From Sipunculus nudus (lineage: Eukaryota > Annelida > Sipuncula > Golfingiida > Sipunculidae): DNA of 64,000 nucleotides. The stretch's first letter is position 1, and each line of letters opens with the position of its first letter. The DNA lies in the NCBI GenBank assembly GCA_026874595.1, contig CM049313.1, positions 36,592,159 through 36,656,158 on the forward strand. The letters run 5' to 3'. The translations under genes were made by a program, and so were the position numbers. A model generated the notes under the pieces. It was not told where the DNA came from, made no database searches, and worked only from the letters and a program-made list of their open reading frames with translations. Positions 1 to 64,000 of the stretch are shown in pieces.

Positions 1-454
1 CAATTTGCATATAAGATGCATTACAACTGAAATATACATTATTAACCCTTACATACAGTGTCTTAATGCATGTTTTAAAGGGTTATAGTGAAAGTACATA
101 TCGTAACATGATTTAACTTTCACATAAATGTGAAACGTGTCGCTTTGGGAATATGAGCATACATGGCATGGGGTAATATGAGCATATGACTTAGTGGGTG
201 CCCATATTTCCCTTGCAACAGGAAAAAGCAGGAAAAGGTAATTTACATGCAAACAAAGGGTAGGAAACTGTTTAATTAGGTTGAATACTTATGTTTAAGA
301 TAAATATTTAAGTTTAAGATATACATAAGGCATCCTTTATTTCACAGTCGCTTAAATTATTAATTTAAGGGAGTTTCAAAAAACGATAAAGCTCAGGAGA
401 AATAGAATGTCTGTTAGAGATGCAATCTGTGGTGAACTCGCACCTCTTAAGTGG

Positions 455-457
<3 letters not shown>

Positions 458-534
<77 letters not shown>

Positions 535-552
535 GTGTGTGTGTGTGTGTGT
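458..552. repeat. (AT)n then (GT)n microsatellite
   Basis: A run of AT dinucleotides (458-534, one interruption) passes directly into GT dinucleotides (534-552). Open frames through it only encode YIYIYI-type peptides and are not genes. The flanking 1-457 and 553-728 hold nothing recognisable. Confidence 0.95.
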
Positions 553-728
553 GCTTTGAGTGCACAGTTCTGTCCATTTCATGTCATGCACCTGATTAAT
601 GGTTTAATAAAATCACATCCACACATCGGGATTCTTGTAGTGACTGAGGAAGGTATGAAATATGTTTATAGGGGGCGGTGGAAATAAAGGTCCTTAGTAC
701 TTTAACGAGTGATTGTGTGTGACCAGCT

Positions 729-1112
729 AGGGTGCTTTTTCATGTGCGCGGCAGAAACTGCCGCACGTCAAACGCATGCGTTTGCCGCGCGGCCAGTCCT
801 TTTCCATGTGAGCGTTTGCCGCGCGGCTGCCGCGCGGCAAAAACATGCCTTCCTGTCACATATGAACAGACTAAAACATACGAATAAGGAGAAACCCCAC
901 ATGTGACATCATTTAAGCGGAATTCCCCTGCGTTTGCCGCGCGGCAAACGCAGAAATCCAGCACTGCTGGATTCCAAAACTGACGCGTGCGTTTGCCGCG
1001 CGGCAATCGCGTACATGGAAATAGCACATGACTTTGTTCCTGGTTGGATTTTCGCCGCGCGGCAGCCGCGCGGCAAACGCTTGCAAAACGCGTACATGGA
1101 AAAGCACCCTTA
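729..1112. mobile_element. MITE A, GC-palindrome-rich, nested terminal inverted repeats
   Basis: The left end reads GGGTGCTTTTTCATGTGCGC and the reverse complement of the right end reads AGGGTGCTTTTCCATGTACG, giving an inverted repeat of about 22 bp. A second, weaker copy of this end lies inside each arm (near 795 and near 1009-1026). The interior repeats the palindrome GCCGCGCGGC about eight times, usually flanked as GCGTTT...AAACGC. There is no coding capacity. TA or TTA lies at the edges but no clean target duplication is visible. It shares its terminal core TTTCCATG with the elements at 10636 and 56072. The superfamily cannot be assigned by eye. Confidence 0.75.
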
Positions 1113-1946
1113 AACAGTAACTGTATCTGGAAAAGACGTAGGTTAAATGTCTAAACAAGTGACCCATGGGTTATTATGAATTGACATACAGTTTATCGAC
1201 GCCTGCATTAATTATTGATGTTATGATCTGGTTAAAATGATTTGATAAAGACCATGAACATATAGGTAGAATGACTTCTAAAGTAATCAGAATCATAATT
1301 TTTGTCCATCTTCCTCGATAAATAGGTGACAGTGACCTTAGTTAGGGTTTCCAAGAAGATTTTAATAGGACCTCCTTAGATGTCAAATTTGAAAAATATA
1401 GGTGCAAGGGTAAAGTAATGTGCCCTGACTTAATTTCATTTTCCAAAGATTTGCTTAGGACTTCCCTGGATGCACAGTTAGAAGTTTCTAGGTCTAACCA
1501 TTACGGATCACGGTTATTTAAACACAGGTCGTCATTTCAAGATAAGTTTCGAATGGAAAATCAGTTCCTTCAAATACATCAGCATATTATAAATATTGAT
1601 ATATTGTCATATAATTCTATATAGCACCGGTCTGAAATGCACTGAACCCACTTTGTACTCTACCTGGGGAAAGTTAATCTTCAGAAAATGCACGTATACT
1701 TTCATCTGTATGAAAGATTGGAGAAATAAATACTTCATATATAAGTATATGTAGGCCTAAATTTACGCTAGTTATATTTCTAATACGTTCCTTTTTTTGG
1801 TGCATTTTATTTTTACGAGGTGCATATATATACCTCATTAATGGCGTGAATTTTTCTCCAAGAGTAGGTGGGGGGGTGGGGGTGGGGGTCAGTGTGTGGG
1901 GCAACCTTTTATTGTTTGTGTGACACATTGACAACATTATTACAAA

Positions 1947-1949
<3 letters not shown>
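1113..1949. other. Gene-free AT-rich stretch with a G-run cluster
   Basis: No credible coding region. At 1153-1170 it carries AACAAGTGACCCATGGGT, the same string that ends the 337-bp array insertion at 37246-37265. At 1867-1889 runs of 7, 5 and 5 G separated by single T could form a G-quadruplex. Confidence 0.5.

Positions 1950-2001
<52 letters not shown>
1950..2001. repeat. (TA)n microsatellite
   Basis: About 50 bp of alternating TA with one G. The following 2002-2749 is gene-free. It holds three loose copies of a 60-70 bp unit around GCAGAAACT...TCTATG (2010-2160) and is otherwise featureless. Confidence 0.95.
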
Positions 2002-2746
2002 GTCTGACAGGCATATACTGCCAGCAGAAACTCTAATCTATGGCCATGCTATCCGAGGTAACAGAGGCATACTCTTACAGCAGAAACTGATCTATGAGTT
2101 ATGGTCATGGTACCCAGTGGTCACACAGGCACACTCTGACAGCATAATCTCTGAATTGGCCATCGAATCCTGTAGCGGACAAAGACATGACACTTTCATG
2201 CCCAATAATGAAGTAACTTTCCGCGGGAGATAAATAAACCATGGTTGTATATTCTGGACTCACAGATAGGGATAAGGGCTCTGATGGCTGGCAGAATATA
2301 TTCAATTTCCATTTTTGTTTACTTTATGATAGTCGAACTTTGTCATGTAAACGCAGTTGACCTTAAGGTTTTGCATTAAATTTTTATAAAGATAAAGTAT
2401 ACCTCTATATATATCCATTTATTTGTAATTTTATGAAAAAGAACATACTACAGTAGACTGTTTTAAACTAAAACAACAGTGTGAACTGAATATTAAACAT
2501 TTCAGGGCAATATGAGCACATATGGTCATATAACCCATACAATGGGGTAATATGGGCACAATTTCAAATTAAAAGATCAGTCCTTATTTTGATGAAAACG
2601 TTAGAGAAACCAGTATTTTCGTCATATTGCCTTTCTATGCGACCATCTCCTTCTAATCAAACCGAGAACATGCTGAAAACGGCGATTAATTAGTTCAGAG
2701 ATGCACAAGTTCTTAAGGTGCTCATATTCCCCCTATGTACCCTATG

Positions 2747-2749
<3 letters not shown>

Positions 2750-2817
<68 letters not shown>
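2750..2817. repeat. (TA)n microsatellite with poly-C runs downstream
   Basis: About 68 bp of pure TA. C homopolymers of 10 and 14 bases follow at 2849-2858 and 2926-2939. No gene is seen between here and 3345. Confidence 0.95.
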
Positions 2818-2819
<2 letters not shown>

Positions 2820-3345
2820 GCATTTTTTGGCAAGCGGATATGCTTCATCCCCCCCCCCATACACATTTAGACGCCACCAGCCCCACCCGCCCCATTTTAT
2901 GAGTTTTGTATAACTAAATACTCCACCCCCCCCCCCCCCTTAACGCACACACACACTTCAAACACTCACATAACTCTATGAAGCATTTAAAATGAAATTT
3001 ACTGAGTGAACTTTGGTGGAATGTTGTTTTTATATTGAGGTATTTACCCATCACGTCATGCTATGTCTGGTATGAGTGGGAAGTTTATACAGAGGTTCAC
3101 GTACAGTTTAAGTAAATATTACCTGGTTGTGTATCGGTACAGCTAATGCAATGAACCATTCACAATCACAATTATAAATTAAGCAAAGTATGTAAAGATT
3201 TTTAATGACCATGGAAATGATTTATTTTCATAATCGAAGAAAAACTCGGAAAACATTCTATGCCGTTCGTAACTGTATTTTTCACTGAAACATATGAACG
3301 GAACGTTATTAAAATGCAGTATACGCTAATGAATGAGGAGCGTTT

Positions 3346-3955
3346 ATTCCTATCTAGACTGGTACCCTGCTCTGTTATGGCCCTCAGCCAAGCATAGAGA
3401 CAAGGCGTACAACGCCATCTTAAGTACTCCCAGTTGTAGACTGGTACCCTGCTCTTTTATGGCCCTCAGTCAAGCATATAGACAGGCGTACAACGCCATC
3501 TTAAGTACTCCCAGTTGCAACTCCTGACTTACCAATAGATTGGTTCCAACTCCAGAATGCACGCTCATACCGGTTGTCATGGACGTTCACGCGATCCTGG
3601 TTGATTATCCGTGAAGATTTCTAACAAAATAACTTTCTTTAGTTATTACTAGTTTTAAAATATTGAATAATGAGTTGTTGCACAGAAATTGATAATGAAT
3701 CTTTGATATTCCACTGTAGGTAGCAGTGATTTGTTATTAATTTCTATAAATCTAATCATTAATGTCACACATTAATGTCACACACTTTTGGTAACTTCTC
3801 TGAGCAAACGAAATGCCTAAATTTATCATATATAATACATACTGGAGTTGGAACCAGTCTGCCGGGAGTACAAAAGATGGCGTTGTACGCCCGTCTCTAT
3901 GATTAGCCTAGAGTAGCGGTGCCATAATTGAGCGGGGTACCAGTCTAATACCTAT
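3346..3955. mobile_element. Fold-back element with a tandemly duplicated left arm
   Basis: An 80-bp unit beginning AGACTGGTACCCTGCTC is repeated head to tail at about 3356-3435 and 3436-3516, followed by a segment ending GGTTCCAACTCCAG near 3554. The reverse complement of 3841-3950 matches one unit plus that segment: both contain GGCGTACAACGCCATCTT and GGTTCCAACTCCAG. So there are inverted arms of about 110-200 bp around a 290-bp AT-rich loop. No coding sequence. It is non-autonomous and of unknown superfamily. Confidence 0.7.
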
Positions 3956-6098
3956 CTTGCCGATTATTGGTATTTAGCCGTCAGATTGCACAACCTCCCG
4001 TTATGTCACACCAATGCCCCACTCGAAAATACGAGCCCAAAGAAATGGTCATACAGAATACGTGCGTCTCATATTTAGCTCTTCAGGACTAAAGTAGGGA
4101 ATTTTGAATTCAAAACACTTCTGAGAGACTGTTTATACCTCCGTCATTGCTTATTTAACTCTAACAGGCATCAACAGTATCAGTTTATGTATGTCCATGT
4201 CGTTTGACACATTGGTACATGTTATATAGGACACTGCAATAGTCACAATTTATAATGCTCTCACAATAGGTCTCAGAGTGCCCAGGCATGGATCTCTAAT
4301 TTTTGATAAAATTTTCAAAATAAATTTATTAAATAATTCGCGATACTATCATATTCTGTCTATTAAAACTGAAACCACCCACTTATACATGTATACAAGG
4401 CGAAACCATATAGAACCAGTTTTCCTGTAACTGGTCTCGGCTTTTTAGAATGCATGGCTCTATTCTTAGGTGCTGCCATCTTGCGGAAAATTAAATAGGA
4501 AGTGGCTAAACTGCCGGCAGTGCCGGTGAAATTGAACAGGCCAGTTTATACTCGGGTATATTTTAGCGTAGGGTATATTCTGCTCTGTTTTATACCCCTA
4601 GAGTCCATTGTAAACCCTCACATGAATCACAGAAACTGACCTATATCATCCCAGGTGAGGAAATCCATTTGATCAACAGTGTTTAAAACATAGCAATTAC
4701 TAATAAATATATTATTTATAATCTACTTCTATCGCCACGCATTATTAATTATCAGATGATTCTAACAGGAGTAAGAGCTGTTCCATATACCATGAATCAT
4801 GCATCCATTTTTATCTCCATGATATCAGAGAACTGTGCATTTAAATGTATGTTTAATTCAGACACTGTCAAGACAAAACTTACAATATTAGTATAGATAC
4901 GAAAAAAATATATAAATAATAATATTTTAATAACTTCCTTATCTAAATCCAAAATTTATCAAATTGTAATTTCATTAGCACTATACCTTTATATAGTTAT
5001 TTTAAAGGTGCCCATTCGCCTACCTTTTGAAAGAGAATTTATGTGATTTCTGGCTCCCTATAATGTGCACCTATTAATGTTCTAAGGGTAATTCTTGTTA
5101 TGAAAAGTTCTTATATGGCCTCTGTGAAGGATGTATGAACTTGTTTTACAAACAACATGTTTGTAAACACAGCAATGTTGACAAACTGGGAAAAGCATGT
5201 AACCTTAGGTGGTAGGTTGCATTTATACGGATCGAGGTATAGAAAGGTCACTTGTTGCAAAACGCCATTCGCAAAGCTCCAGATATGGCTTATCTGACTG
5301 GCCGCCAGAAGCCCTTGTTGAATTTGTTTTGATTGTTTTGGCGGACCCCCACATATAAAATATAAAAAAATCAAGCAGCCTGTTTGTGTGCGGTGATTCT
5401 CACGTTTTCTGTCCTATTTTTTTATAATAGCACCAAGGGATTACCTTTAGTTTATAAAGGTCAGATATATAGGTGATTGGGCCCTAAAGTTTATACATCA
5501 TGTTACTTTTGTTAGCTACGGTTCGTTTAAATGCATGTGGATTTTCTGTTGTAGGTTTCAGTTAATTGGTAGTCTCTATACCAGATGATGATAAAACATC
5601 TGAAAATCCAGAGAACATACTGTGAAAATCTTTACATGCACACCTACACACCGATCGCCTTAGATGTCATTCACTTACACTCGATAATTACATTAAATTA
5701 ATAAAAATCTGACAGAAGGTGAGTCATTTCCTGAATACTAAACAAGTTAAGGTTTAGTATGCACCGATTAAAAGCAACAGGGGGTATTTTAGCCTAAGGG
5801 GGTATAAAATGAACTAGGAAAAATTATACCCCGGGCTATAATCTAGCCTAGCCCATTTTGTACCCCGGGTGAAGTCTGGGCTAGACCAGATTATATCCGG
5901 GTATAAATTATGGGGGGGGGGTTACAGACTAAACTGCCGGCGGGAGATATTTACCTTGCCAGCAGTTGAGATAAGATTAGCATTGCCATGCATATGCTTT
6001 CAGTAGGAGGGGAGATGTGTAATTTTTTTTCTTTTTTTTTCCTCATATTTCGCTGCTTGTTTGCTCACTTGTATAAGCATAATTGATATAAGCAGCCC
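3956..6098. other. Gene-free stretch
   Basis: No supported gene. At 4507-4610 and 5770-5945 there are related GC-rich patches with AAACTGCCGGC and repeated TACCCCGGGTATA-like palindromes, probably worn ends of one transposon family. The rest is AT-rich and featureless. Confidence 0.4.
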
Positions 6099-6151
6099 TA
6101 GACCCAGTCGTGGCTCTGTACGTGTTTATAACAGAGCCAAGCCTGGGTCTA
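6099..6151. repeat. Perfect long hairpin
   Basis: TAGACCCAG and TGGCTCTGT pair with ACAGAGCCA and CTGGGTCTA across an 11-nt loop. The only interruption is a symmetric 3-nt internal loop (tcg/agc). This is 18 matched pairs, well beyond chance. It may be the core of a small fold-back element or a structured transcript; the sequence does not decide. Confidence 0.75.
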
Positions 6152-6266
6152 TACCCTATAGCTATTGCCTCATCTGCAGTGCCAAATTCACAATGGCTTA
6201 CCCTTTGATATAAAGTACTTCGGTTATCCTTGATGTTTATAACAAATTAATTTCAAGATACCTTTG

Positions 6267-6272
<6 letters not shown>

Positions 6273-6338
<66 letters not shown>
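6273..6338. repeat. (TA)n microsatellite
   Basis: About 66 bp of TA. The following 6339-7038 is AT-rich and has no gene I can support. Confidence 0.95.
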
Positions 6339-6343
<5 letters not shown>

Positions 6344-7038
6344 CTTCAGGCATGTAAGATTTACTTCAGATCCAGTACAAGAAGTCTTAACTAAATCACT
6401 AGAAATACGTATACATCATGAGATATTAAAAAAAAGTATCACAAAATAAAAAGTTTTATTATTCACACATTGTTAATTTTACATATACATAAAAGATAAA
6501 GAAATAACCAATTTTATCAGCCAGAATGTTGGCAGCCTGTCATCTCAGGATTTTAATAATTATAAAAATTACAAAACAGACTATTTTAGGACAAAAAAAT
6601 ATGATATATTAAATCATATTCAGCAAAAGTTGTTCACTTTATAATTATATTCGCACCATATGTAGTTTAAATATCTGTTCGGTACTTTTTTTGCAATATA
6701 TTTATATAAATAACCATATTTAACGAAATGGGACGGGTTGAAATTTTGTTCCCTTTCGGAATTTGACAATGGCACCAAAGTGCTAATTATAAAATTAATA
6801 TATAATTTTAATATTTTTATCAGTGCTATTTTATGTCATGTGACATATACATTAATATATCATTAATAAAAACATGAATTATTAATATCAATAAGCCTGA
6901 AATATATAGCAAGAAAAAAGTATTATTAAAATCATCACGTCGCCTGCCACATAACTAAACATATACTGATCAATTTAAAATATTTTCTCAAACAATGAGG
7001 CACAGAATGGAAATTAATACCAAAACACAAATTAAAAA

Positions 7039-7143
7039 GTGTGCCGACCGCCGGGGGTGGCGGACATTGTGCCCAGACCGGTGATTGAACCAGGGACCTT
7101 TAGATCTTCAGTCCAACGCTTCCCAACTGCGCCAGGCCGGCGT
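7039..7143 (-). mobile_element. tRNA-Phe-headed SINE, degenerate copy
   Basis: Read on the minus strand, the 5' part resembles tRNA-Phe. The anticodon-arm region GACTGAAGATCTAA and the B-box region GGTTCAATC are kept, but the D-arm is damaged and the acceptor no longer pairs well. The 3' part is a short tail with a GC-rich hairpin (CCGCC...GGCGG). The same head plus tail recurs at 63603-63712, which shows a dispersed SINE-type family and not an isolated tRNA gene. Confidence 0.75.
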
Positions 7144-8589
7144 TCAACCTCTCAACGGACACTACCTTTCCCCCTGATTGATATTTACAGAAATCAGCAA
7201 ATATTCCTCCGCTGCTTTTCAGAGGTTCATTTAAAACAAGGACAATGTGCACATGTTAACTGCAGCTGTAAATCATACACCACGCAGCTTTCGCTTTGTG
7301 AATAATCATCATGTATATAGATCTTGGTTCTGGCTTTAAAAATTTATTCATTTGTCGAAAAGTGAGAGAATCAGGCGTTTTATGCTATTCGTCTTGGAAA
7401 GCGAGGACACTTGTCGAGCCATATTATAGAAAAGTTCAGTAACGAACCATGTTCCTTTCATTAATGTGATTTCTAACATATGTTTGATCTCAACAAAATT
7501 TACCTTTATTTGTAAACTTGTTTCCCATACAATATTTGTTTAACCCGTATCTGAAACGCCTGTGGCAAAACAACAGACACACGATTCGATAACTGGCACG
7601 AGGTGGCCTTTCAAATAGAAACACGACACATGCATGTCATTTCATTTTACAGTGAATAATCCACCTCCATGATATATTGTACCTTACCATGCATGTGATA
7701 TAAGTTCAACAGTACAGTCTGAGCAAATCGAGAACAAGGAGCTACCATTCAACGCACATTTACTAAGATTTATTCGAGAGTATCATATTTAATTATTATA
7801 AAGACAGTCTAAAACCTGTGTAACATATTTTTAGAAAACACTGCAGAAAAAAGGTAGCATCAAATATGGCAGCAAAGTTTACACATCAATAAATAATGGA
7901 ATAATTCAAATAACACCCTTTATACATAGATCCGCCTAAATTTATTTTAATTCTTATTTGAGCTTTCGTCAGTCAAGAATAAATGTGTTTATAAAAGTTT
8001 ACCACTTATTATTATTATTATACACTCATTATTTCTCAAAAAGGGCATTTGTTCTTAAAGTAAAAAAAAGTCCAAATTCCAAAACGACCTGACACAACAT
8101 TATATATTCCAAAAAATAAATTAAAAAAAATGGTCTCATATCCATATAAAACATTGAGTCGGGTTGACTCGTCATATTGATTGAATAATTACTTATCCAA
8201 ATCACTTTTCTTTTAGCTTTCGAATAGCTTCTTATTATTTTTATAATTATTTATATGTATATGAACAATTTATTTCATAATTCTCATAGATCTACGCGTT
8301 TATTTGTTAGCATCGACTATAAAACTTTGATATGCATTGCCTGTATTTTACATCTCTCCAGATACACCCCCGATAACCTGTTCCTTTTGACGATGTCACA
8401 TGAGCGATGTAGGTCACATGCAACAAGTTGGTCATGTGATTTTGTTTGTACACTGTGTGTTCCTCTCGTCAGCCTGACGACAATTACGGGACCGCTGCAT
8501 GGAACAGACAGACTGAGGAAGTTAATGAATTGTTAATGTTGCCGTTGGTTGATTACTAGTGTGGTCAGCCTTCGCAGGTAATAGACAAA
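7144..8589. other. Gene-free stretch upstream of the heparanase-like gene
   Basis: AT-rich, with no repeat or coding region that I can defend. The last 100 bases before the ATG would hold the 5' UTR. I see no convincing TATA box. A CAG at 8576-8578 (context CTTCGCAG/GTAATAG) could be a 3' splice site for an untranslated first exon, but this is speculative. Confidence 0.4.
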
Positions 8590-10131
8590 ATGGCTGGTTG
8601 TGATTACATCGGCGCGCTTGTGAGGGTAGTGTGTGCAATCATCCTTGCAGTGTCGTATGTCTCGGCATGGTCTCCGGCGCGGGGGACTTTCTCAAAAGGG
8701 GGCATCACAGCGATTCTAACGATCGACACGAGTAAGCCGCGCTATATCACAAATGAGCAGTTTCTCAGCCTAGGAATGGATGTCAACCTAGTCAGGAATA
8801 AGTGGATGACATTTAACTTTACCTCAACAAGAACATTGACAATGGCCCGAGCTTTGGGACCCGCCTACCTCCGGTTTTCAGGTACAGACGGCGACCGAAT
8901 GATTTTCAACGTAACAAGCCAACTATCAGGCCTGCAAGGTCCGCTTTTCCCGCCATCAAATTTCACAATGACAGCAAAAGACTGGGACAACATCAACAAG
9001 TTTTGTCTGGCGGTTAACTGGAGGTTGATCTTCGGGTTGAATGAACAGCTTCGTCAGGGGGACCAGTGGGACCCCACGAACGCCATGGAACTGCTGGATT
9101 ATAGTGTCAAACAAGGGTACCACAAAAATCTAGACTTTGAACTTGGAAACGAACCGGACGATTATGTGTTTGAAAAATATGAGGTCGCAATCAGCGGGTC
9201 AAGATTGGCAAGTGATGTTCAGATATTGCGAAAATTATTGAACAGTCCCAAGTACGAGAAATACTACGGTAACTCCATAATTGTAGGTCCTGAAGTTGGC
9301 TCAGCCTTCCGGACATCTTTCATCACTGATTTTGTAAATGGCGCCGGTGACGTCATATCCGCTGTCACTTTCCATCAGTATTACGGCGGAAGTGACATCA
9401 AATACGTCTCGAATTATACCGACCCTGCGTTAATGGATACATATCAACAATGGGTGAACGCAATCACCAAAGCTGTCCGGGCAAGCAGATATCCTTATCT
9501 GAAGATCTGGCAAGGGGAAACCGCCACCACCTACAGTCCTCCCGGTACAGATATAGACATGAGTTACGTGGCTGGCTTCATGCTGCTGGATAAACTGGGT
9601 CTCTCAGCAGCACTAGGCGTGGACCTGGTGGTCAGACAGACATTCTATGGTTTCTGGTTCGCTCTGGTGGACCAAGGCTTACACTCTACACCTGATTACT
9701 GGATCAGCCTGTTGTTTAAGCGTCTGGTGGGTCGGGAGGTGCTGAAGACGGACGTGACTGTGACAGACCAGCAGGTGAACCCTCGGGCTGTCCGCTTCTA
9801 TGCTCACTGTACCAAACGTGGAGGACGCTATCAAGATGGCGCCGTTGTCTTGTATGGCATGAATCTACTAGATAATGATGTAACTGTCCAACTCTCACGT
9901 GCCTCTAAGGTAGACCAATACTTGCTGACCCCTGGAGGTTGGGGAGGCATCACGTCGCGTTTTATTGCGCTTAATGGTAAAATTCTTTTCATGCCCGATG
10001 AAAAGACATTACCAGATCTCGAGCCGGTTGCGCTGCCTGGCGGCCAGTCCATAAAGATCCCAACAAAAACTCTCGGGTTCTTTGTTTTAAAAGACGCAAA
10101 TGCAGATGCATGCAATTCACGCGACCTTTAA
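8590..10131 (+). CDS. Heparanase-like endo-beta-glucuronidase (GH79), single exon
   Basis: 513-residue secreted enzyme of glycoside hydrolase family 79, expected to cut glucuronic-acid-containing glycosaminoglycans such as heparan sulfate in lysosomes or outside the cell. Residues 1-27 form a signal peptide with a hydrophobic core (VCAIILAVSYV). The proton donor is E188 in GNEPDD and the nucleophile is E310 in WQGETATTY, 122 residues apart, close to the 118 between human E225 and E343. FHQYYG (261-266) matches the conserved active-site strand. Four N-glycosylation sequons lie at 76, 107, 124 and 275. Length is near the family's usual 540. The ATG has A at -3 and G at +4. Vertebrate heparanase genes have many introns but this copy has none, so it may be a retrocopy or a lineage-specific intronless paralogue. 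A broken inverted copy lies at 15610. Exact substrate is not determined. Confidence 0.93.
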   Translation: MAGCDYIGALVRVVCAIILAVSYVSAWSPARGTFSKGGITAILTIDTSKPRYITNEQFLSLGMDVNLVRNKWMTFNFTSTRTLTMARALGPAYLRFSGTDGDRMIFNVTSQLSGLQGPLFPPSNFTMTAKDWDNINKFCLAVNWRLIFGLNEQLRQGDQWDPTNAMELLDYSVKQGYHKNLDFELGNEPDDYVFEKYEVAISGSRLASDVQILRKLLNSPKYEKYYGNSIIVGPEVGSAFRTSFITDFVNGAGDVISAVTFHQYYGGSDIKYVSNYTDPALMDTYQQWVNAITKAVRASRYPYLKIWQGETATTYSPPGTDIDMSYVAGFMLLDKLGLSAALGVDLVVRQTFYGFWFALVDQGLHSTPDYWISLLFKRLVGREVLKTDVTVTDQQVNPRAVRFYAHCTKRGGRYQDGAVVLYGMNLLDNDVTVQLSRASKVDQYLLTPGGWGGITSRFIALNGKILFMPDEKTLPDLEPVALPGGQSIKIPTKTLGFFVLKDANADACNSRDL

Positions 10132-10421
10132 TTTGATTTCAATATTTATTTCAGTAAATGCTCAGGGCTTTTCAAATCAAAGGTTCCGACTGCTTACAGC
10201 GACTAGTGCATGTGCGTTGCCTGATCGCTAGAGATATTGGCATCAATATTTAAACGGGTTAAAGTTTCACAGTGCCGGATCAAGAAATGGTCTATGCGGC
10301 TGCCCCCCTAACAAATCTTGAAAAAAAAATATTAATTTTATTTCTACAAAGCTCTACAAATATTTTTCAGTTACACTGTAAATTATAAGTAAGTTATCTA
10401 ATATGTTATTATTTGACTTGT

Positions 10422-10427
10422 AATAAA
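10422..10427 (+). terminator. Candidate polyadenylation signal of the heparanase-like gene
   Basis: AATAAA 291 bases after the stop codon. It is the first full signal hexamer I see downstream, giving a plausible 3' UTR of about 310 bases. Confidence 0.5.
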
Positions 10428-10635
10428 CATTTCCTTTTAAAGCCTTTTTTTGCATGAATCACTCCACCCCCCCCCCCCCCCCCCCCCAGCCCTGCAACCT
10501 CTACCCCTAGATATCTTCGATCCGGGCCTGTTTCAGCAGGTGAAAGGTAGCTTGAAGCTGCCATCTATGTTTACTATCATGTTTAAGGGACCAAGTTCTA
10601 AAATGATGCGGGTCTGTATTTCCGTGCTATGTAAG

Positions 10636-10920
10636 AGGTGTTTCCATGTGCGTGTATATGCGTATATGCATGCGTGAAAAATCGCTCATATGATTTTGTA
10701 ACAGGTATTTCCATGTGTCCGTCGGCGTATGTGCATATATGCATGAAAATCGCCACAGGAGCGAATTTCACGCATATTGTGTGCATGAACTCGAAGATTC
10801 GAGGTAAAAAGACGTTACTTAACCACATTTTTGTAGAAGACCGTCTAGATCCACTATATAAATATATGTCTGTCATTTCACGCATTTATACGTACATACG
10901 CGCACATGGAAACACGCCTT
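10636..10920. mobile_element. MITE B with 45-bp terminal inverted repeats
   Basis: The left end AGGTGTTTCCATGTGCGTG and the reverse complement of the right end AAGGCGTGTTTCCATGTGCG continue in register to GCGTGAAA on both sides, about 45 bp with a few mismatches. A second copy of the end (ACAGGTATTTCCATGTGTC) starts near 10703 inside the left arm. No coding potential. Terminal core and nested layout match the elements at 729 and 56072. Poly-C at 10466-10487 lies just upstream. Confidence 0.75.
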
Positions 10921-11225
10921 TACCGTCCTAATATAATAAACTGGAAGTCCAATAAGCGTGCGTATTTACGGCTGTTGCTCAGAATATTTGTAGAACCAAC
11001 ATATTTACTGCATTGACCAAATACATTTACTAATTACACAATCAACGGAAGCACTTGCTGACAAAATCCGATTCCGAGTAAATTGACGTGCATGGATTAA
11101 AGATGACAACACACTTGTGAACCACTCTGTAACCTCAACACACAGTATTACACAATACTCTAATTGTGATATCATTAAATGACCATGCAGATCCCATGGA
11201 TACAATATATTTAATATAAAAAGCT

Positions 11226-11299
11226 ACTGAGAGAGAGTGAGAGGGAGAGAGAGAGAGAGAGCTACTGAGAGAGAGTGAGAGAGAGAGCGACTGAGAGAG
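11226..11299. repeat. (GA)n-rich tract
   Basis: Imperfect GA dinucleotides with an internally repeated GAGCTACTGAGAGAGAGTGA block. A CA/TACA-rich patch (11360-11420) and a C-run of up to 14 (11485-11510) follow. Confidence 0.9.
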
Positions 11300-11573
11300 A
11301 TCATCTTGTCATCACAAATCTATTTTCACAATGCTTCAATTACATATACAGTGACTCGCACGCACACACCTCTTACATACACACATGTATATGTATATAA
11401 CGTACATACATACATACACACCTGATTTTGGAACAAGATTGACACTGCTCAGACGCTGGGTTATTGGGCTACACGTGCTGCCATCCCCCCTCCCCTCCCC
11501 CCCCCCCCCCGTGAAATAGGAAAAGGGGGAAAATATACAGAGTTCGGTTGTAGAGATCCGTTGTTCTTGAATC

Positions 11574-12037
11574 GGTTCATGGCTGGGTTGTGGGTTGTTG
11601 TTTTATCGGTTCATGGCTGGGTTGTTGTTTTAAAGGTTCATGGCTGGGTTGTTGTTTTATCGGTTCATGGCTGGATGTTGTTTTTAAAGGTTCATGGCTG
11701 GTTGTTGTTTTATCAGTTCATGGCTGGGTTGTTGTTTTATCGGTTCATGGTTGAGTTGTTGTTTTATCGGTTCATGGCTGGGTTGTTGTTTTATCGGTTC
11801 ATGGCTGGGTTGTTGTTTTTTGGGTTCATGGCTGGGCTGTTGTTTTATCAGTTCATGGCTGGGCTGTTGTTTTATCGGTTCATGGCTGGGCTGTTGTTTT
11901 ATCGGTTCATGGCTGGGTTGTCGTTTTATCGGTTCATGGCTGGGCTGTTGTTTTATCGGTTCATGGCCGGGTTGTTGTTTTATCGGTTCATGGCTGGTTG
12001 TTGTTTTAACGGTTCATGGCTGGTTGTTGTTTTATGG
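11574..12037. repeat. 27-bp minisatellite, about 17 copies
   Basis: The unit is GGTTCATGGCTGGG followed by TTGTTGTTTTATC (27 bp), with a few 25-bp units. Because 27 is divisible by three, two plus-strand frames stay open for up to 189 codons and spell nine-residue repeats (MAGLLFYRF in one frame). There is no start context, signal, flanking exon or codon bias, so I read this as a non-coding minisatellite. Confidence 0.9.
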
Positions 12038-12636
12038 TCTTGTTTTGAGGAAAGCACATGCAGAACCCTCATATTTGCCTCTTTGGAATTTAGGGTTTCA
12101 GAGGAATATATGTTGTGTTTGTTAAATTAATATGCTTAATGTAAGAAAATAAAAAATACATCTGAAAAAATCAAACAGCAGAGAATCTTGAAGAACTGTC
12201 CTCAGCCAATTTGACACACACAAAAACTTTCAATGCACACCACGTATAAAGCTTTCTGGGGACCGACGGGAATGCTGAAGTACGGTGTATGTGTTACGAA
12301 ATTACTAAAAATGTGGTAATCCAAGGATATCTACAACAAAACTCAGCCATTACATACATACATACACACGGGTATCTGCAGCACAAAACTAAGCCAGTAA
12401 ATACATAAATGCACACACAACATCTACAACAAAATGAAGTACCATCGAGAATCCTTCAACATTTCCTAAAATATTAGCATCGCTCCGCGTATGAGAGCAG
12501 TAAACGATCATTTCTGGTCCTTCAAATACCTTCCATTTAATTTAACATGTTCTGATATACCGAGATGCGCTTTCGGACGCTAAAATGCTGATATGCGTGT
12601 CTTTAATCAGAATATTTATATCAGAACGTGCCCCCA

Positions 12637-13694
12637 TCTATATATAAATAGCGTAAGGCGATTTTTGTGATTTTCCGTATCTCCTCTGATATCGCCGTAC
12701 GGATTGCCGTGATTTTCGACATACATATGCTCTGGGTTTGTCCGAAGAGATTCAGCCCCCTTTTATGCAATATCTGCGTATTACCTGCATAATTAATAAT
12801 TTTAATATTTGCTCCCCCGTGGGCGCCTCTTTTCTTTGTGTCTTTGGGCCCGGTAACACAATGGCCATAGGGTGTGTGATGGCGGGACAGAGTTTTACTC
12901 CGGGGGCCCTATCTGGGGTTTTCTCGCATTTCGTGGTGACCGGCCGGAAATAACCCGCATTGGTGATCCCTTCTCAAAAGGCAACCTCCGCGCAGCGAAA
13001 AGGTCTATTGTGCACAAGGGAATCTCGCGTGAGGAGAATGCTCAAAAGGGGGATCTTTGAAAGAATCATAATTACCCGAATGGTACTGCAGGGCTGGAGA
13101 AAGGATAGAGGGAGGGGAGAGGGCTGTAATCAGGTGCGGATCCAGAATATTGGGGGGGGGGGGGGGGGGTTAATATATATATATATTATTTTTAATTTTG
13201 ATCCATGTTAATTAAAAGTACACGAGGGAGGGTGTGAGAGGGGGTATCCCCTTCCATATGAGGAAATATTTGTATACACCATGGAGGGCAACCTTAAATA
13301 GCGATGTTCAACTTAATATATTTTCATATGAAAATAATTTCATTTATCTTATAAACTTTTCCGAAACATTATCCGGCCAATCTCTTATCTTCGGTAAGAT
13401 TTTTATGCATAAAACCATACATATAATGGATCCATATATGGGTCTATACACCGTACGGATTGCCATGATTTTCGAGATCAATATGTCATTCCACCATTCG
13501 TACCAGAACGTATTCGTCCAAGTCATCCAGACTAAGACACAACGTCAACTCAAAGACAGAACAATTATACCAAATATCGTCTTCAAAGAGATCTGATGAC
13601 GGTAACATTGTACAACCATGTCAATCAACTATGAAAGACTATTTGACATCAGGACTGATTGCCCAAAACCGTGCGTAGCACGGGTATATGCTAG
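12637..13694 (+). mobile_element. Non-autonomous Helitron with both termini
   Basis: The left end is TCTATATATAAATAGCG, preceded by A. The right end is a 6-bp hairpin CCGTGC-GTA-GCACGG (13669-13683), then 7 nt, then CTAG followed by T. This is the canonical Helitron signature: insertion between A and T, 5' TC, 3' hairpin just before CTRR, no terminal inverted repeats and no target duplication. It is 1,058 bp long with no Rep or helicase coding. A G-run at 13151-13169 and short TA repeats lie inside. A related 5' end occurs in reverse at 31420-31595. Confidence 0.82.
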
Positions 13695-15609
13695 TATTTA
13701 TATATTGCTCAGGTAACGCGATATGTGGCGCCATCTATTGTGAGATTGTTGTACTATCAATAGATTAGCGTGCTAAAATGTGAACGATAATGATCTTTTG
13801 GGTTCAAAATAGTTCCCTCCTGAATTCCTCCTTTCCTCATAACAGGATTTTAATCTAACCTGAAACACATCGAAAATTAATCTCGCTTGGGCGGATTTTA
13901 TGGCCGCCTGGATTCTATTTTATTTTAGGCTCGTCACACATGCATGTATATTTTCTTGCTTGGATAATTCGTAATCAGATTGTATTCGAGTGTTTGCACA
14001 GGTAATTAATACCCGGAGGAAGATTTCATTCATATGAATTCCCAAATCGGTTGAACTCTGTGCCACCTGTGAACCAGAAGAAAACAATCCATAGTTCACG
14101 AACAGAACAAAGACTTGCACTGTGTTTTCCTGTATATCATCGCTGTTGTTATCCTCACCAGGGTCATTAAAGGTTACAATGATTAACGGATCAGTCAGGT
14201 CATAAATAGTAAACAGAATATTTGGGGTCTCCACTGTCTAATATTTTCTTAAATATTGGATTTCATTTCAAAAGATACTCCGATGTTTCAAACGAAGTTT
14301 TAATTACAAAATAAAGTACACATGTTGAATGCTCAGAACTACCACAGAATAATTGCCTAAAAGTTTTCTGAAATCATAAAATAATTAGAAATCTGCATCT
14401 TAAGGGTTGCAAGCCTCTACCATGTGGGGGTTCCTATTGCGGGATACTCCAGAAACCGGAATTGCATTCACTTATCCGGCCTATATTCCCCGGTTCGTTC
14501 GTGCATAGGTGACTTATACTTGTATTTGTAAAATTTCGTAAATTACGTTACTTAATCCGGATCGAGACCAAAATCTTATCTATTCTTTATTGGGCCACTT
14601 CCGAAATGCCGTGAAATTTCATGATGATTGTGGGAGCTATGTTCTGAACAAACACACACGAACGGGGATGAAGGCAAACCCTCCTGCGGGAGACAAAATT
14701 TGCACTTTCTAATGAGGTTATCGGGTACACAATTTTAGATCAGTCTTAATATAATAACCATTTGGTGTCAAGTTGAAGAGGACTATGTCGGGACATTCCT
14801 TTTATAGTTCAGCTAATTTATCGCAAATTACCTTTTTAGGCCTAATATGTAAATAAATGATGACTGAATCTATAAAAAAAACTTGTTTAAGTTTTTTAAC
14901 AAAATTATTCCCAAACATATATAACGCTTACATCTATGAATGCAGTGTATTATCCTGGTTAAGGAATAGACTCGCATAATCACAGCTAGTATAAGTAAAC
15001 AGTCATTGTTTTACACTAAATAGATTGGGATATCAACTGCAACTTGGTGTATGAATACATTATCTCTAACTCAAATATGATCACAGAGTTTTATAGGCGA
15101 TTATTTGAGTCTATTTAATAAGACACTGTTATTTCTTCACCGCGGTGCTTATTCTTTTTTTTAACTTATCCAGCAATTTATAAAATCACTGCAAATTTTC
15201 TATATGCACCCCTGTATCGAACAGACATTTTTATGGTTGCTTATATCTTTGGTCCATTAAAAATGGTGACGTCATGAATGCAACTTCTGAGTTCAGAGAT
15301 TTTCACCCTCGAGTCAAACAAGCCTCTGCCTTCGCAGGTACTGATCTACGTCATCACCAGCGCCCTTTTCAAACCCGGAAAAGTTTATTTCTTCCATTTT
15401 CTCGAAACCGCTGATCGGGGCTGTTATTTTGCGTATACACACTAAAACCCGAATATCACAGGTTGTATGTCGAAATTATGGTTATACCGCCAATCAACCT
15501 AAATTACTATTTCACTCTTTAAGTCCATAAAATTTTCATTGATAAAAATTATGGGAAACCTTCATTTTCAAGTCAGTGGTATGAGAATCTGCATATATAG
15601 ATACTGAGC
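13695..15609. other. Mostly gene-free stretch with one unexplained minus-strand ORF
   Basis: At 13920-14234 a 104-codon minus-strand frame with mixed, protein-like composition (IYDLTDPLIIVTFNDPGED near its start) stands out from the AT-rich background. No family is recognised and no convincing splice sites bound it, so it is not called as a gene. At 14681-14692 CTCCTGCGGGAG is a small hairpin of the type that ends some invertebrate repeats. Nothing else is seen. Confidence 0.35.
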
Positions 15610-16465
15610 GTTACATCATTATCTAGTAGATTCATGCCATACAAGACAACGGCGCCATCTGGATAGCGTCCTCCACGTTTGGTACAGTGAGCGTAGAAGC
15701 GGACAGCCCGAGGGTTCACCTGCTGGTCTGTCACAGTCACGTCCGTCTTCAGCACCTCCCGACCCACCAGACGCTTAAACAACAGGCTGATCCAGTAATC
15801 AGGTGTAGAGTGTAAGCCTTGGTCCACCAGAGCGAACCAGAAACCATAGATTGTCTTTCTGACCACCAGCCCAGTGCTGCTTAGAGGCCCAGTTTATCCA
15901 GCAGCATGAAGCCAGCCACGTAACTCATGTCTATGTCTGTACCGGGAGGACTGTAGGTGGTGGCGGTTTCCCCCTGCCTGATCTTCAAGTTCGGATATTT
16001 ACTTAGACGCACTCAAAAAGTAGCTTCATTAACAAACGTTATGTAACTGTCCATTAAACTCGGGTCTGTGTAATTAGAGAGATATTTGATCTCACCTTCA
16101 CCGTAATAATGATGAAATGTAACAGCGGATATGACGTCACCGGGCCATTTACGAAATCTGCTATGTAATATATACTTCTTGTTGACGCCACGTCGGGGCC
16201 TATTAGCTTTGCGCGTCCGTAAAACTGCTGTTCGTATCGCGGACTGTTTAACAGTTTTCGCAGCAGTTGCACGTCACTTGCTAATGTTGTACCATTTATT
16301 GCAATTTCATATTTTTCGCAACCATAACTGTCAGGCTCGTTTCCGAGTTCAAAGTCTAGATTTGTGTAGTACCCTTGTTTGATACTATAATCGAGCAGTT
16401 TAATTGCGTTCGTGGGGTCCCATTGGTCCCCCCGACGAAGCTGTCATTCAATCCAAAAATCACTG
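15610..16465 (-). pseudogene. Inverted, truncated copy of the heparanase-like gene
   Basis: The minus strand is collinear with about 9030-9880 of the intact gene, covering protein residues about 148-431. Both ends are missing: the signal peptide and first 145 residues, and the last 80 residues. Breaks include TCA to TAA after KLGL (stop at 15881-15883), loss of about eight bases next to it (CGTGGACC absent), and further frame changes around 15990-16130 and 16450. The Trp before the nucleophile motif is changed to Arg, while the GET glutamate remains. The 3' 250 bases are almost identical to the parent whereas the 5' half is more diverged. This suggests a recent copy or partial gene conversion. 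It cannot make an enzyme. Confidence 0.9.
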
Positions 16466-17931
16466 TTTCACTTAGGGATTTCTTAAAATCACTAAAAATT
16501 CTAGGGCTTTCGTGAAATCCCTGAAATATTCCTCTATAGTTATTTCGTGAAATCCCTAAATGTATTTAAGGCCAACCCTTCACTATTTCAGCGACTGGGC
16601 TTTATCATTGTTTATCATGTTAAATATAATGACACAATGAAAGTTTTTGCAGATCAGTTTATTTCAAACACTTAATTCCTGACTGTGCTGGATGAGCACA
16701 GAGTGGGATAGATGGTGTGTATAATCAAAGCCATGTACCACATGCATGGCAAGTCTGCCATTCCTAAACAATAATACTAATGAAAATGAAATAAAAAATA
16801 AAAATAATAATACTGTTAACCTGACACCTGATCTTCCTGCAGTTATCATAAAATATCAGGAAAGAATAGATTAATAAATCATTATTCTTTATGGGTGTGT
16901 TCAGCACTTATTACTCTTAGCTGTAAAGATATATTTCTTGTAAATCATCTTGCAGACATGTAAATTTCCTTTAACGAACCTTTAATCTTTGGTCTATCTG
17001 GACAACCTGAACACTTCATTTAAGGCCTGTCATAAAAGCCTCTACAGTCTACATTAAGATGTCTATATTTTCTATAATTTGTAATATAAATATTATTCTT
17101 ATAAACCGAAAAATTAGTTTTATGCAAGTAAAACAAAATATAGAGAAAATATTGATATTTGAAAACTGAATCAACGCAATATGCGATTCACCGTAAACAT
17201 CGCGGTATACCAACATATCGATAATATCGCGCAGCCCTATTAGTCACTGGTTATATCATAGAAATGTCTTGGTCAAAGCGTAACATTGCCAATTCTTATT
17301 TTGACAAGTCAGACTGCTGTGACACCTGCTATTACAAAGGCTCTTTGTTTTATAGCATTTGCACCGGTTTGTCTGACACCTTGCCTTTACGGCAGTCACA
17401 GCGGAAGAACCCTTGTGCGCCAGAAGTCTTGAGGGCGCAGCGAAATGTTACATTCTCTGTTTACATCATGCAGATTCACTCAAGAGTCGCTGGGGGCAGA
17501 TGTAGAATTGGTTCCTAGAATATGTTGTGCTCAGAATTCCAGCCTACACTACAATTCTGCATGTACGTGTCATGTTCGTCCCGATCTAGAATAACTCAAG
17601 TATGTTTCTGGGATCACCTCCACCCCTGTCAACCATTGGAATCGGAACAGCAACATTATCTCCCACTTCACCAGCCGTTAATGGCTGTCACTTTGAGCCA
17701 AACATTAAAGTACTCGGTGGACTGTGAACTAATTATCGTGATATGTTATGGATACCATTAACATTAAAAACTATTTCTATGAAACAGCAAACCGTGACTT
17801 TAATCTCTTTGTAGTGCTTATAAATAATGTGAAATGTTAACAATATGGATATGATAATACTTCATGAACATCACACTCTGATAAATATAGAGAGTGCGAG
17901 TGTGGAGTCTTAAAAATTCATTGAAATCAGT
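16466..17931. other. Gene-free stretch
   Basis: Repeated GTGAAATCCCT and its complement AGGGATTT occur at 16470-16570, a small worn inverted repeat abutting the pseudogene. Frames of 84 and 79 codons at 17264-17761 have no recognisable content. No gene is supported. Confidence 0.4.
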
Positions 17932-18324
17932 CCAGTAAGATTGTGTAAAATAAATTTACTGAAATGTTTAGGATATGAGACTCAGTAAGATTGTCTATAA
18001 AAAAGGTACTAAAATATATGAATATGAGTAAGTTTGTGTAAAATAAAGATACTGAAATGTCGTGAATATGAGTAAGATTATGTAAAATAAAGTTACTGAA
18101 ATGTTTTGGACATGAGACTCGGTAAGACTGACTATAAAAAAGGTACTAAAATTTTATGAATATGAGTAAGATTGTGTAAAATAAAGATACTGAAATGTTT
18201 TTAATACGAGTAAGATTGTGTAAAATAAAGGTACTGAAATGTTATGAATATGAGTAAGATTGTGTAAAATAAAGGTACTGAAATGTTATGAATATGAGTA
18301 AGATTGTGTAAAATAAAGTTACTT
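17932..18324. repeat. 44-bp tandem repeat, about 9 copies
   Basis: The unit starts GTACTGAAATGTTATGAATA and continues TGAGTAAGATTGTGTAAAATAAAG. The last three copies are nearly identical and the earlier ones drift, as expected for array growth at one end. Confidence 0.9.
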
Positions 18325-18739
18325 AGTTTAAAGTCAGTTTATTAACCTTTCTGATAATTGCAGAACTTGTAGATATTCTTCGAAATTTGTAACGGATTTG
18401 TAACGTTTTTTTGTTCTGGAATGGACAGACAATGAATAAATAATAAATCAACATACCAAACTTGAGCACAAAACCTGGTGTTGAAAAAACGAAACAACTA
18501 TATTTTTTCTAGTGTAAAACAACAAGGCCTGAAGAAAACATGTGTAATGAAATAAACAGCAGTTTTAGTGCTTGGGTGATGTGTGTGTAGAGGAGTTGTG
18601 TCACACTGGAGGACAGACTGACATGAAATCAGTTTCTTGGGGTTTCAGGATTTCTGCTGATAAAGCGACATCTTACAAATAAATTTGTATTGACTGGTTT
18701 AAAATAAAACACCTAACTTACCATGAAAATGCATACCAA

Positions 18740-20420
18740 GTTGTAACAACAGTTGAAGGTGATAACATGTGGTCCACTTCTAGTCTTGCCATTATGCCAA
18801 AGCTATTTATGGATGTCTAGAATCTTGATGTGAACTCAGGCTGGCATTATGTGAAAGCTATTTATAGAGACTAAAGGTTTTGATGAGATCTGGTGCTGTT
18901 ACTATGTGAAAGACATTTATAGAAACTTGTATCACCTAGCAAATAGTTATTTTGTCCAACAAAGTGTTTTTCATGCTGATATATTAACTGTTTTCATCAA
19001 TATATTCTGAATATTAATAGATGGCTAGTGAATGCAAAATCAGAATACATCAATCTTATTTGTGGAATAATCTTATGTATACATAAATATCAGTTGACTT
19101 TGTACAGCATAATAATTATTCATAGAATATTTCAGGTCAGATGTTATATCTTTAGACAACTAGGCTATAAGGTTTAATGACTAAGGTTAACATCCGATAA
19201 TTCACTGCAAAATCATTCAAATGGATTGATTAAACTTAATTAAAATAATTATTATTTTGGAGATCATTCTTGAGTAATATGAATCAAAATTTACATTTTG
19301 CAGACACAAGGCGGTCATAATAAGATACAGGAAAATAACAAGTTCAGCTTCTTGTAGATTGGCTAAAATCACTGAACGAAAACCATTTGAAAAGAATGGT
19401 TGTAGTTTGCTAATAATTTCAGAATATTATGGTACAGCCAGTGTGCAGTGCCTTAAGTTAAGTTGGGTGAAATATTTAACAATTAGGCTTGATTGTTTTG
19501 GAGAAGATTTCTGAAGATTACTAGATGAAGGAGGGTTAAATGGCATATTACTAAATTGAAAAGTCTCTAATAAGGTCAAAAATGATTGATGCAAATGATT
19601 GATCGTGTGTGATATATAAGCATTTGGCACTGACGTTTTGCAGAAAGAAGGCTATTGAAGGGCTCAGGTATAATACAGGCTTACTGTTACTATAATACCA
19701 GCTTACTTTAACTCTGTCAAAAATAACCAAAGCAGAACTATTCTAACAAACTTGAGGACTAAAGTAGGATTATTTCTGTGAAATATGAGTTTTCTTGACA
19801 CTTTCTGATTTTTAAAGGTTGGTGGCTAAAGGGGCCAAAATACCAGTCTTGCCCTGTAAATCAAAGGTTGATGCAGGTGGCACAACCAGAACATATTTCA
19901 AAAGTTAGTTATGTAACCAAACATTTCAACAAAATTTTGTGATGCTAGGTGCAACCATTCTTGAGATAGTATGGGTTAATAAAAAGATGACGGATGCTGC
20001 GGGAAAATGTAATAGGTGTCAGGTTAACTAAAAATGTCGTTTAAGCCAGCATGGTGTTCAGATGAAATAAAAAACTAAACCATCCACGGTTAACTAACAG
20101 GCAACGAACATTTCAGGAGAATTCATGAACCTACTGTTGACATATGTATCCAGGTATTGATGAGGGATCTGCTGAATTGTATGTAAATTACATTAATTCT
20201 GGGGTGCTCAAAATGGATTGTGACGAGTATATTAGTCACTGGACTTAATTTCCTATTCCAAAGAACATTTGGGGAATTCTCAGGATGAGAATATACATGA
20301 TTCCAGCCTTTACAGGTACACTTTATGCCCTGTGAACAGAAAAAGTTTCAACAAAAACTTTTCAAAATTAAGATAATGTAGATGGTGACACCAGTCATGT
20401 CGATCAGCTATGGTTCTATG
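18740..20420. repeat. Diverged repeat block, also present at 44080-45540
   Basis: The block shares several short anchors with the later one: GCTATTTATAGA-type phrases, AAAATCACTGAACGAAAACC against AAAAGTCACTGAAAAGAGACC, and GATGCAGGTGGCACAACC (a decayed dyad at 19876-19887) against GATGCAGGTGGCGCCACC at 45049. No coding capacity. Boundaries are approximate. Confidence 0.55.
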
Positions 20421-20902
20421 AAATTGATTAATGCAAATAAGCACAGCAGAACTGATAGAATGCAGATCATGATTTTTCCTGTAGGTTGGATAATAGTGTC
20501 CGATTTAATTTTGTCTTCAGTATGGAGAAATTTCTGAAATTTAGTAGTTTTCAAGGGCAACAGTTACAAGTGTGATTGTGGAGAGAGAGGAAAAGATTTG
20601 TTTAGTGAAATTGTCAGGGCAGAGTTATGAAAAAGTAGCAAGGTTAAGTTTAGAGGAATCGTATTATGTAAATTGGATGGTATGGCGGACAGATAAACAG
20701 GATCATGGAATATGGAATAGGGGAACTGCCTTGAAGAGTGTAGGAAGATTTTCAAAATCCGGTGTAATTTTGAAAGAACTATTTTTTACATTGTGTATTA
20801 TTTACTTGTCAGATTTTTTTAGGTTGAAGAATCTGCCTCTAGGTATATTCAGTGCTCTATATTTTTAGACTTTGATCTTGGTTGAGAATATAAAAAAAAA
20901 CA

Positions 20903-21454
20903 GACAAATGGTTTAAATACATTGATTTATTTTTAACAATCATATATTTTAACATGGACCAGAGGTAACCTATATGCAGGGTTTGAACTGAAGAAGAAAT
21001 TACATGCTTTAATTACGGCTGACCATTGTAAACTGTGATGCACCTCGTCTGTCTCCACTCCGATTTACAATACTAACATTTTTTCAGACAAATGCTTAAA
21101 ATAGATTGATTTATTTTTAAACAATCATGTATTTAAACACAGACAATATCTAACCCTTATGCAGGGTTTGAACAGAAGAACAAATCAGATGCTTTAATTA
21201 CGGCTGGCAAGTGTAAGATGTGATGCATCTTGTCTGTGTCCACTCACACATACAATACTAACATTTTGTAGACAAATGCTTAAAATGGATGGAGTTATTT
21301 TTAACATTCATCTATTTAAAGACAGACAATGCCAGACCCTAATGCAGGGTTTGAACAGAAGAACAAATTATATGCTTTAATTACGGCTGGCCAGTGTAAG
21401 CTGTGATGCATCTCGTCTGTCACCACTTAGACTTACAATACTAACATTTTGCAG
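20903..21454. repeat. 184-bp tandem repeat, three copies
   Basis: GACAAATG starts at 20903, 21087 and 21271, giving an exact 184-bp period. Each unit carries GCAGGGTTTGAAC and GCTTTAATTACGGCTG. Confidence 0.92.
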
Positions 21455-22733
21455 TATTGAAAATATTGAGTTTTATTGTTTATGAAGTGGGAAAAAAAAA
21501 TAAATGTTTATGAGAAATAACAGATAAATTAAGAGAGATATAAAATGAAATTGTAACAAATAAATCTATAGGAGGATGTGGATGTCGACATGTTCAGTTG
21601 ACGGGTTTTCTCGATCTGGAAATTCGAGGAATTGCAGAAAGTGATTTCCAAGCTATATCCACCAATCTAACTTTGAGGCCAATTAATCAACCTATTAGAA
21701 AGATATAAAAAAAAAGTTCACGTGAAAAATACTACAGGTGGTGGCCCCCATATTATTGAATGGGTAGATATTGCTGTCCTCTATGTGGGCTTACTAATTT
21801 TGAGGGTAATGTGTGAACTAATTACTGAGATATAAGAAAAAATTAAATTCACAAAATACAAAATTACAGGTGGCACGAGCTGTTTTGCTGAACGAGTAGA
21901 AATTTCTCTGCTCCATCTAGCAAACAAATTTTCAGGCCAAATTGTTGACCAATGATGAGAAATAAAATGAAATTGTAACAGATATAAAAATTAAAACAAA
22001 AGAAATAATCTGCTAAAATATTAAATGGGGAGAAAAATGTAAAAAAAATCCATATGAAGATGTTGATGTCGGTGTGGTGGATTCACCGGTTTTCAGGATC
22101 TGGGAATTGCAGGATTTCTCTCCCTGAAATAAAAAAAAGTAATAAAATTGATCATATATAGATAAATATATAATATATTACATATATATGTGTAAACTAG
22201 AAATGGTGGCATCAGAGATGGTGTATTATCCCCAGAGATTTACAAATATTATAAATAGGATTCACCCTGACACCAATATTTATGTAACCTTGGTAAAAAG
22301 GTGATAGCATGTCTTGTTCAACAGACCGAGTTTTCCAAGATTAATGGAAACAAGCAAATTGGTGGAATTTATGTCTGCTGCTTTTGTTTCTTGTTGTCCT
22401 TTATGCTTGTGTTGTCAATGTGTTTTAGTTTATTTTTCCCTGAAGATATTTGCTTGTCATAATTTTTGTTGTGAATTGGCAAGAAAATTTTATTTTTTGT
22501 TTGTTTTGGAGCTGGTGAGAATAAATTTTCAGACAGACACCCCAAAACCAATCCCAATGAAAGTATACATGAGACCCACTTTTGAATGAAATTGGATAAT
22601 ATTTAGGAAATGAAAACGTGACGGACAGACAGACCGATGGACAGACAAACCAAAATGAATGTCCCCGTTGCAAGGCACAATAACACAAGTGTTTGTGGCA
22701 ACACCTTGAAGCTAAAGGAACAATGCTTTATTT
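21455..22733. other. Gene-free stretch with faint repeats
   Basis: Two weak copies of a GATGTGGATGTCG...GGGTTTTC segment (about 21572 and 22060) and decayed dyad-like strings at 21736 and 21870. ACGGACAGACAG-type microsatellite lies at 22620-22650. No gene. Confidence 0.4.
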
Positions 22734-24056
22734 ATGTTCCAAGGTAAAATGGTTATTTAGAATGAGCTCTGGGAAAAATAGCAATATCTAGAATACGGGT
22801 AGTCGACAAGTAACTACGTGTATCCGCCAAAATCAGAGGAGGACGGGTTAAGTGAGGCATGGATTGAGTGGCAAGGGGAATAAGAGTGAGATGTGTTCCA
22901 TATTAGAATTGATGTGTGCCACGTAAACATGATTGTAGGTTGTGCAACCTGTCATCAAATCAAGAAAGCTATCCAGGATGTATATGCATGCCGAATTACA
23001 GGTAATTTGGTCAAATGACTGCAAAAATATGAGTGATTTTAACCCAAGGCAAACAAACAGATGGACGTTGTGCAAAAATGGCTGCAGGTGGTGCCACCAT
23101 TTTTGTGTATGTTATAAAGCTATCCAAGGGCTACATTTGTGTAAAAAATTTTCCTGATTGCTGATTGGTCGAACGAGTCCGGAGATACAGGAATGGATGT
23201 CTACAGCGTAAATGTGATTGTAGGTGGCGCCACCTGTCATAAAATCAAGAAAGCTATCTAGGATGTATACGCATGCCGAATTTCAGGTAATTTGGTGAAA
23301 CAACTGCAGAGATATTAGTGATTTTAACCCAAGGCAGACAAACAGATCGATTCTGTGCAAGAATGGCTGCAGGTGGCGCCACCATTTTTGTGTATGTTAT
23401 AAAGCTATCCAAGGGCTACATTTGTGTTAAATGTTTTTCCTTGTTGGTTGAACGGTTCCCGAGATATGAGCTTGGATGTATGCAGCGTGAACGTGAATGT
23501 AGGTGGCGCCACCTGTCATAAAATCAAGAAAGCTATCTAGGATGTATACGCATGCCGAATTTCAGGTGAATTAGTCAAACCACTGCAGAGATATGAGTGA
23601 TATTAACCCAAGGTAGATGAACAGATGGACACTGTGCAAAAATGTCTGCAGGTGGCGCCACCAATTTTTGTGTATGTTATAAAGCTATCCAAGGGCTACA
23701 TTTGTACAAAATAATTTTCCTGATTGGTCAAACGGTTCCCGAGATATGTGGGTTTATGTGTGGAAACAGACGCCCAAATGGATGCTGGGCAGAGAGGAAA
23801 TGTCAGAGGTCAAGGGGAATTGGTTAGGCACCAGTTCACATGTGACCCGATAATTGGTGTAAGTTTTGGAAAAATTCGTCCAGTAGTCTCAGAGGAGTTT
23901 TCCGGAAATGAAAGCAGCGGCGGAGGCGGAACCCGGTCAAAAACATAGTATCCACGAAACTTCATTTCGGCGGATACAATAATTATTAATATAAACCTAT
24001 TAATTTTACATGGATTGTACAAATAGTTATTATAACTAATCGAGGCACAACCCATT
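22734..24056 (+). mobile_element. Dyad-bearing element, copy 1 (1,323 bp)
   Basis: Starts ATGTTCCAAGGTAAAATGG. Subterminal sequence GTATCCGCCAAAA on the left is mirrored by GGCGGATAC near the right end. The body is made of modules carrying the dyad at 22938 (GGTTGTGCAACC), 23087 (GGTGGTGCCACC), 23223, 23372, 23502 and 23651 (all GGTGGCGCCACC), spaced alternately about 149 and 130-136 bp. The right end carries a hairpin at 23948-23977. The apparent ORFs inside are short and repeat with the modules, so they are not genes. Confidence 0.8.
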
Positions 24057-25165
24057 ATGTTCCAAGGTAAAATGGTTATTTAGAATGAGCTCTGGGAAAA
24101 ATAGCAATATCTAGAATACGGGTAGTCGACAAGTAACTACGTGTATTCGCCAAAATCAGAGTAGGACGGGTTAAGTGAGGCATGGATTGAGTGGCAAGGG
24201 GAATAAGAGTGAGATGTGTTACATATTAGAATTGATGTGTGCCACGTAAACATGATTGTAGGTGGTGCCACCTGTCATAAAATCAAGTCCGGAGAAACAG
24301 GAATGGATGTCTACAGCGTGAATGTGATTGTAGGTGGCGCCACCTGTCATAAAATCAAGAAAGCTATCTAGGATGTATACGCATGCCGAATTTCAGGTAA
24401 TTTGGTGAAACAACTGCAGAGATATGAGTGATTTTAACCCAAGGCAGACAAACAGATCAATGCTGTGCAAGAATGGCTGCAGGTGGCGCCACCATTTTTG
24501 TGTATGTTATAAAGCTATCCAAGGGCTACATTTGTGTAAAAAATTTTTCCTGGTTGGTTGAACGGTTTCCGAGATATGAGCTTGGATGTATGCAGCGTGA
24601 ACGTGAATGTAGGTGGCGCCACCTGTCATAAAATCAAGAAAGCTATCTAGGATGTATACGCATGCCGAATTTCAGGTGAATTTGTCAAACCACTGCAGAG
24701 ATATGAGTGATATTAACCCAAGGTAGATGAACAGATGGACACTGTGCAAAAATGTCTGCAGGTGGCGCCACCAATTTTTTGTGTATGTTATAAAGCTATC
24801 CAAGGGCTACATTTGTACAAAAAAATTTTCCTGATTGGTCAAACGGTTCCCGAGATATGTGGGTTTATGTGTGGAAACAGACGCCCAAATGGATGCTGGG
24901 CAGAGAGGAAATGTCAGAGGTCAAGGGGAATTGGTTAGGCACCAGTTCACATGTGACCCGATAATTGGTGTAAGTTTTGGAAAAATTCGTCCAGTAGTGT
25001 CAGAGGAGTTTTCCGGAAATGAAAGCAGCGGCGGAGGCGGAACCCGGTCAAATACATAGTATCCGCGAAACTTCGTTTTGGCGGATACAATAATTATTAA
25101 TATAAACCTAATTATTTTACATGGATTGTACAAATAGTTATTATAACTAATCGAGGCAAAACCCA
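24057..25165 (+). mobile_element. Dyad-bearing element, copy 2 (1,109 bp)
   Basis: A direct head-to-tail copy of 22734-24056 with about 95% visible identity. One module pair of about 214 bp is missing: the sequence jumps from ATCAAG to TCCGGAGAAACAGG, both present in copy 1. Dyads lie at 24333, 24482, 24612 and 24761, spaced 149, 130 and 149 bp. The right-end hairpin is at 25059-25088. Confidence 0.82.
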
Positions 25166-26160
25166 TGGCTCGGTTGATGGCGTTCGGTAGTCTGCAGGGG
25201 TGGAGAAACCGGAGTACCCGGAGAAAACTACCGGCCTTGGACGGGTAACTACAACCCACTCTCATAGCAACGCGGGACGGACGGAAGCCGGACGGACAGA
25301 AAGACAGACGGACAGACGGACAGCTTGGGTGACGAGAATTGCCCATCAGCCTATGAGCTGAGGGCTAAAAACGGCTGTACATGTACATTTATCATAAAAA
25401 TTTATATTTTTCATGAAATTTTCTATGTTTAGCAATACAATAAAAAACAATAGAAAGTACGTCAACCGGGACGAAACGCAAACTCGATCTGTAACTGGTC
25501 ATTATCTGCCCACACATAAAAAATCAGGGCGGTATCTGCATGCATTGCGGAAAAAAAGTCCGTACATATGCATTTGTTATGAAAATTTCTATTTTTCATG
25601 AAACTTTCTGTGTTCAGGAGCCGTAAAACGGTCAAAAGTAGGTCAACCGGGACGAAACATGAACTTGATCTTTACTGGTCAATATATGCCCACACACCAA
25701 CAATTAGGCCAATATCTGCAGGCATTGCGAAAAAAAAGTCCGTACATGTGTATTTGTCTTGAAAATTTCTTTTTTTTTTATGAAATTTTCTGAGTTTAGG
25801 AGCAGTAAAACGGTCTAAAGTAGATCAACCGGGACGAAACGCGAACTCAATCTGTAACTGGTCAATATCTGCCCACACACCAATAATCAGGCCAATATCT
25901 GCAGGCATTGCGAATAAAAGTGTGCACATGTGTAATTGTCATGAAAATTTCTATTTTTCATGAAATTTTCTAAGTTTAGGAGCCGTTTAACGGTCAAAAG
26001 TAGGTCAACCGGGACGAAACGCGAACTCCATCTGTAACTGGTCATTATCTGCCCACACACCAAAAATCAGGGCGGTATCTGCATACATTCCGAAAAAAAG
26101 TCCGTAAGGACGGAAATGGGTAAAACTATATGCCCCGGCCACTTTGTGGCGGGGGCATAA
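25166..26160 (+). repeat. 181-bp tandem array ending in a hairpin
   Basis: After a linker with ACCGGAGTACCCGGAGAAAA and an ACGGACAGACGG microsatellite, a unit containing CAACCGGGACGAAAC repeats at about 25463, 25642, 25824 and 26004, a period of 180-182 bp. The array stops at a hairpin (26129-26159): TATGCCCC and GGCCAC pair with GTGGC and GGGGCATA. This looks like the end of a transposon whose body is a small tandem array. Confidence 0.85.
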
Positions 26161-26493
26161 AAATGTTAAAAGACAAACAATTCTTGATTTGGAGGAGGTC
26201 TAAGTAAACTGACCAGGACCAATGTAAAATGTGGTGTAAAATGGTATTTATAGTCTTTATTTATAAATGAAGAACAGGTGGGTGATCACTGGAAGAGATG
26301 TATGATGAACATATTATTCCTTTAATGAATTTTATGAGACAGGAAGACGGTTTTCTATTTATACTTGTACAGATAAGGGAAAGGGGGTGAATGAGGTATA
26401 CTTATGATAGTATTAAAATTGTATGATATTTTTTTAGTTAAACCAGTATGTATTAACAGATTTGTTAATTTTGTTATAACTGGCCTGACTATT

Positions 26494-27967
26494 TCAAGAA
26501 GAGACATCAGATACATCAATCCTAGTGTGCACTTTGGTTCCCAGCTGGTTGGAGTTGTTAAACAGGTCTTTTCTAAATGACAGGTAAGTCATGCGGACTG
26601 TGGTTCCCACTTTTATTGGAGACTCGCTGTTATCACGCCACATTGCAATATCAATTGTCCCACTTGTGTATGATATCTTGACATTTCTGACAACTGCTGT
26701 TCTTCCTGAAACTTGAACGCTTCTGAGAATGTCGTCCTGGGTAAAGAAAGAAGAAGATAAGTGAACGAAAAGGTTACAATATGTCATGATTGAATGAATG
26801 TACTGTGCTTTTCTTTACTGTGGAATTTAGTGTCAACTATCGCTTTTTGCACAAGATTTAATGAATCAATGAGTATCCCGGTGAAATTGTGGATTAACAA
26901 GGGCTAGTCCACTGGTGCTGGTTAACTGAAAATAAGGTTATGTCTTTCTATGAGAACAAAACAGTTCTTGAAGTTATCAGAAAGATATTTTGGATCATGT
27001 ATGCAAGGTGAAAAAAAAACTGTTTTAGCAAACTTGCTGTGATGTGGATATGTTATTTTGAAAGTAACAGAATTCAATTAAAATTGATTCAGATTTTTTG
27101 AATTACAGAAAGTAGTTGAACAGAGGTGGCATCTGTAGCAGATAATAATCACAAGTGACACGATGAACAAAATTATATTATAGCAGCTCCTGTAGTTTTT
27201 GGGATATCTGCAAGGTAACAGATATAATAATGATTATGCAAAGACTTAAAAACAAAAATTTTGTGATTTGTAAAATTTGAATTTGTAAAGAGAAGGCTTT
27301 TTAAAAAATATTGTAAGTGATATTCATTTAATTTACATTTCCATCATGCTGCTCAGCATCATATAAAAGGCAAGGTTTTTTTTTTTTTTTTGGGTCAGGA
27401 ATAAGCAAATATAATTCCTCAGGTCACATGAAAAAGGGAACCACAAATATTACCAATGTGTCACATGATGAATATAAAATAACATAAAACAATTTTTGGT
27501 AAAATATGAAATAAAGTAATTTAGCATAGTGCAGACAAGACAACAATGGCTTACAAATGCCACGGTGCCTTCAACTGTGACTAGGTCTGCCAAATTTCTT
27601 GTTTGAAGTACTTCCTGAATTGGGGACCTTGGTGGTGTTGCCGGGTTGACGAGACTCCTTGCTGCATTCAGCATGGCCTCTGGGACATGCACGTCTGATG
27701 TTTAAGATATGACTGAATTCTTGTTTAGAAAAATGATTTTCTGTTGTTCCACAGAAAAATTTCTGAAGATGTAGGACTTGCCTTCAATCAAAAATGTGTG
27801 ATGTCTTCGGTGGTACATGTGCACTTTGCACATGCAGTGCAGTCTGCTACTGCCATCTCGAGTTTATTAGTAATGCGATGTCGTTCTTTCGTCACAACTT
27901 TAACTATCAACGGTTTGCAATAAGGCCGAAATGTATTTGAAGCTAGAGTAGCTTGAAGTGTCAGCAC
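26494..27967 (-). CDS. OB-fold-like protein, three exons visible, 5' end not found
   Basis: Minus-strand exons 27967-27817, 27694-27555 and 26736-26494 (TGA stop at the end). Introns obey GT-AG: CAT/GTACCA, TTT/GTAAGC, and acceptors TTTTTCCAG, CATCAG and CTTTACCCAG. Phases join without a shift, giving 177 residues. A Cys cluster (CTACAKCTY, about 45-53) precedes a proline-rich linker. Then comes a beta-rich segment: LVTVEGTVAF (90s), VVRNVKISYTSGTIDIAMW (about 111-129), KVGTTVRMTYLSFRKD. The pattern V.GTV ... G.I...W ... V..G..V resembles a single-stranded nucleic acid-binding OB fold of the RPA type. Upstream exons are expected because exon one opens at an acceptor. It could be a host gene or a transposon accessory protein. 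The family is inferred by pattern only. Confidence 0.5.
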
Positions 27968-29590
27968 CTGGAAAAATGCTGAAGAAAAATAATTACTGCT
28001 AATTTAAATTGCGTATATAGGTTTCAAACAAATAGATGTTTGTGTTTAAAAATGTTTCCATTAAAGTTATTTATCTACTTTGGGCAAAGCTGAATGGTTT
28101 TCTATATAGATTATTAGATTTATTATTTAAAAGTAAGTTTCAGTTAGGGAATTAAGGATGGGCTAATAAATCTTAATTGAATGGTTCATCCTAAATCATA
28201 CTTTGGAAAGCACTTTTCAAATGGATTAAAATGAATATATAAGAAAACAGTATTTTTCACATAATATAATCAACACCATTGATAAAGGTGAAGATCAGTG
28301 TTAACATGGTGAAACAAATACATTTGAAAACTGCACATTGGTTTAATTATCGTGATAAATATTTCTTTGCCAGGTGTACTTAACTTGCAGGATATTTTTT
28401 AGAATTTTTACATGACATCATGCAATCAGCAAGTGTATATTTGAACTGTTTTTGCATGTGACCAGTCATCTTGATCGCCAGAAGAGGGGCTAAAATGTTG
28501 TATAATGTAGATCGATTTCTCAGATTTAATAAAAAAAATTATTTCTTTAATATTGTGAAACCTTCCCCTTATGTAAATTAGGTGACTGCCTCAGGTTTCC
28601 CTTCAACATGCATTTTCCTAAGGAACTTTCTAGTGGAAAAAATACTAAAAAAAGTGTTCACATTTGTTGAATCGGCTAGTAATAGTGGTAGACTACAGTA
28701 CGGATTAGTATAAGCCGATATGAGCACAGTCGGTATCATATTGCATTAACAGTTCCGTTACAAACGTGTTCAACTCCTGGTCTTGAGACTGAGACAGCGT
28801 CTAAGTTCTATTCTTGATTGGTTATTGTCATTATTATTAAATTATATCGTCACTGCACGGACGTCCGCTGTGGAAAATGGGACCTTAAATTTATATAAAA
28901 AAAGAGAAAAAAGGCGCACTTATTTATTTTTCAATTTTCTAGAATGGAGACCGGATTGTGAACATGCTCCGAAGTATTTAATTATTACAACAGGCAAAAA
29001 AGAAAAAGTAAAAAGTCTGAGGTACATACCTTTGTCACGGCTACTTGGCCTTGGAAGTCAGTTTCAACTTTTACGGATGAATGTATGTCGAATGGAAAAC
29101 TTTCAAGCCTCGATCTCGAGTTTCAAGAGATGGGGCGCCACCATCTTTGTAGTCTGGTTCCCTCCAACAACTACGTCGGCAGTTTTTAAAAAGGGGCAAG
29201 TTGCCCTATTTTTGGCCGGTTCCCGGCCTCTGTGGATACAGGGGGGGGGGGGGGGTGGCCAAATTGATCGAAAATTTGGGTAAATACAGTGAAAAAAAAT
29301 TTTGAAGGGAATTTTGGGGTTTTTTTTATCAATTTTTATCTACCTTTTTCCCTATATTTTTACATCTAGGAGTCTGGAGATAAATTGTGTTATTTTAAGA
29401 ATTTCATCATTATCCGCGAAATCTTTCGTTGACGAAGGAAATGTCGATTTTCATGAACATCCACTTTCTTATTATGCACGTATAGGTTGTTCTGTTATAC
29501 GCTACGCTCCCGAGGCAGCGGAAATCTTGCGCTTCTAAAGATCAGAAGCAACTGATTTTCACGCTGCCAGCTTTGACCGTTTATGATATA
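27968..29590. other. Gene-free stretch
   Basis: AT-rich to 28780. A 166-codon plus-strand frame at 28783-29283 has no recognisable domain and runs into a 15-base G homopolymer (29241-29255). A decayed dyad half, GGCGCCACC, is at 29135. Upstream exons of the OB-fold gene may lie here but I could not find them. Confidence 0.35.
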
Positions 29591-30148
29591 TTTAGACACC
29601 AGATGGCGGTTCGTTGTCCACTGAAATAAACGTGCGTATGATGTGACAAGCAGCCAATCAGATGCCAATAAACAAACACTCGACAGGCATCCTGGCTCCG
29701 CCCATTGCTGCGCTTCAAGCGCCGCTTGATGTGTTTCCGGTCGAATTTAAATTGCTCCCTCTGCATTCTCGCATCATCGACCGATTCGATTATGACATTA
29801 TGACTGTGTTAGCATAGCCATGTATCTGTTGTCTGCAGAACTGAAACCAGCCAGCGAGGTGTGCACGCAGCCTTTGCTGTTACGTTTCGTTTAAATTACA
29901 TCTCACCGGCCGAACATCCTATGTGCCCAAGGCCCTAAGCAAACCACGTCGGGGGCAATTCTCTCTCAGCCTGTGGCCTGTTCAGACGGTTACGCTGGGG
30001 GAAGAGCTGTCACTCAAAAAGAAATGAATATGATTGGCTCCGTGTAATCCTCGTTTGGCTTTGTCTTCCAGCACTAGGTCTCATCTGATTGGACAAAAAT
30101 ACAGTGCTCCCCTCTGGTGTTGCAATTCAGGATACGAGGTCATAACAA
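29591..30148. promoter_or_regulatory. Possible promoter-like segment
   Basis: This segment is richer in CpG than its surroundings. It has CCAAT boxes in AGCCAATCAG (29652) and GATTGGCTCC (30033), another ATTGG near 30090, and a GC-box-like CTCCGCCCATT (29695). It would sit upstream of the minus-strand OB-fold gene. No transcript start or first exon is identified, so this is a weak call. Confidence 0.25.
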
Positions 30149-30194
30149 ACAGCGCCTTACGATATAGGTAGTAGTCCTATAGGTAAAGCGCTGT
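30149..30194. repeat. Imperfect hairpin
   Basis: ACAGCGCCTTACGATATAGG is answered by CCTATAGGTAAAGCGCTGT, about 17 pairs around a short loop. Function unknown. 30195-30950 beyond it is AT-rich and empty. Confidence 0.6.
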
Positions 30195-30954
30195 GTAAAG
30201 AGCGTAGTTATACGCGTGTATACCTTAGAGTACTACAGATGTATGTTTCAACTGTTCTATCTTAAAATGGTAAAAATAATGTAAAAACAAAAATGATTAA
30301 CATATTTTATGCATAATATACAGAGTATATGTATTTACATGATATCAGAATCTGGGTTAACGGCATATTTCTTTTATTTACTGGCAATAAGACATTTTTT
30401 TATTTTTCACCAAAAAAATGTACATGTTAAAATGTACATGTAGTTTAAGATAAAAATTGTATCTAACCGTGTAGTTATTATAGCAATGTGAAATCTTTGG
30501 GAATCAATATGAACGTGGAAGTGATGTTCTTCAGTTCAATTTAAAGAATTGCTCACTCAGAGATAATTACATTTTAATGATGAAATTAACTGAAATAGGT
30601 TACACTAGTGCGTCGCAGAGCTGTGCTTTAATGATGTGAGATAGTTATTAGGACAGAGTAATCCGTCGATCCATATATGTACGCTGACAATTTGATATGT
30701 ATAAATGAGGAAAATTATTACAATATTTCATTTTTTATGAATTAACATTTACAAATTGGGGCCTAAAGACGAGGAAGATTCTGGTTACCAGGATGCTTAA
30801 ATTGATCTTGTTTATGCATATGATTTATTTAAAAAGAAGTGACAGATGATTCAGTTTATATTGGCTAATTGTAAATAAGTTTATCAATAAATTTTTCACA
30901 TTTTATTGCATTATATAAACTGAGTAATATTTTTTGTGAAGGAAGATGGAAAAC

Positions 30955-31085
30955 ATTAATTAACATGAAACTGGAAAACACTGTTTGGAACAGTGGTGAA
31001 CAATATTTTATGATAAGACGATTGATTTTCGATTGTTGAACTTTAAGCATCAGAAAAATTGGAAAAACCCAGATAAATACTACTA
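30955..31085 (-). pseudogene. Second copy of the Helentron endonuclease 3' end
   Basis: Matches 31640-31760 in the same orientation: GAAACTGGAAAACACTGTTT against GAAACTGGAAAACATTCTTT, and GATTGTTGAACTTTAAGCAT against GATTGTTGAAGTTGTAGCAT. Only the last 40 or so codons are represented and they are more decayed. The two copies bracket a Helitron fragment. Confidence 0.65.
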
Positions 31086-31419
31086 TCTTAAATGCTATAG
31101 AAGATCAAAGGTGTAAGAGACACAGTTGGAGCCTATCTGACATACAGGGTGCTCAAATGATGTTTTTTTCCCTGTATGTTACAAATTATGTCAGAGTAAT
31201 TTAATTTCATATTTCCAAGGACACTTATCTAGGATCTTCCTGAATATTGTTTAAACTGTCTATAACAATATAAAATGTCATATAGCGTTTAGTATGTGAT
31301 ACATTAAATGGCTATATATTTTTCTTTTTAAATATCACGCACTCCCAAAGACTATTCCTGTTTGAAAGCCGAGCCAATGTTTTCCAGTCCGACAGTTCGG
31401 GTAAGCATAATTCCTTTAT

Positions 31420-31595
31420 AGCTCCCCCTTTTGAGAAGGGATCACCAATTTGGGATATATTGCAAATAAAAGTGGGCGGAATGTCTCCGAACAAACCCGG
31501 AGCATATATGACGAAAATGACAGCAATGCGTACGGTGGTATCAGAAGAGGTACGGAAACTGACACAAATCGCGTTATGATATTTATATAAAAATT
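31420..31595 (-). mobile_element. Helitron 5'-end fragment
   Basis: On the minus strand the segment runs TTTATATAAAT, GCGATTTGTGTCAGTTTCCG, ACCGTACGCATTGCTGTCAT, CTCCGGGTTTGTTCGGAGA, TTGGTGATCCCTTCTCAAAA. It follows the same order as 12637-12985 of the complete Helitron (CTCTGGGTTTGTCCGAAGAGA, TTGGTGATCCCTTCTCAAAA). A clear 3' end with hairpin and CTRR was not found, so this copy looks truncated. Confidence 0.65.
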
Positions 31596-31633
31596 CACCG
31601 AGTCAAATTCATTGTGAACAAAGAAAAAAATTA

Positions 31634-32193
31634 TCAATCAAGATGAAACTGGAAAACATTCTTTGGAACAAGGGTGAACACAGCTTTATGATCAGACCAT
31701 GTAGCCTCGATTGTTGAAGTTGTAGCATCAGGGAAATTTGAAAACACCAGATCAATAAGAGTTCCATAATCAGTTGTCTTTTCTGTTACAAGTTGTTGAG
31801 AATGTAGAAAATGTGAAAGCTCATTCAAGGCTGATATATTGTTTTGTTTAGTAACATCAATATTGAAATATCCTATTACTAGAAAGCTAATCCATAGTGT
31901 GGTCTTTTTGATGGACATGTTGAACCTGTTGTTTGATGATCATTTCGCATCAGGTGGAAATTAGGGATACAGTATCCATCATCACTATCAAAGGAACACA
32001 AACGAGTTTCAGCCAAAGCAATGATATGGGTATTCAGGAAATGACAATCAGATATCACATCTCTGAAATGCAAATGAAGAGATCTTGTGTTATGGTATAT
32101 TATTTTGAGTGTATCAGTTGGTACAGATGTTGGTGGTATGAAATTAAGAGAAAGTTTTGCATAATTACGTAGTCTGGCCATTTCAAATGTCAC
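31634..32193 (-). pseudogene. Helentron AP-type endonuclease domain
   Basis: Endonuclease/exonuclease/phosphatase fold. The N-terminal part has IIYHNTRSL and IIALAETRL, whose Glu is the usual metal ligand. The C-terminal part has GYFNID, LIDLVFSN and SDHKAVF. In the family the second motif is GDFN, so the Asp-to-Tyr change here would be inactivating. A frameshift in 31879-31918 separates the two parts. The N-terminal frame is the same as that of the helicase C-terminal part, with only a single TAA (32224-32226) between them, so the ancestor was one fused protein. Confidence 0.8.
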
Positions 32194-32223
32194 CTGTGGA
32201 TCAGTTGATATTTTGTTTTCATC

Positions 32224-32690
32224 TTAATTTAATACATACGAGCCATCAATTTTCCTTGCCCTACTGAAAGCAACATAATGTGCATGTCTCAGTTTCCTAG
32301 TATTTGTCATATCAACAACCACCTGATCAAGTGAACTGCCTTGTGCCTTCCATATTGTTATTGCAGCACCAATTTTCAATGGAAACTGAGAACAAGTTAC
32401 CAGTATATGTCTCCTGCCTGTATGGAATGTCCGCTTGGTGACAAAAAGTGGTGTCCATTCTTTGGATATTCCTGGAGTGTAAAAGGTGACATAATTTCTC
32501 CTGGTGTCTGAACCAACGTTTGAATCTTCAAACTGAACCCAAAGAATACTTGGTACATTATTGCTATGCATATATTGTATGTGCTTCAATATACAAGAAC
32601 AACCATTAGTAATTCCATCTTGAACTGCTATATTGCAGGTGATATCATATGGTAAAACAACAGCAATCTGAAGTGTTTTCAGCAAACCTG
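32224..32690 (-). pseudogene. Helentron Pif1-type helicase, C-terminal part
   Basis: Carries the last helicase motifs: the segment IGAAITIWKAQGSSLDQVVVD corresponds to motif V, and YVAFSRARK to motif VI with its arginine finger. Its upstream end is the junction with the inserted array. Across that junction it continues the protein left at 37268. Confidence 0.85.
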
Positions 32691-32696
32691 CATTTT

Positions 32697-32728
32697 TAGC
32701 TCAGCTGACTTTCAGTCATGCTGAGCTA
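32697..32728. repeat. Terminal hairpin of the 337-bp array element
   Basis: TAGCTCAG and TGAC pair with GTCA and CTGAGCTA. An equivalent hairpin closes the opposite array at 52498-52528, and internal copies occur near 50270-50290, 50510-50520 and 51218-51244. Each copy adjoins a CCGTC/GACGG microsatellite and GATCACTCTTTGTCCG. Confidence 0.85.
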
Positions 32729-35700
32729 TAGCGATCACTCTTTGTCCGTCGTCCGTCTGTCTGTCTGTCCGTCTGTCCGTCTGTCCGTTAACCTGGCACA
32801 AATCGTAACCGCTGGACTTAGAATCTTGTAACTTTACATTCTGAGAGGTCAATGAAAAATCTCCTTGGAAACCAGAAATTAGGTCTCTGTTACCCATATC
32901 CTTCGAGCTATTGGGCCCTAAAGTACCCCCCAGAATAGTCAAAATTTTCATACAAAAACTTTAATATCTCATTAACTACATCACTGATGGTCATGATTTT
33001 TGGCATACATATTTATCATGAGATGTTTCATCAGTTCCTGCAGATTGGTGGCGCTACCTGTATTTTTAGATTTTTTACGAATTTTTTTCTCTATTTCTGA
33101 GACCTTTAAAAATGTGAACAACTGTTAACAGGGCACAAATCGTAAAGACTGGACCTAGAATCTTCATTCTTGACACAGTGAGAGACCTATGAAAAGTCTC
33201 CATGGAAACCAGAAATTAGGTCTCTGTTACCCAAATCCTTTGAGCTATGGGGCCCCAAAGTACCCCCTAGAATAGTACAAAATTTCATACAAAAACTTCA
33301 ATATCTCATTAACTACATCACTGATGGTCATGATTTTTGGCACACATATTGATCATGAGATGTTTCATCAGTTTCTGCAGACTGGTGGCGCCACCTGTAT
33401 TTTTCGATTCTTTTCCAATTGTTTTCTCTGTTTTTTGAGGTCTTTAAAAATGTGGACATCTGTTAACAGGGCACAAATCGTTAAGACTGGATCTAGAAGC
33501 TTTATTCTTTACATTCTGAGAGACCTATGAAAAGTCTCCATGGAAACCAAAAATTAGGTCTCTGTTACCCATATCCTTCGAGCTATGAGGCCGCAAAGTA
33601 CCCCCCAGGATAGTGAAAAATTTCATACAAAAACTTCAATATCTCATTAACTACATCACTGATGGTCATGATTTTTGGCATACCTATTAATCATGAGATG
33701 TTTCATCAGTTCCTGCAGACTGGTGGCGCCACCTGAATTTTCGATTTTTTACGAATTTTTTTCTCTATTTTTGAGACCTTTAAAAATGTGGACATCTGTT
33801 AACAGGGCACAAATCGTAAAGACCGTACCTAGAATCTTCATTCCTGACATTCTGAGAGACCTATGAAAAGTCTCCATGGAAACTAGAAATTAGGTCTCTA
33901 TTACCCATATCCTTCAAGCTATGGGGCCCCAAAGTACTCCCAAGAATAGTGAAAAATTTCATACAAAAACTTCAATATCTCATTAACTACATCACTGATG
34001 GTCATGATTTTTGGCATACATATTAATCATGCGTTGTTTCATCAGTTTCTGCAAACTGGTGGCGCAACCTATATTTTTCGATTTTTTACGAATTTTTTTC
34101 TCTATTTTTGAGACCTTTAAAAATGTGGACATCTGTTAACAGGGCACAAATCGTTAAGACTGGATCTAGAAGCTTTATTCTTGATATTCTGAGAGACCTA
34201 TGAAAAGTCTCCATGGAAACCAAAAATTAGGTCTCTGTTACCCATATCCTTTGAGCTATGAGGCCCCAAAGTACCCCCCAGAATAGTGAAAAATTTCATA
34301 CAAAAACTTCAATATCTCATTAACTACATCACTGATGGTCATGATTTTTGGCTTACCTATTAATCATGGGATGTTTCATCAGTTCCTGCAGACTGGTGGC
34401 GCCACCTGTATTTTTCGATTTTTTACGAATTTTTTTCTCTATTTTTGAGACCTTTAAAAATGTGGACATCTGTTAACAGGGCACAAATCGTAAAGACCGG
34501 ACCTAGAATCTTCATTCCTGACATTCTGAGAGACCTGTGAAAAGTCTCCATGGAAACTAGAAATTAGGTCTCTATTACCCATATCCTTCAAGCTATGGGG
34601 CCCCAAAGTACTCCCAAGAATAGTGAAAAATTTCATACAAAAACTTCAATATCTCATTAACTACATCACTGATGGTCATGATTTTTGGCATACATATTAA
34701 TCATGCGTTGTTTCATCAGTTTCTGCAGACTGGTGGCGCAACCTATATTTTTCGATTTTTTACGAATTTTTTTCTCTATTTTTGAGACCTTTTAAAATGT
34801 GGACATCTGTTAACAGGGCACAAATCGTTAAGACTGGATCTAGAAGCTTTATTCTTTAGATTCTGAGAGACCTATGAAAAGTCTCCAAGGAAACCAAAAA
34901 TTAAGTCTCTGTTACCCATATCCTTTGAGCTATGAGGCCCCAAAGTACCCCCCAGAATAGTGAAAAATTTCATACAAAAACTTCAATATCTCATTAACTA
35001 CATCACTGATGGTCATGATTTTTGGCATACATATTAATCATGAAATGTTTCATCAGTTTCTGCAGACTGCGGACGCCATCTGTATTTTTTCGATTTTTTA
35101 CGATTTTTTTCTCTATTTTTGAGACCTTTAAAAATGTGGACATCTGTTAACAGGGCACAAATCGTAAAGACTGGACCTAGAATCTTCATTCCTGACATTC
35201 TGAGAGACCTATGAAAAGTCTCCATGGAAACTAGAAATTAGGTCTCTATTACCCATATCCTTCAAGCTATGGGGCCCCAAAGTACTCCCAAGAATAGTGA
35301 AAAATTTCATACAAAAACTTCAATATCTTATTAACTACATCACTGATGGTCATGATTTTTGGCATACATATTAATCATGCGTTGTTTCATCAGTTTCTGC
35401 AGACTGGTGGCGCAACCTATATTTTTCGATTTTTTACGAATTTTTTTCTCTGTTTTTGAGACCTTTAAAAATGTGGACATCTGTTAACAGGGCACAAATC
35501 GTTAAAACTGAATCTAGAAGCTTTATTCTTGATATTCTGAGAGACCTATGAAAAGTCTCCATGGAAACCAAAAATTAGGTCTCTGTTACCCATATCTTTT
35601 GAGCTATGAGGCCCCAAAGTACCCCCCAGAATAGTGAAAAATTTCATACAAAAACTTCAATATCTCATTAACTTCATCACTGATGGTCATGATTTTTGGC

Positions 35701-37265
35701 ATACATATTAATCATGAGATGTTTCATCAGTTTCTGCAGACTGCGGACGCCATCTGTATTTTTTCGATTTTTTACGATTTTTTTCTCTATTTTTGAGACC
35801 TTAAAAGATGCAGTCATCTGTTAACAGGGCACAAATCATAACAACTGGACCTAGAATCTTAATTTTTGACATTGGGGGAGGCCCATGAAAAGTCTCCTTT
35901 GAAACCTGGAATTAGGTCTCTGTTACCCAGATTCTTCAAGCTATGGGGCTCTGAAGTACCCCCGCTGAATATTGAAAATTTGATACAAAAACTGAAATAT
36001 CTGAACAACTAATGCATTGATTACCATGGTTCTTTGCATGGATATTGATCATGGAGTGTTTCATAGGTTTCTGCAGACTGGTGGCGCCACCTGTATTTTT
36101 CGATTCTTTACAAATTTTTTTCACTATTTTTGAGACCTTTAAAGATATGAACATCTGTTAACAGGGCACAAATTATAACAACTGGACCTAGAATCTTCAT
36201 TCTTGACACACTGAAAAGTCTCCATGGAAACCTGAAATTAGGTCTCTGTTACCCATATCCTTCATGCTGTAGGGCCCCAAAGTACCCCCCAGAATAGTCA
36301 AAAATTTCATACAAAGAGATCATGAGATGTTTCATCAGTTTCTGCAGACTCCCTAGATACCTGGAATTAGGTCTCTGTTACCTATATTCTTCAAGCTATG
36401 GGGCTTGTTACACATTTTTACAATTTTTTTCTCTATTTTTAAGACCTTTAAGGATGTGGTTATGTGTCAACAGGGTACAAATTGTAACAACTGGACCTAG
36501 AATCTTCATTCTTGTCATGCAAGGAGGCTCATGAAAAGTGTCTGTGGAAACCTTAAATTAGTTCTCTGTTTCCCATATCCTTCAAGCTATAGGACTCCGA
36601 AGTATCCCTAAGAATAATGGACAATTTGATACAAAAGCTGAAGTAATTGACCAACTAATGCAGAGGTCACCATGATTCTTTACATGCATATTGATTATGG
36701 AGTGTTTCATCAGTTTCTTCAGACTTATGGTGCAACCTATATTTTATTAAATTTTTTTGAATTTTTTTTTCTATTTTTGAGACCTTTAAGGATGCTGTCA
36801 TCTGTTAACATGGCACAAATTGTAACAACTGGACCTAGAATCTTCATTCTTGTCATGCAAGGAGGCCCGTGAGAGTGTCTTTGGAAATCTGAAATTAGGT
36901 CTCTGTTACCCATATCCTTCACGCTATAGGACTCCGAAGTATCCCTCAGAATAATGGAAAATTTGATTCAAAAGCTGAAGTATCTGAACAATTAATGCAG
37001 AAATCACTATGATTCTTTGCATGGATGTTGACCATTAAGTGTTTTTATTAGTTTCTGCAGACTGGTGGAACCACCTGTATTTTTGTTAAAGTTTACGCAT
37101 TTTTTTCCATATTTTGAGATATATAAATTCAGATACAATCTTCGCTTATTCTTTAATCTGTTTGATGCTTCAGTTGAATGGGTATATACTACCATTCAGA
37201 TGATAAAATTTCCTTTTGCAAATCTCTTCCCAGTCAGCTGAGCGTCATGACCCATGGGTCACTTG
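32699..37265 (-). repeat. 337-bp tandem array inserted in the Helentron helicase (array I)
   Basis: At least ten consecutive units have the dyad position at 33047, 33384, 33722, 34058, 34395, 34732, 35069, 35406, 35743 and 36080, a 336-338 bp period. More diverged units run to about 37250. Variants alternate (GGCGCAACC at 34058, 34732 and 35406), giving a 674-bp dimeric higher-order repeat. The left end is the TAGCTCAG hairpin plus (GTCC)n and the right end is GACCCATGGGTCACTTG. TTTTA stands at both junctions (32694-32698 and 37266-37270), a possible target duplication. No genes: minus-strand frames of 60-80 codons are repeat artefacts. Confidence 0.9.
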
Positions 37266-37267
37266 TT

Positions 37268-38995
37268 TTATGGGTTATCAGGTATTCTAGAAAGAACATC
37301 TTTCTTTACATCATCTGTGACATCTGCTATAACTGTGTCAACTGGAATTATTATTACCTTAGTCGTGTTAGTACACTGGAATTTTTGCATATTATGATTG
37401 TCCACAGAAGTATTGTTTGTAAACAAATGTGTAGTTTGTGATTGATATGAACTGTTGGTAGTAAGAAGACAAGCTTTAAGGGTATCAATATCACCTTTTG
37501 CGTGTTGTCCTTCACGTAGCCGGTTCAAAAGTTCTGCGAAATCATGATCATTTCTTTGCCGCATGATTTCAGTAAGTTCATACATATGAAATGTGTCTAC
37601 CCACAAGTTAAGTGCAAGAGGTCCATAATTATCAGACTAGTTAGTGAAAATCCAGCTGTCCATTACTGATTGCAGCTGGAAGAGGTCTCCAATGACAATT
37701 ACATGGATGCCGCCAAATGGTTCTTTGTTGCCTTTAATTTCTTTAAAACGCAAATTTACAAAATTGAACATGCGATTTCCTACCATGCTTATTTCATCAA
37801 TTATTAATATCTGAAGGTGTCTGTACTGTGTCCTCAGTGTGTTCAGGATTGCTGATGACAATTTTCTGTAATCAAACCCTTTATTTGGATCTATTCTAAA
37901 AGCATTATGTAATGTGGATCCTTGAACATTGTAGGCAGCCTTTCCTGTAGGTGCAGTAACTAGTATCTTGCAGTCTAATGGATTGTCACCTTCAGTACCA
38001 CATAGGTGACGATGCAAGGTTTGAAAGAGAGCTCTGAGCAAAACTGATTTACCGACACCTGAACCACCAGTTAAAAATACATGTAATGGTGTACATGAAC
38101 ATTTGACATGTTTGATGATGTGTTTGAAGACTGTGAGTTGTTTGTCATTTAGACCCTGAATTAACTGTTTATATTCAACATCAGGTATTCTGCCAGGCAA
38201 TGTGAGCGGTTCTTGTGCTGTGGTTCTCGGTGGCAGTCCAAGTTCAGCTGTCAAATCATAGTTCTGCAAGTGATCCGACCTTTCTGGGTCAAAAAATGCA
38301 AACTTGTCACAGGGAACGTGTGGCTGATTGCATCTTTATTCTCAGCATGTTCATTTTTAGGAGCTATATGTGCATATTCAGTTTCATGGTCATGTTCAGC
38401 TTGGTCCTGTGCTTCTTGCAAAACATCTGCATTGTGTTCATACTGTTTTCTTTTGAACTCAATCTGTATTTTTATCTTGTTATATTGTTCAGAGTATGTT
38501 TTTGAACCATTCAAAAGGTCTCTGGTTTCATCTCTTCATGATGAGAACAACAGTAGCCTCTCACGATAGCAGTTTTCAGGGTCTATTTTCTCAGTATACC
38601 GAACATATCTGAGAACTCTTGGAATTTGTCTGCGAGTGTATGTTGTACCATTTGCCAAGGTGATACTGAGTTTTTCTTCTGTGTTTACACCAGGAATTTC
38701 TTCATTTTGATTTATGTCAAGATCTTCAGTGTTGTCAAGAAATGCATCAACCGCTGTGTCTGAAGGGTATTTAACATTAATCGCTGGTGCATAGTCAACC
38801 AGACACCAATTTTAAAATGCTCTTGGCCGTTTTGAATATCTGTTAATGATATTACTTGCTGCTATATCTGTTAGATTTTGTGGGAGCTGCTCAAGCTGTT
38901 CTTTCCTTTCGAGTAAAAATGTTCTTTCTTCTGGAGGGGCAGTCAGTATAAATATTACATCTCTAGTGGCTCTTGTCATTGGAAGTTGTAATACG
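37268..38995 (-). pseudogene. Helentron Pif1-type helicase, N-terminal part
   Basis: After the segment after Rep (LVLQLPMTRATRD, then FLDNTEDLD), the domain shows Walker A GGSGVGKS, motif Ia APTGKAAYNV, Walker B IIDEISMV, motif III GDLFQL and motif IV ELTEIMRQ. This order is typical of SF1 Pif1/RecD-like helicases, the 5'-3' motor of rolling-circle transposons. It is broken by stops at 38812, 38536 (where the family usually has Trp in PWRDE) and 37637, and by a frameshift near 38260. It ends at the array insertion. Confidence 0.88.
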
Positions 38996-38997
38996 AG

Positions 38998-40522
38998 CTA
39001 TGCTGCTTCTTGAGCACATATTTCAACAGCATTTAAAAACTGGTTTCCCATATCTCTCACCTGTTGTCTAAGATTTTTTCCCTTTTTTCTAGCTCCTTTA
39101 CAAACAGCATCTAGCAAAGCACTCATTCCCCTTTGACTTTTGCTTACATAGGAAACTATGTATGTTGTACATGCATAAGGGTCAAGTATAAACTGAAGGT
39201 CATGGTTAGCTTTCCATGCAGTAAACAAAAGTCTCATATATCCATTGATTTTTATTTCAGAAGGTGGTCTTTTTAGGAATACTTTTGGACCTTTAATGGA
39301 TGTGCGTAAGGCCATGTAGTAGTCATCTAGAGAGATTTTAAAGTTGTTAGGAAATCGTGAAAAGACAGGTCACTGTCAACATTAAAGCTTGTGTTTTTCA
39401 TCAACTTCGGTGTCATGTGGTTCGAGAATTTTAGTTTGTGGCATGGGTGGCATTTGAAAGTTAAAACGACAGACTGGCTTCCTTTTCCTTCTACAAGATC
39501 TGGAATGTCTGTGAGTTTGTAAATCTATCAGGTCATGATGGACCTTATCATTTGTCGAGCAGTTAACATGGTCATCAATGTATTTGGTGACAGCATCATG
39601 TTCATGTTGACCATAAATGGGTGCATTCTCAATCCACATGAGCATATGATAATGTTGAGAGCCACGATTTTGAAATTCAACTCTGTAAGAAAAGTCTTTC
39701 AGAGTTCCAAGAGGTGAATATACACTTCGTAAAACAGTGTGAATAAATGAATGAACTCTGTGATCAAAATATCGCACACATGTTACAGGATCAGCCTTTA
39801 CCAATCGTGTTTTATTTACCAAATCCATTTGTCTGATATCATCACTTGAATAAGTTTCCCCATCAATCAGTTTACCAAGAATGATCAGCAGGTCTTCCCA
39901 ATGGGTGGTTGCAGCTGATAGTAATATAAACCATGTTGGCAATCCTAGTTGTCTAATCATGGCAAACAGGTCTTTTTTACGTGCTTCAAAATATGGAGGA
40001 GAGCCTCGCATTGATCTGAAAATTCTGTAGCCTTCATCCAATCTTGTCAATCCATGAAGAGTGCTTTCATTCAAAACATCCTGAACTGAATATTTTTTCC
40101 CTTTTGTTTTGCATCGACGAATTGCTAGGCTAACTTTTCCTGTAATCTGTTCTATTTGTAATTTCTTCATTTTGTAGAAGAGATTTGGCACATTTGCAGC
40201 AACTCTGCGGTCAAGTGCTCGGAGTTCCCATTTGCATATGTCACTGTAATGAGCAGGCAATTTTCTTTCAGCATTGCTTAATCTCCTTTGGTCATAGAAT
40301 ATTGTTGGAAACGAAAAATATTCTGAATCTTTGTCCTGAAACAATCTCAAAAGCTTCTGTCCTTCTCCAGGAGCTACCGATATTGTCATTCCTTGCGAGT
40401 TCTGTATCATCAAGCATGGAATCTAGAATTCCTCCTTGTTCATCTTCTTGTATTTCTTCAAAATGGTCATCATCTGATAAACATTCATCCACTGATGTAT
40501 TGATCCACTGTTTATTGTTCAC
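38998..40522 (-). pseudogene. Helentron HUH-type Rep nuclease (Helitron-like N domain)
   Basis: The longest open piece is 343 codons (39382-40413). It contains FRSMRGSPPYF and GLPTWFILLSAA of the Helitron-like N domain, then FQNRGSQHYHMLMW, where HYH is the HUH metal motif. The following piece (38998-39315) has FLKRPPSEI, DPYACTTYIVSYVSKSQRG and MSALLD, where the two tyrosines before K are the expected nucleophiles for DNA nicking and strand transfer. A frameshift near 39370 and another near 40410-40520 separate the pieces. A stop after QEAA (38998-39000) splits it from the helicase. Confidence 0.9.
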
Positions 40523-40527
40523 TGATT

Positions 40528-41341
40528 TTACAGATGTAATATATCTGTTGCTAGTAAAGTGGGGTCTATACTGTCTGGCCAGCTATCAGAATTCTTTACA
40601 GAGTGTCTGAACCATGTCTGATTACAACAACAACATACATATATGGGACATTCATATATAGATGTATGCAATTTCAATATACACTCTGTTAGATCTGCGC
40701 CCTGTTTACTCTTCAAATTAACTATTTTTTTCATCCTTTCTGTGAGATTCATCAGTTCTTTTTTTGTGCCCTCGTGGCTGTATTTCTGCGAGTTTCGGTT
40801 TTTCCGTGTAGAAGGTCAGTTCTTTTCCTTTTTATGGCGATTCTCTCAGCTTCTCTGAGAAAATCATCCTCTGATCTTCTTCTTTTTTTACAGGTTGATT
40901 CTCTGACACGTTCCATTTGTCTGTAAATTTTATTTTGTCTAGCAGTTTACCTCTGTTGTTTGTCAGCTGTTCTTTCTTTTTGTCTGTAAGATTCTTTTGT
41001 CTCAAGTTTGCTTATGTTGTTTCTCAGAATTTCTTTCTTTTTGTCTATAACTTTCATTTTGTCTGGCAGTTTGCCTCTGTTGTTTGTCAGCTGTTCTTTC
41101 TTTTGTCTGTAAGATTCTTTTTGTCTGGCAGTTTGTTTCTGTTGTTTCTCAGCATTTCTTTCTTTTTGTCTATAAGTTTCAATTTGTCTGGCAGTTTGCC
41201 TCTGTTGTTTGTCAGCTGTTCTTTCTTTTTGTCTGTATGATTCATTTTGTCTGGCAGTTTGCCTCTGTTTTCTTTTTAGGTCTTTTCAATTTGCTTTGTT
41301 CCTCTGAGCTTGATTCATTATTTTCTTTTGCATGTACTCTT
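40528..41341 (-). pseudogene. Helentron basic coiled repeats and Cys-rich segment
   Basis: From about 41300 to 40900 a unit of about 63 bp repeats five or six times and encodes RQTARQ, E.YRQKER and A.KQQ, a highly basic, helix-prone 21-residue repeat. Several units have one-base indels, so the frame is lost. The next piece (40528-40752) includes CPIYVCCCCNQTWF, a probable zinc-binding Cys cluster just before Rep. On the plus strand the same repeats create spurious frames rich in Phe, Ser and Val. Confidence 0.7.
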
Positions 41342-42159
41342 TCAAATATTGTTTTTTGTCATTTTTTGTTGCTGATCTTCAAAATATTGTAATATCAATT
41401 GAACATCATGTTTAGAAACGTTTCCATCAGAAGTTGAGCTTTCGTTGAATTTATCAACGACGCTCATGTTTGCCTGGGTTCGATCCACTGCCTGGCTGTC
41501 TGAGTTAGTTGTCTGTTTAGTTTGTATAGTATAGAAATATGTTACTTCAAACATGGTTGCTTTAATCAAATATGCGTAGTTTGATATATATTTGAAATGT
41601 TCTGATGGCAGTGTTAGAAGAACCGATGTGCCACAAGGTGTAGCATACCCAAGATGATTTCTGCTATGCGGATCAAACACATAGTAATAATTCTGGTGAT
41701 ACAAAATTGCAATCGCATTTCCTCCTACAATTATTAGACTCTCTTGCAAGTGACTTGTGACAAAGCATCTTGGTAAAACATATAGGGTGCTTGCACATCA
41801 GAATGATTAAGGAAACCACCTGTGATCAAAGTGGGTTTTACCTCGAAATTATGATCAAGGCATTGTATATACTCCGGTATTTCATCCCATGCCATGTATC
41901 CTTTATCAGGGACATCTGACATTAATGTTCTGTACAAATGATCACCTTCAATTAATATTGTATCCATGTCATTTGCTTGCAATTCAGCAAGGTCATGTAT
42001 GGTGGAATATAGAAGAACAACAACTGCATTGGGGACACATTGTTTCCCGATCGACTCTGATGGAAATTGATGATCACCTTGGTGAAAAGTGCCTCTCGCA
42101 ATTTTAGCACTAGATACAGCAGGGACTGGTATAGCTGAAGCCATGGTTGGGCAGATCAC
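41342..42159 (-). pseudogene. Helentron N-terminal cysteine-protease-like domain
   Basis: Two overlapping frames (41734-42159 and 41342-41749) joined by a one-base shift near 41740. The first carries HQGDHQF and GKQCVPNAVVVLLYS, a candidate nucleophilic Cys at a helix start, followed by TILIEGDHLY. The second carries YYVFDPHSRN, a D-x-H pair. A Cys plus D-x-H triad in this layout resembles the C76/OTU-type deubiquitinase domains found in large DNA virus tegument proteins and in some transposon polyproteins. The role in transposition is unknown; removal of ubiquitin-like tags is the family-based guess. Confidence 0.65.
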
Positions 42160-42640
42160 ATAGATTAAAAAACTAGTCCCTTTGTGTCAAGTAGGGGGGA
42201 AATCTTACAAGTAAAGAAAATCTGAGAGTAGTGGCTGTGAGAATGGCAGGAGTCGTTTTATGAAAGTTAAAGAAAACTTTAAAACTGATAATGAAAATGT
42301 TGAGAGGAGAAGAAAAAAGAAAAGGAGTACCTTCTTATTATTATAAAAACTGCTATGGAAAACGGAATACTAGAGGTGCCAAATGGAGTTTCAGCCTTCA
42401 AACAAAGCTGAATGCAGAAGAAAGTTAAGCAGTAGTTCGTGAGAATATGGTAAGTACAAAGAACAAGTACTACAGGCCTCATGCGAACCTGTGCAAAGTT
42501 TGGGAGTATGAATGGAGGTTTATTTTAAAAATTTAATATTGATCCTCTTAAGTCCTGCATATCTACCTTAGTCATTATGATTATAGGAAAATGGACGTTT
42601 CGGACCTGCAAGTTTCAGACTAGGACATTTTAAAACTAGA
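42160..42640. other. Flank of the Helentron
   Basis: Contains a 67-codon minus-strand frame without recognisable content. The plus strand at 42258-42340 encodes a basic, lysine-rich stretch that could be worn transposon coding sequence. No 5' terminus of the Helentron was identified. Confidence 0.35.
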
Positions 42641-44030
42641 ATATGGGTAGTCGACAAGCGACTATGTGTAATCAGAGTGGGACGGGTGAAGTGAGGCATG
42701 GTTTAAGTGGCAAGAGGAATAGAGTGAGGTGTGTTGCATATTAGCATGGATGTCTGCAGTGTAAACGTGAATGTAGGTGGTGCCATCAGGATATATAAAC
42801 CTGCAAAATTTCAGGTGGATAAGTCAAACCACTGCTGAGATATGAGTGATTTTATCCCAAGGCAGATGAACAGATGGACGCTGTGCATAAGTGGTTGCAG
42901 GTGGCGCCCCCGGTTTTGCCTATGATGAAGAGATATGTGAGCTATCTATACACAAGCAACATTTTGGCCCAATCGGTCAAACGGTTCCCGAGATATGGGC
43001 TTGGATGTCTGCAGAGTAAACGTGAATGTAGGTGGCGCCACCTTTCATAAAACAAGAAAGCTGTCCAGGATGTATAGCATGCAAAATTTCAGGTGGATAA
43101 ATCTAACCACTTCTGAGATATGAGTTATTTTATCCCAAGGCAGATGAACAGATGGACTCTGTGCATAAGTGGTTGCAGGTGGCGACACTAGTTTGCCTAT
43201 GATGAAGAGCTATGTGAGATCTATACACATGCAAACGTAAAAGTAGGTGGCGCCACCTGTCATAAAATTGATAAGGATGTTTAAACCTGCAAAATTTCTG
43301 GTGGATAAGTCAAACCACTTCTGATATATGAGTGATGAACAGATGGACGCTGTGAAAAAATCGTTGCAGGTGGTGCCACCATTTTTAGTGTGTTATAAAG
43401 CTATCAAAGGGCAACATTTGTGCAAAATTTTAAGCCTGATCGGTCCAACGGTTCCCGAGATATGTGGGTTTATGTGTGGAAACAGACGCACAAGTGGACG
43501 CTGGGCAGAGAGGAAAGGTCAGAGGTGAACCAAGAATGAGGGGGCAGCAGTTCACATGTGACCGATCATAATTCCTAATTTTAAAAAATTCTTCCCAGTG
43601 GTTATGGAGGAGTTCTCCAGAAACCTATGCGGTGATGGCGGTAGCTTCAGCGTCCGACTGAAAACATAGTATCCGCAAAACTCTGTTTGGGCGGATACAA
43701 TGATTGTAGCTGGCACCACCAGTCTTATATACAACGAAGAGATATATAAATATGCCGAATGTCAGACTGATATGTCAAACCCCTCCTGTGAAATAAGCAG
43801 GGACATACACTGTGCAAAATTATTGTAGGTGGCGCCACCAGTCTTGTACACTATAAAGCTACCCGATATGTATAAACATGCCCAATTTTAGGCTGATGTT
43901 TCAAATTCCTCTGAAGAAATAAGCAGGCGCATACACTGCAAAAGTCAATGTAGGTGGCACCACCTGTCTTGTAAATGAGAATACCATCAAAGACGCATAG
44001 ACAGGTCAAAATATCAGTCCAATACATCAA
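42641..44030 (+). mobile_element. Dyad-bearing element, diverged copy 3, with a short array behind it
   Basis: Related to the 22734 and 24057 copies: GGGTAGTCGACAAGCGACTA near the start, and GATGAACAGATGGACGCTGTG modules. Dyads are at 42776 (decayed), 42900 (GGTGGCGCCCCC), 43031, 43246 and 43369. The terminal hairpin is at 43669-43698. From 43703 a 115-125 bp unit repeats about three times, with dyads at 43828 and 43953 (GGTGGCACCACC). Short ORFs inside are repeat artefacts. Confidence 0.75.
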
Positions 44031-44079
44031 ACTTCACCAGAGTTTGATGCACTGGGCTTACAAGGCTTCGGTGAGTAAG

Positions 44080-45540
44080 GCAGTTGCCCCCGAGTGACCT
44101 GTGACAAATTGCTGCCTCAAGCTACTGCACTGAGTGAACTCTTGACCTGCACCTGGCTAGACTGACTGAACTTTTGACCTGTACCTGGCTGCACTGAGTG
44201 AACACTTGACCTGTTGCATAATCAGACACAGTTGGCAGTCTGCCAAAGCTATAAATAGATTCAGGCTGAACTTTGGTGCCAGAAATGATGCAGTGAGCAG
44301 TCTGCCAAAGCTATAAATAGAATGCAGCTACTGCACTGAGTGAACTCTTGACTTATACCTGGCTGCACTTCTTCCAATCCTGGCACTGTGCCAAAACTAT
44401 TTATAGAGCTGACATCATCTTGGCTTATAGCCAAATTCAAGGCACTGGCAATCTTCCAATGGTATACCATTATATAGCTAACATATATAGCCATATATAG
44501 CTAACATATATGGTAAAATGACTCAATTCTATCTCCATAATTCAGCCAAAAATCATTCATGTGGAACCATTAATGACAATTATTATAAAAATTATTGTAG
44601 GGATTATTCTTGTAAAATATTAAACAAACTGGCTTCAGTGGCATCAGTCGAAAAACGTTTCGCAGGTTTATAACTCATATAGGAAGATACAGCAAACTGG
44701 CTAAGCCAAAAAGCACTGAACCAAAACCATTTGACCAAACTTGAATTATCAACATCTGAGGACAATTAATGTGAAAGATTTAAGAATTTGGCCCAGTGGT
44801 TTTTGAGAAGAAGATCTATGTAGCCACTGAGCTAAAATGGGCTGTTATGGCATATGACTAAATTCAGCTTCCCATAACTTAGCCAAAAGTCACTGAAAAG
44901 AGACCATTTGAACAAACTTCAGAAAGCACTACCCTAGAATCATTTCTGTGCAAAATTAAACATTTTGGCCATATGGTTTCAGAGAAGAAATTTTTTTTGT
45001 AGCCCTCAGTGTGATACAGGCACTGATGACCCCGTACAAAAAAGGCCGATGCAGGTGGCGCCACCAATACCTCAATTTCAGATATGACCTATGTGACCAA
45101 CAATGGCATAAAATTTGGTGATGATAGGTCCAGCCGTTTCTGAGATTTAAATTTTAATATGCTTTTTTGCACAGTTAACAAAGTTCAACCTCCTGTAACT
45201 CGGCCAAAAATCTCCGAACTGGAACCATTCGAACAAACTTGAGAAAAATTGTTCCAGGGATCATTTCTGTGAAATATTGGACAATTTGGCTGGACAGTTT
45301 CGGAGAAGAAGATTTTTAAAGCTTTTTAAGCTTTTTCCCTATAAAATCTAAGAAAGTGCAGTTAGAAAAAAACTAAACAAAATCCGATATAGTTTTTTGG
45401 ATGACTGATTTTTTTGCAAAAAAAATTGGTGATGCTAGCTCCTGCCGTTTTGAGATACCTATGGTTAACGTACAGACGACGCACGACACACGACGGACGA
45501 CGCCGCACCATCGCAAAACTCACAGGTTCGCTAAAAAAAG
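44080..45540. repeat. Diverged repeat block related to 18740-20420
   Basis: Begins with a 40-50 bp minisatellite around CACTGAGTGAACTCTTGACC (44110-44360). It then holds three or four poorly conserved units with GCCAAAA.TCACTGAA and CCATTTGAACAAACTT phrases. One intact dyad is at 45054-45065. The end is marked by CGACGGACGACGCC microsatellite near 45490. No genes. Confidence 0.6.
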
Positions 45541-46229
45541 GAAGATATCTGAAACTTAAGTTCAAAAGGTAAAGGGGGACTTGAGGATAGAATGACCTTT
45601 TTTATATTTCTCTTGTCAAAGCCTTTGGCGCTCTGAGTTTTCTCGTCTAATGCCTCTCGTTTTTTTCTCTCTTGTAGTTTTCTCTTGTTTGCTCTCAAGC
45701 TCGTTTGCTCAGGATTTTTGTTAAAGTTTTGCTGAGGATTCTTGCTCAAGTTTTGCTCTTCTGCTCAAATTTTGATCAGTATTTTTGCTCAAGTTTTGCT
45801 CTTTTGCTCAAAATTTTGCTCTTTTGCCCAACATTTTTTATCAAGTTTGCTCAAGTTTATTGGCTCAAGTTTGCTCTGCGTTTTTATCTGGTTACTGCTT
45901 TGCTGCAAAAAAAACCCTGGGGATCTTGTACCTAAGAAATCAAACTGTATTATTAAAATTATCTTTTGATCAACAATGGTTCTGGAGAACCTAAAGCCTA
46001 CCAGGAACCTGAAAAAAAGAAGATTATTAGAGAATTGCAAAATTATAAGTACAAATCACAATAAAAGTGCAACTATTGTGTAAATAATTCAACCAGGATT
46101 CGGACGATAAGTGATATCTACAAACATCACAATATCTGACAGCAGCAATAATCATATTATTACATTCCATGTAATGATATAACAATATGCATAAAAAATC
46201 TTCAGTATTTTTAAAGTTACGGGGGTTAC
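45541..46229. repeat. TTGCTC-rich low-complexity tract
   Basis: From 45700 to 45880 TTTGCTCAAGTT and TTTTGCTC repeat irregularly, so several overlapping plus-strand frames rich in Phe, Ser and Leu are open. None looks like a protein. The remainder is AT-rich and empty. Confidence 0.6.
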
Positions 46230-46700
46230 AATAATGCTAGAATTGAGCCAATTTGACCCAGAAGATCAAGGTCAAGAATACCTAAAATATTTCAAGAACT
46301 CAGTTAAAAAACTTGAGTGTTGAATGTGAGGGAAAAATCCACAAACTTCATAAGTTATTATGTTCACAAGACAACTATAATTTCACCTTAAAGATCCAAG
46401 TGAAGATCGCTGTTTTTCGAATTCGTCCAAAATTTGGCTAGGAACAATTTGTTTCAAATTTTGGGGAAAAATATGCAGCCCTTCAAAAGTTATCACGTTC
46501 ACATGACAATAAGCATAATTTGCCTTGACCTTGAAGATTCTGGTAAAGGTCACTATATATAGTCTTCAAACATTTCAAAGAACTTGGTAGGAACAATATG
46601 CGTGTCAAATTTAAGAGCAAAATGTTAAATAATTCAAAAGTTAATGGGTTCACAAAAATTTTACACTTAAAAAATTTGCAGTGAAAATGAGAAAAATCTA
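46230..46700. repeat. About 140-bp diverged tandem repeat, three copies
   Basis: AAGTTAT followed by GTTCACA recurs near 46355, 46488 and 46630, with GATCAAGGTCAAG or CCTTGACCTTGAAG between them. No coding sequence. Confidence 0.6.
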
Positions 46701-48010
46701 AAAAAAAAAGAATCTGTGAGTGCAGATGGTGACTTAAGCAGGGGCACATGTCAGATTACTGGAGCGACAGAAAGTTGTGAAACAAACATAGAGTAAAGTG
46801 ACATAATATTTATAAACCTCCTGCCTCATGTACACATTTAGTCCTTACAGTTATTCATTTTTGAAAAAGCAGAATTATTTAAAAATAGAAGAAATCAAGT
46901 TTCACAGTCACAATACATCTTACATCATGTTAATATAACATTCAAGGCAATCTGTCATAAGCAAAAGCAGTCTGGGTTTACTGCTGCTGACTCGACGATG
47001 TCAGTAAAAGCTATAAAAATGTGACCAGCTAAAACAAATATGGCTTGTCATGCTGGGGGACATAATAATATGATGTCAATTTGAAAGTAGCAGTCAGTGC
47101 GCAATTTGCAGGCTTACGAAAATTAAACCACCTGTATCTGCCGATTATCAACCATAGTTGTCTGACTAGAATTATTAACTAAAAAAACATTACTTCAACG
47201 TCTAACGCACATGCGTTTCAAGTAATTTTGCGTTATTAAATTTAAAAGTAAACGCAACTTTTTGACCCCTTCAAGTTTTAAGCGTCACTAACACGATATG
47301 TATCTGATAAAACGTGACTTTTGCTTTCTTGCTACACGAACTGTCAGCTGATGTTCTCCAGATGTTTGTTTCAAGACCAAGTTCGTACCCGTATTACGTA
47401 TATAACCTTGCAACTACGCTAACACGCCTTAACCTTCACGTACGTCACGCACCGTGTTAAGATGGCACCCTCCGCTTCCTTTGCGGATTTTGACTAAAAC
47501 CCGGACGTCGCATCAGAAATACGGGACACACATTTATAGGCCCAAACCCTACAAATGAAACGTTTATCTAACACATAAATAGATGAATCACGCAACAACT
47601 TCATGAAAATTAAAAATATATTACAATGATGTATATAAGTTATTTATCAAACGTTCTTGGGCCGTGGGATATTTGCCGGAGCGCCAAAGTGTATCTGTGT
47701 AAGAGAGACCATACCTACATGTGGACTAAAAGAAGGACATTGAAGATACGAAGACGGCAAATTGTCAGGCAAAAACGCCGGATCATATTGGGGACAACAC
47801 TGTATAGGCTAAAATATGTGAGCCTATATATAGACCTGCTTGTTAAATGTACAAAATAAATGCTAAAAACGCTGTGCTGCATTTCCAATGTAATTTGTTA
47901 ATTCGAAGAATCAAAAGTGAGCAAGTGTACCTGCTTGTAGCAAAACCAAAAAATGAACAAATGATTTTAATATTTTGATGTTGTTTTGAATGAATATTAT
48001 ACTGACCATA
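46701..48010. other. Gene-free stretch
   Basis: No recognisable gene or repeat. A 77-codon plus-strand frame at 47626 is basic but unremarkable. Slight CpG enrichment is seen at 47340-47520. Confidence 0.4.
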
Positions 48011-48480
48011 TTTTTGTATCTGCAAAAACAGAGTTTTGCAGATATAATGTTTTTAGCCGGTCGCGGCCGGATCCAGCACCGCATAGGTTTCTGAAGAATT
48101 CCATAACCACCAGCCGGAATTTTACAAACTTGGGATTATGATCTTGTCACATATGAGCTGCTGCCCCCTCATTTTGTGTTGACCTCTGACCTTTCCTCTC
48201 TGCGCAGCGTCCATCTGTACCTCTGTTTTCAGACATAAACCCACATATCTTAGGACCCGTTTGACCAATCGAACCTACATCCATCTTAGATAGCTTAATC
48301 GTTCAAATGAACGGTGGCCGCGCAAACTACAATCAGGTTTACATGGCACACATCCATGCAGATATGCAACACATCCCACACTTTTTCCCCTTATCACTCA
48401 GTCCATACCTCTCTTCACTAATACCACTATAGTTTCAGCGGATACACGTAATCGCTTGTAGACTGCCCATATGTTTTTAG
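48011..48480 (-). mobile_element. Dyad-family element, inverted internally deleted copy
   Basis: On the minus strand it starts GGGCAGTCTACAAGCGATTA with GTATCCGC. It contains AGAGGAAAGGTCAGAGGTCA and ends in a hairpin (48016-48046: GTATCTGCAAAA answered by TTTTGCAGATA). It corresponds to the two ends of 42641-43702. The dyad modules are almost all deleted. Confidence 0.6.
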
Positions 48481-48959
48481 TACTATATATTTGAAGAAAA
48501 AAGACCTGCACTACAAGAGTTGCAGGTAATAATTACAAAAGTGTATACTTGTGCTGTTATGATATTTAACTTTTGCCATTAGAGATTGTGGTGTGTTTAA
48601 TTATTATTTCTTTATTTATATATATCTAGCTTTTATTGTAGTAGGCAGATCACATGTGTAAACATCATCACATTATATAATATTGTGGCTACATGTTCCA
48701 TATTAACAACAGTATAATTACATTATACATTCTCACAAGTATTTATGAAAATGGTTCATATTTTCAGTTAACAATGTAACCATATTCAACTTATATTAAC
48801 TGGAGGCAATGAAGAACCTGGGAAAAAATTGAACAAACTACAATATAAAAAATCTTTAATAAACATCATAAGATGGTCAATTACTCGGATCAATTCACCA
48901 ATTAAGAAAAAAACTATTTCATTTATCTTGTCACCATGGGATATATGTATCTGTAAAAA

Positions 48960-51900
48960 TTAGAAAAATAAAGGTGATGCCACCACTCTACAGGAAATGA
49001 TGAAACACTCCATGATCAATATGCATGGAAAGAATCAAGGCAATCAATGTATTAGTTATTCAGAAAATTTTCAATCATCTATCTGGGGGAACTTACAACC
49101 CCAATAGGTCGGAGGATATGGGTAACAGAGACCTAATTTCAGGTTTGCAAGGAGATTTTTGATGGACCTCCCAGGATGTCAAGTAAGAAGAATCTAGGTC
49201 CAACTGTTACAATTTGTGCCCTGTTAATGGATGACCACTTTATTTGAAGGTGTCAAAAATAGAGAAACAAATGTGTAAAAATAAAAAAAAATATAGGTGG
49301 CACCACCAGACAGAAGGAACTGATGAAACATTCAATGATTAATGTGCAAACAAAAAATAATGGCAATTAATGCATTACATTCAGATCCTGGACCTTATGT
49401 ACCATATTTTTAATTATTCTGGGGGCAGTACTTATGATCCCCATAGCTCAAAGGATATGGGTAACAAAGACCTAATCTCAGGTTTCCAAAGAGATTTGCC
49501 TTGCATCTTTCTGAATGTACAGTTTAAAGATTCTAGGTCCAACTGTTACGATTTGTACCCTGTTAACAGATTAGCGCTTCTTTGAAGGTGTCAAAAATAG
49601 AGAAAAAAAAATGCATAAAAATTCGAAAGAAATACAGGTGGTGCCACCAGTCTGCAGAGTTGATGAAACACTCCATGATCAACATGCATGCAAAGAATCA
49701 TGGTGATCAATCCATTAATTATTCAGATACTGGAGCCTTTGTGTCAATTTTTTAATTATTCTGGGGGATATTCCTGAGCCCTATATATAGCTCGGAGGAT
49801 ATGCTTAACAGAGACCTATTTCAGGTTTCCAAGGAGATTTTTCATGGCCCCCTCGGGAATTCAAATTGGAAGATTCTAGGTCAAATGGTTATGATTTGTG
49901 CCCTGTTTACAGACGACCGCATCTTTGAAGGTCTCATAAATAGAGAAAAAATGCATATGAATTCGAAAAAATACAGGTGGCACCACCAGTTTGCAGGAAC
50001 TGATGAAACACTCCATGATGAATATGCATGCAGAGAATCATGGTAATCAATGCATTAGTTTTTCAGATACTGGAGCTTTTGTATAAAATTTTTAATTATT
50101 CTGGTAGGTACTTTAGAGCCCCATACCTCGGGGGATATGGGTAACACAAACCTTATTTCAGGTTTCCTAGGAGATTTTTTTTCATGGACCTCCCTGGATG
50201 TCAAAATAGAAGATTCCAAGTCCATGGTTACAATTTGTGCCTGGTTAACAGACGGAGAGACGGACAAAGAGTGATCATTATAGCATGACATTCAGTCAGC
50301 TGAACCAAAAATTTTTAATTATTCTGGTAGGTACTTTAGAGCCCCCTACCTCGGTGGATATGGGTAACACAAACCTTATTTCAGGTTTCCTAGGAGATTT
50401 TTTTCATGGACCTCCCTGGATGTCAATATAGAAGATTCCAAGTCCATGGTTACGATTTGTATCTGGTTAACAGACGGACGACGGACAAAGAGTGATCACT
50501 ATAGCATGACATTCAGTCAGTTGAACTAAAAATTCTTAAAAAATCGAAAGAATAAAGGTGGTGCCACCAGTCTGCAGAAACTAATGGAACATTCCATAAC
50601 CAATATCCATGAAAAGAATCATGGTGATCAATGCATTAGTTAATCAGATACTTAAGCTTTTGTATCAAATTTATCATTATTCTCGGGGGTACTTCGAAGC
50701 CCCATAGCTCAGAGATTTTGGATAACAGAGACCTAATTTAAGGTTTCCAAGAAGACATTTCATGGGCCTCCGTGCATGTCAAGATAGAAGATTCTAGTTC
50801 CAGTCGTCACAATTTGTGCCCTGTTAAAAGATGACCACATCTTTTAAGGTCTAAAAAAATTGAGAAAAAAAAAATTGTAAAAAACCCGAACAAATACAGG
50901 TGGTGCTACCAGTCTCCAGAAATTGATGAAACACTCCATGAGCAATATCCATGCATACAATTATGGTGATCTCAGCATTAGTTGTTCAGATACTTCACCT
51001 TTTGTATCAAATTTTCCATTATTCTGGGGGGGGGGGTACTTCGGAGACCCATAGCTCGAAGAATATGATTAACAGAGACCTAATTACAGGTTTCCAAGGA
51101 GATTTTATATGCACCTCCCAGGATGTCAAGTTACAAGATTCCAAGTCCAGTGGTTACGATTTGTGCCTGGTAAACAGACAGACGGACGGACGACGGACAA
51201 AGAGTGATTGCTATAGCTCAGATGATTTTCAGTCAGCTGAGCTAAAAATCATGACCATCAGTGTTGTAGTTATTGAGATACAGCAGTTTTTGTATAAAAT
51301 TTTTCATTATTCTTGGGGGTATTTTGGAGCCATACAGCTTAAAGGATATGGGTAACAAAGACCTAATTTCAGGTTTCCATGGAGACTTTTAATTGGTCTC
51401 CCTGTGTGTAAAGAATGAAGATTTTAGGTCCAGTTGTTATGATTTGCACCCTGTTAACAGATGTTCATATCTGTAAAGCTCTCAAAAATAGAGAAAAAAA
51501 TTGTAAAAAAAATCCGAAAAAAATACAGGTGCTGCTACCAGTCTGCAGAAACTGATGAAACACTCCATGATTAATATCCATGCAAACAATAATGGTGATC
51601 TTTGCATTAGTTGTTCAGATACATCAGCTTTTGTATCAAATTTTCAAATATTCTGAGCTGAGTGCCTTAGCTCGAAGGATATGGGTAACAGAGACCTAAT
51701 ATCAGGTTTCCACGGAGACTTTTCATGGGTCTCCCTGTCTGTCAAAAGTGAAGATTCTAGGTCCAGTCGATACAATTTGTACCCTGTCGACAGATAACTA
51801 CATCCTTAAAGGTCTCAAAAATAGAAAAAAAAATTGTAAAAATTTACAAAATACAGGTGGAGCCACCAGTCTGCTGATGGAACACATCTTGATCAATATG

Positions 51901-52530
51901 TATGTCAAAAATCATGACCATCAGTGTTGTAGTTATTGAGATTTTTTTTTATCAAATTTCCATTATTCTGGGGGGGGGGGGGGGGGGGTAATTCGGAGCC
52001 CCACAGCTCAAAGGATATAGGTAACGGAGCCCTTTTTCAGGTTTCCATGGAGACTTTTCATGCGTCTCCCTGTGTGTCAAGAATGAAGATTCTAGGTCCA
52101 GTCTTTACAATTTGTGCCCCATTAACAGTGTTCACATTTTTAAAGGTCACAAAAATAGAGAAAACAATTCGTAAAAAAATCGAAAAATACAGGTGGCGCC
52201 ACCAGTCTGCAGAAACTGTTGAAACATCTCATGATCAATTTGTATGCCAAAAATCATGACCATCAGTGTTGTAGTTATTGAGATATTGAAGTTTTTGTAT
52301 GAATTTTTTACTATTCTGGGTACTTTAAGGCCCCATAGCTCCAAGGATATGGGTAACAGAGACCTAATTTCTGGTTACCATGGAGACTTTTCATAGGTCT
52401 CTCAGTGTGTCAAGAATGAAGATTCTAGGTCCAGCGGTTACGATTTGTGCCTGGTTAACGGACGGACAGACGGACGACGGACAAAGAGTGATCGCTTTAG
52501 CTCAGATGACTTTCAGTCAGCTGAGCTAAA
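48960..52530 (+). repeat. 337-341 bp tandem array (array II), opposite orientation to array I
   Basis: Units carry GCAACCAATGCATTAGTTAT-like phrases, GGATATGGGTAACAGAGACC and a dyad near their start: 49296, 49637, 49976, 50557, 50899, 51528, 51856 and 52192. The step is 328-342 bp except where terminal segments with the hairpin and GACGGAC microsatellite interrupt (50230-50300, 50460-50530, 51180-51250). This looks like several elements of one family inserted in tandem. The last unit (52192) has an intact GGTGGCGCCACC. It ends with the hairpin at 52498-52528. It is the reverse complement family of 32699-37265. No genes. Confidence 0.88.
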
Positions 52531-53522
52531 AAAACACTGACTTCTTTATTCATTCCCCTAGACATTTCACGTTGCGTAATGTTACAGAATCTGATTTTTT
52601 TTATCTCAGTAACAAAATTTATGCTCGTCACGACTGCGTTAGGTATATCAGTCAAAATTTCAAAATCAGAATTTCACAATAACAAAAATATCAAAAGATA
52701 GGGCTTGACTTCAGGATCAATAATCAGTTTGAATAAAATAGATCTGAATAATATGATCAAAGTTATTGCATTTTTTCTTATTCTGAGAATGAGCCATATC
52801 TGACCCTACTTTCCAGCAAAACCTGTGACCACCAGCCAGTCAAGACAGGCAGCTAATTAGTGAGGGGGCGTGTCCATGTCAGCTAATTAGGGGGTGTGTC
52901 CTGCTGTCCACTATGTAGGGTGACTATCAGACACAGCTGTCAACACTCTCTTAATTAGGGAGTGATTCATTTGTAGGATTCTAAATACTTATGATTTAAA
53001 TTTTAATTATGATTCTAAAATGTAAAAATTGACATGAAAACTACATAAAATGTCTAAAGTCGAAGAAACAAGGCACATTTTTTTCACAAATTTATTTACT
53101 CCATACCAAACAAACACAAAACACAAAACTTGGTGGGAATGGAGGGAATCAAATTTAAACTGGCTACACTATTTAAATAAATAAAAATTGCTATGAAAAT
53201 ATCAAATATCACATGTAATATCACATTTTTTGTCCAGAAAATATAATACAAGAACATTGTAGTGTACACATGTTTACGAAATGTTTGTGAAAATTAAAGA
53301 CTAGAGTACTATTTTTCAATATCAAATATCATGTTATATCACATTTGTCTTTCAGAAAATATTTTGTACAAAATTATGGTAGTGTACATATGTGGTAGAA
53401 AATCACATACAGGATTAATATATATTAATATCTAATATAACCTGTAATATCACATTTGTCTTCAATCGTTCAACGATTGCACATTGCAATGTATGACATA
53501 ATGTATAGACTTGTTTTACTTC

Positions 53523-53526
<4 letters not shown>
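52531..53526. other. Gene-free stretch
   Basis: A short duplicated GTCAGCTAATTAGGGGGYGTGTCC-type phrase lies at 52850-52910 (CTAATTAGTGAGGGGGCGTG and CTAATTAGGGGGTGTGTCC). CACATTTGTC with AGAAAATAT repeats loosely at 53220-53460. No gene. Confidence 0.4.
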
Positions 53527-53593
<67 letters not shown>

Positions 53594-53597
53594 TGAG
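53527..53597. repeat. (TA)n microsatellite
   Basis: About 70 bp of TA, followed by GAGAGAGAGTCTA, a junction also seen at 63351-63364. Confidence 0.95.
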
Positions 53598-53619
53598 AGA
53601 GAGTCTACCCCAGACAACA

Positions 53620-53945
53620 TGTACACATCGGCCCCATATGGGTAAAAGGTGGGCAGATGTGGGCATATGTGGGCATGGGTACGCCCACATCGGGCCCACG
53701 CTGGCCCCTTTCTCATCTGCCCATCCTGCCACTAATACTTGTCCTTTAAGGTACACATGATGGTCCCCTAGGCAATGCCATATCTCAAGAGTGACTTTTA
53801 TGAAGGAAAAGATCAAATGAGTGCCTTATATAAAGTCAATGGGGCATCAGAAGGGCCAGCCCATGCCGGGCCGGTATGGGCAAAGGCACGCAGGGCCCAC
53901 CGTTTCAGCCCACATCCGCCCTACGCTGGTCCCATGAGTGTTATG
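53620..53945. repeat. GGGCCCA-rich repeat, related to 62868-63160
   Basis: Irregular copies of GGCCCCATATGGG, GTGGGCATATGTGGGC and ATCGGGCCCACGCTGGCCCC. The same vocabulary and the same GAGAGAGAGTCTA flank occur near the right end of the window, so this is one dispersed family. 53946-55078 beyond it is AT-rich with no gene that I can support. Confidence 0.65.
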
Positions 53946-55078
53946 TACACTTCTATATGTACACTTGTGTTCTATCTTTATGTCCCATTATCCATGTGAA
54001 AGTGGTCAAACTGTCTTTTCTTTATAGAATGAGCTCATCAAGCTCATCAAACATTGTTAAAATAGAGTTTTAGATTTCAAGCATGCATATTTCTGGAAAG
54101 TCCATATTTTTGTTCTCCTTTTTTACCCTGTACCTACATGATTCAATTGTGTATGTAATGAGCATTTTCAAACAAACGTTATTTAGATTAAAAAGATTTA
54201 ACTATCTAACAACACACACATATATTTATGAGACAACAGGTCACACTTAAAGATAACTTATGCAATTTCACTAAGACAGTTTCTTAGATCCCCAGTTCGC
54301 GCAAACAACAACAAAAAAAGCCTTCAGCTTATAAGATATAATGCTGGTCGTGAATGTGATTACTCTCTGCACCAGGTGACCTAATTACGTCAGTTGGTCA
54401 ACTGAAGTCCTTTTACATGATGGCATTATAAAGTGCATACCAGGCAAATCAAATACATCAAATATAAAATAATTGTTATTTTTAAAACCCCAGTTCTACC
54501 CATATTATGAAACTGATATATATTCTTTTGTTAGGTGCCACATGTACAAAACATGTCAATTAAATTATGAAAATTAATTTTTTTTTATTTTACTCACGTC
54601 ATTTTTTGTACAGTATCATATGTATAATCACTCAAAGATGCATTATTTCTAAAAAATTAGCCTCCTAGGGCATTTTATGGACTTAAAAATAAAAAAAAAG
54701 GATTTTCCCAAATTTATCTTTTACCCAAGGTATATAAAATCATTACAATTTGGTACCCAGAATGTACTTAGAGTAATATATCATTACCCAACATTTAAAC
54801 TACCAAACTTAAATACGTGTCTACGTGACCGCAAAACGGAGGAAAAGGGATTTTTGTTGTTGTACAGAATGTTTCACTTGTGAACAAAATCTGTTTTGAC
54901 CAGTCATCATAAAATATTTTATTTTCGTACACCAAACCGGATAATATATCTTTCTACTATATGGTAATAAATAGCACATCAAATCAGGAAAATTGTCACA
55001 CATTAAACGCCAGTTCTATCCATATTCATGCAACTCATAGATACATATTCCATGTTTAGGTGCGATAGGATTAAAAAG

Positions 55079-55244
55079 AGGCGTTTACCGGTCGGTATTG
55101 GGATTACGGCAGCAGAACGCGGTATATGCGTTATGCGGTATAGATTCGCGTGGAGCATTTATCGGGCGGGCGATAAACACTGAGATATAGGCCCGATGAT
55201 GTAAAAACCCGCATAAACGCACTGCATCCGTAGATTACATAAAC

Positions 55245-55300
<56 letters not shown>

Positions 55301-55423
55301 TAACCATAGCCATTGGGTGCTTTACCGCGCGCGGTATATGCGGATCCAATTCTCCTATTCATGAGAATTCTATTTTACCGAGTGCTTCCTGCCACATACC
55401 GCGGGTACCCGGTAAACGCAGCA
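55079..55423. mobile_element. MITE D with internal (TA)n
   Basis: The left end GGCGTTTACCGGTCGGTA and the reverse complement of the right end GCTGCGTTTACCGGGTACC form a short terminal inverted repeat. The interior has more inverted CG-rich words (GCGGTATATGCG on both sides) around a TA tract (55247-55298). TTAA lies near both edges (55071-55074 and 55424-55427). No coding capacity. Confidence 0.6.
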
Positions 55424-56071
55424 TTAATCATACCATGTATGAAAAGTGTGTCATCTTATTCAACTGAATATTGGTACCCTGAATATTCACTCAAAGATGT
55501 ATTATTTCTAAAAAAAATATCAGCACCCTAGCTAGCTCAAACTACATATCTCAAAATGGAAGAACGGGGAATTCTCTTATGCATTTATATAGCTTTATTC
55601 ATGCAAGACATAAAAGGCTCGCTTATTTCCTACACAACCCACACCATTTGTGAAACTGCATTTAGCACGCTTCTTTAAATAAAATCAATATAACATGCAA
55701 TATAAAAAATCTACTTTTCATATAAAAAGACTATATATAATAAACAAGATTGCCCATGCAAGTGTCTGTCCCACAAGATTGATATAGGCCTTTAATTACT
55801 AAGAACACAAGAATCACTTTATAATATATTCAATCATGCATCGTACAAATGTATTTGTAAGATTTGATTCTATGACATTATTTTAGACCTATAGGAGACT
55901 CGTATAACTCATACAGGATCTGTCAAATATTCATTATTCACTGTTATACAGTGTATTGCCTTCACTACAATAATATTCTTCGTGATTGCAAAGAATCCAC
56001 AATTGCAGAAAAAATCAAATCACCATTAACCGAATGTGCTAAACGGTGTATTTAATCAAACCGACAAGTAA
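55424..56071. other. Gene-free stretch
   Basis: AT-rich, no repeat or coding signal recognised. Confidence 0.45.
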
Positions 56072-56445
56072 AACTGCTGTGTTTCCATGTATCCGCAAAA
56101 ATCGGATCCGCAAAAGACGTATACGTACGTTCCATAGTGCACAGTCCGCAAAAACTGTTTCCATAAGTACTTATACGTTTTTTTGCGAATACCCTAGCTA
56201 TCGCGTGCCTCTTTTGAAACTGCAAGGACGTCAGCCAGGAAGAAGGTCAATATGTCTCGTCTCACCTAGCGCCGGGGCACTGTAGGGGGATGTAGGCATT
56301 TTTCCCATCGATGCGGTCTATTTTTGCGGATTCGCATGCGGAGCACGTTAAAACGTATGCATGGAAACAGTTCATCTTAAAAAGAGGGTTGCGATATTTT
56401 GCGTACGAGACGTACGAGATTTGCGGATACATGGAAACACAGCTT
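56072..56445. mobile_element. MITE C, nested terminal inverted repeats
   Basis: The left end CTGTGTTTCCATGTATCCGC matches the reverse complement of the right end, GCTGTGTTTCCATGTATCCGC less its first base, followed by AAA on both sides. An inner pair repeats the core: ACTGTTTCCATAAGTACTTA near 56152, and ACGTATGCATGGAAACAGTT near 56357. No coding capacity. Same architecture as 729-1112 and 10636-10920. Confidence 0.78.
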
Positions 56446-57390
56446 TATTAATCAGCAAGGTTCATTTTGCAAGCATGCATGCAGCCTTCATTGTGTTTTG
56501 AACATTGGATAAACTTTAAATGGTTAAATATGAATAGAAGAACACGCATATTAACACACACACACATATTATCAGATATATATATATATATATATATTCA
56601 TATGCGGAGAATGTCCATATGAAAAATAATCTGAATCATGTATTATCATATATGCATCACATTAAATGATTTTATTAATAATATAAATATACGATTTGTT
56701 TCAGTATTGAACATGCAGGGGCATTATATAAATATAAAATAACCTAGCCATATACTGATATGTTTAAATATGAAACATTTAATTAATATGTTTTTTGTCA
56801 AAATACATATTTAAAATATATATAATTAAAATAAAATTAGTTTTATTTATCTTTATAAATATGATTCATATGGAACTCCAAATTAATCTTAAACAAGTAA
56901 GTAAAAAAAAATTACTGAATATATATTAAAAAACTGAATGGTTAATATTACAGAAGGGTGTTTTTTATTATAAATAAACCTGGCAACCTAAACTCTGAAG
57001 TTTAAAGAGTAAAATGATTATATTTTATATTAAAACAAATTTATTCTTTTCGATGTAATTTCGTAACCAGTGATATTTGGACACTTATAACCCCTCTGTA
57101 TTGATGCCTCCTCTGAATTATCATTTAAATTCAGGAAATAAACAAGAAAGAGGTTCAGTACTTGTTATTACATGTCATACACGTACGGTTTTGCGTACGT
57201 GTATATTGTACATTCAGCCGGCAAAGGTATAAAATTCGCGGTCACATCTGGCATGCTCTTCAACTTTCCGAGGCGGGAACTTTAATATGCGCCAGCCATG
57301 ACGTCACGTTCACGCGAGACCGTGATAGCTGTGCGCGGCCAATTCAAAAGCATTGGTGTTGCTGTACTGGTACTGGGCAGTGCTGCGTGA
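56446..57390. other. Gene-free, very AT-rich stretch
   Basis: A short (TA)n lies at 56576-56598. At 57299-57306 TGACGTCA (a perfect CRE) and at 57339 a CCAAT motif sit in a locally CpG-richer patch (57230-57370). This could be a promoter for the downstream DUF4806 gene, but no exon links them. Confidence 0.35.
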
Positions 57391-58497
57391 CCTCTTTGTT
57401 TGGTAAACATACGTGTTCCTCTCTTGGCAGGTGAACTATATGTGCAAGATGAAAGATCTGAGATGAAATGTTTGGCTGAAAATGCATCCACATCTTTTTA
57501 AAGATGTGTCCTGTGACCTTGACCTTTGACCTCATGACCCCAAAATCAATTGGAGTCTTGCTTTTTCAATGGGACATATATAAGTCAAGTTTGAAATCAA
57601 TACATCAATAAAAGCAGGAATTATCATCCAGAAACTAATTTTTGGACAGATAGCTCCTGTGGCCTTGCCCTTTGACCTTGTGACCCCAAAATTTATATGG
57701 ATCATCCACTACTGGCAAGTGAGCTATATATTCAAGATGGAAGACCTAAGATGAAAGTTTGGCTTAAAATGCATCCACAGTATCTTTTAAAATGCCAGTC
57801 CAGTGACCTTGACCTTTGACCTCATGACCCTAAAACCTATAGGGTTCTTACTTTAGTGGTGGGCCATACATAAGTCATGTTTGAAATCCATATGGCTATC
57901 AACACTGGAGATATCATAAGAGGTGTGTGATTTTCACCATATATGGCAATATTCAAGGTCAAGGCCACTATCATAGGAAAGGTCATGACCCCAATTTAAA
58001 TAAACATCATCCCATAACCCATACCTATGTATATGCATAATATAAATTAAAAATAAATCTGTCCATTAGTTTTTGACTTATAATGCTCACAGTACTGTAA
58101 GGTGGCAATTTTGGGGGTATTAAACGGCACAAAAACAAGTAAAGAATAATAGGTGGCGCCACCAGTTTCTGGAACATGACAACCCTATCCATGATCTTCC
58201 ATCAACTTGATTTTGGGATAAATCCATGCAAGATTTCTTGAGATATTAAAGAATTTGTGTGATTTTCCCCAAAATTGGACCTATTCAAGGTCAAGGACAC
58301 TCTCCTAGTAAAGGTCATGACCTCATTTTAAATAGGCGTCGTCCTCTCACCCATATCTATACATATACGAAGTTTGGTAAAGTTCCGTGAAATATTTTTT
58401 GGGTTATCGCTCCAACAAGATTTATATGCGGCGGCGGCGGCGGCGGCGGGACCGGTATGAAAACATAGTATCCCCCGACTTTGTCTGGGGATACAAA
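57391..58497 (+). mobile_element. Repeat element with TGACCT half-sites, ending in a hairpin
   Basis: A unit of about 290 bp is repeated about twice (CTTGGCAGGTGAACTATATG at 57425 and ACTGGCAAGTGAGCTATATA at 57710). Each copy contains TGACCTTGACCTTTGACCT (57513 and 57804), with a degraded one near 57660. A dyad GGTGGCGCCACC is at 58152-58163 and a (GCG)n run at 58431-58449. The element ends at a perfect hairpin, 58468-58494: GTATCCCC and GAC pair with GTC and GGGGATAC. It lies in the region before the first visible DUF4806 exon. Confidence 0.7.
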
Positions 58498-58563
58498 TAA
58501 AATACAGCATATTATGTATTATCATACCTCTATTGCTCCATTGTATGCATTCTTCCTTTTCAG

Positions 58564-60392
58564 ATGATTATGAGAAGGCTATGCGCTTCTATCAAAGGGC
58601 ACTTGAGGAATCTGATCCTGCTACAACAGGGGCTGAAGACGATGTTTCAAATCGAAAGAGATCAGTAAGGTGGGTACAGTATTTAATATAGTCACTAAAA
58701 TTAAACATGGGTCCCACTGACTGAGGGTTAAGCAGCCTCACGTTTGAAAACAATTGGTAGAACATTTTCTCTGGTTCTCATGCATTGATAAAAAATAGTT
58801 TACACATGGTAACACTTGGTATAGCTCATGGCCTCATGCACTGATGTGAAAACAAGCTAGCTGCTCTCTATCCCAGAATGGAATACATGGGTCCTTTTAA
58901 GTGAAACACATGTAACAAATAGCATATTATAATAAATAAATAATAATGATTTATTTGTATGTTCTAAACATGTCATAATGTATAGGAGGGGGGTTCAAAG
59001 TTACGTGACAGTGTAACATGGAATGATAAATGTTTTCATGTGTTGACAGTGTAAATATATGTTGAATTTTTTATATATGTATTTATTGTATATTAACTCC
59101 ATAAAGTCACATACTAATTACCATTTTAGCTCAAACAGAAGGTGCTATTGCAAAACTGTTAGATGGTATTTAAAATAATTAACCCCCTTCCTTTAACTCC
59201 TGTATTTCTCACCAGAATGTATAACAATTATGCATTTAATGTTTCACATGCACATGGGTAATTTATAATGAATTTATATTGTTCATGTATTTGTTTTTAC
59301 GTGCAAGAGTGGGATGCTAAGTTGCTTGATATTTACATGTATTACTTATTGCATTAATTTCTGTTGTTAGGTTACCAAACAGGTATCGCGAGGCTTATGG
59401 GGAAGAGGACGTTGAGGGCTTTCTTAAACAGCCAAAGAAAAAGTTCTGTGGAAGGCCTCCAGTGGGAAGAAACATCAGTCCTGAGAGCAGTGACGAAGAC
59501 ATCATTGGTCCTGCTCTGCCAGCAACCCCTAAACTGCCAACCCTGCAGGAGACAGGCTGCAGGTCAAAAACCACCACTCCAGCTGCCAGATCAATTACAG
59601 CAAGCCCAAGTACCAGCAAGCAAGGTATAGTTAATATGGATTTTGAAGAGAGCAGGAACTTCTTATTCAATATTTATTAACATGGTTATTTGGTACTGGT
59701 TCAAAGAAAATATGAAACAAGGTAACAATGACCTTGCGGTCATAATCGGCCAGCCCATGACTGTAAAGGTCTACTTTTCCGCTTTTGAGTGACAATAAGT
59801 GGCTACTGTATTGGCAAAAGCTTATAAATTATCATTCTTGTATTACTTAACATAACATTCTGCTTATCGTCGTAGACCTATATATATGCTGAGGTACTGC
59901 AAAGCCTTTTGACAAGCTTAAATAAAAAAATATAATTTCATAGCTTCCTTCTACCAATTCACTTTAAAAATGTTTTTAGAAATTGTGCAAACAAGAATGT
60001 TCACTCAAAGGTGTGAATGTGTGTCACTGAGCAAAGTATCATCAATATTAATGTAATATAACTAGTTTACATACACATACATATAATCTCTTATATATGT
60101 ATTTTTATTTTCTATGTCCATTGAATCATTGTAGGTCTGGGATCACAAACGTATGATTGTTTTGTGGAGATTAAGCATTATCTCCGCGAGAACAACAGGC
60201 TGCTAAAGCAGCTCTTAGCTAGCAGCATGACCAGTGCAGCTGCTCCTTCTGCACCAGCAGAGGTTCCGCCTGAAGTGGCCGACCTTCTGCCATTCAAAAC
60301 AATTTGTGAGAAGAAAACATTGGAGAGACTACTTGAAGATGGCCAAAACTCACAAGCCCTGGTTTGTATTAATTAATTAATGGTAATTTGTT

Positions 60393-60424
<32 letters not shown>

Positions 60425-60818
60425 TTGGAGTTGTCAGCAATAAACTCTGAAAGACTTTTCTCTGACTATTACTTGCCTTCCATTGGTTTAAAGGCTTAAC
60501 ACATCTCGCAAGTTTCGAATTTGGACTAAAAAAATCATTTTATTGCCAGCAAAACTTAATTTTAAAAAAAATTGTGGAAACCAGCCCATGACTGGTACAT
60601 CATATCATGTTTTTTATTACAACTCGCACAGAATTGGTCTCATCAAACATTTTTTTTTAACCATAATCGGCATCATCTACCTTAGATTTTTATACATAAA
60701 TTAACAAAGATGCCAAAGTCTTTCAGCTTCATACCTAACTGCAATCGAGAAAGCCTTTAAAAATTCTCGGATTTTTTATAATCTCCTGACCTTACCCTAA
60801 CTGCTGGCAACCATGATA

Positions 60819-60849
<31 letters not shown>

Positions 60850-62041
60850 CAAAAAAATAATACATATACATATATATATGTATTTTTTGCATTTTTTTAG
60901 TTTATAAGTCATTTTATCACCAAAGACTTCAAGCAGACAGTCACACTTGAGTACTTTATTCTTTAATAGTATTACAGAATATAGTGTTTCTTTCATTTTA
61001 ATTATTCTGTTTATATTCTTTTTATAGTCAGTGTATCATATTTATTGTTCTTTCCTTTTTACAGATACATGAGCTTGGGCTTCTCGGTGGAAGAAACATC
61101 AAGGACTGTGTAGGGAACATCATGTCCAGGGTATTCAGCCATAATATGGCTATGTGCCATAACTGGCAGGGCCATGGAGGAAAGAAGGAGGGGTTTGAAT
61201 CCTCCCCTCTAGTGACAATCATTACCAGTAAGTGAAGCACTGACATGATTCAACATGGTATTAACCTGAATATTGGAAATTTCGCAGGCACATTTAACCG
61301 GAAATACCCTATCCCTTAAGGTAGCTCTGCTTGCAGATTGGACCTTTAATTGCTGCGCTTTTGGAAAACGGGGTGTGTTAGGATAAAGGAAAATTCAGAT
61401 AAATGAAAAAAAAGATAGAAAATACAAGGCATTTGAAAGTCAGGTTTAAATATGGATAACCATAATATATCATAAAAGATCTTGCAGTATTAAGGTCACA
61501 ATAAGTTTGCTGTTGCAGCTTTTTCAATTATTTTGTTAAGTTCATATGAGATAACACAAGAAGCAATTACCTGTGCATATTAATAATGATAAGATTCACA
61601 TGTATAATGATTGATTTACAACACAGTTAATCTATTCATTTTGATGCCTCTTTTGTTTTAGCACTAACTAAAATAAAATGGCGCTTTCAGTAAGAGCATA
61701 ATGTATTTCTATACAAAAAACAGATTTTCTTTCAACTTTTCTATTTTGCCATATTTCATATTTTGGCAACAACTGTGTTTGAAATGTTACAGTTTCTCAA
61801 TATGTCACATTTTAAAAATATATTATTGAACCATCCCATACAAAAAATAAATATTTTTTTGACAGCTGCTGTGAGAAAGACACAAAGGGGGGCCACAAAA
61901 TCCGAAGTTGAAGATACAATGAAGAAGTGGTTAAGGAATGCGCGTGACAGGAAAGGTGGGAGACAGGCGAGATTAAAGCAAGGAGCTAACAGGGGACAAG
62001 GAGTGACAAGGGAGGAGGAGGAGGAAGACGCTCACAGCTAG
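58564..62041 (+). CDS. DUF4806-domain protein, last five exons (5' end missing)
   Basis: Exons 58564-58669, 59371-59624, 60135-60361, 61065-61227 and 61866-62041 (TAG stop). All introns are GT-AG with pyrimidine-rich acceptors (CTTCCTTTTCAG, TTCTGTTGTTAG, TTTCCTTTTTACAG, TTTTTTTGACAG), and phases join cleanly to give 307 residues. The N-terminal part has acidic and basic patches (SPESSDEDII, QPKKKF) and a Ser/Thr/Pro-rich linker. Exon 3 has a short helix (YLRENNRLLKQLLAS). Exons 3-5 form the DUF4806 domain: LPFKTICEKKTLERLLED, GLLGGRNIKDCVGNIMSRVF, HNWQGHGGKK, VTIITTAAVRKT. The tail is basic, then poly-Glu. Related invertebrate proteins are thought to be nuclear. The molecular function is unknown. 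The first visible exon opens at an acceptor in phase, so at least one upstream exon exists. Confidence 0.78.
60820..60844. repeat. Intronic (TA)n
   Basis: About 25 bp of TA in the intron between the third and fourth visible DUF4806 exons. A second, shorter ATATAC tract is at 60861-60880. A GAGAGA tract lies at 60401-60423. Confidence 0.9.
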
Positions 62042-62849
62042 ATGGCTTAATTCATGAACTCTATGTGACCGTAATTGCATATTCATTCAATGAATAATCA
62101 TAAGCATTGGACTAACGAGCAACCAATCAGGTGACCATAAGCATTGTAAAGCGTCAATCATCTGACAAAAGCAAAATTTGGATAATTTGACAGGCCTCTA
62201 TCAAATAAACACGTGTAGTCTGTACCAGTACCCATGTCGACATGTTTTCCGGGATATATTTTTATACAAAGGAGCCACTTTTAAAAAGTTCCAGGTAACA
62301 GGTTGCAGGAGTCATTCCTCCGACTACCAAGTGAAAAAAAAATTATCTTACCTGACACTTAATTTCTGTGAGACAAATAATCCAAAATATGGCCAGAAAG
62401 TTCACAATGACTGTGATAGGTCAATATTCAACAGAGAACAGCTATTCAAGTTGATGACAAGAGTCAATGTGACATGCGTCCTTTGTGCCATCATTATTGT
62501 CTTGTAAAAAATACAACGGGCATGAAAGTCAATCTGTGTACGAGCGTTTTGGGAACTCATGACTATTAGTTTTTAAAGGTCGGAGGATATTGGCTGTGGT
62601 GAATAGGTATTATTTTAACCATGTGTGTTTTTTTTAATAAATCTTTTTTAAAATTGTGGATTTGTTGTGTGGATTTGTCAATGCCAAGAAACGCCATTCA
62701 TGATTGGTTTTAATACCTCTATATATAAAACCATACAGAGAAAGACAATTTAGTGGTAGTGTAAACTGTTGATTGATAAAATATTGATTAATCAAATAAT
62801 AATAATAATGAGAAACATTACATTGAAACAACCGTTTTACCCATATGAG
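62042..62849 (+). other. Probable 3' UTR and flank of the DUF4806 gene
   Basis: AATAAA occurs at 62203-62208 and 62636-62641; either could end the transcript. A 109-codon frame at 62178-62507 has no recognisable domain. I treat it as chance within the UTR. Confidence 0.4.
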
Positions 62850-63160
62850 CCCCCCCCCCCCCCCCCCATGGGGCCCGTGGACCAAACCCTTAATAATATT
62901 GGCCCCACATTCTACCAATTATGGGCCAGTGTGTTTGCCCATATGGGACCCACGTGCAACCCGAAGGTCAACTTTCCAGTATGAAATAAAATTGGCCCCA
63001 CGTCTTACCCACAGAGGACCCACATGTTTGCCCACACGGGACCCACATCGCGCCCACATGGGGGCCCGGGTGCAAAAACTGAGGGGCCCCATGTGGGTTT
63101 GGCACATGGGGCCGATGAAACTGTACACATTGGGCCCCTGTTGGGCCGATGTATGCATGC
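62850..63160. repeat. Poly-C run and GGGCCCA-rich repeat
   Basis: A C homopolymer (62850-62867) is followed by irregular CCCATATGGGACCCACGTG and GGCCCCACGT words of about 40-50 bp. Same family as 53620-53945. Confidence 0.7.
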
Positions 63161-63168
63161 CGTCTGGG

Positions 63169-63403
63169 ACGTTATCTGTTGTTATTAGGTTCCGTAACAA
63201 TATATAAACACACACACATATATATATAAATATAGATATAGATACATACATACATACATATATACATATAAATATATATAAAGAGAGAGAGAGGGAGAGA
63301 GAGAGAGATTTAAAAAGAATGAAACATTATTAAATTATCATTACACATATATGAGAGAGAGTCTACGTTATCTGTTGTTATTAGGTTCCGTAACAATATA
63401 TAA

Positions 63404-63436
<33 letters not shown>

Positions 63437-63560
63437 GATACATACATATATATATATAGATACATACATATATACATATAAATATATATAAAGAGAGAGA
63501 GAGAGAGGGAGAGAGAGATTTAAAAAGAATGAAACATTATTAAATTATCATAAAGTTAAT
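63169..63560. repeat. 196-bp tandem duplication with CA/TA/GA microsatellites
   Basis: ACGTTATCTGTTGTTATTAG occurs at 63169 and again at 63365. Both copies proceed through (CA)n, (TACA)n, (GA)n and GAAACATTATTAAATTATCA. Confidence 0.92.
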
Positions 63561-63602
63561 TAAGTTGTTCCTTGAACCTTGATTTCACGGTATGAAAAGA
63601 GT

Positions 63603-63712
63603 ACCGACCGCCGGGAATCTTGGCGGACACTATGCCCAGACCCGGGATTGAACCAGGGACCTTTAGATCTTCAGTCTAACGCTCTCCCAACTGAGCTATC
63701 TAGGCCGGCAAG
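63603..63712 (-). mobile_element. tRNA-Phe-headed SINE
   Basis: The tRNA-like head (63633-63705) is followed on the minus strand by a tail with GTCCGCC and GGCGGTCGGTAC. The same tail occurs behind the tRNA-like head at 7039-7143. Two copies with a shared non-tRNA tail argue for a SINE-type family. Confidence 0.75.
63633..63705 (-). tRNA. tRNA-Phe(GAA)-like, fold intact, probably a SINE head
   Basis: 73 nt. The acceptor GCCTAGA pairs with TCTGGGC, with one G-T pair. The D-arm is GCTC/GAGC. The anticodon stem TTAGA/TCTAA encloses loop CTGAAGA with anticodon GAA. The T-arm CCTGG/CCCGG encloses TTCAATC. Box A (TAGCTCAGTTGG) and box B (GGTTCAATC) fit RNA polymerase III promoters. It could be a true tRNA gene, but the SINE tail shared with 7039 makes a mobile copy more likely. 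Confidence 0.55.
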
Positions 63713-63809
63713 AGAATCTGCTTAGTCACCCGCTCTGTTTGTACTATTATCTGCTGGTAGTCTGTATTGATTTGTCCCTGCTCAGGGTCCAAAGGACGAC
63801 AATATATGC

Positions 63810-63828
63810 TGACGTCATAATGACGTCA
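63810..63828. promoter_or_regulatory. Two adjacent CRE palindromes
   Basis: TGACGTCA at 63810-63817 and 63821-63828, separated by 3 bp (11 bp, about one helical turn, start to start). Candidate CREB/ATF binding sites. The neighbouring gene, if any, lies outside the window. Confidence 0.35.
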
Positions 63829-64000
63829 ATTCAGGGCTTTTTATGAAGGGCTCCACTTAACCATCACATATAGTATATTCCTTTGTACTCAAAAACGCAC
63901 ATGCATATGCTCTATCAACGCCGGAACCAATATATTTCTAAAGGGAGTTGAGGCGGAGCTGATGGGAAGTTATATATGTTAATTTGCAAGTCAGAGAATA

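What the first reader, a model, noticed from the sequence alone, without database searches (positions are those of the whole stretch)
19876..58163. A 12-bp dyad, GGTGGCGCCACC, recurs across at least six unrelated repeat families
Intact or slightly decayed copies occur about 30 times. They lie in the 22.7-25.2 kb elements, the 42.6-44 kb element and its trailing array, the blocks at 18.7-20.4 and 44.1-45.5 kb, both 337-bp arrays and the 57.4 kb element. Outside the dyad these repeats have little in common. In most places it is extended to CAGGTGGCGCCACC or to GGTGGCGCCACCTG. A short palindrome preserved while its surroundings diverge suggests selection on protein binding or on a cruciform/hairpin. 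The AGGTGGCGC half resembles a CTCF-type core, read on both strands, and the flanks create CAGGTG E-boxes. That link is inference.
Basis: partly seen in the sequence, partly recalled or inferred. Interest (0 to 1): 0.85.

Follow-up and report, generated by a model that had tools for sequence, protein, structure and literature searches.

The report
Transposon-borne 12-bp palindrome, 111,729 copies
A 12-letter DNA palindrome occurs more than 110,000 times in this animal genome because rolling-circle transposons carry it as one half of a two-part module, and many transposon lineages have kept it while most of the DNA around it changed, which points to a binding site for an unknown protein.

Summary
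GGTGGCGCCACC occurs 18 times exactly and 14 times with one mismatch in the window (0.03 expected). Genome-wide: 111,729 exact, reversed control 14; up to one mismatch 218,178, control 575.

The families are not unrelated. They are deeply diverged central repeats of elements with the anatomy of non-autonomous Helentrons (HINE). They share an oriented module: A + dyad, 72-80 nt, GAGATAT. That pattern has 63,298 exact matches (up to 57% of exact dyads), reversed control 0. Between five superfamilies the 72-nt interval is 30-39% identical (background about 26%), yet each has members with the intact dyad. A profile blind to the dyad finds it the best-kept stretch. Within families its advantage is small (0.90 versus 0.84) and absent in A and B. 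Dyads outside recognised repeats are few (2 of 40 and 2 of 12).

My reading: a recognition site for a probably dimeric DNA-binding protein, kept by selection on transposon lineages rather than on host copies. CTCF is not excluded but explains only part of the site. A hairpin is poorly supported. The protein is unidentified.

The parts
22820..23974 (+). HINE element, superfamily E (period about 280-285, two dyads per period): 5' subTIR GTATCCGCCAAAA near 22,820, dyads at 23087, 23223, 23372, 23502, 23651, 3' terminal hairpin near 23,948
24143..25087 (+). Second HINE copy of superfamily E; dyads at 24261, 24333, 24482, 24612, 24761; 3' hairpin near 25,059
32698..37250 (-). HINE element, superfamily C (337-bp units, about 12.5): dyads from 33047 to 36080, a two-mismatch copy at 37064; 3' hairpin at 32,727-32,698; 12-bp subTIR partner near 37,240. 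Lies between helicase pieces of a broken Helentron
42620..43694 (+). HINE element, superfamily E variant; dyads 42776 (two mismatches), 42900, 43031, 43178 (two mismatches), 43246, 43369; 3' hairpin near 43,669
43697..43985 (+). Trailing short array (E2 type): dyads 43709 (two mismatches), 43828, 43953; starts right after the hairpin
44125..45540 (+). Superfamily B repeats; one exact dyad at 45054, GAGATTT 76 nt downstream; neighbouring B repeats lack the dyad; the end at 45.5 kb does not fold into a hairpin
18700..20440 (+). Decayed B-like repeats; dyad remnants at 19876 (two mismatches) and near 20381 (three, by eye)
48951..52527 (+). Superfamily C elements (335-340-bp units), opposite orientation to the 32.7-37.2 kb array; 3' hairpins at 51,215 and 52,499; dyads and decayed dyads 48973-52192
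57400..58495 (+). Superfamily A element: upstream repeats carry TGACCTTTGACCT-type half-sites where the last repeat carries the dyad (58152); GAGATAT 76 nt downstream; 3' hairpin near 58,468
58240..58246 (+). GAGATAT box (second half of the module), shown here for superfamily A; boxes with at most one mismatch lie 70-84 nt from 24 of 32 window dyads
32224..42186 (-). Broken autonomous Helentron-like element: two pieces with weak Herpes_teg_N matches (41.3-42.2 kb; reading as an OTU-like protease is recalled), Helitron_like_N (39.4-40.4 kb), PIF1 helicase (37.6-38.3 kb), helicase C-terminus-like piece (32.2-32.7 kb), split by the 337-bp array

Best explanation
The dyad is the first box of a two-box cis module, (T R Y) A-GGTGGCGCCACC, then 72-80 nt, then GAGATAT, repeated in the central arrays of elements built like non-autonomous Helentrons. 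In every element whose 3' hairpin end I located, the module points towards that end. Shown here: the module, its spacing and polarity, the Helentron-like setting, and conservation of both boxes across families whose intervening DNA is nearly saturated. Inferred: the box is a recognition site for a sequence-specific, probably dimeric, DNA-binding protein (host factor or Helentron-associated) that the element needs in order to propagate, for example to be transcribed, kept open, or copied. Selection acted on element lineages. Individual inserted copies then decay almost neutrally; the two CpG transitions alone make up 43% of one-mismatch copies.
For: Copy number 111,729 against 14. 63,298 matches of dyad + 72-80 nt + GAGATAT on the two strands, reversed control 0. 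Dyad-blind profile: 73 hits with E<1e-3 in 18 spaced 10-kb stretches plus the window, 62 spanning the dyad; agreement 0.911 in dyad columns against 0.660 elsewhere (the 18 stretches alone 0.887 against 0.666, n=24; dyad window rank 2 of 117, rank 1 being the same window shifted one base; best non-overlapping window the GAGAT box, 0.844). Interval identity between superfamilies 0.30-0.39, background 0.25-0.28. Both halves kept equally, 0.895 and 0.892. Within families, pooled over E_a, E_b, C and A: 0.902 against 0.841; CpG sites 0.821 against 0.694. Fixed place in the element: 200-238 nt from GAGATAT to the 3' hairpin in A (5 loci), C (2) and E (1), 8 of the 9 hairpins found. Dyads without a recognised repeat are few: 2 of 40, 2 of 12, 0 of 18. 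Half-sites resembling a nuclear-receptor DR1 (recalled) occupy the dyad's place in another repeat of element A, which suggests exchangeable protein-binding cassettes.
Against: No protein is identified and no binding was measured. In the window's 337-bp family counted with gaps, the dyad is not better conserved than its unit (0.743 against 0.793; printed rank 230, counted from zero, of 334). In 8 unselected A copies it is not better (0.700 against 0.735), and the consensus of 14 unselected B copies has no dyad, so some repeats do without it. The flank is asymmetric (A at -1 in all, T at +13 in 26%), unlike a simple symmetric homodimer site; column -1 was not masked, so its figure may be inflated. 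The profile was trained on dyad-bearing copies, some from the same loci, so dyad-less branches may be under-sampled. The representatives used to assign dyads to families came from the same loci, which lowers the orphan count.
Confidence: 0.6

Rival explanations
1. Host CTCF (or a CTCF-like insulator protein) binds the AGGTGGCGC core; Helentrons spread CTCF sites as SINEs do in mammals (the latter recalled).
For: Core AGGTGGCGC with A at -1 and Y at -2 (95%) in the module orientation. A guide RNA for deleting element HS+44 at the alpha-globin locus contains GTGGCGCCACCT (that this is a mouse CTCF site is recalled). CTCF motifs are reported in an annelid and CTCF-like motifs in cephalopods (passages).
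Against: CTCF needs no palindrome, yet positions 10-12 (ACC) are kept at 0.90-0.93 like the rest. Upstream CCA of the recalled consensus is absent (T at -4, 92%). Dyads outside recognised repeats are few (2 of 40 and 2 of 12), against long-term host retention. My CTCF protein query did not complete, so presence of the gene was not tested.
Confidence: 0.15
2. E2F-type or other host transcription-factor site (core TGGCGCCA), tying rolling-circle replication to S phase.
For: TGGCGCCA is the centre of the palindromic E2F consensus (recalled). E2F sites are amplified by MITEs and Helitrons in Brassicaceae (PMC12595863, passages).
Against: Outer GG and CC are kept as well as the core (0.90-0.93), where E2F wants T and A runs (recalled).
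Confidence: 0.08
3. DNA or RNA secondary structure: the palindrome acts as a hairpin or cruciform in the single-stranded rolling-circle intermediate, or promotes array recombination.
For: It is a perfect palindrome in a rolling-circle element. In a mollusc satellite (phBglII400), 13 of 16 array junctions are associated with a 12-bp palindrome (PMC5139131, passages).
Against: Single-strand hairpin of -2.3 and -3.1 kcal/mol in two 24-nt family contexts, z -0.07 and -1.08; a fully palindromic 16-nt form, seen in 0 of 32 window copies, folds at -4.1, z -2.28. 1 of 5 doubly changed arm pairs stays complementary. The palindromic double GATGGCGCCATC has 431 copies genome-wide, but the single-change and non-palindromic counts needed to judge that number did not complete.
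Confidence: 0.08
4. No function: common descent plus gene conversion between abundant repeats keeps the dyad by accident.
For: All families are probably related; conservation inside families is only slightly above flanks or absent.
Against: Conversion tracts would also homogenise the adjacent 72 nt, which are nearly saturated (0.30-0.39) while dyad and GAGATAT stay recognisable.
Confidence: 0.09

Closest known systems
HINE elements with satellite-like central repeats (non-autonomous Helentrons; Cg_HINE of Crassostrea gigas, DINE-1)
   Same: Sub-terminal inverted repeats, 3' palindrome, GTCY/RGAC-type microsatellite, central tandem arrays dispersed genome-wide (PMC7492417 and PMC4067079, passages).
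   Different: No GGTGGCGCCACC box is named in the passages I read. Here one box is shared by several terminally distinct HINE groups at a similar place and spacing.
BIV160/Cg170/DTC84 satellite repeats of bivalves
   Same: Diverged repeats sharing two well-conserved motifs, and (DTC84) a conserved palindrome near the repeat junction (PMC5139131, passages).
Drosophila miranda ISX Helitron carrying a dosage-compensation binding motif
   Same: A Helitron family disperses a protein recognition motif (PMC6598467, passages).
   Different: There the protein complex is known and one family carries the motif; here several ancient families do and the protein is unknown.
E2F sites amplified by Brassicaceae MITEs and Helitrons
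   Same: A short factor motif, mostly inside transposons (PMC12595863, passages).
   Different: Different motif outer bases and host; no second box at fixed distance known to me.

Membership tests
HINE / non-autonomous Helentron | Sub-terminal inverted repeats at both ends | tested here: met
   E: GTATCCGCCAAAA near 22,820 pairs with TTTTGGCGGATAC at about 25,087 (compared across the two adjacent copies; within either copy there is one mismatch). C: GCTCAGCTGACT near 37,240(-) pairs with AGTCAGCTGAGC of the 3' hairpin. Not shown for A, B and D.
HINE / non-autonomous Helentron | Short hairpin (palindrome) at the 3' end | tested here: met
   7 of 8 tested ends fold as hairpins, z -3.0 to -4.9 (one of the 7, at 26.1 kb, is an element without the dyad); the B end at 45.5 kb does not.
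HINE / non-autonomous Helentron | Microsatellite plus central tandem repeats between end modules | tested here: met
   TGTC/TGTCCGTC tract 32,743-32,788 beside the 337-bp array; GGACGGACAGACGGACGACGGAC before the 52.5 kb end. Seen for C; not examined in all.
HINE / non-autonomous Helentron | Insertion into T-rich DNA without target duplication | not tested
   Empty sites were not sought.
HINE / non-autonomous Helentron | Autonomous partner with matching ends | tested here: inconclusive
   A broken Helentron-like element lies in the window but its ends were not defined; none of the 41 dyad-like sites lies in its coding pieces.
CTCF binding site | Core AGRKGGCGC (recalled) | tested here: met
   A at -1 in all hits with a letter there, dyad positions 1-8 at 0.79-0.98.
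CTCF binding site | Upstream CCASY (consensus recalled) | tested here: not met
   -2 is Y in 95%, -3 is S in 62%, but -4 is T in 92% where A is expected.
CTCF binding site | Occupancy by CTCF | not testable with these tools
   No chromatin data.
E2F site TTTGGCGCCAAA (recalled) | T run before and A run after the GGCGCC core | tested here: not met
   GG before and CC after TGGCGCCA, kept at 0.90-0.93.
BIV160/Cg170 satellite superfamily | Sequence identity of its two conserved motifs | not testable with these tools
   Monomer sequences not in the passages read.

The most novel reading that the evidence does not exclude
Helentrons in this lineage own a previously undescribed internal cis element: a dyad box and a GAGATAT box about 76 nt apart, at a fixed distance from the 3' hairpin. 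One unknown dimeric protein reads it, which gives this genome more than 110,000 identical binding sites, and the dyad can be swapped for another factor's sites (nuclear-receptor-like repeats). Such a network could dominate that protein's chromatin occupancy and supply ready-made regulatory or architectural sites.
Probability: 0.35. Interest if true: 0.78.

Novelty: new variant of a known kind. Interest (0 to 1): 0.58.

Why it matters
A perfect 12-mer raised to one per 12.8 kb of a 1.4-Gb genome by deeply diverged transposons that otherwise share little is, to my knowledge, unusual. It gives a direct handle on two open points: what satellite-like central repeats do for Helentrons, and which proteins such elements recruit. 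One oligonucleotide pull-down could name the protein.

Tried and rejected
Ribozyme or known RNA: Rfam scan of 18,600-58,900 gave 4 weak microRNA matches, all below their gathering scores. Chance: excluded. Viral or microbial occurrence: AGGTGGCGCCACC with GAGATAT 72-80 nt away gave 1 viral contig and 3 prokaryote contigs, and the repeat profile found nothing there below E 1.4. Literature: the 12-mer is in 1 paper (listing only, a bacterial endochitinase paper) and GTGGCGCCAC in 11 (listing; by title none on molluscs or Helitrons; passage of one). So I found no report of it in this library, by those two strings only; topic searches were read as listings and selected passages. Compensatory-change test: started, unfinished because the other counts did not complete. 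First leave-one-out grouping mixed families and was replaced. The first within-family comparison included copies chosen for an intact dyad; it was redone without them (24 copies dropped over five families; B left out of the pooled figure because its consensus has no dyad). In one search the dyad frame was one base off; corrected. Pairwise register test: the best register beat the background mean in all 10 pairs, but z was only 1.1-4.3 and in 3 pairs (A-B, B-C, D-E) some unrelated register scored higher, so pairwise homology alone is weak; one search is the stronger test (its shuffles keep base composition only). In one search one unassigned C1 dyad (L061) had no held sequence on one side, and one unassigned random dyad (L012:8560) is a truncated E copy, by eye.
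Full report
OBSERVATION. The window holds 32 copies of GGTGGCGCCACC with at most one mismatch, 18 of them exact, against 0.03 expected. With two mismatches allowed there are 41, two of which look like chance by context. The window is C8:36,592,159-36,656,158 of a 1.4265-Gb genome in 153 contigs; contigs C1-C17 are 61-111 Mb, and C18 and C19 are 52 and 92 kb. I take it for a mollusc from the HINE anatomy; the organism was not identified. Genome-wide the exact 12-mer occurs 111,729 times and its backwards control 14 times; with up to one mismatch, 218,178 and 575. Of about 106,449 one-mismatch copies, 45,683 are the two CpG transitions.

SETTING. The carrying repeats are central arrays of elements with the anatomy of non-autonomous Helentrons (HINE). 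7 of 8 examined 3' ends fold into hairpins, sub-terminal inverted repeats match for types E and C, and RGAC-type microsatellites sit beside C arrays. One 337-bp array element lies between helicase pieces of a broken Helentron on the minus strand (PIF1 and Helitron_like_N matches; weak Herpes_teg_N matches that I read as OTU-like from recall).

ONE MODULE. I read contexts from the window, 18 spaced 10-kb stretches, and 40 short stretches around listed exact dyads on contig 1. A GAGATAT box (at most one mismatch) lies 70-84 nt from the dyad, on either strand, in 29 of 41 (contig 1), 9 of 12 (spaced stretches) and 16 of 18 (window) exact dyads at least 200 bases from an end; same-width control offsets gave 0-5. 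Genome-wide, dyad + 72-80 nt + GAGATAT, all exact, matches 31,372 times on one strand and 31,926 on the other, against 0 for the reversed pattern; a dyad with boxes on both sides would count twice, so 63,298 is at most 57% of exact dyads. The module has a polarity: A at -1, T at -4 (92%), T at +15 (94%) among 62 profile hits (these columns were not masked). It points to the 3' hairpin wherever I located one, 200-238 nt beyond GAGATAT in superfamilies A (5 loci), C (2) and E (1), which have different terminal hairpins (8 of 9 hairpins found; the ninth, in L050, is another structure).

RELATEDNESS. Five superfamilies account for 38 of 40 listed exact dyads on contig 1 (A 11, E 9 plus E2 3, B 6, C 6, D 3; 2 unassigned), 10 of 12 in the spaced stretches and 18 of 18 in the window (representatives came from these same loci). 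Between superfamilies the 72-nt interval is 0.30-0.39 identical at the best near register, background 0.25-0.28; z 1.1-4.3, and in 3 of 10 pairs another register scores higher. So pairwise similarity is near saturation. A profile trained without the tested superfamily, with both boxes masked, scores above all 500 composition shuffles for 6 of 15 A, 32 of 45 E, 3 of 4 B, 3 of 14 C and 2 of 3 D members. I conclude ancient common descent as most likely; 'unrelated' is not supported, 'little in common' is right.

CONSERVATION. A profile with the dyad columns blanked found 73 hits (E<1e-3) in the 18 stretches and the window; 62 span the dyad. Dyad columns agree at 0.911, others at 0.660. In the 18 stretches alone (24 hits) 0.887 against 0.666, rank 2 of 117 windows (rank 1 is the window shifted by one base), with the GAGAT box next (0.844). 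27 of 62 dyads are exact, 17 have one mismatch, 7 two, 11 more (one of these a gap). Caveat: the 42 training copies all had dyad and GAGATAT within one mismatch, and some are from these same loci. Within families, after dropping 24 copies chosen for the dyad, non-CpG dyad sites agree at 0.902 (784 cells) against 0.841 in flanks (13,068), CpG sites 0.821 (156) against 0.694 (757), pooled over E_a, E_b, C and A. E_a, E_b and C favour the dyad; A (8 copies) does not (0.700 against 0.735); the consensus of 14 B copies has no dyad and B is not in the pool. Cells are not independent. Counted with gaps, the window's 25 units of the 337-bp family show no advantage (0.743 against 0.793). So strong conservation is between lineages, single copies decay nearly neutrally, and dyads outside recognised repeats are few.

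CASSETTES. In element A (57.4-58.5 kb) two repeats about 350 nt apart align well only from GAGATAT downstream (by eye on the alignment). One has the dyad; the other has GTGACCTTGACCTTTGACCTCATGACC in about the same place. TGACCTTTGACCT occurs 9 times in 244 kb, reversed control 0. It resembles a nuclear-receptor DR1 (recalled). B repeats also exist without a dyad. This suggests that the position holds exchangeable boxes; its genome-wide test did not run.

MECHANISM. Equal retention of both halves (0.895 and 0.892), retention of the outer bases, better retention than flanking CpGs, fixed position and polarity, and substitution by another factor-like motif all favour a protein-recognition site used by the element. 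The asymmetric flank suggests that the complex is not fully symmetric or that a second protein sits upstream. Plain CTCF would leave positions 10-12 free; E2F would want other outer bases (both consensuses recalled); a hairpin is weak. None of these is excluded by experiment.

NOVELTY. Transposon-amplified recognition motifs are known (ISX Helitron; E2F in Brassicaceae; CTCF in mammals, recalled), and HINE central repeats with shared motifs are known in bivalves. New here, as far as two string searches of the library show, are the motif itself, its scale, the two-box module across terminally distinct HINE groups, and the contrast with nearly saturated intervals.

Noticed in passing
window 8560-10131 (+): Long open frame matching glycosyl hydrolase 79 N-terminal domain (heparanase-like), E 1.1e-22.
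   Followed up: partly
window 32224-42186 (-): Broken autonomous Helentron-like element with Helitron_like_N and PIF1 helicase pieces, interrupted by a non-autonomous relative; a 63-bp tandem array lies at 40,916-41,269 in it.
   Followed up: partly
window 25377-26160: Another HINE-like element (180-bp units) ending in a stable GCCCC-type hairpin (-15.1 kcal/mol), without the dyad.
   Followed up: no
window 57490-57850: Repeats rich in TGACCT half-sites (TGACCTTTGACCT) occupy the dyad's place in the same element; 9 copies of the 13-mer in 244 kb, reversed control 0.
   Followed up: partly
window 11591-12035: 27-bp tandem repeat, 16.6 copies, inside an open frame (11,426-12,130).
   Followed up: no
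window 20901-21451: 183-bp tandem repeat, three copies, without the dyad.
   Followed up: no
window 63633-63705 (-): tRNA-Phe gene (GAA).
   Followed up: no
L012:8560: A dyad followed about 7 bp later by a junction with an element's 3' end: an apparent internal deletion breakpoint next to the palindrome, as reported for a mollusc satellite.
   Followed up: no
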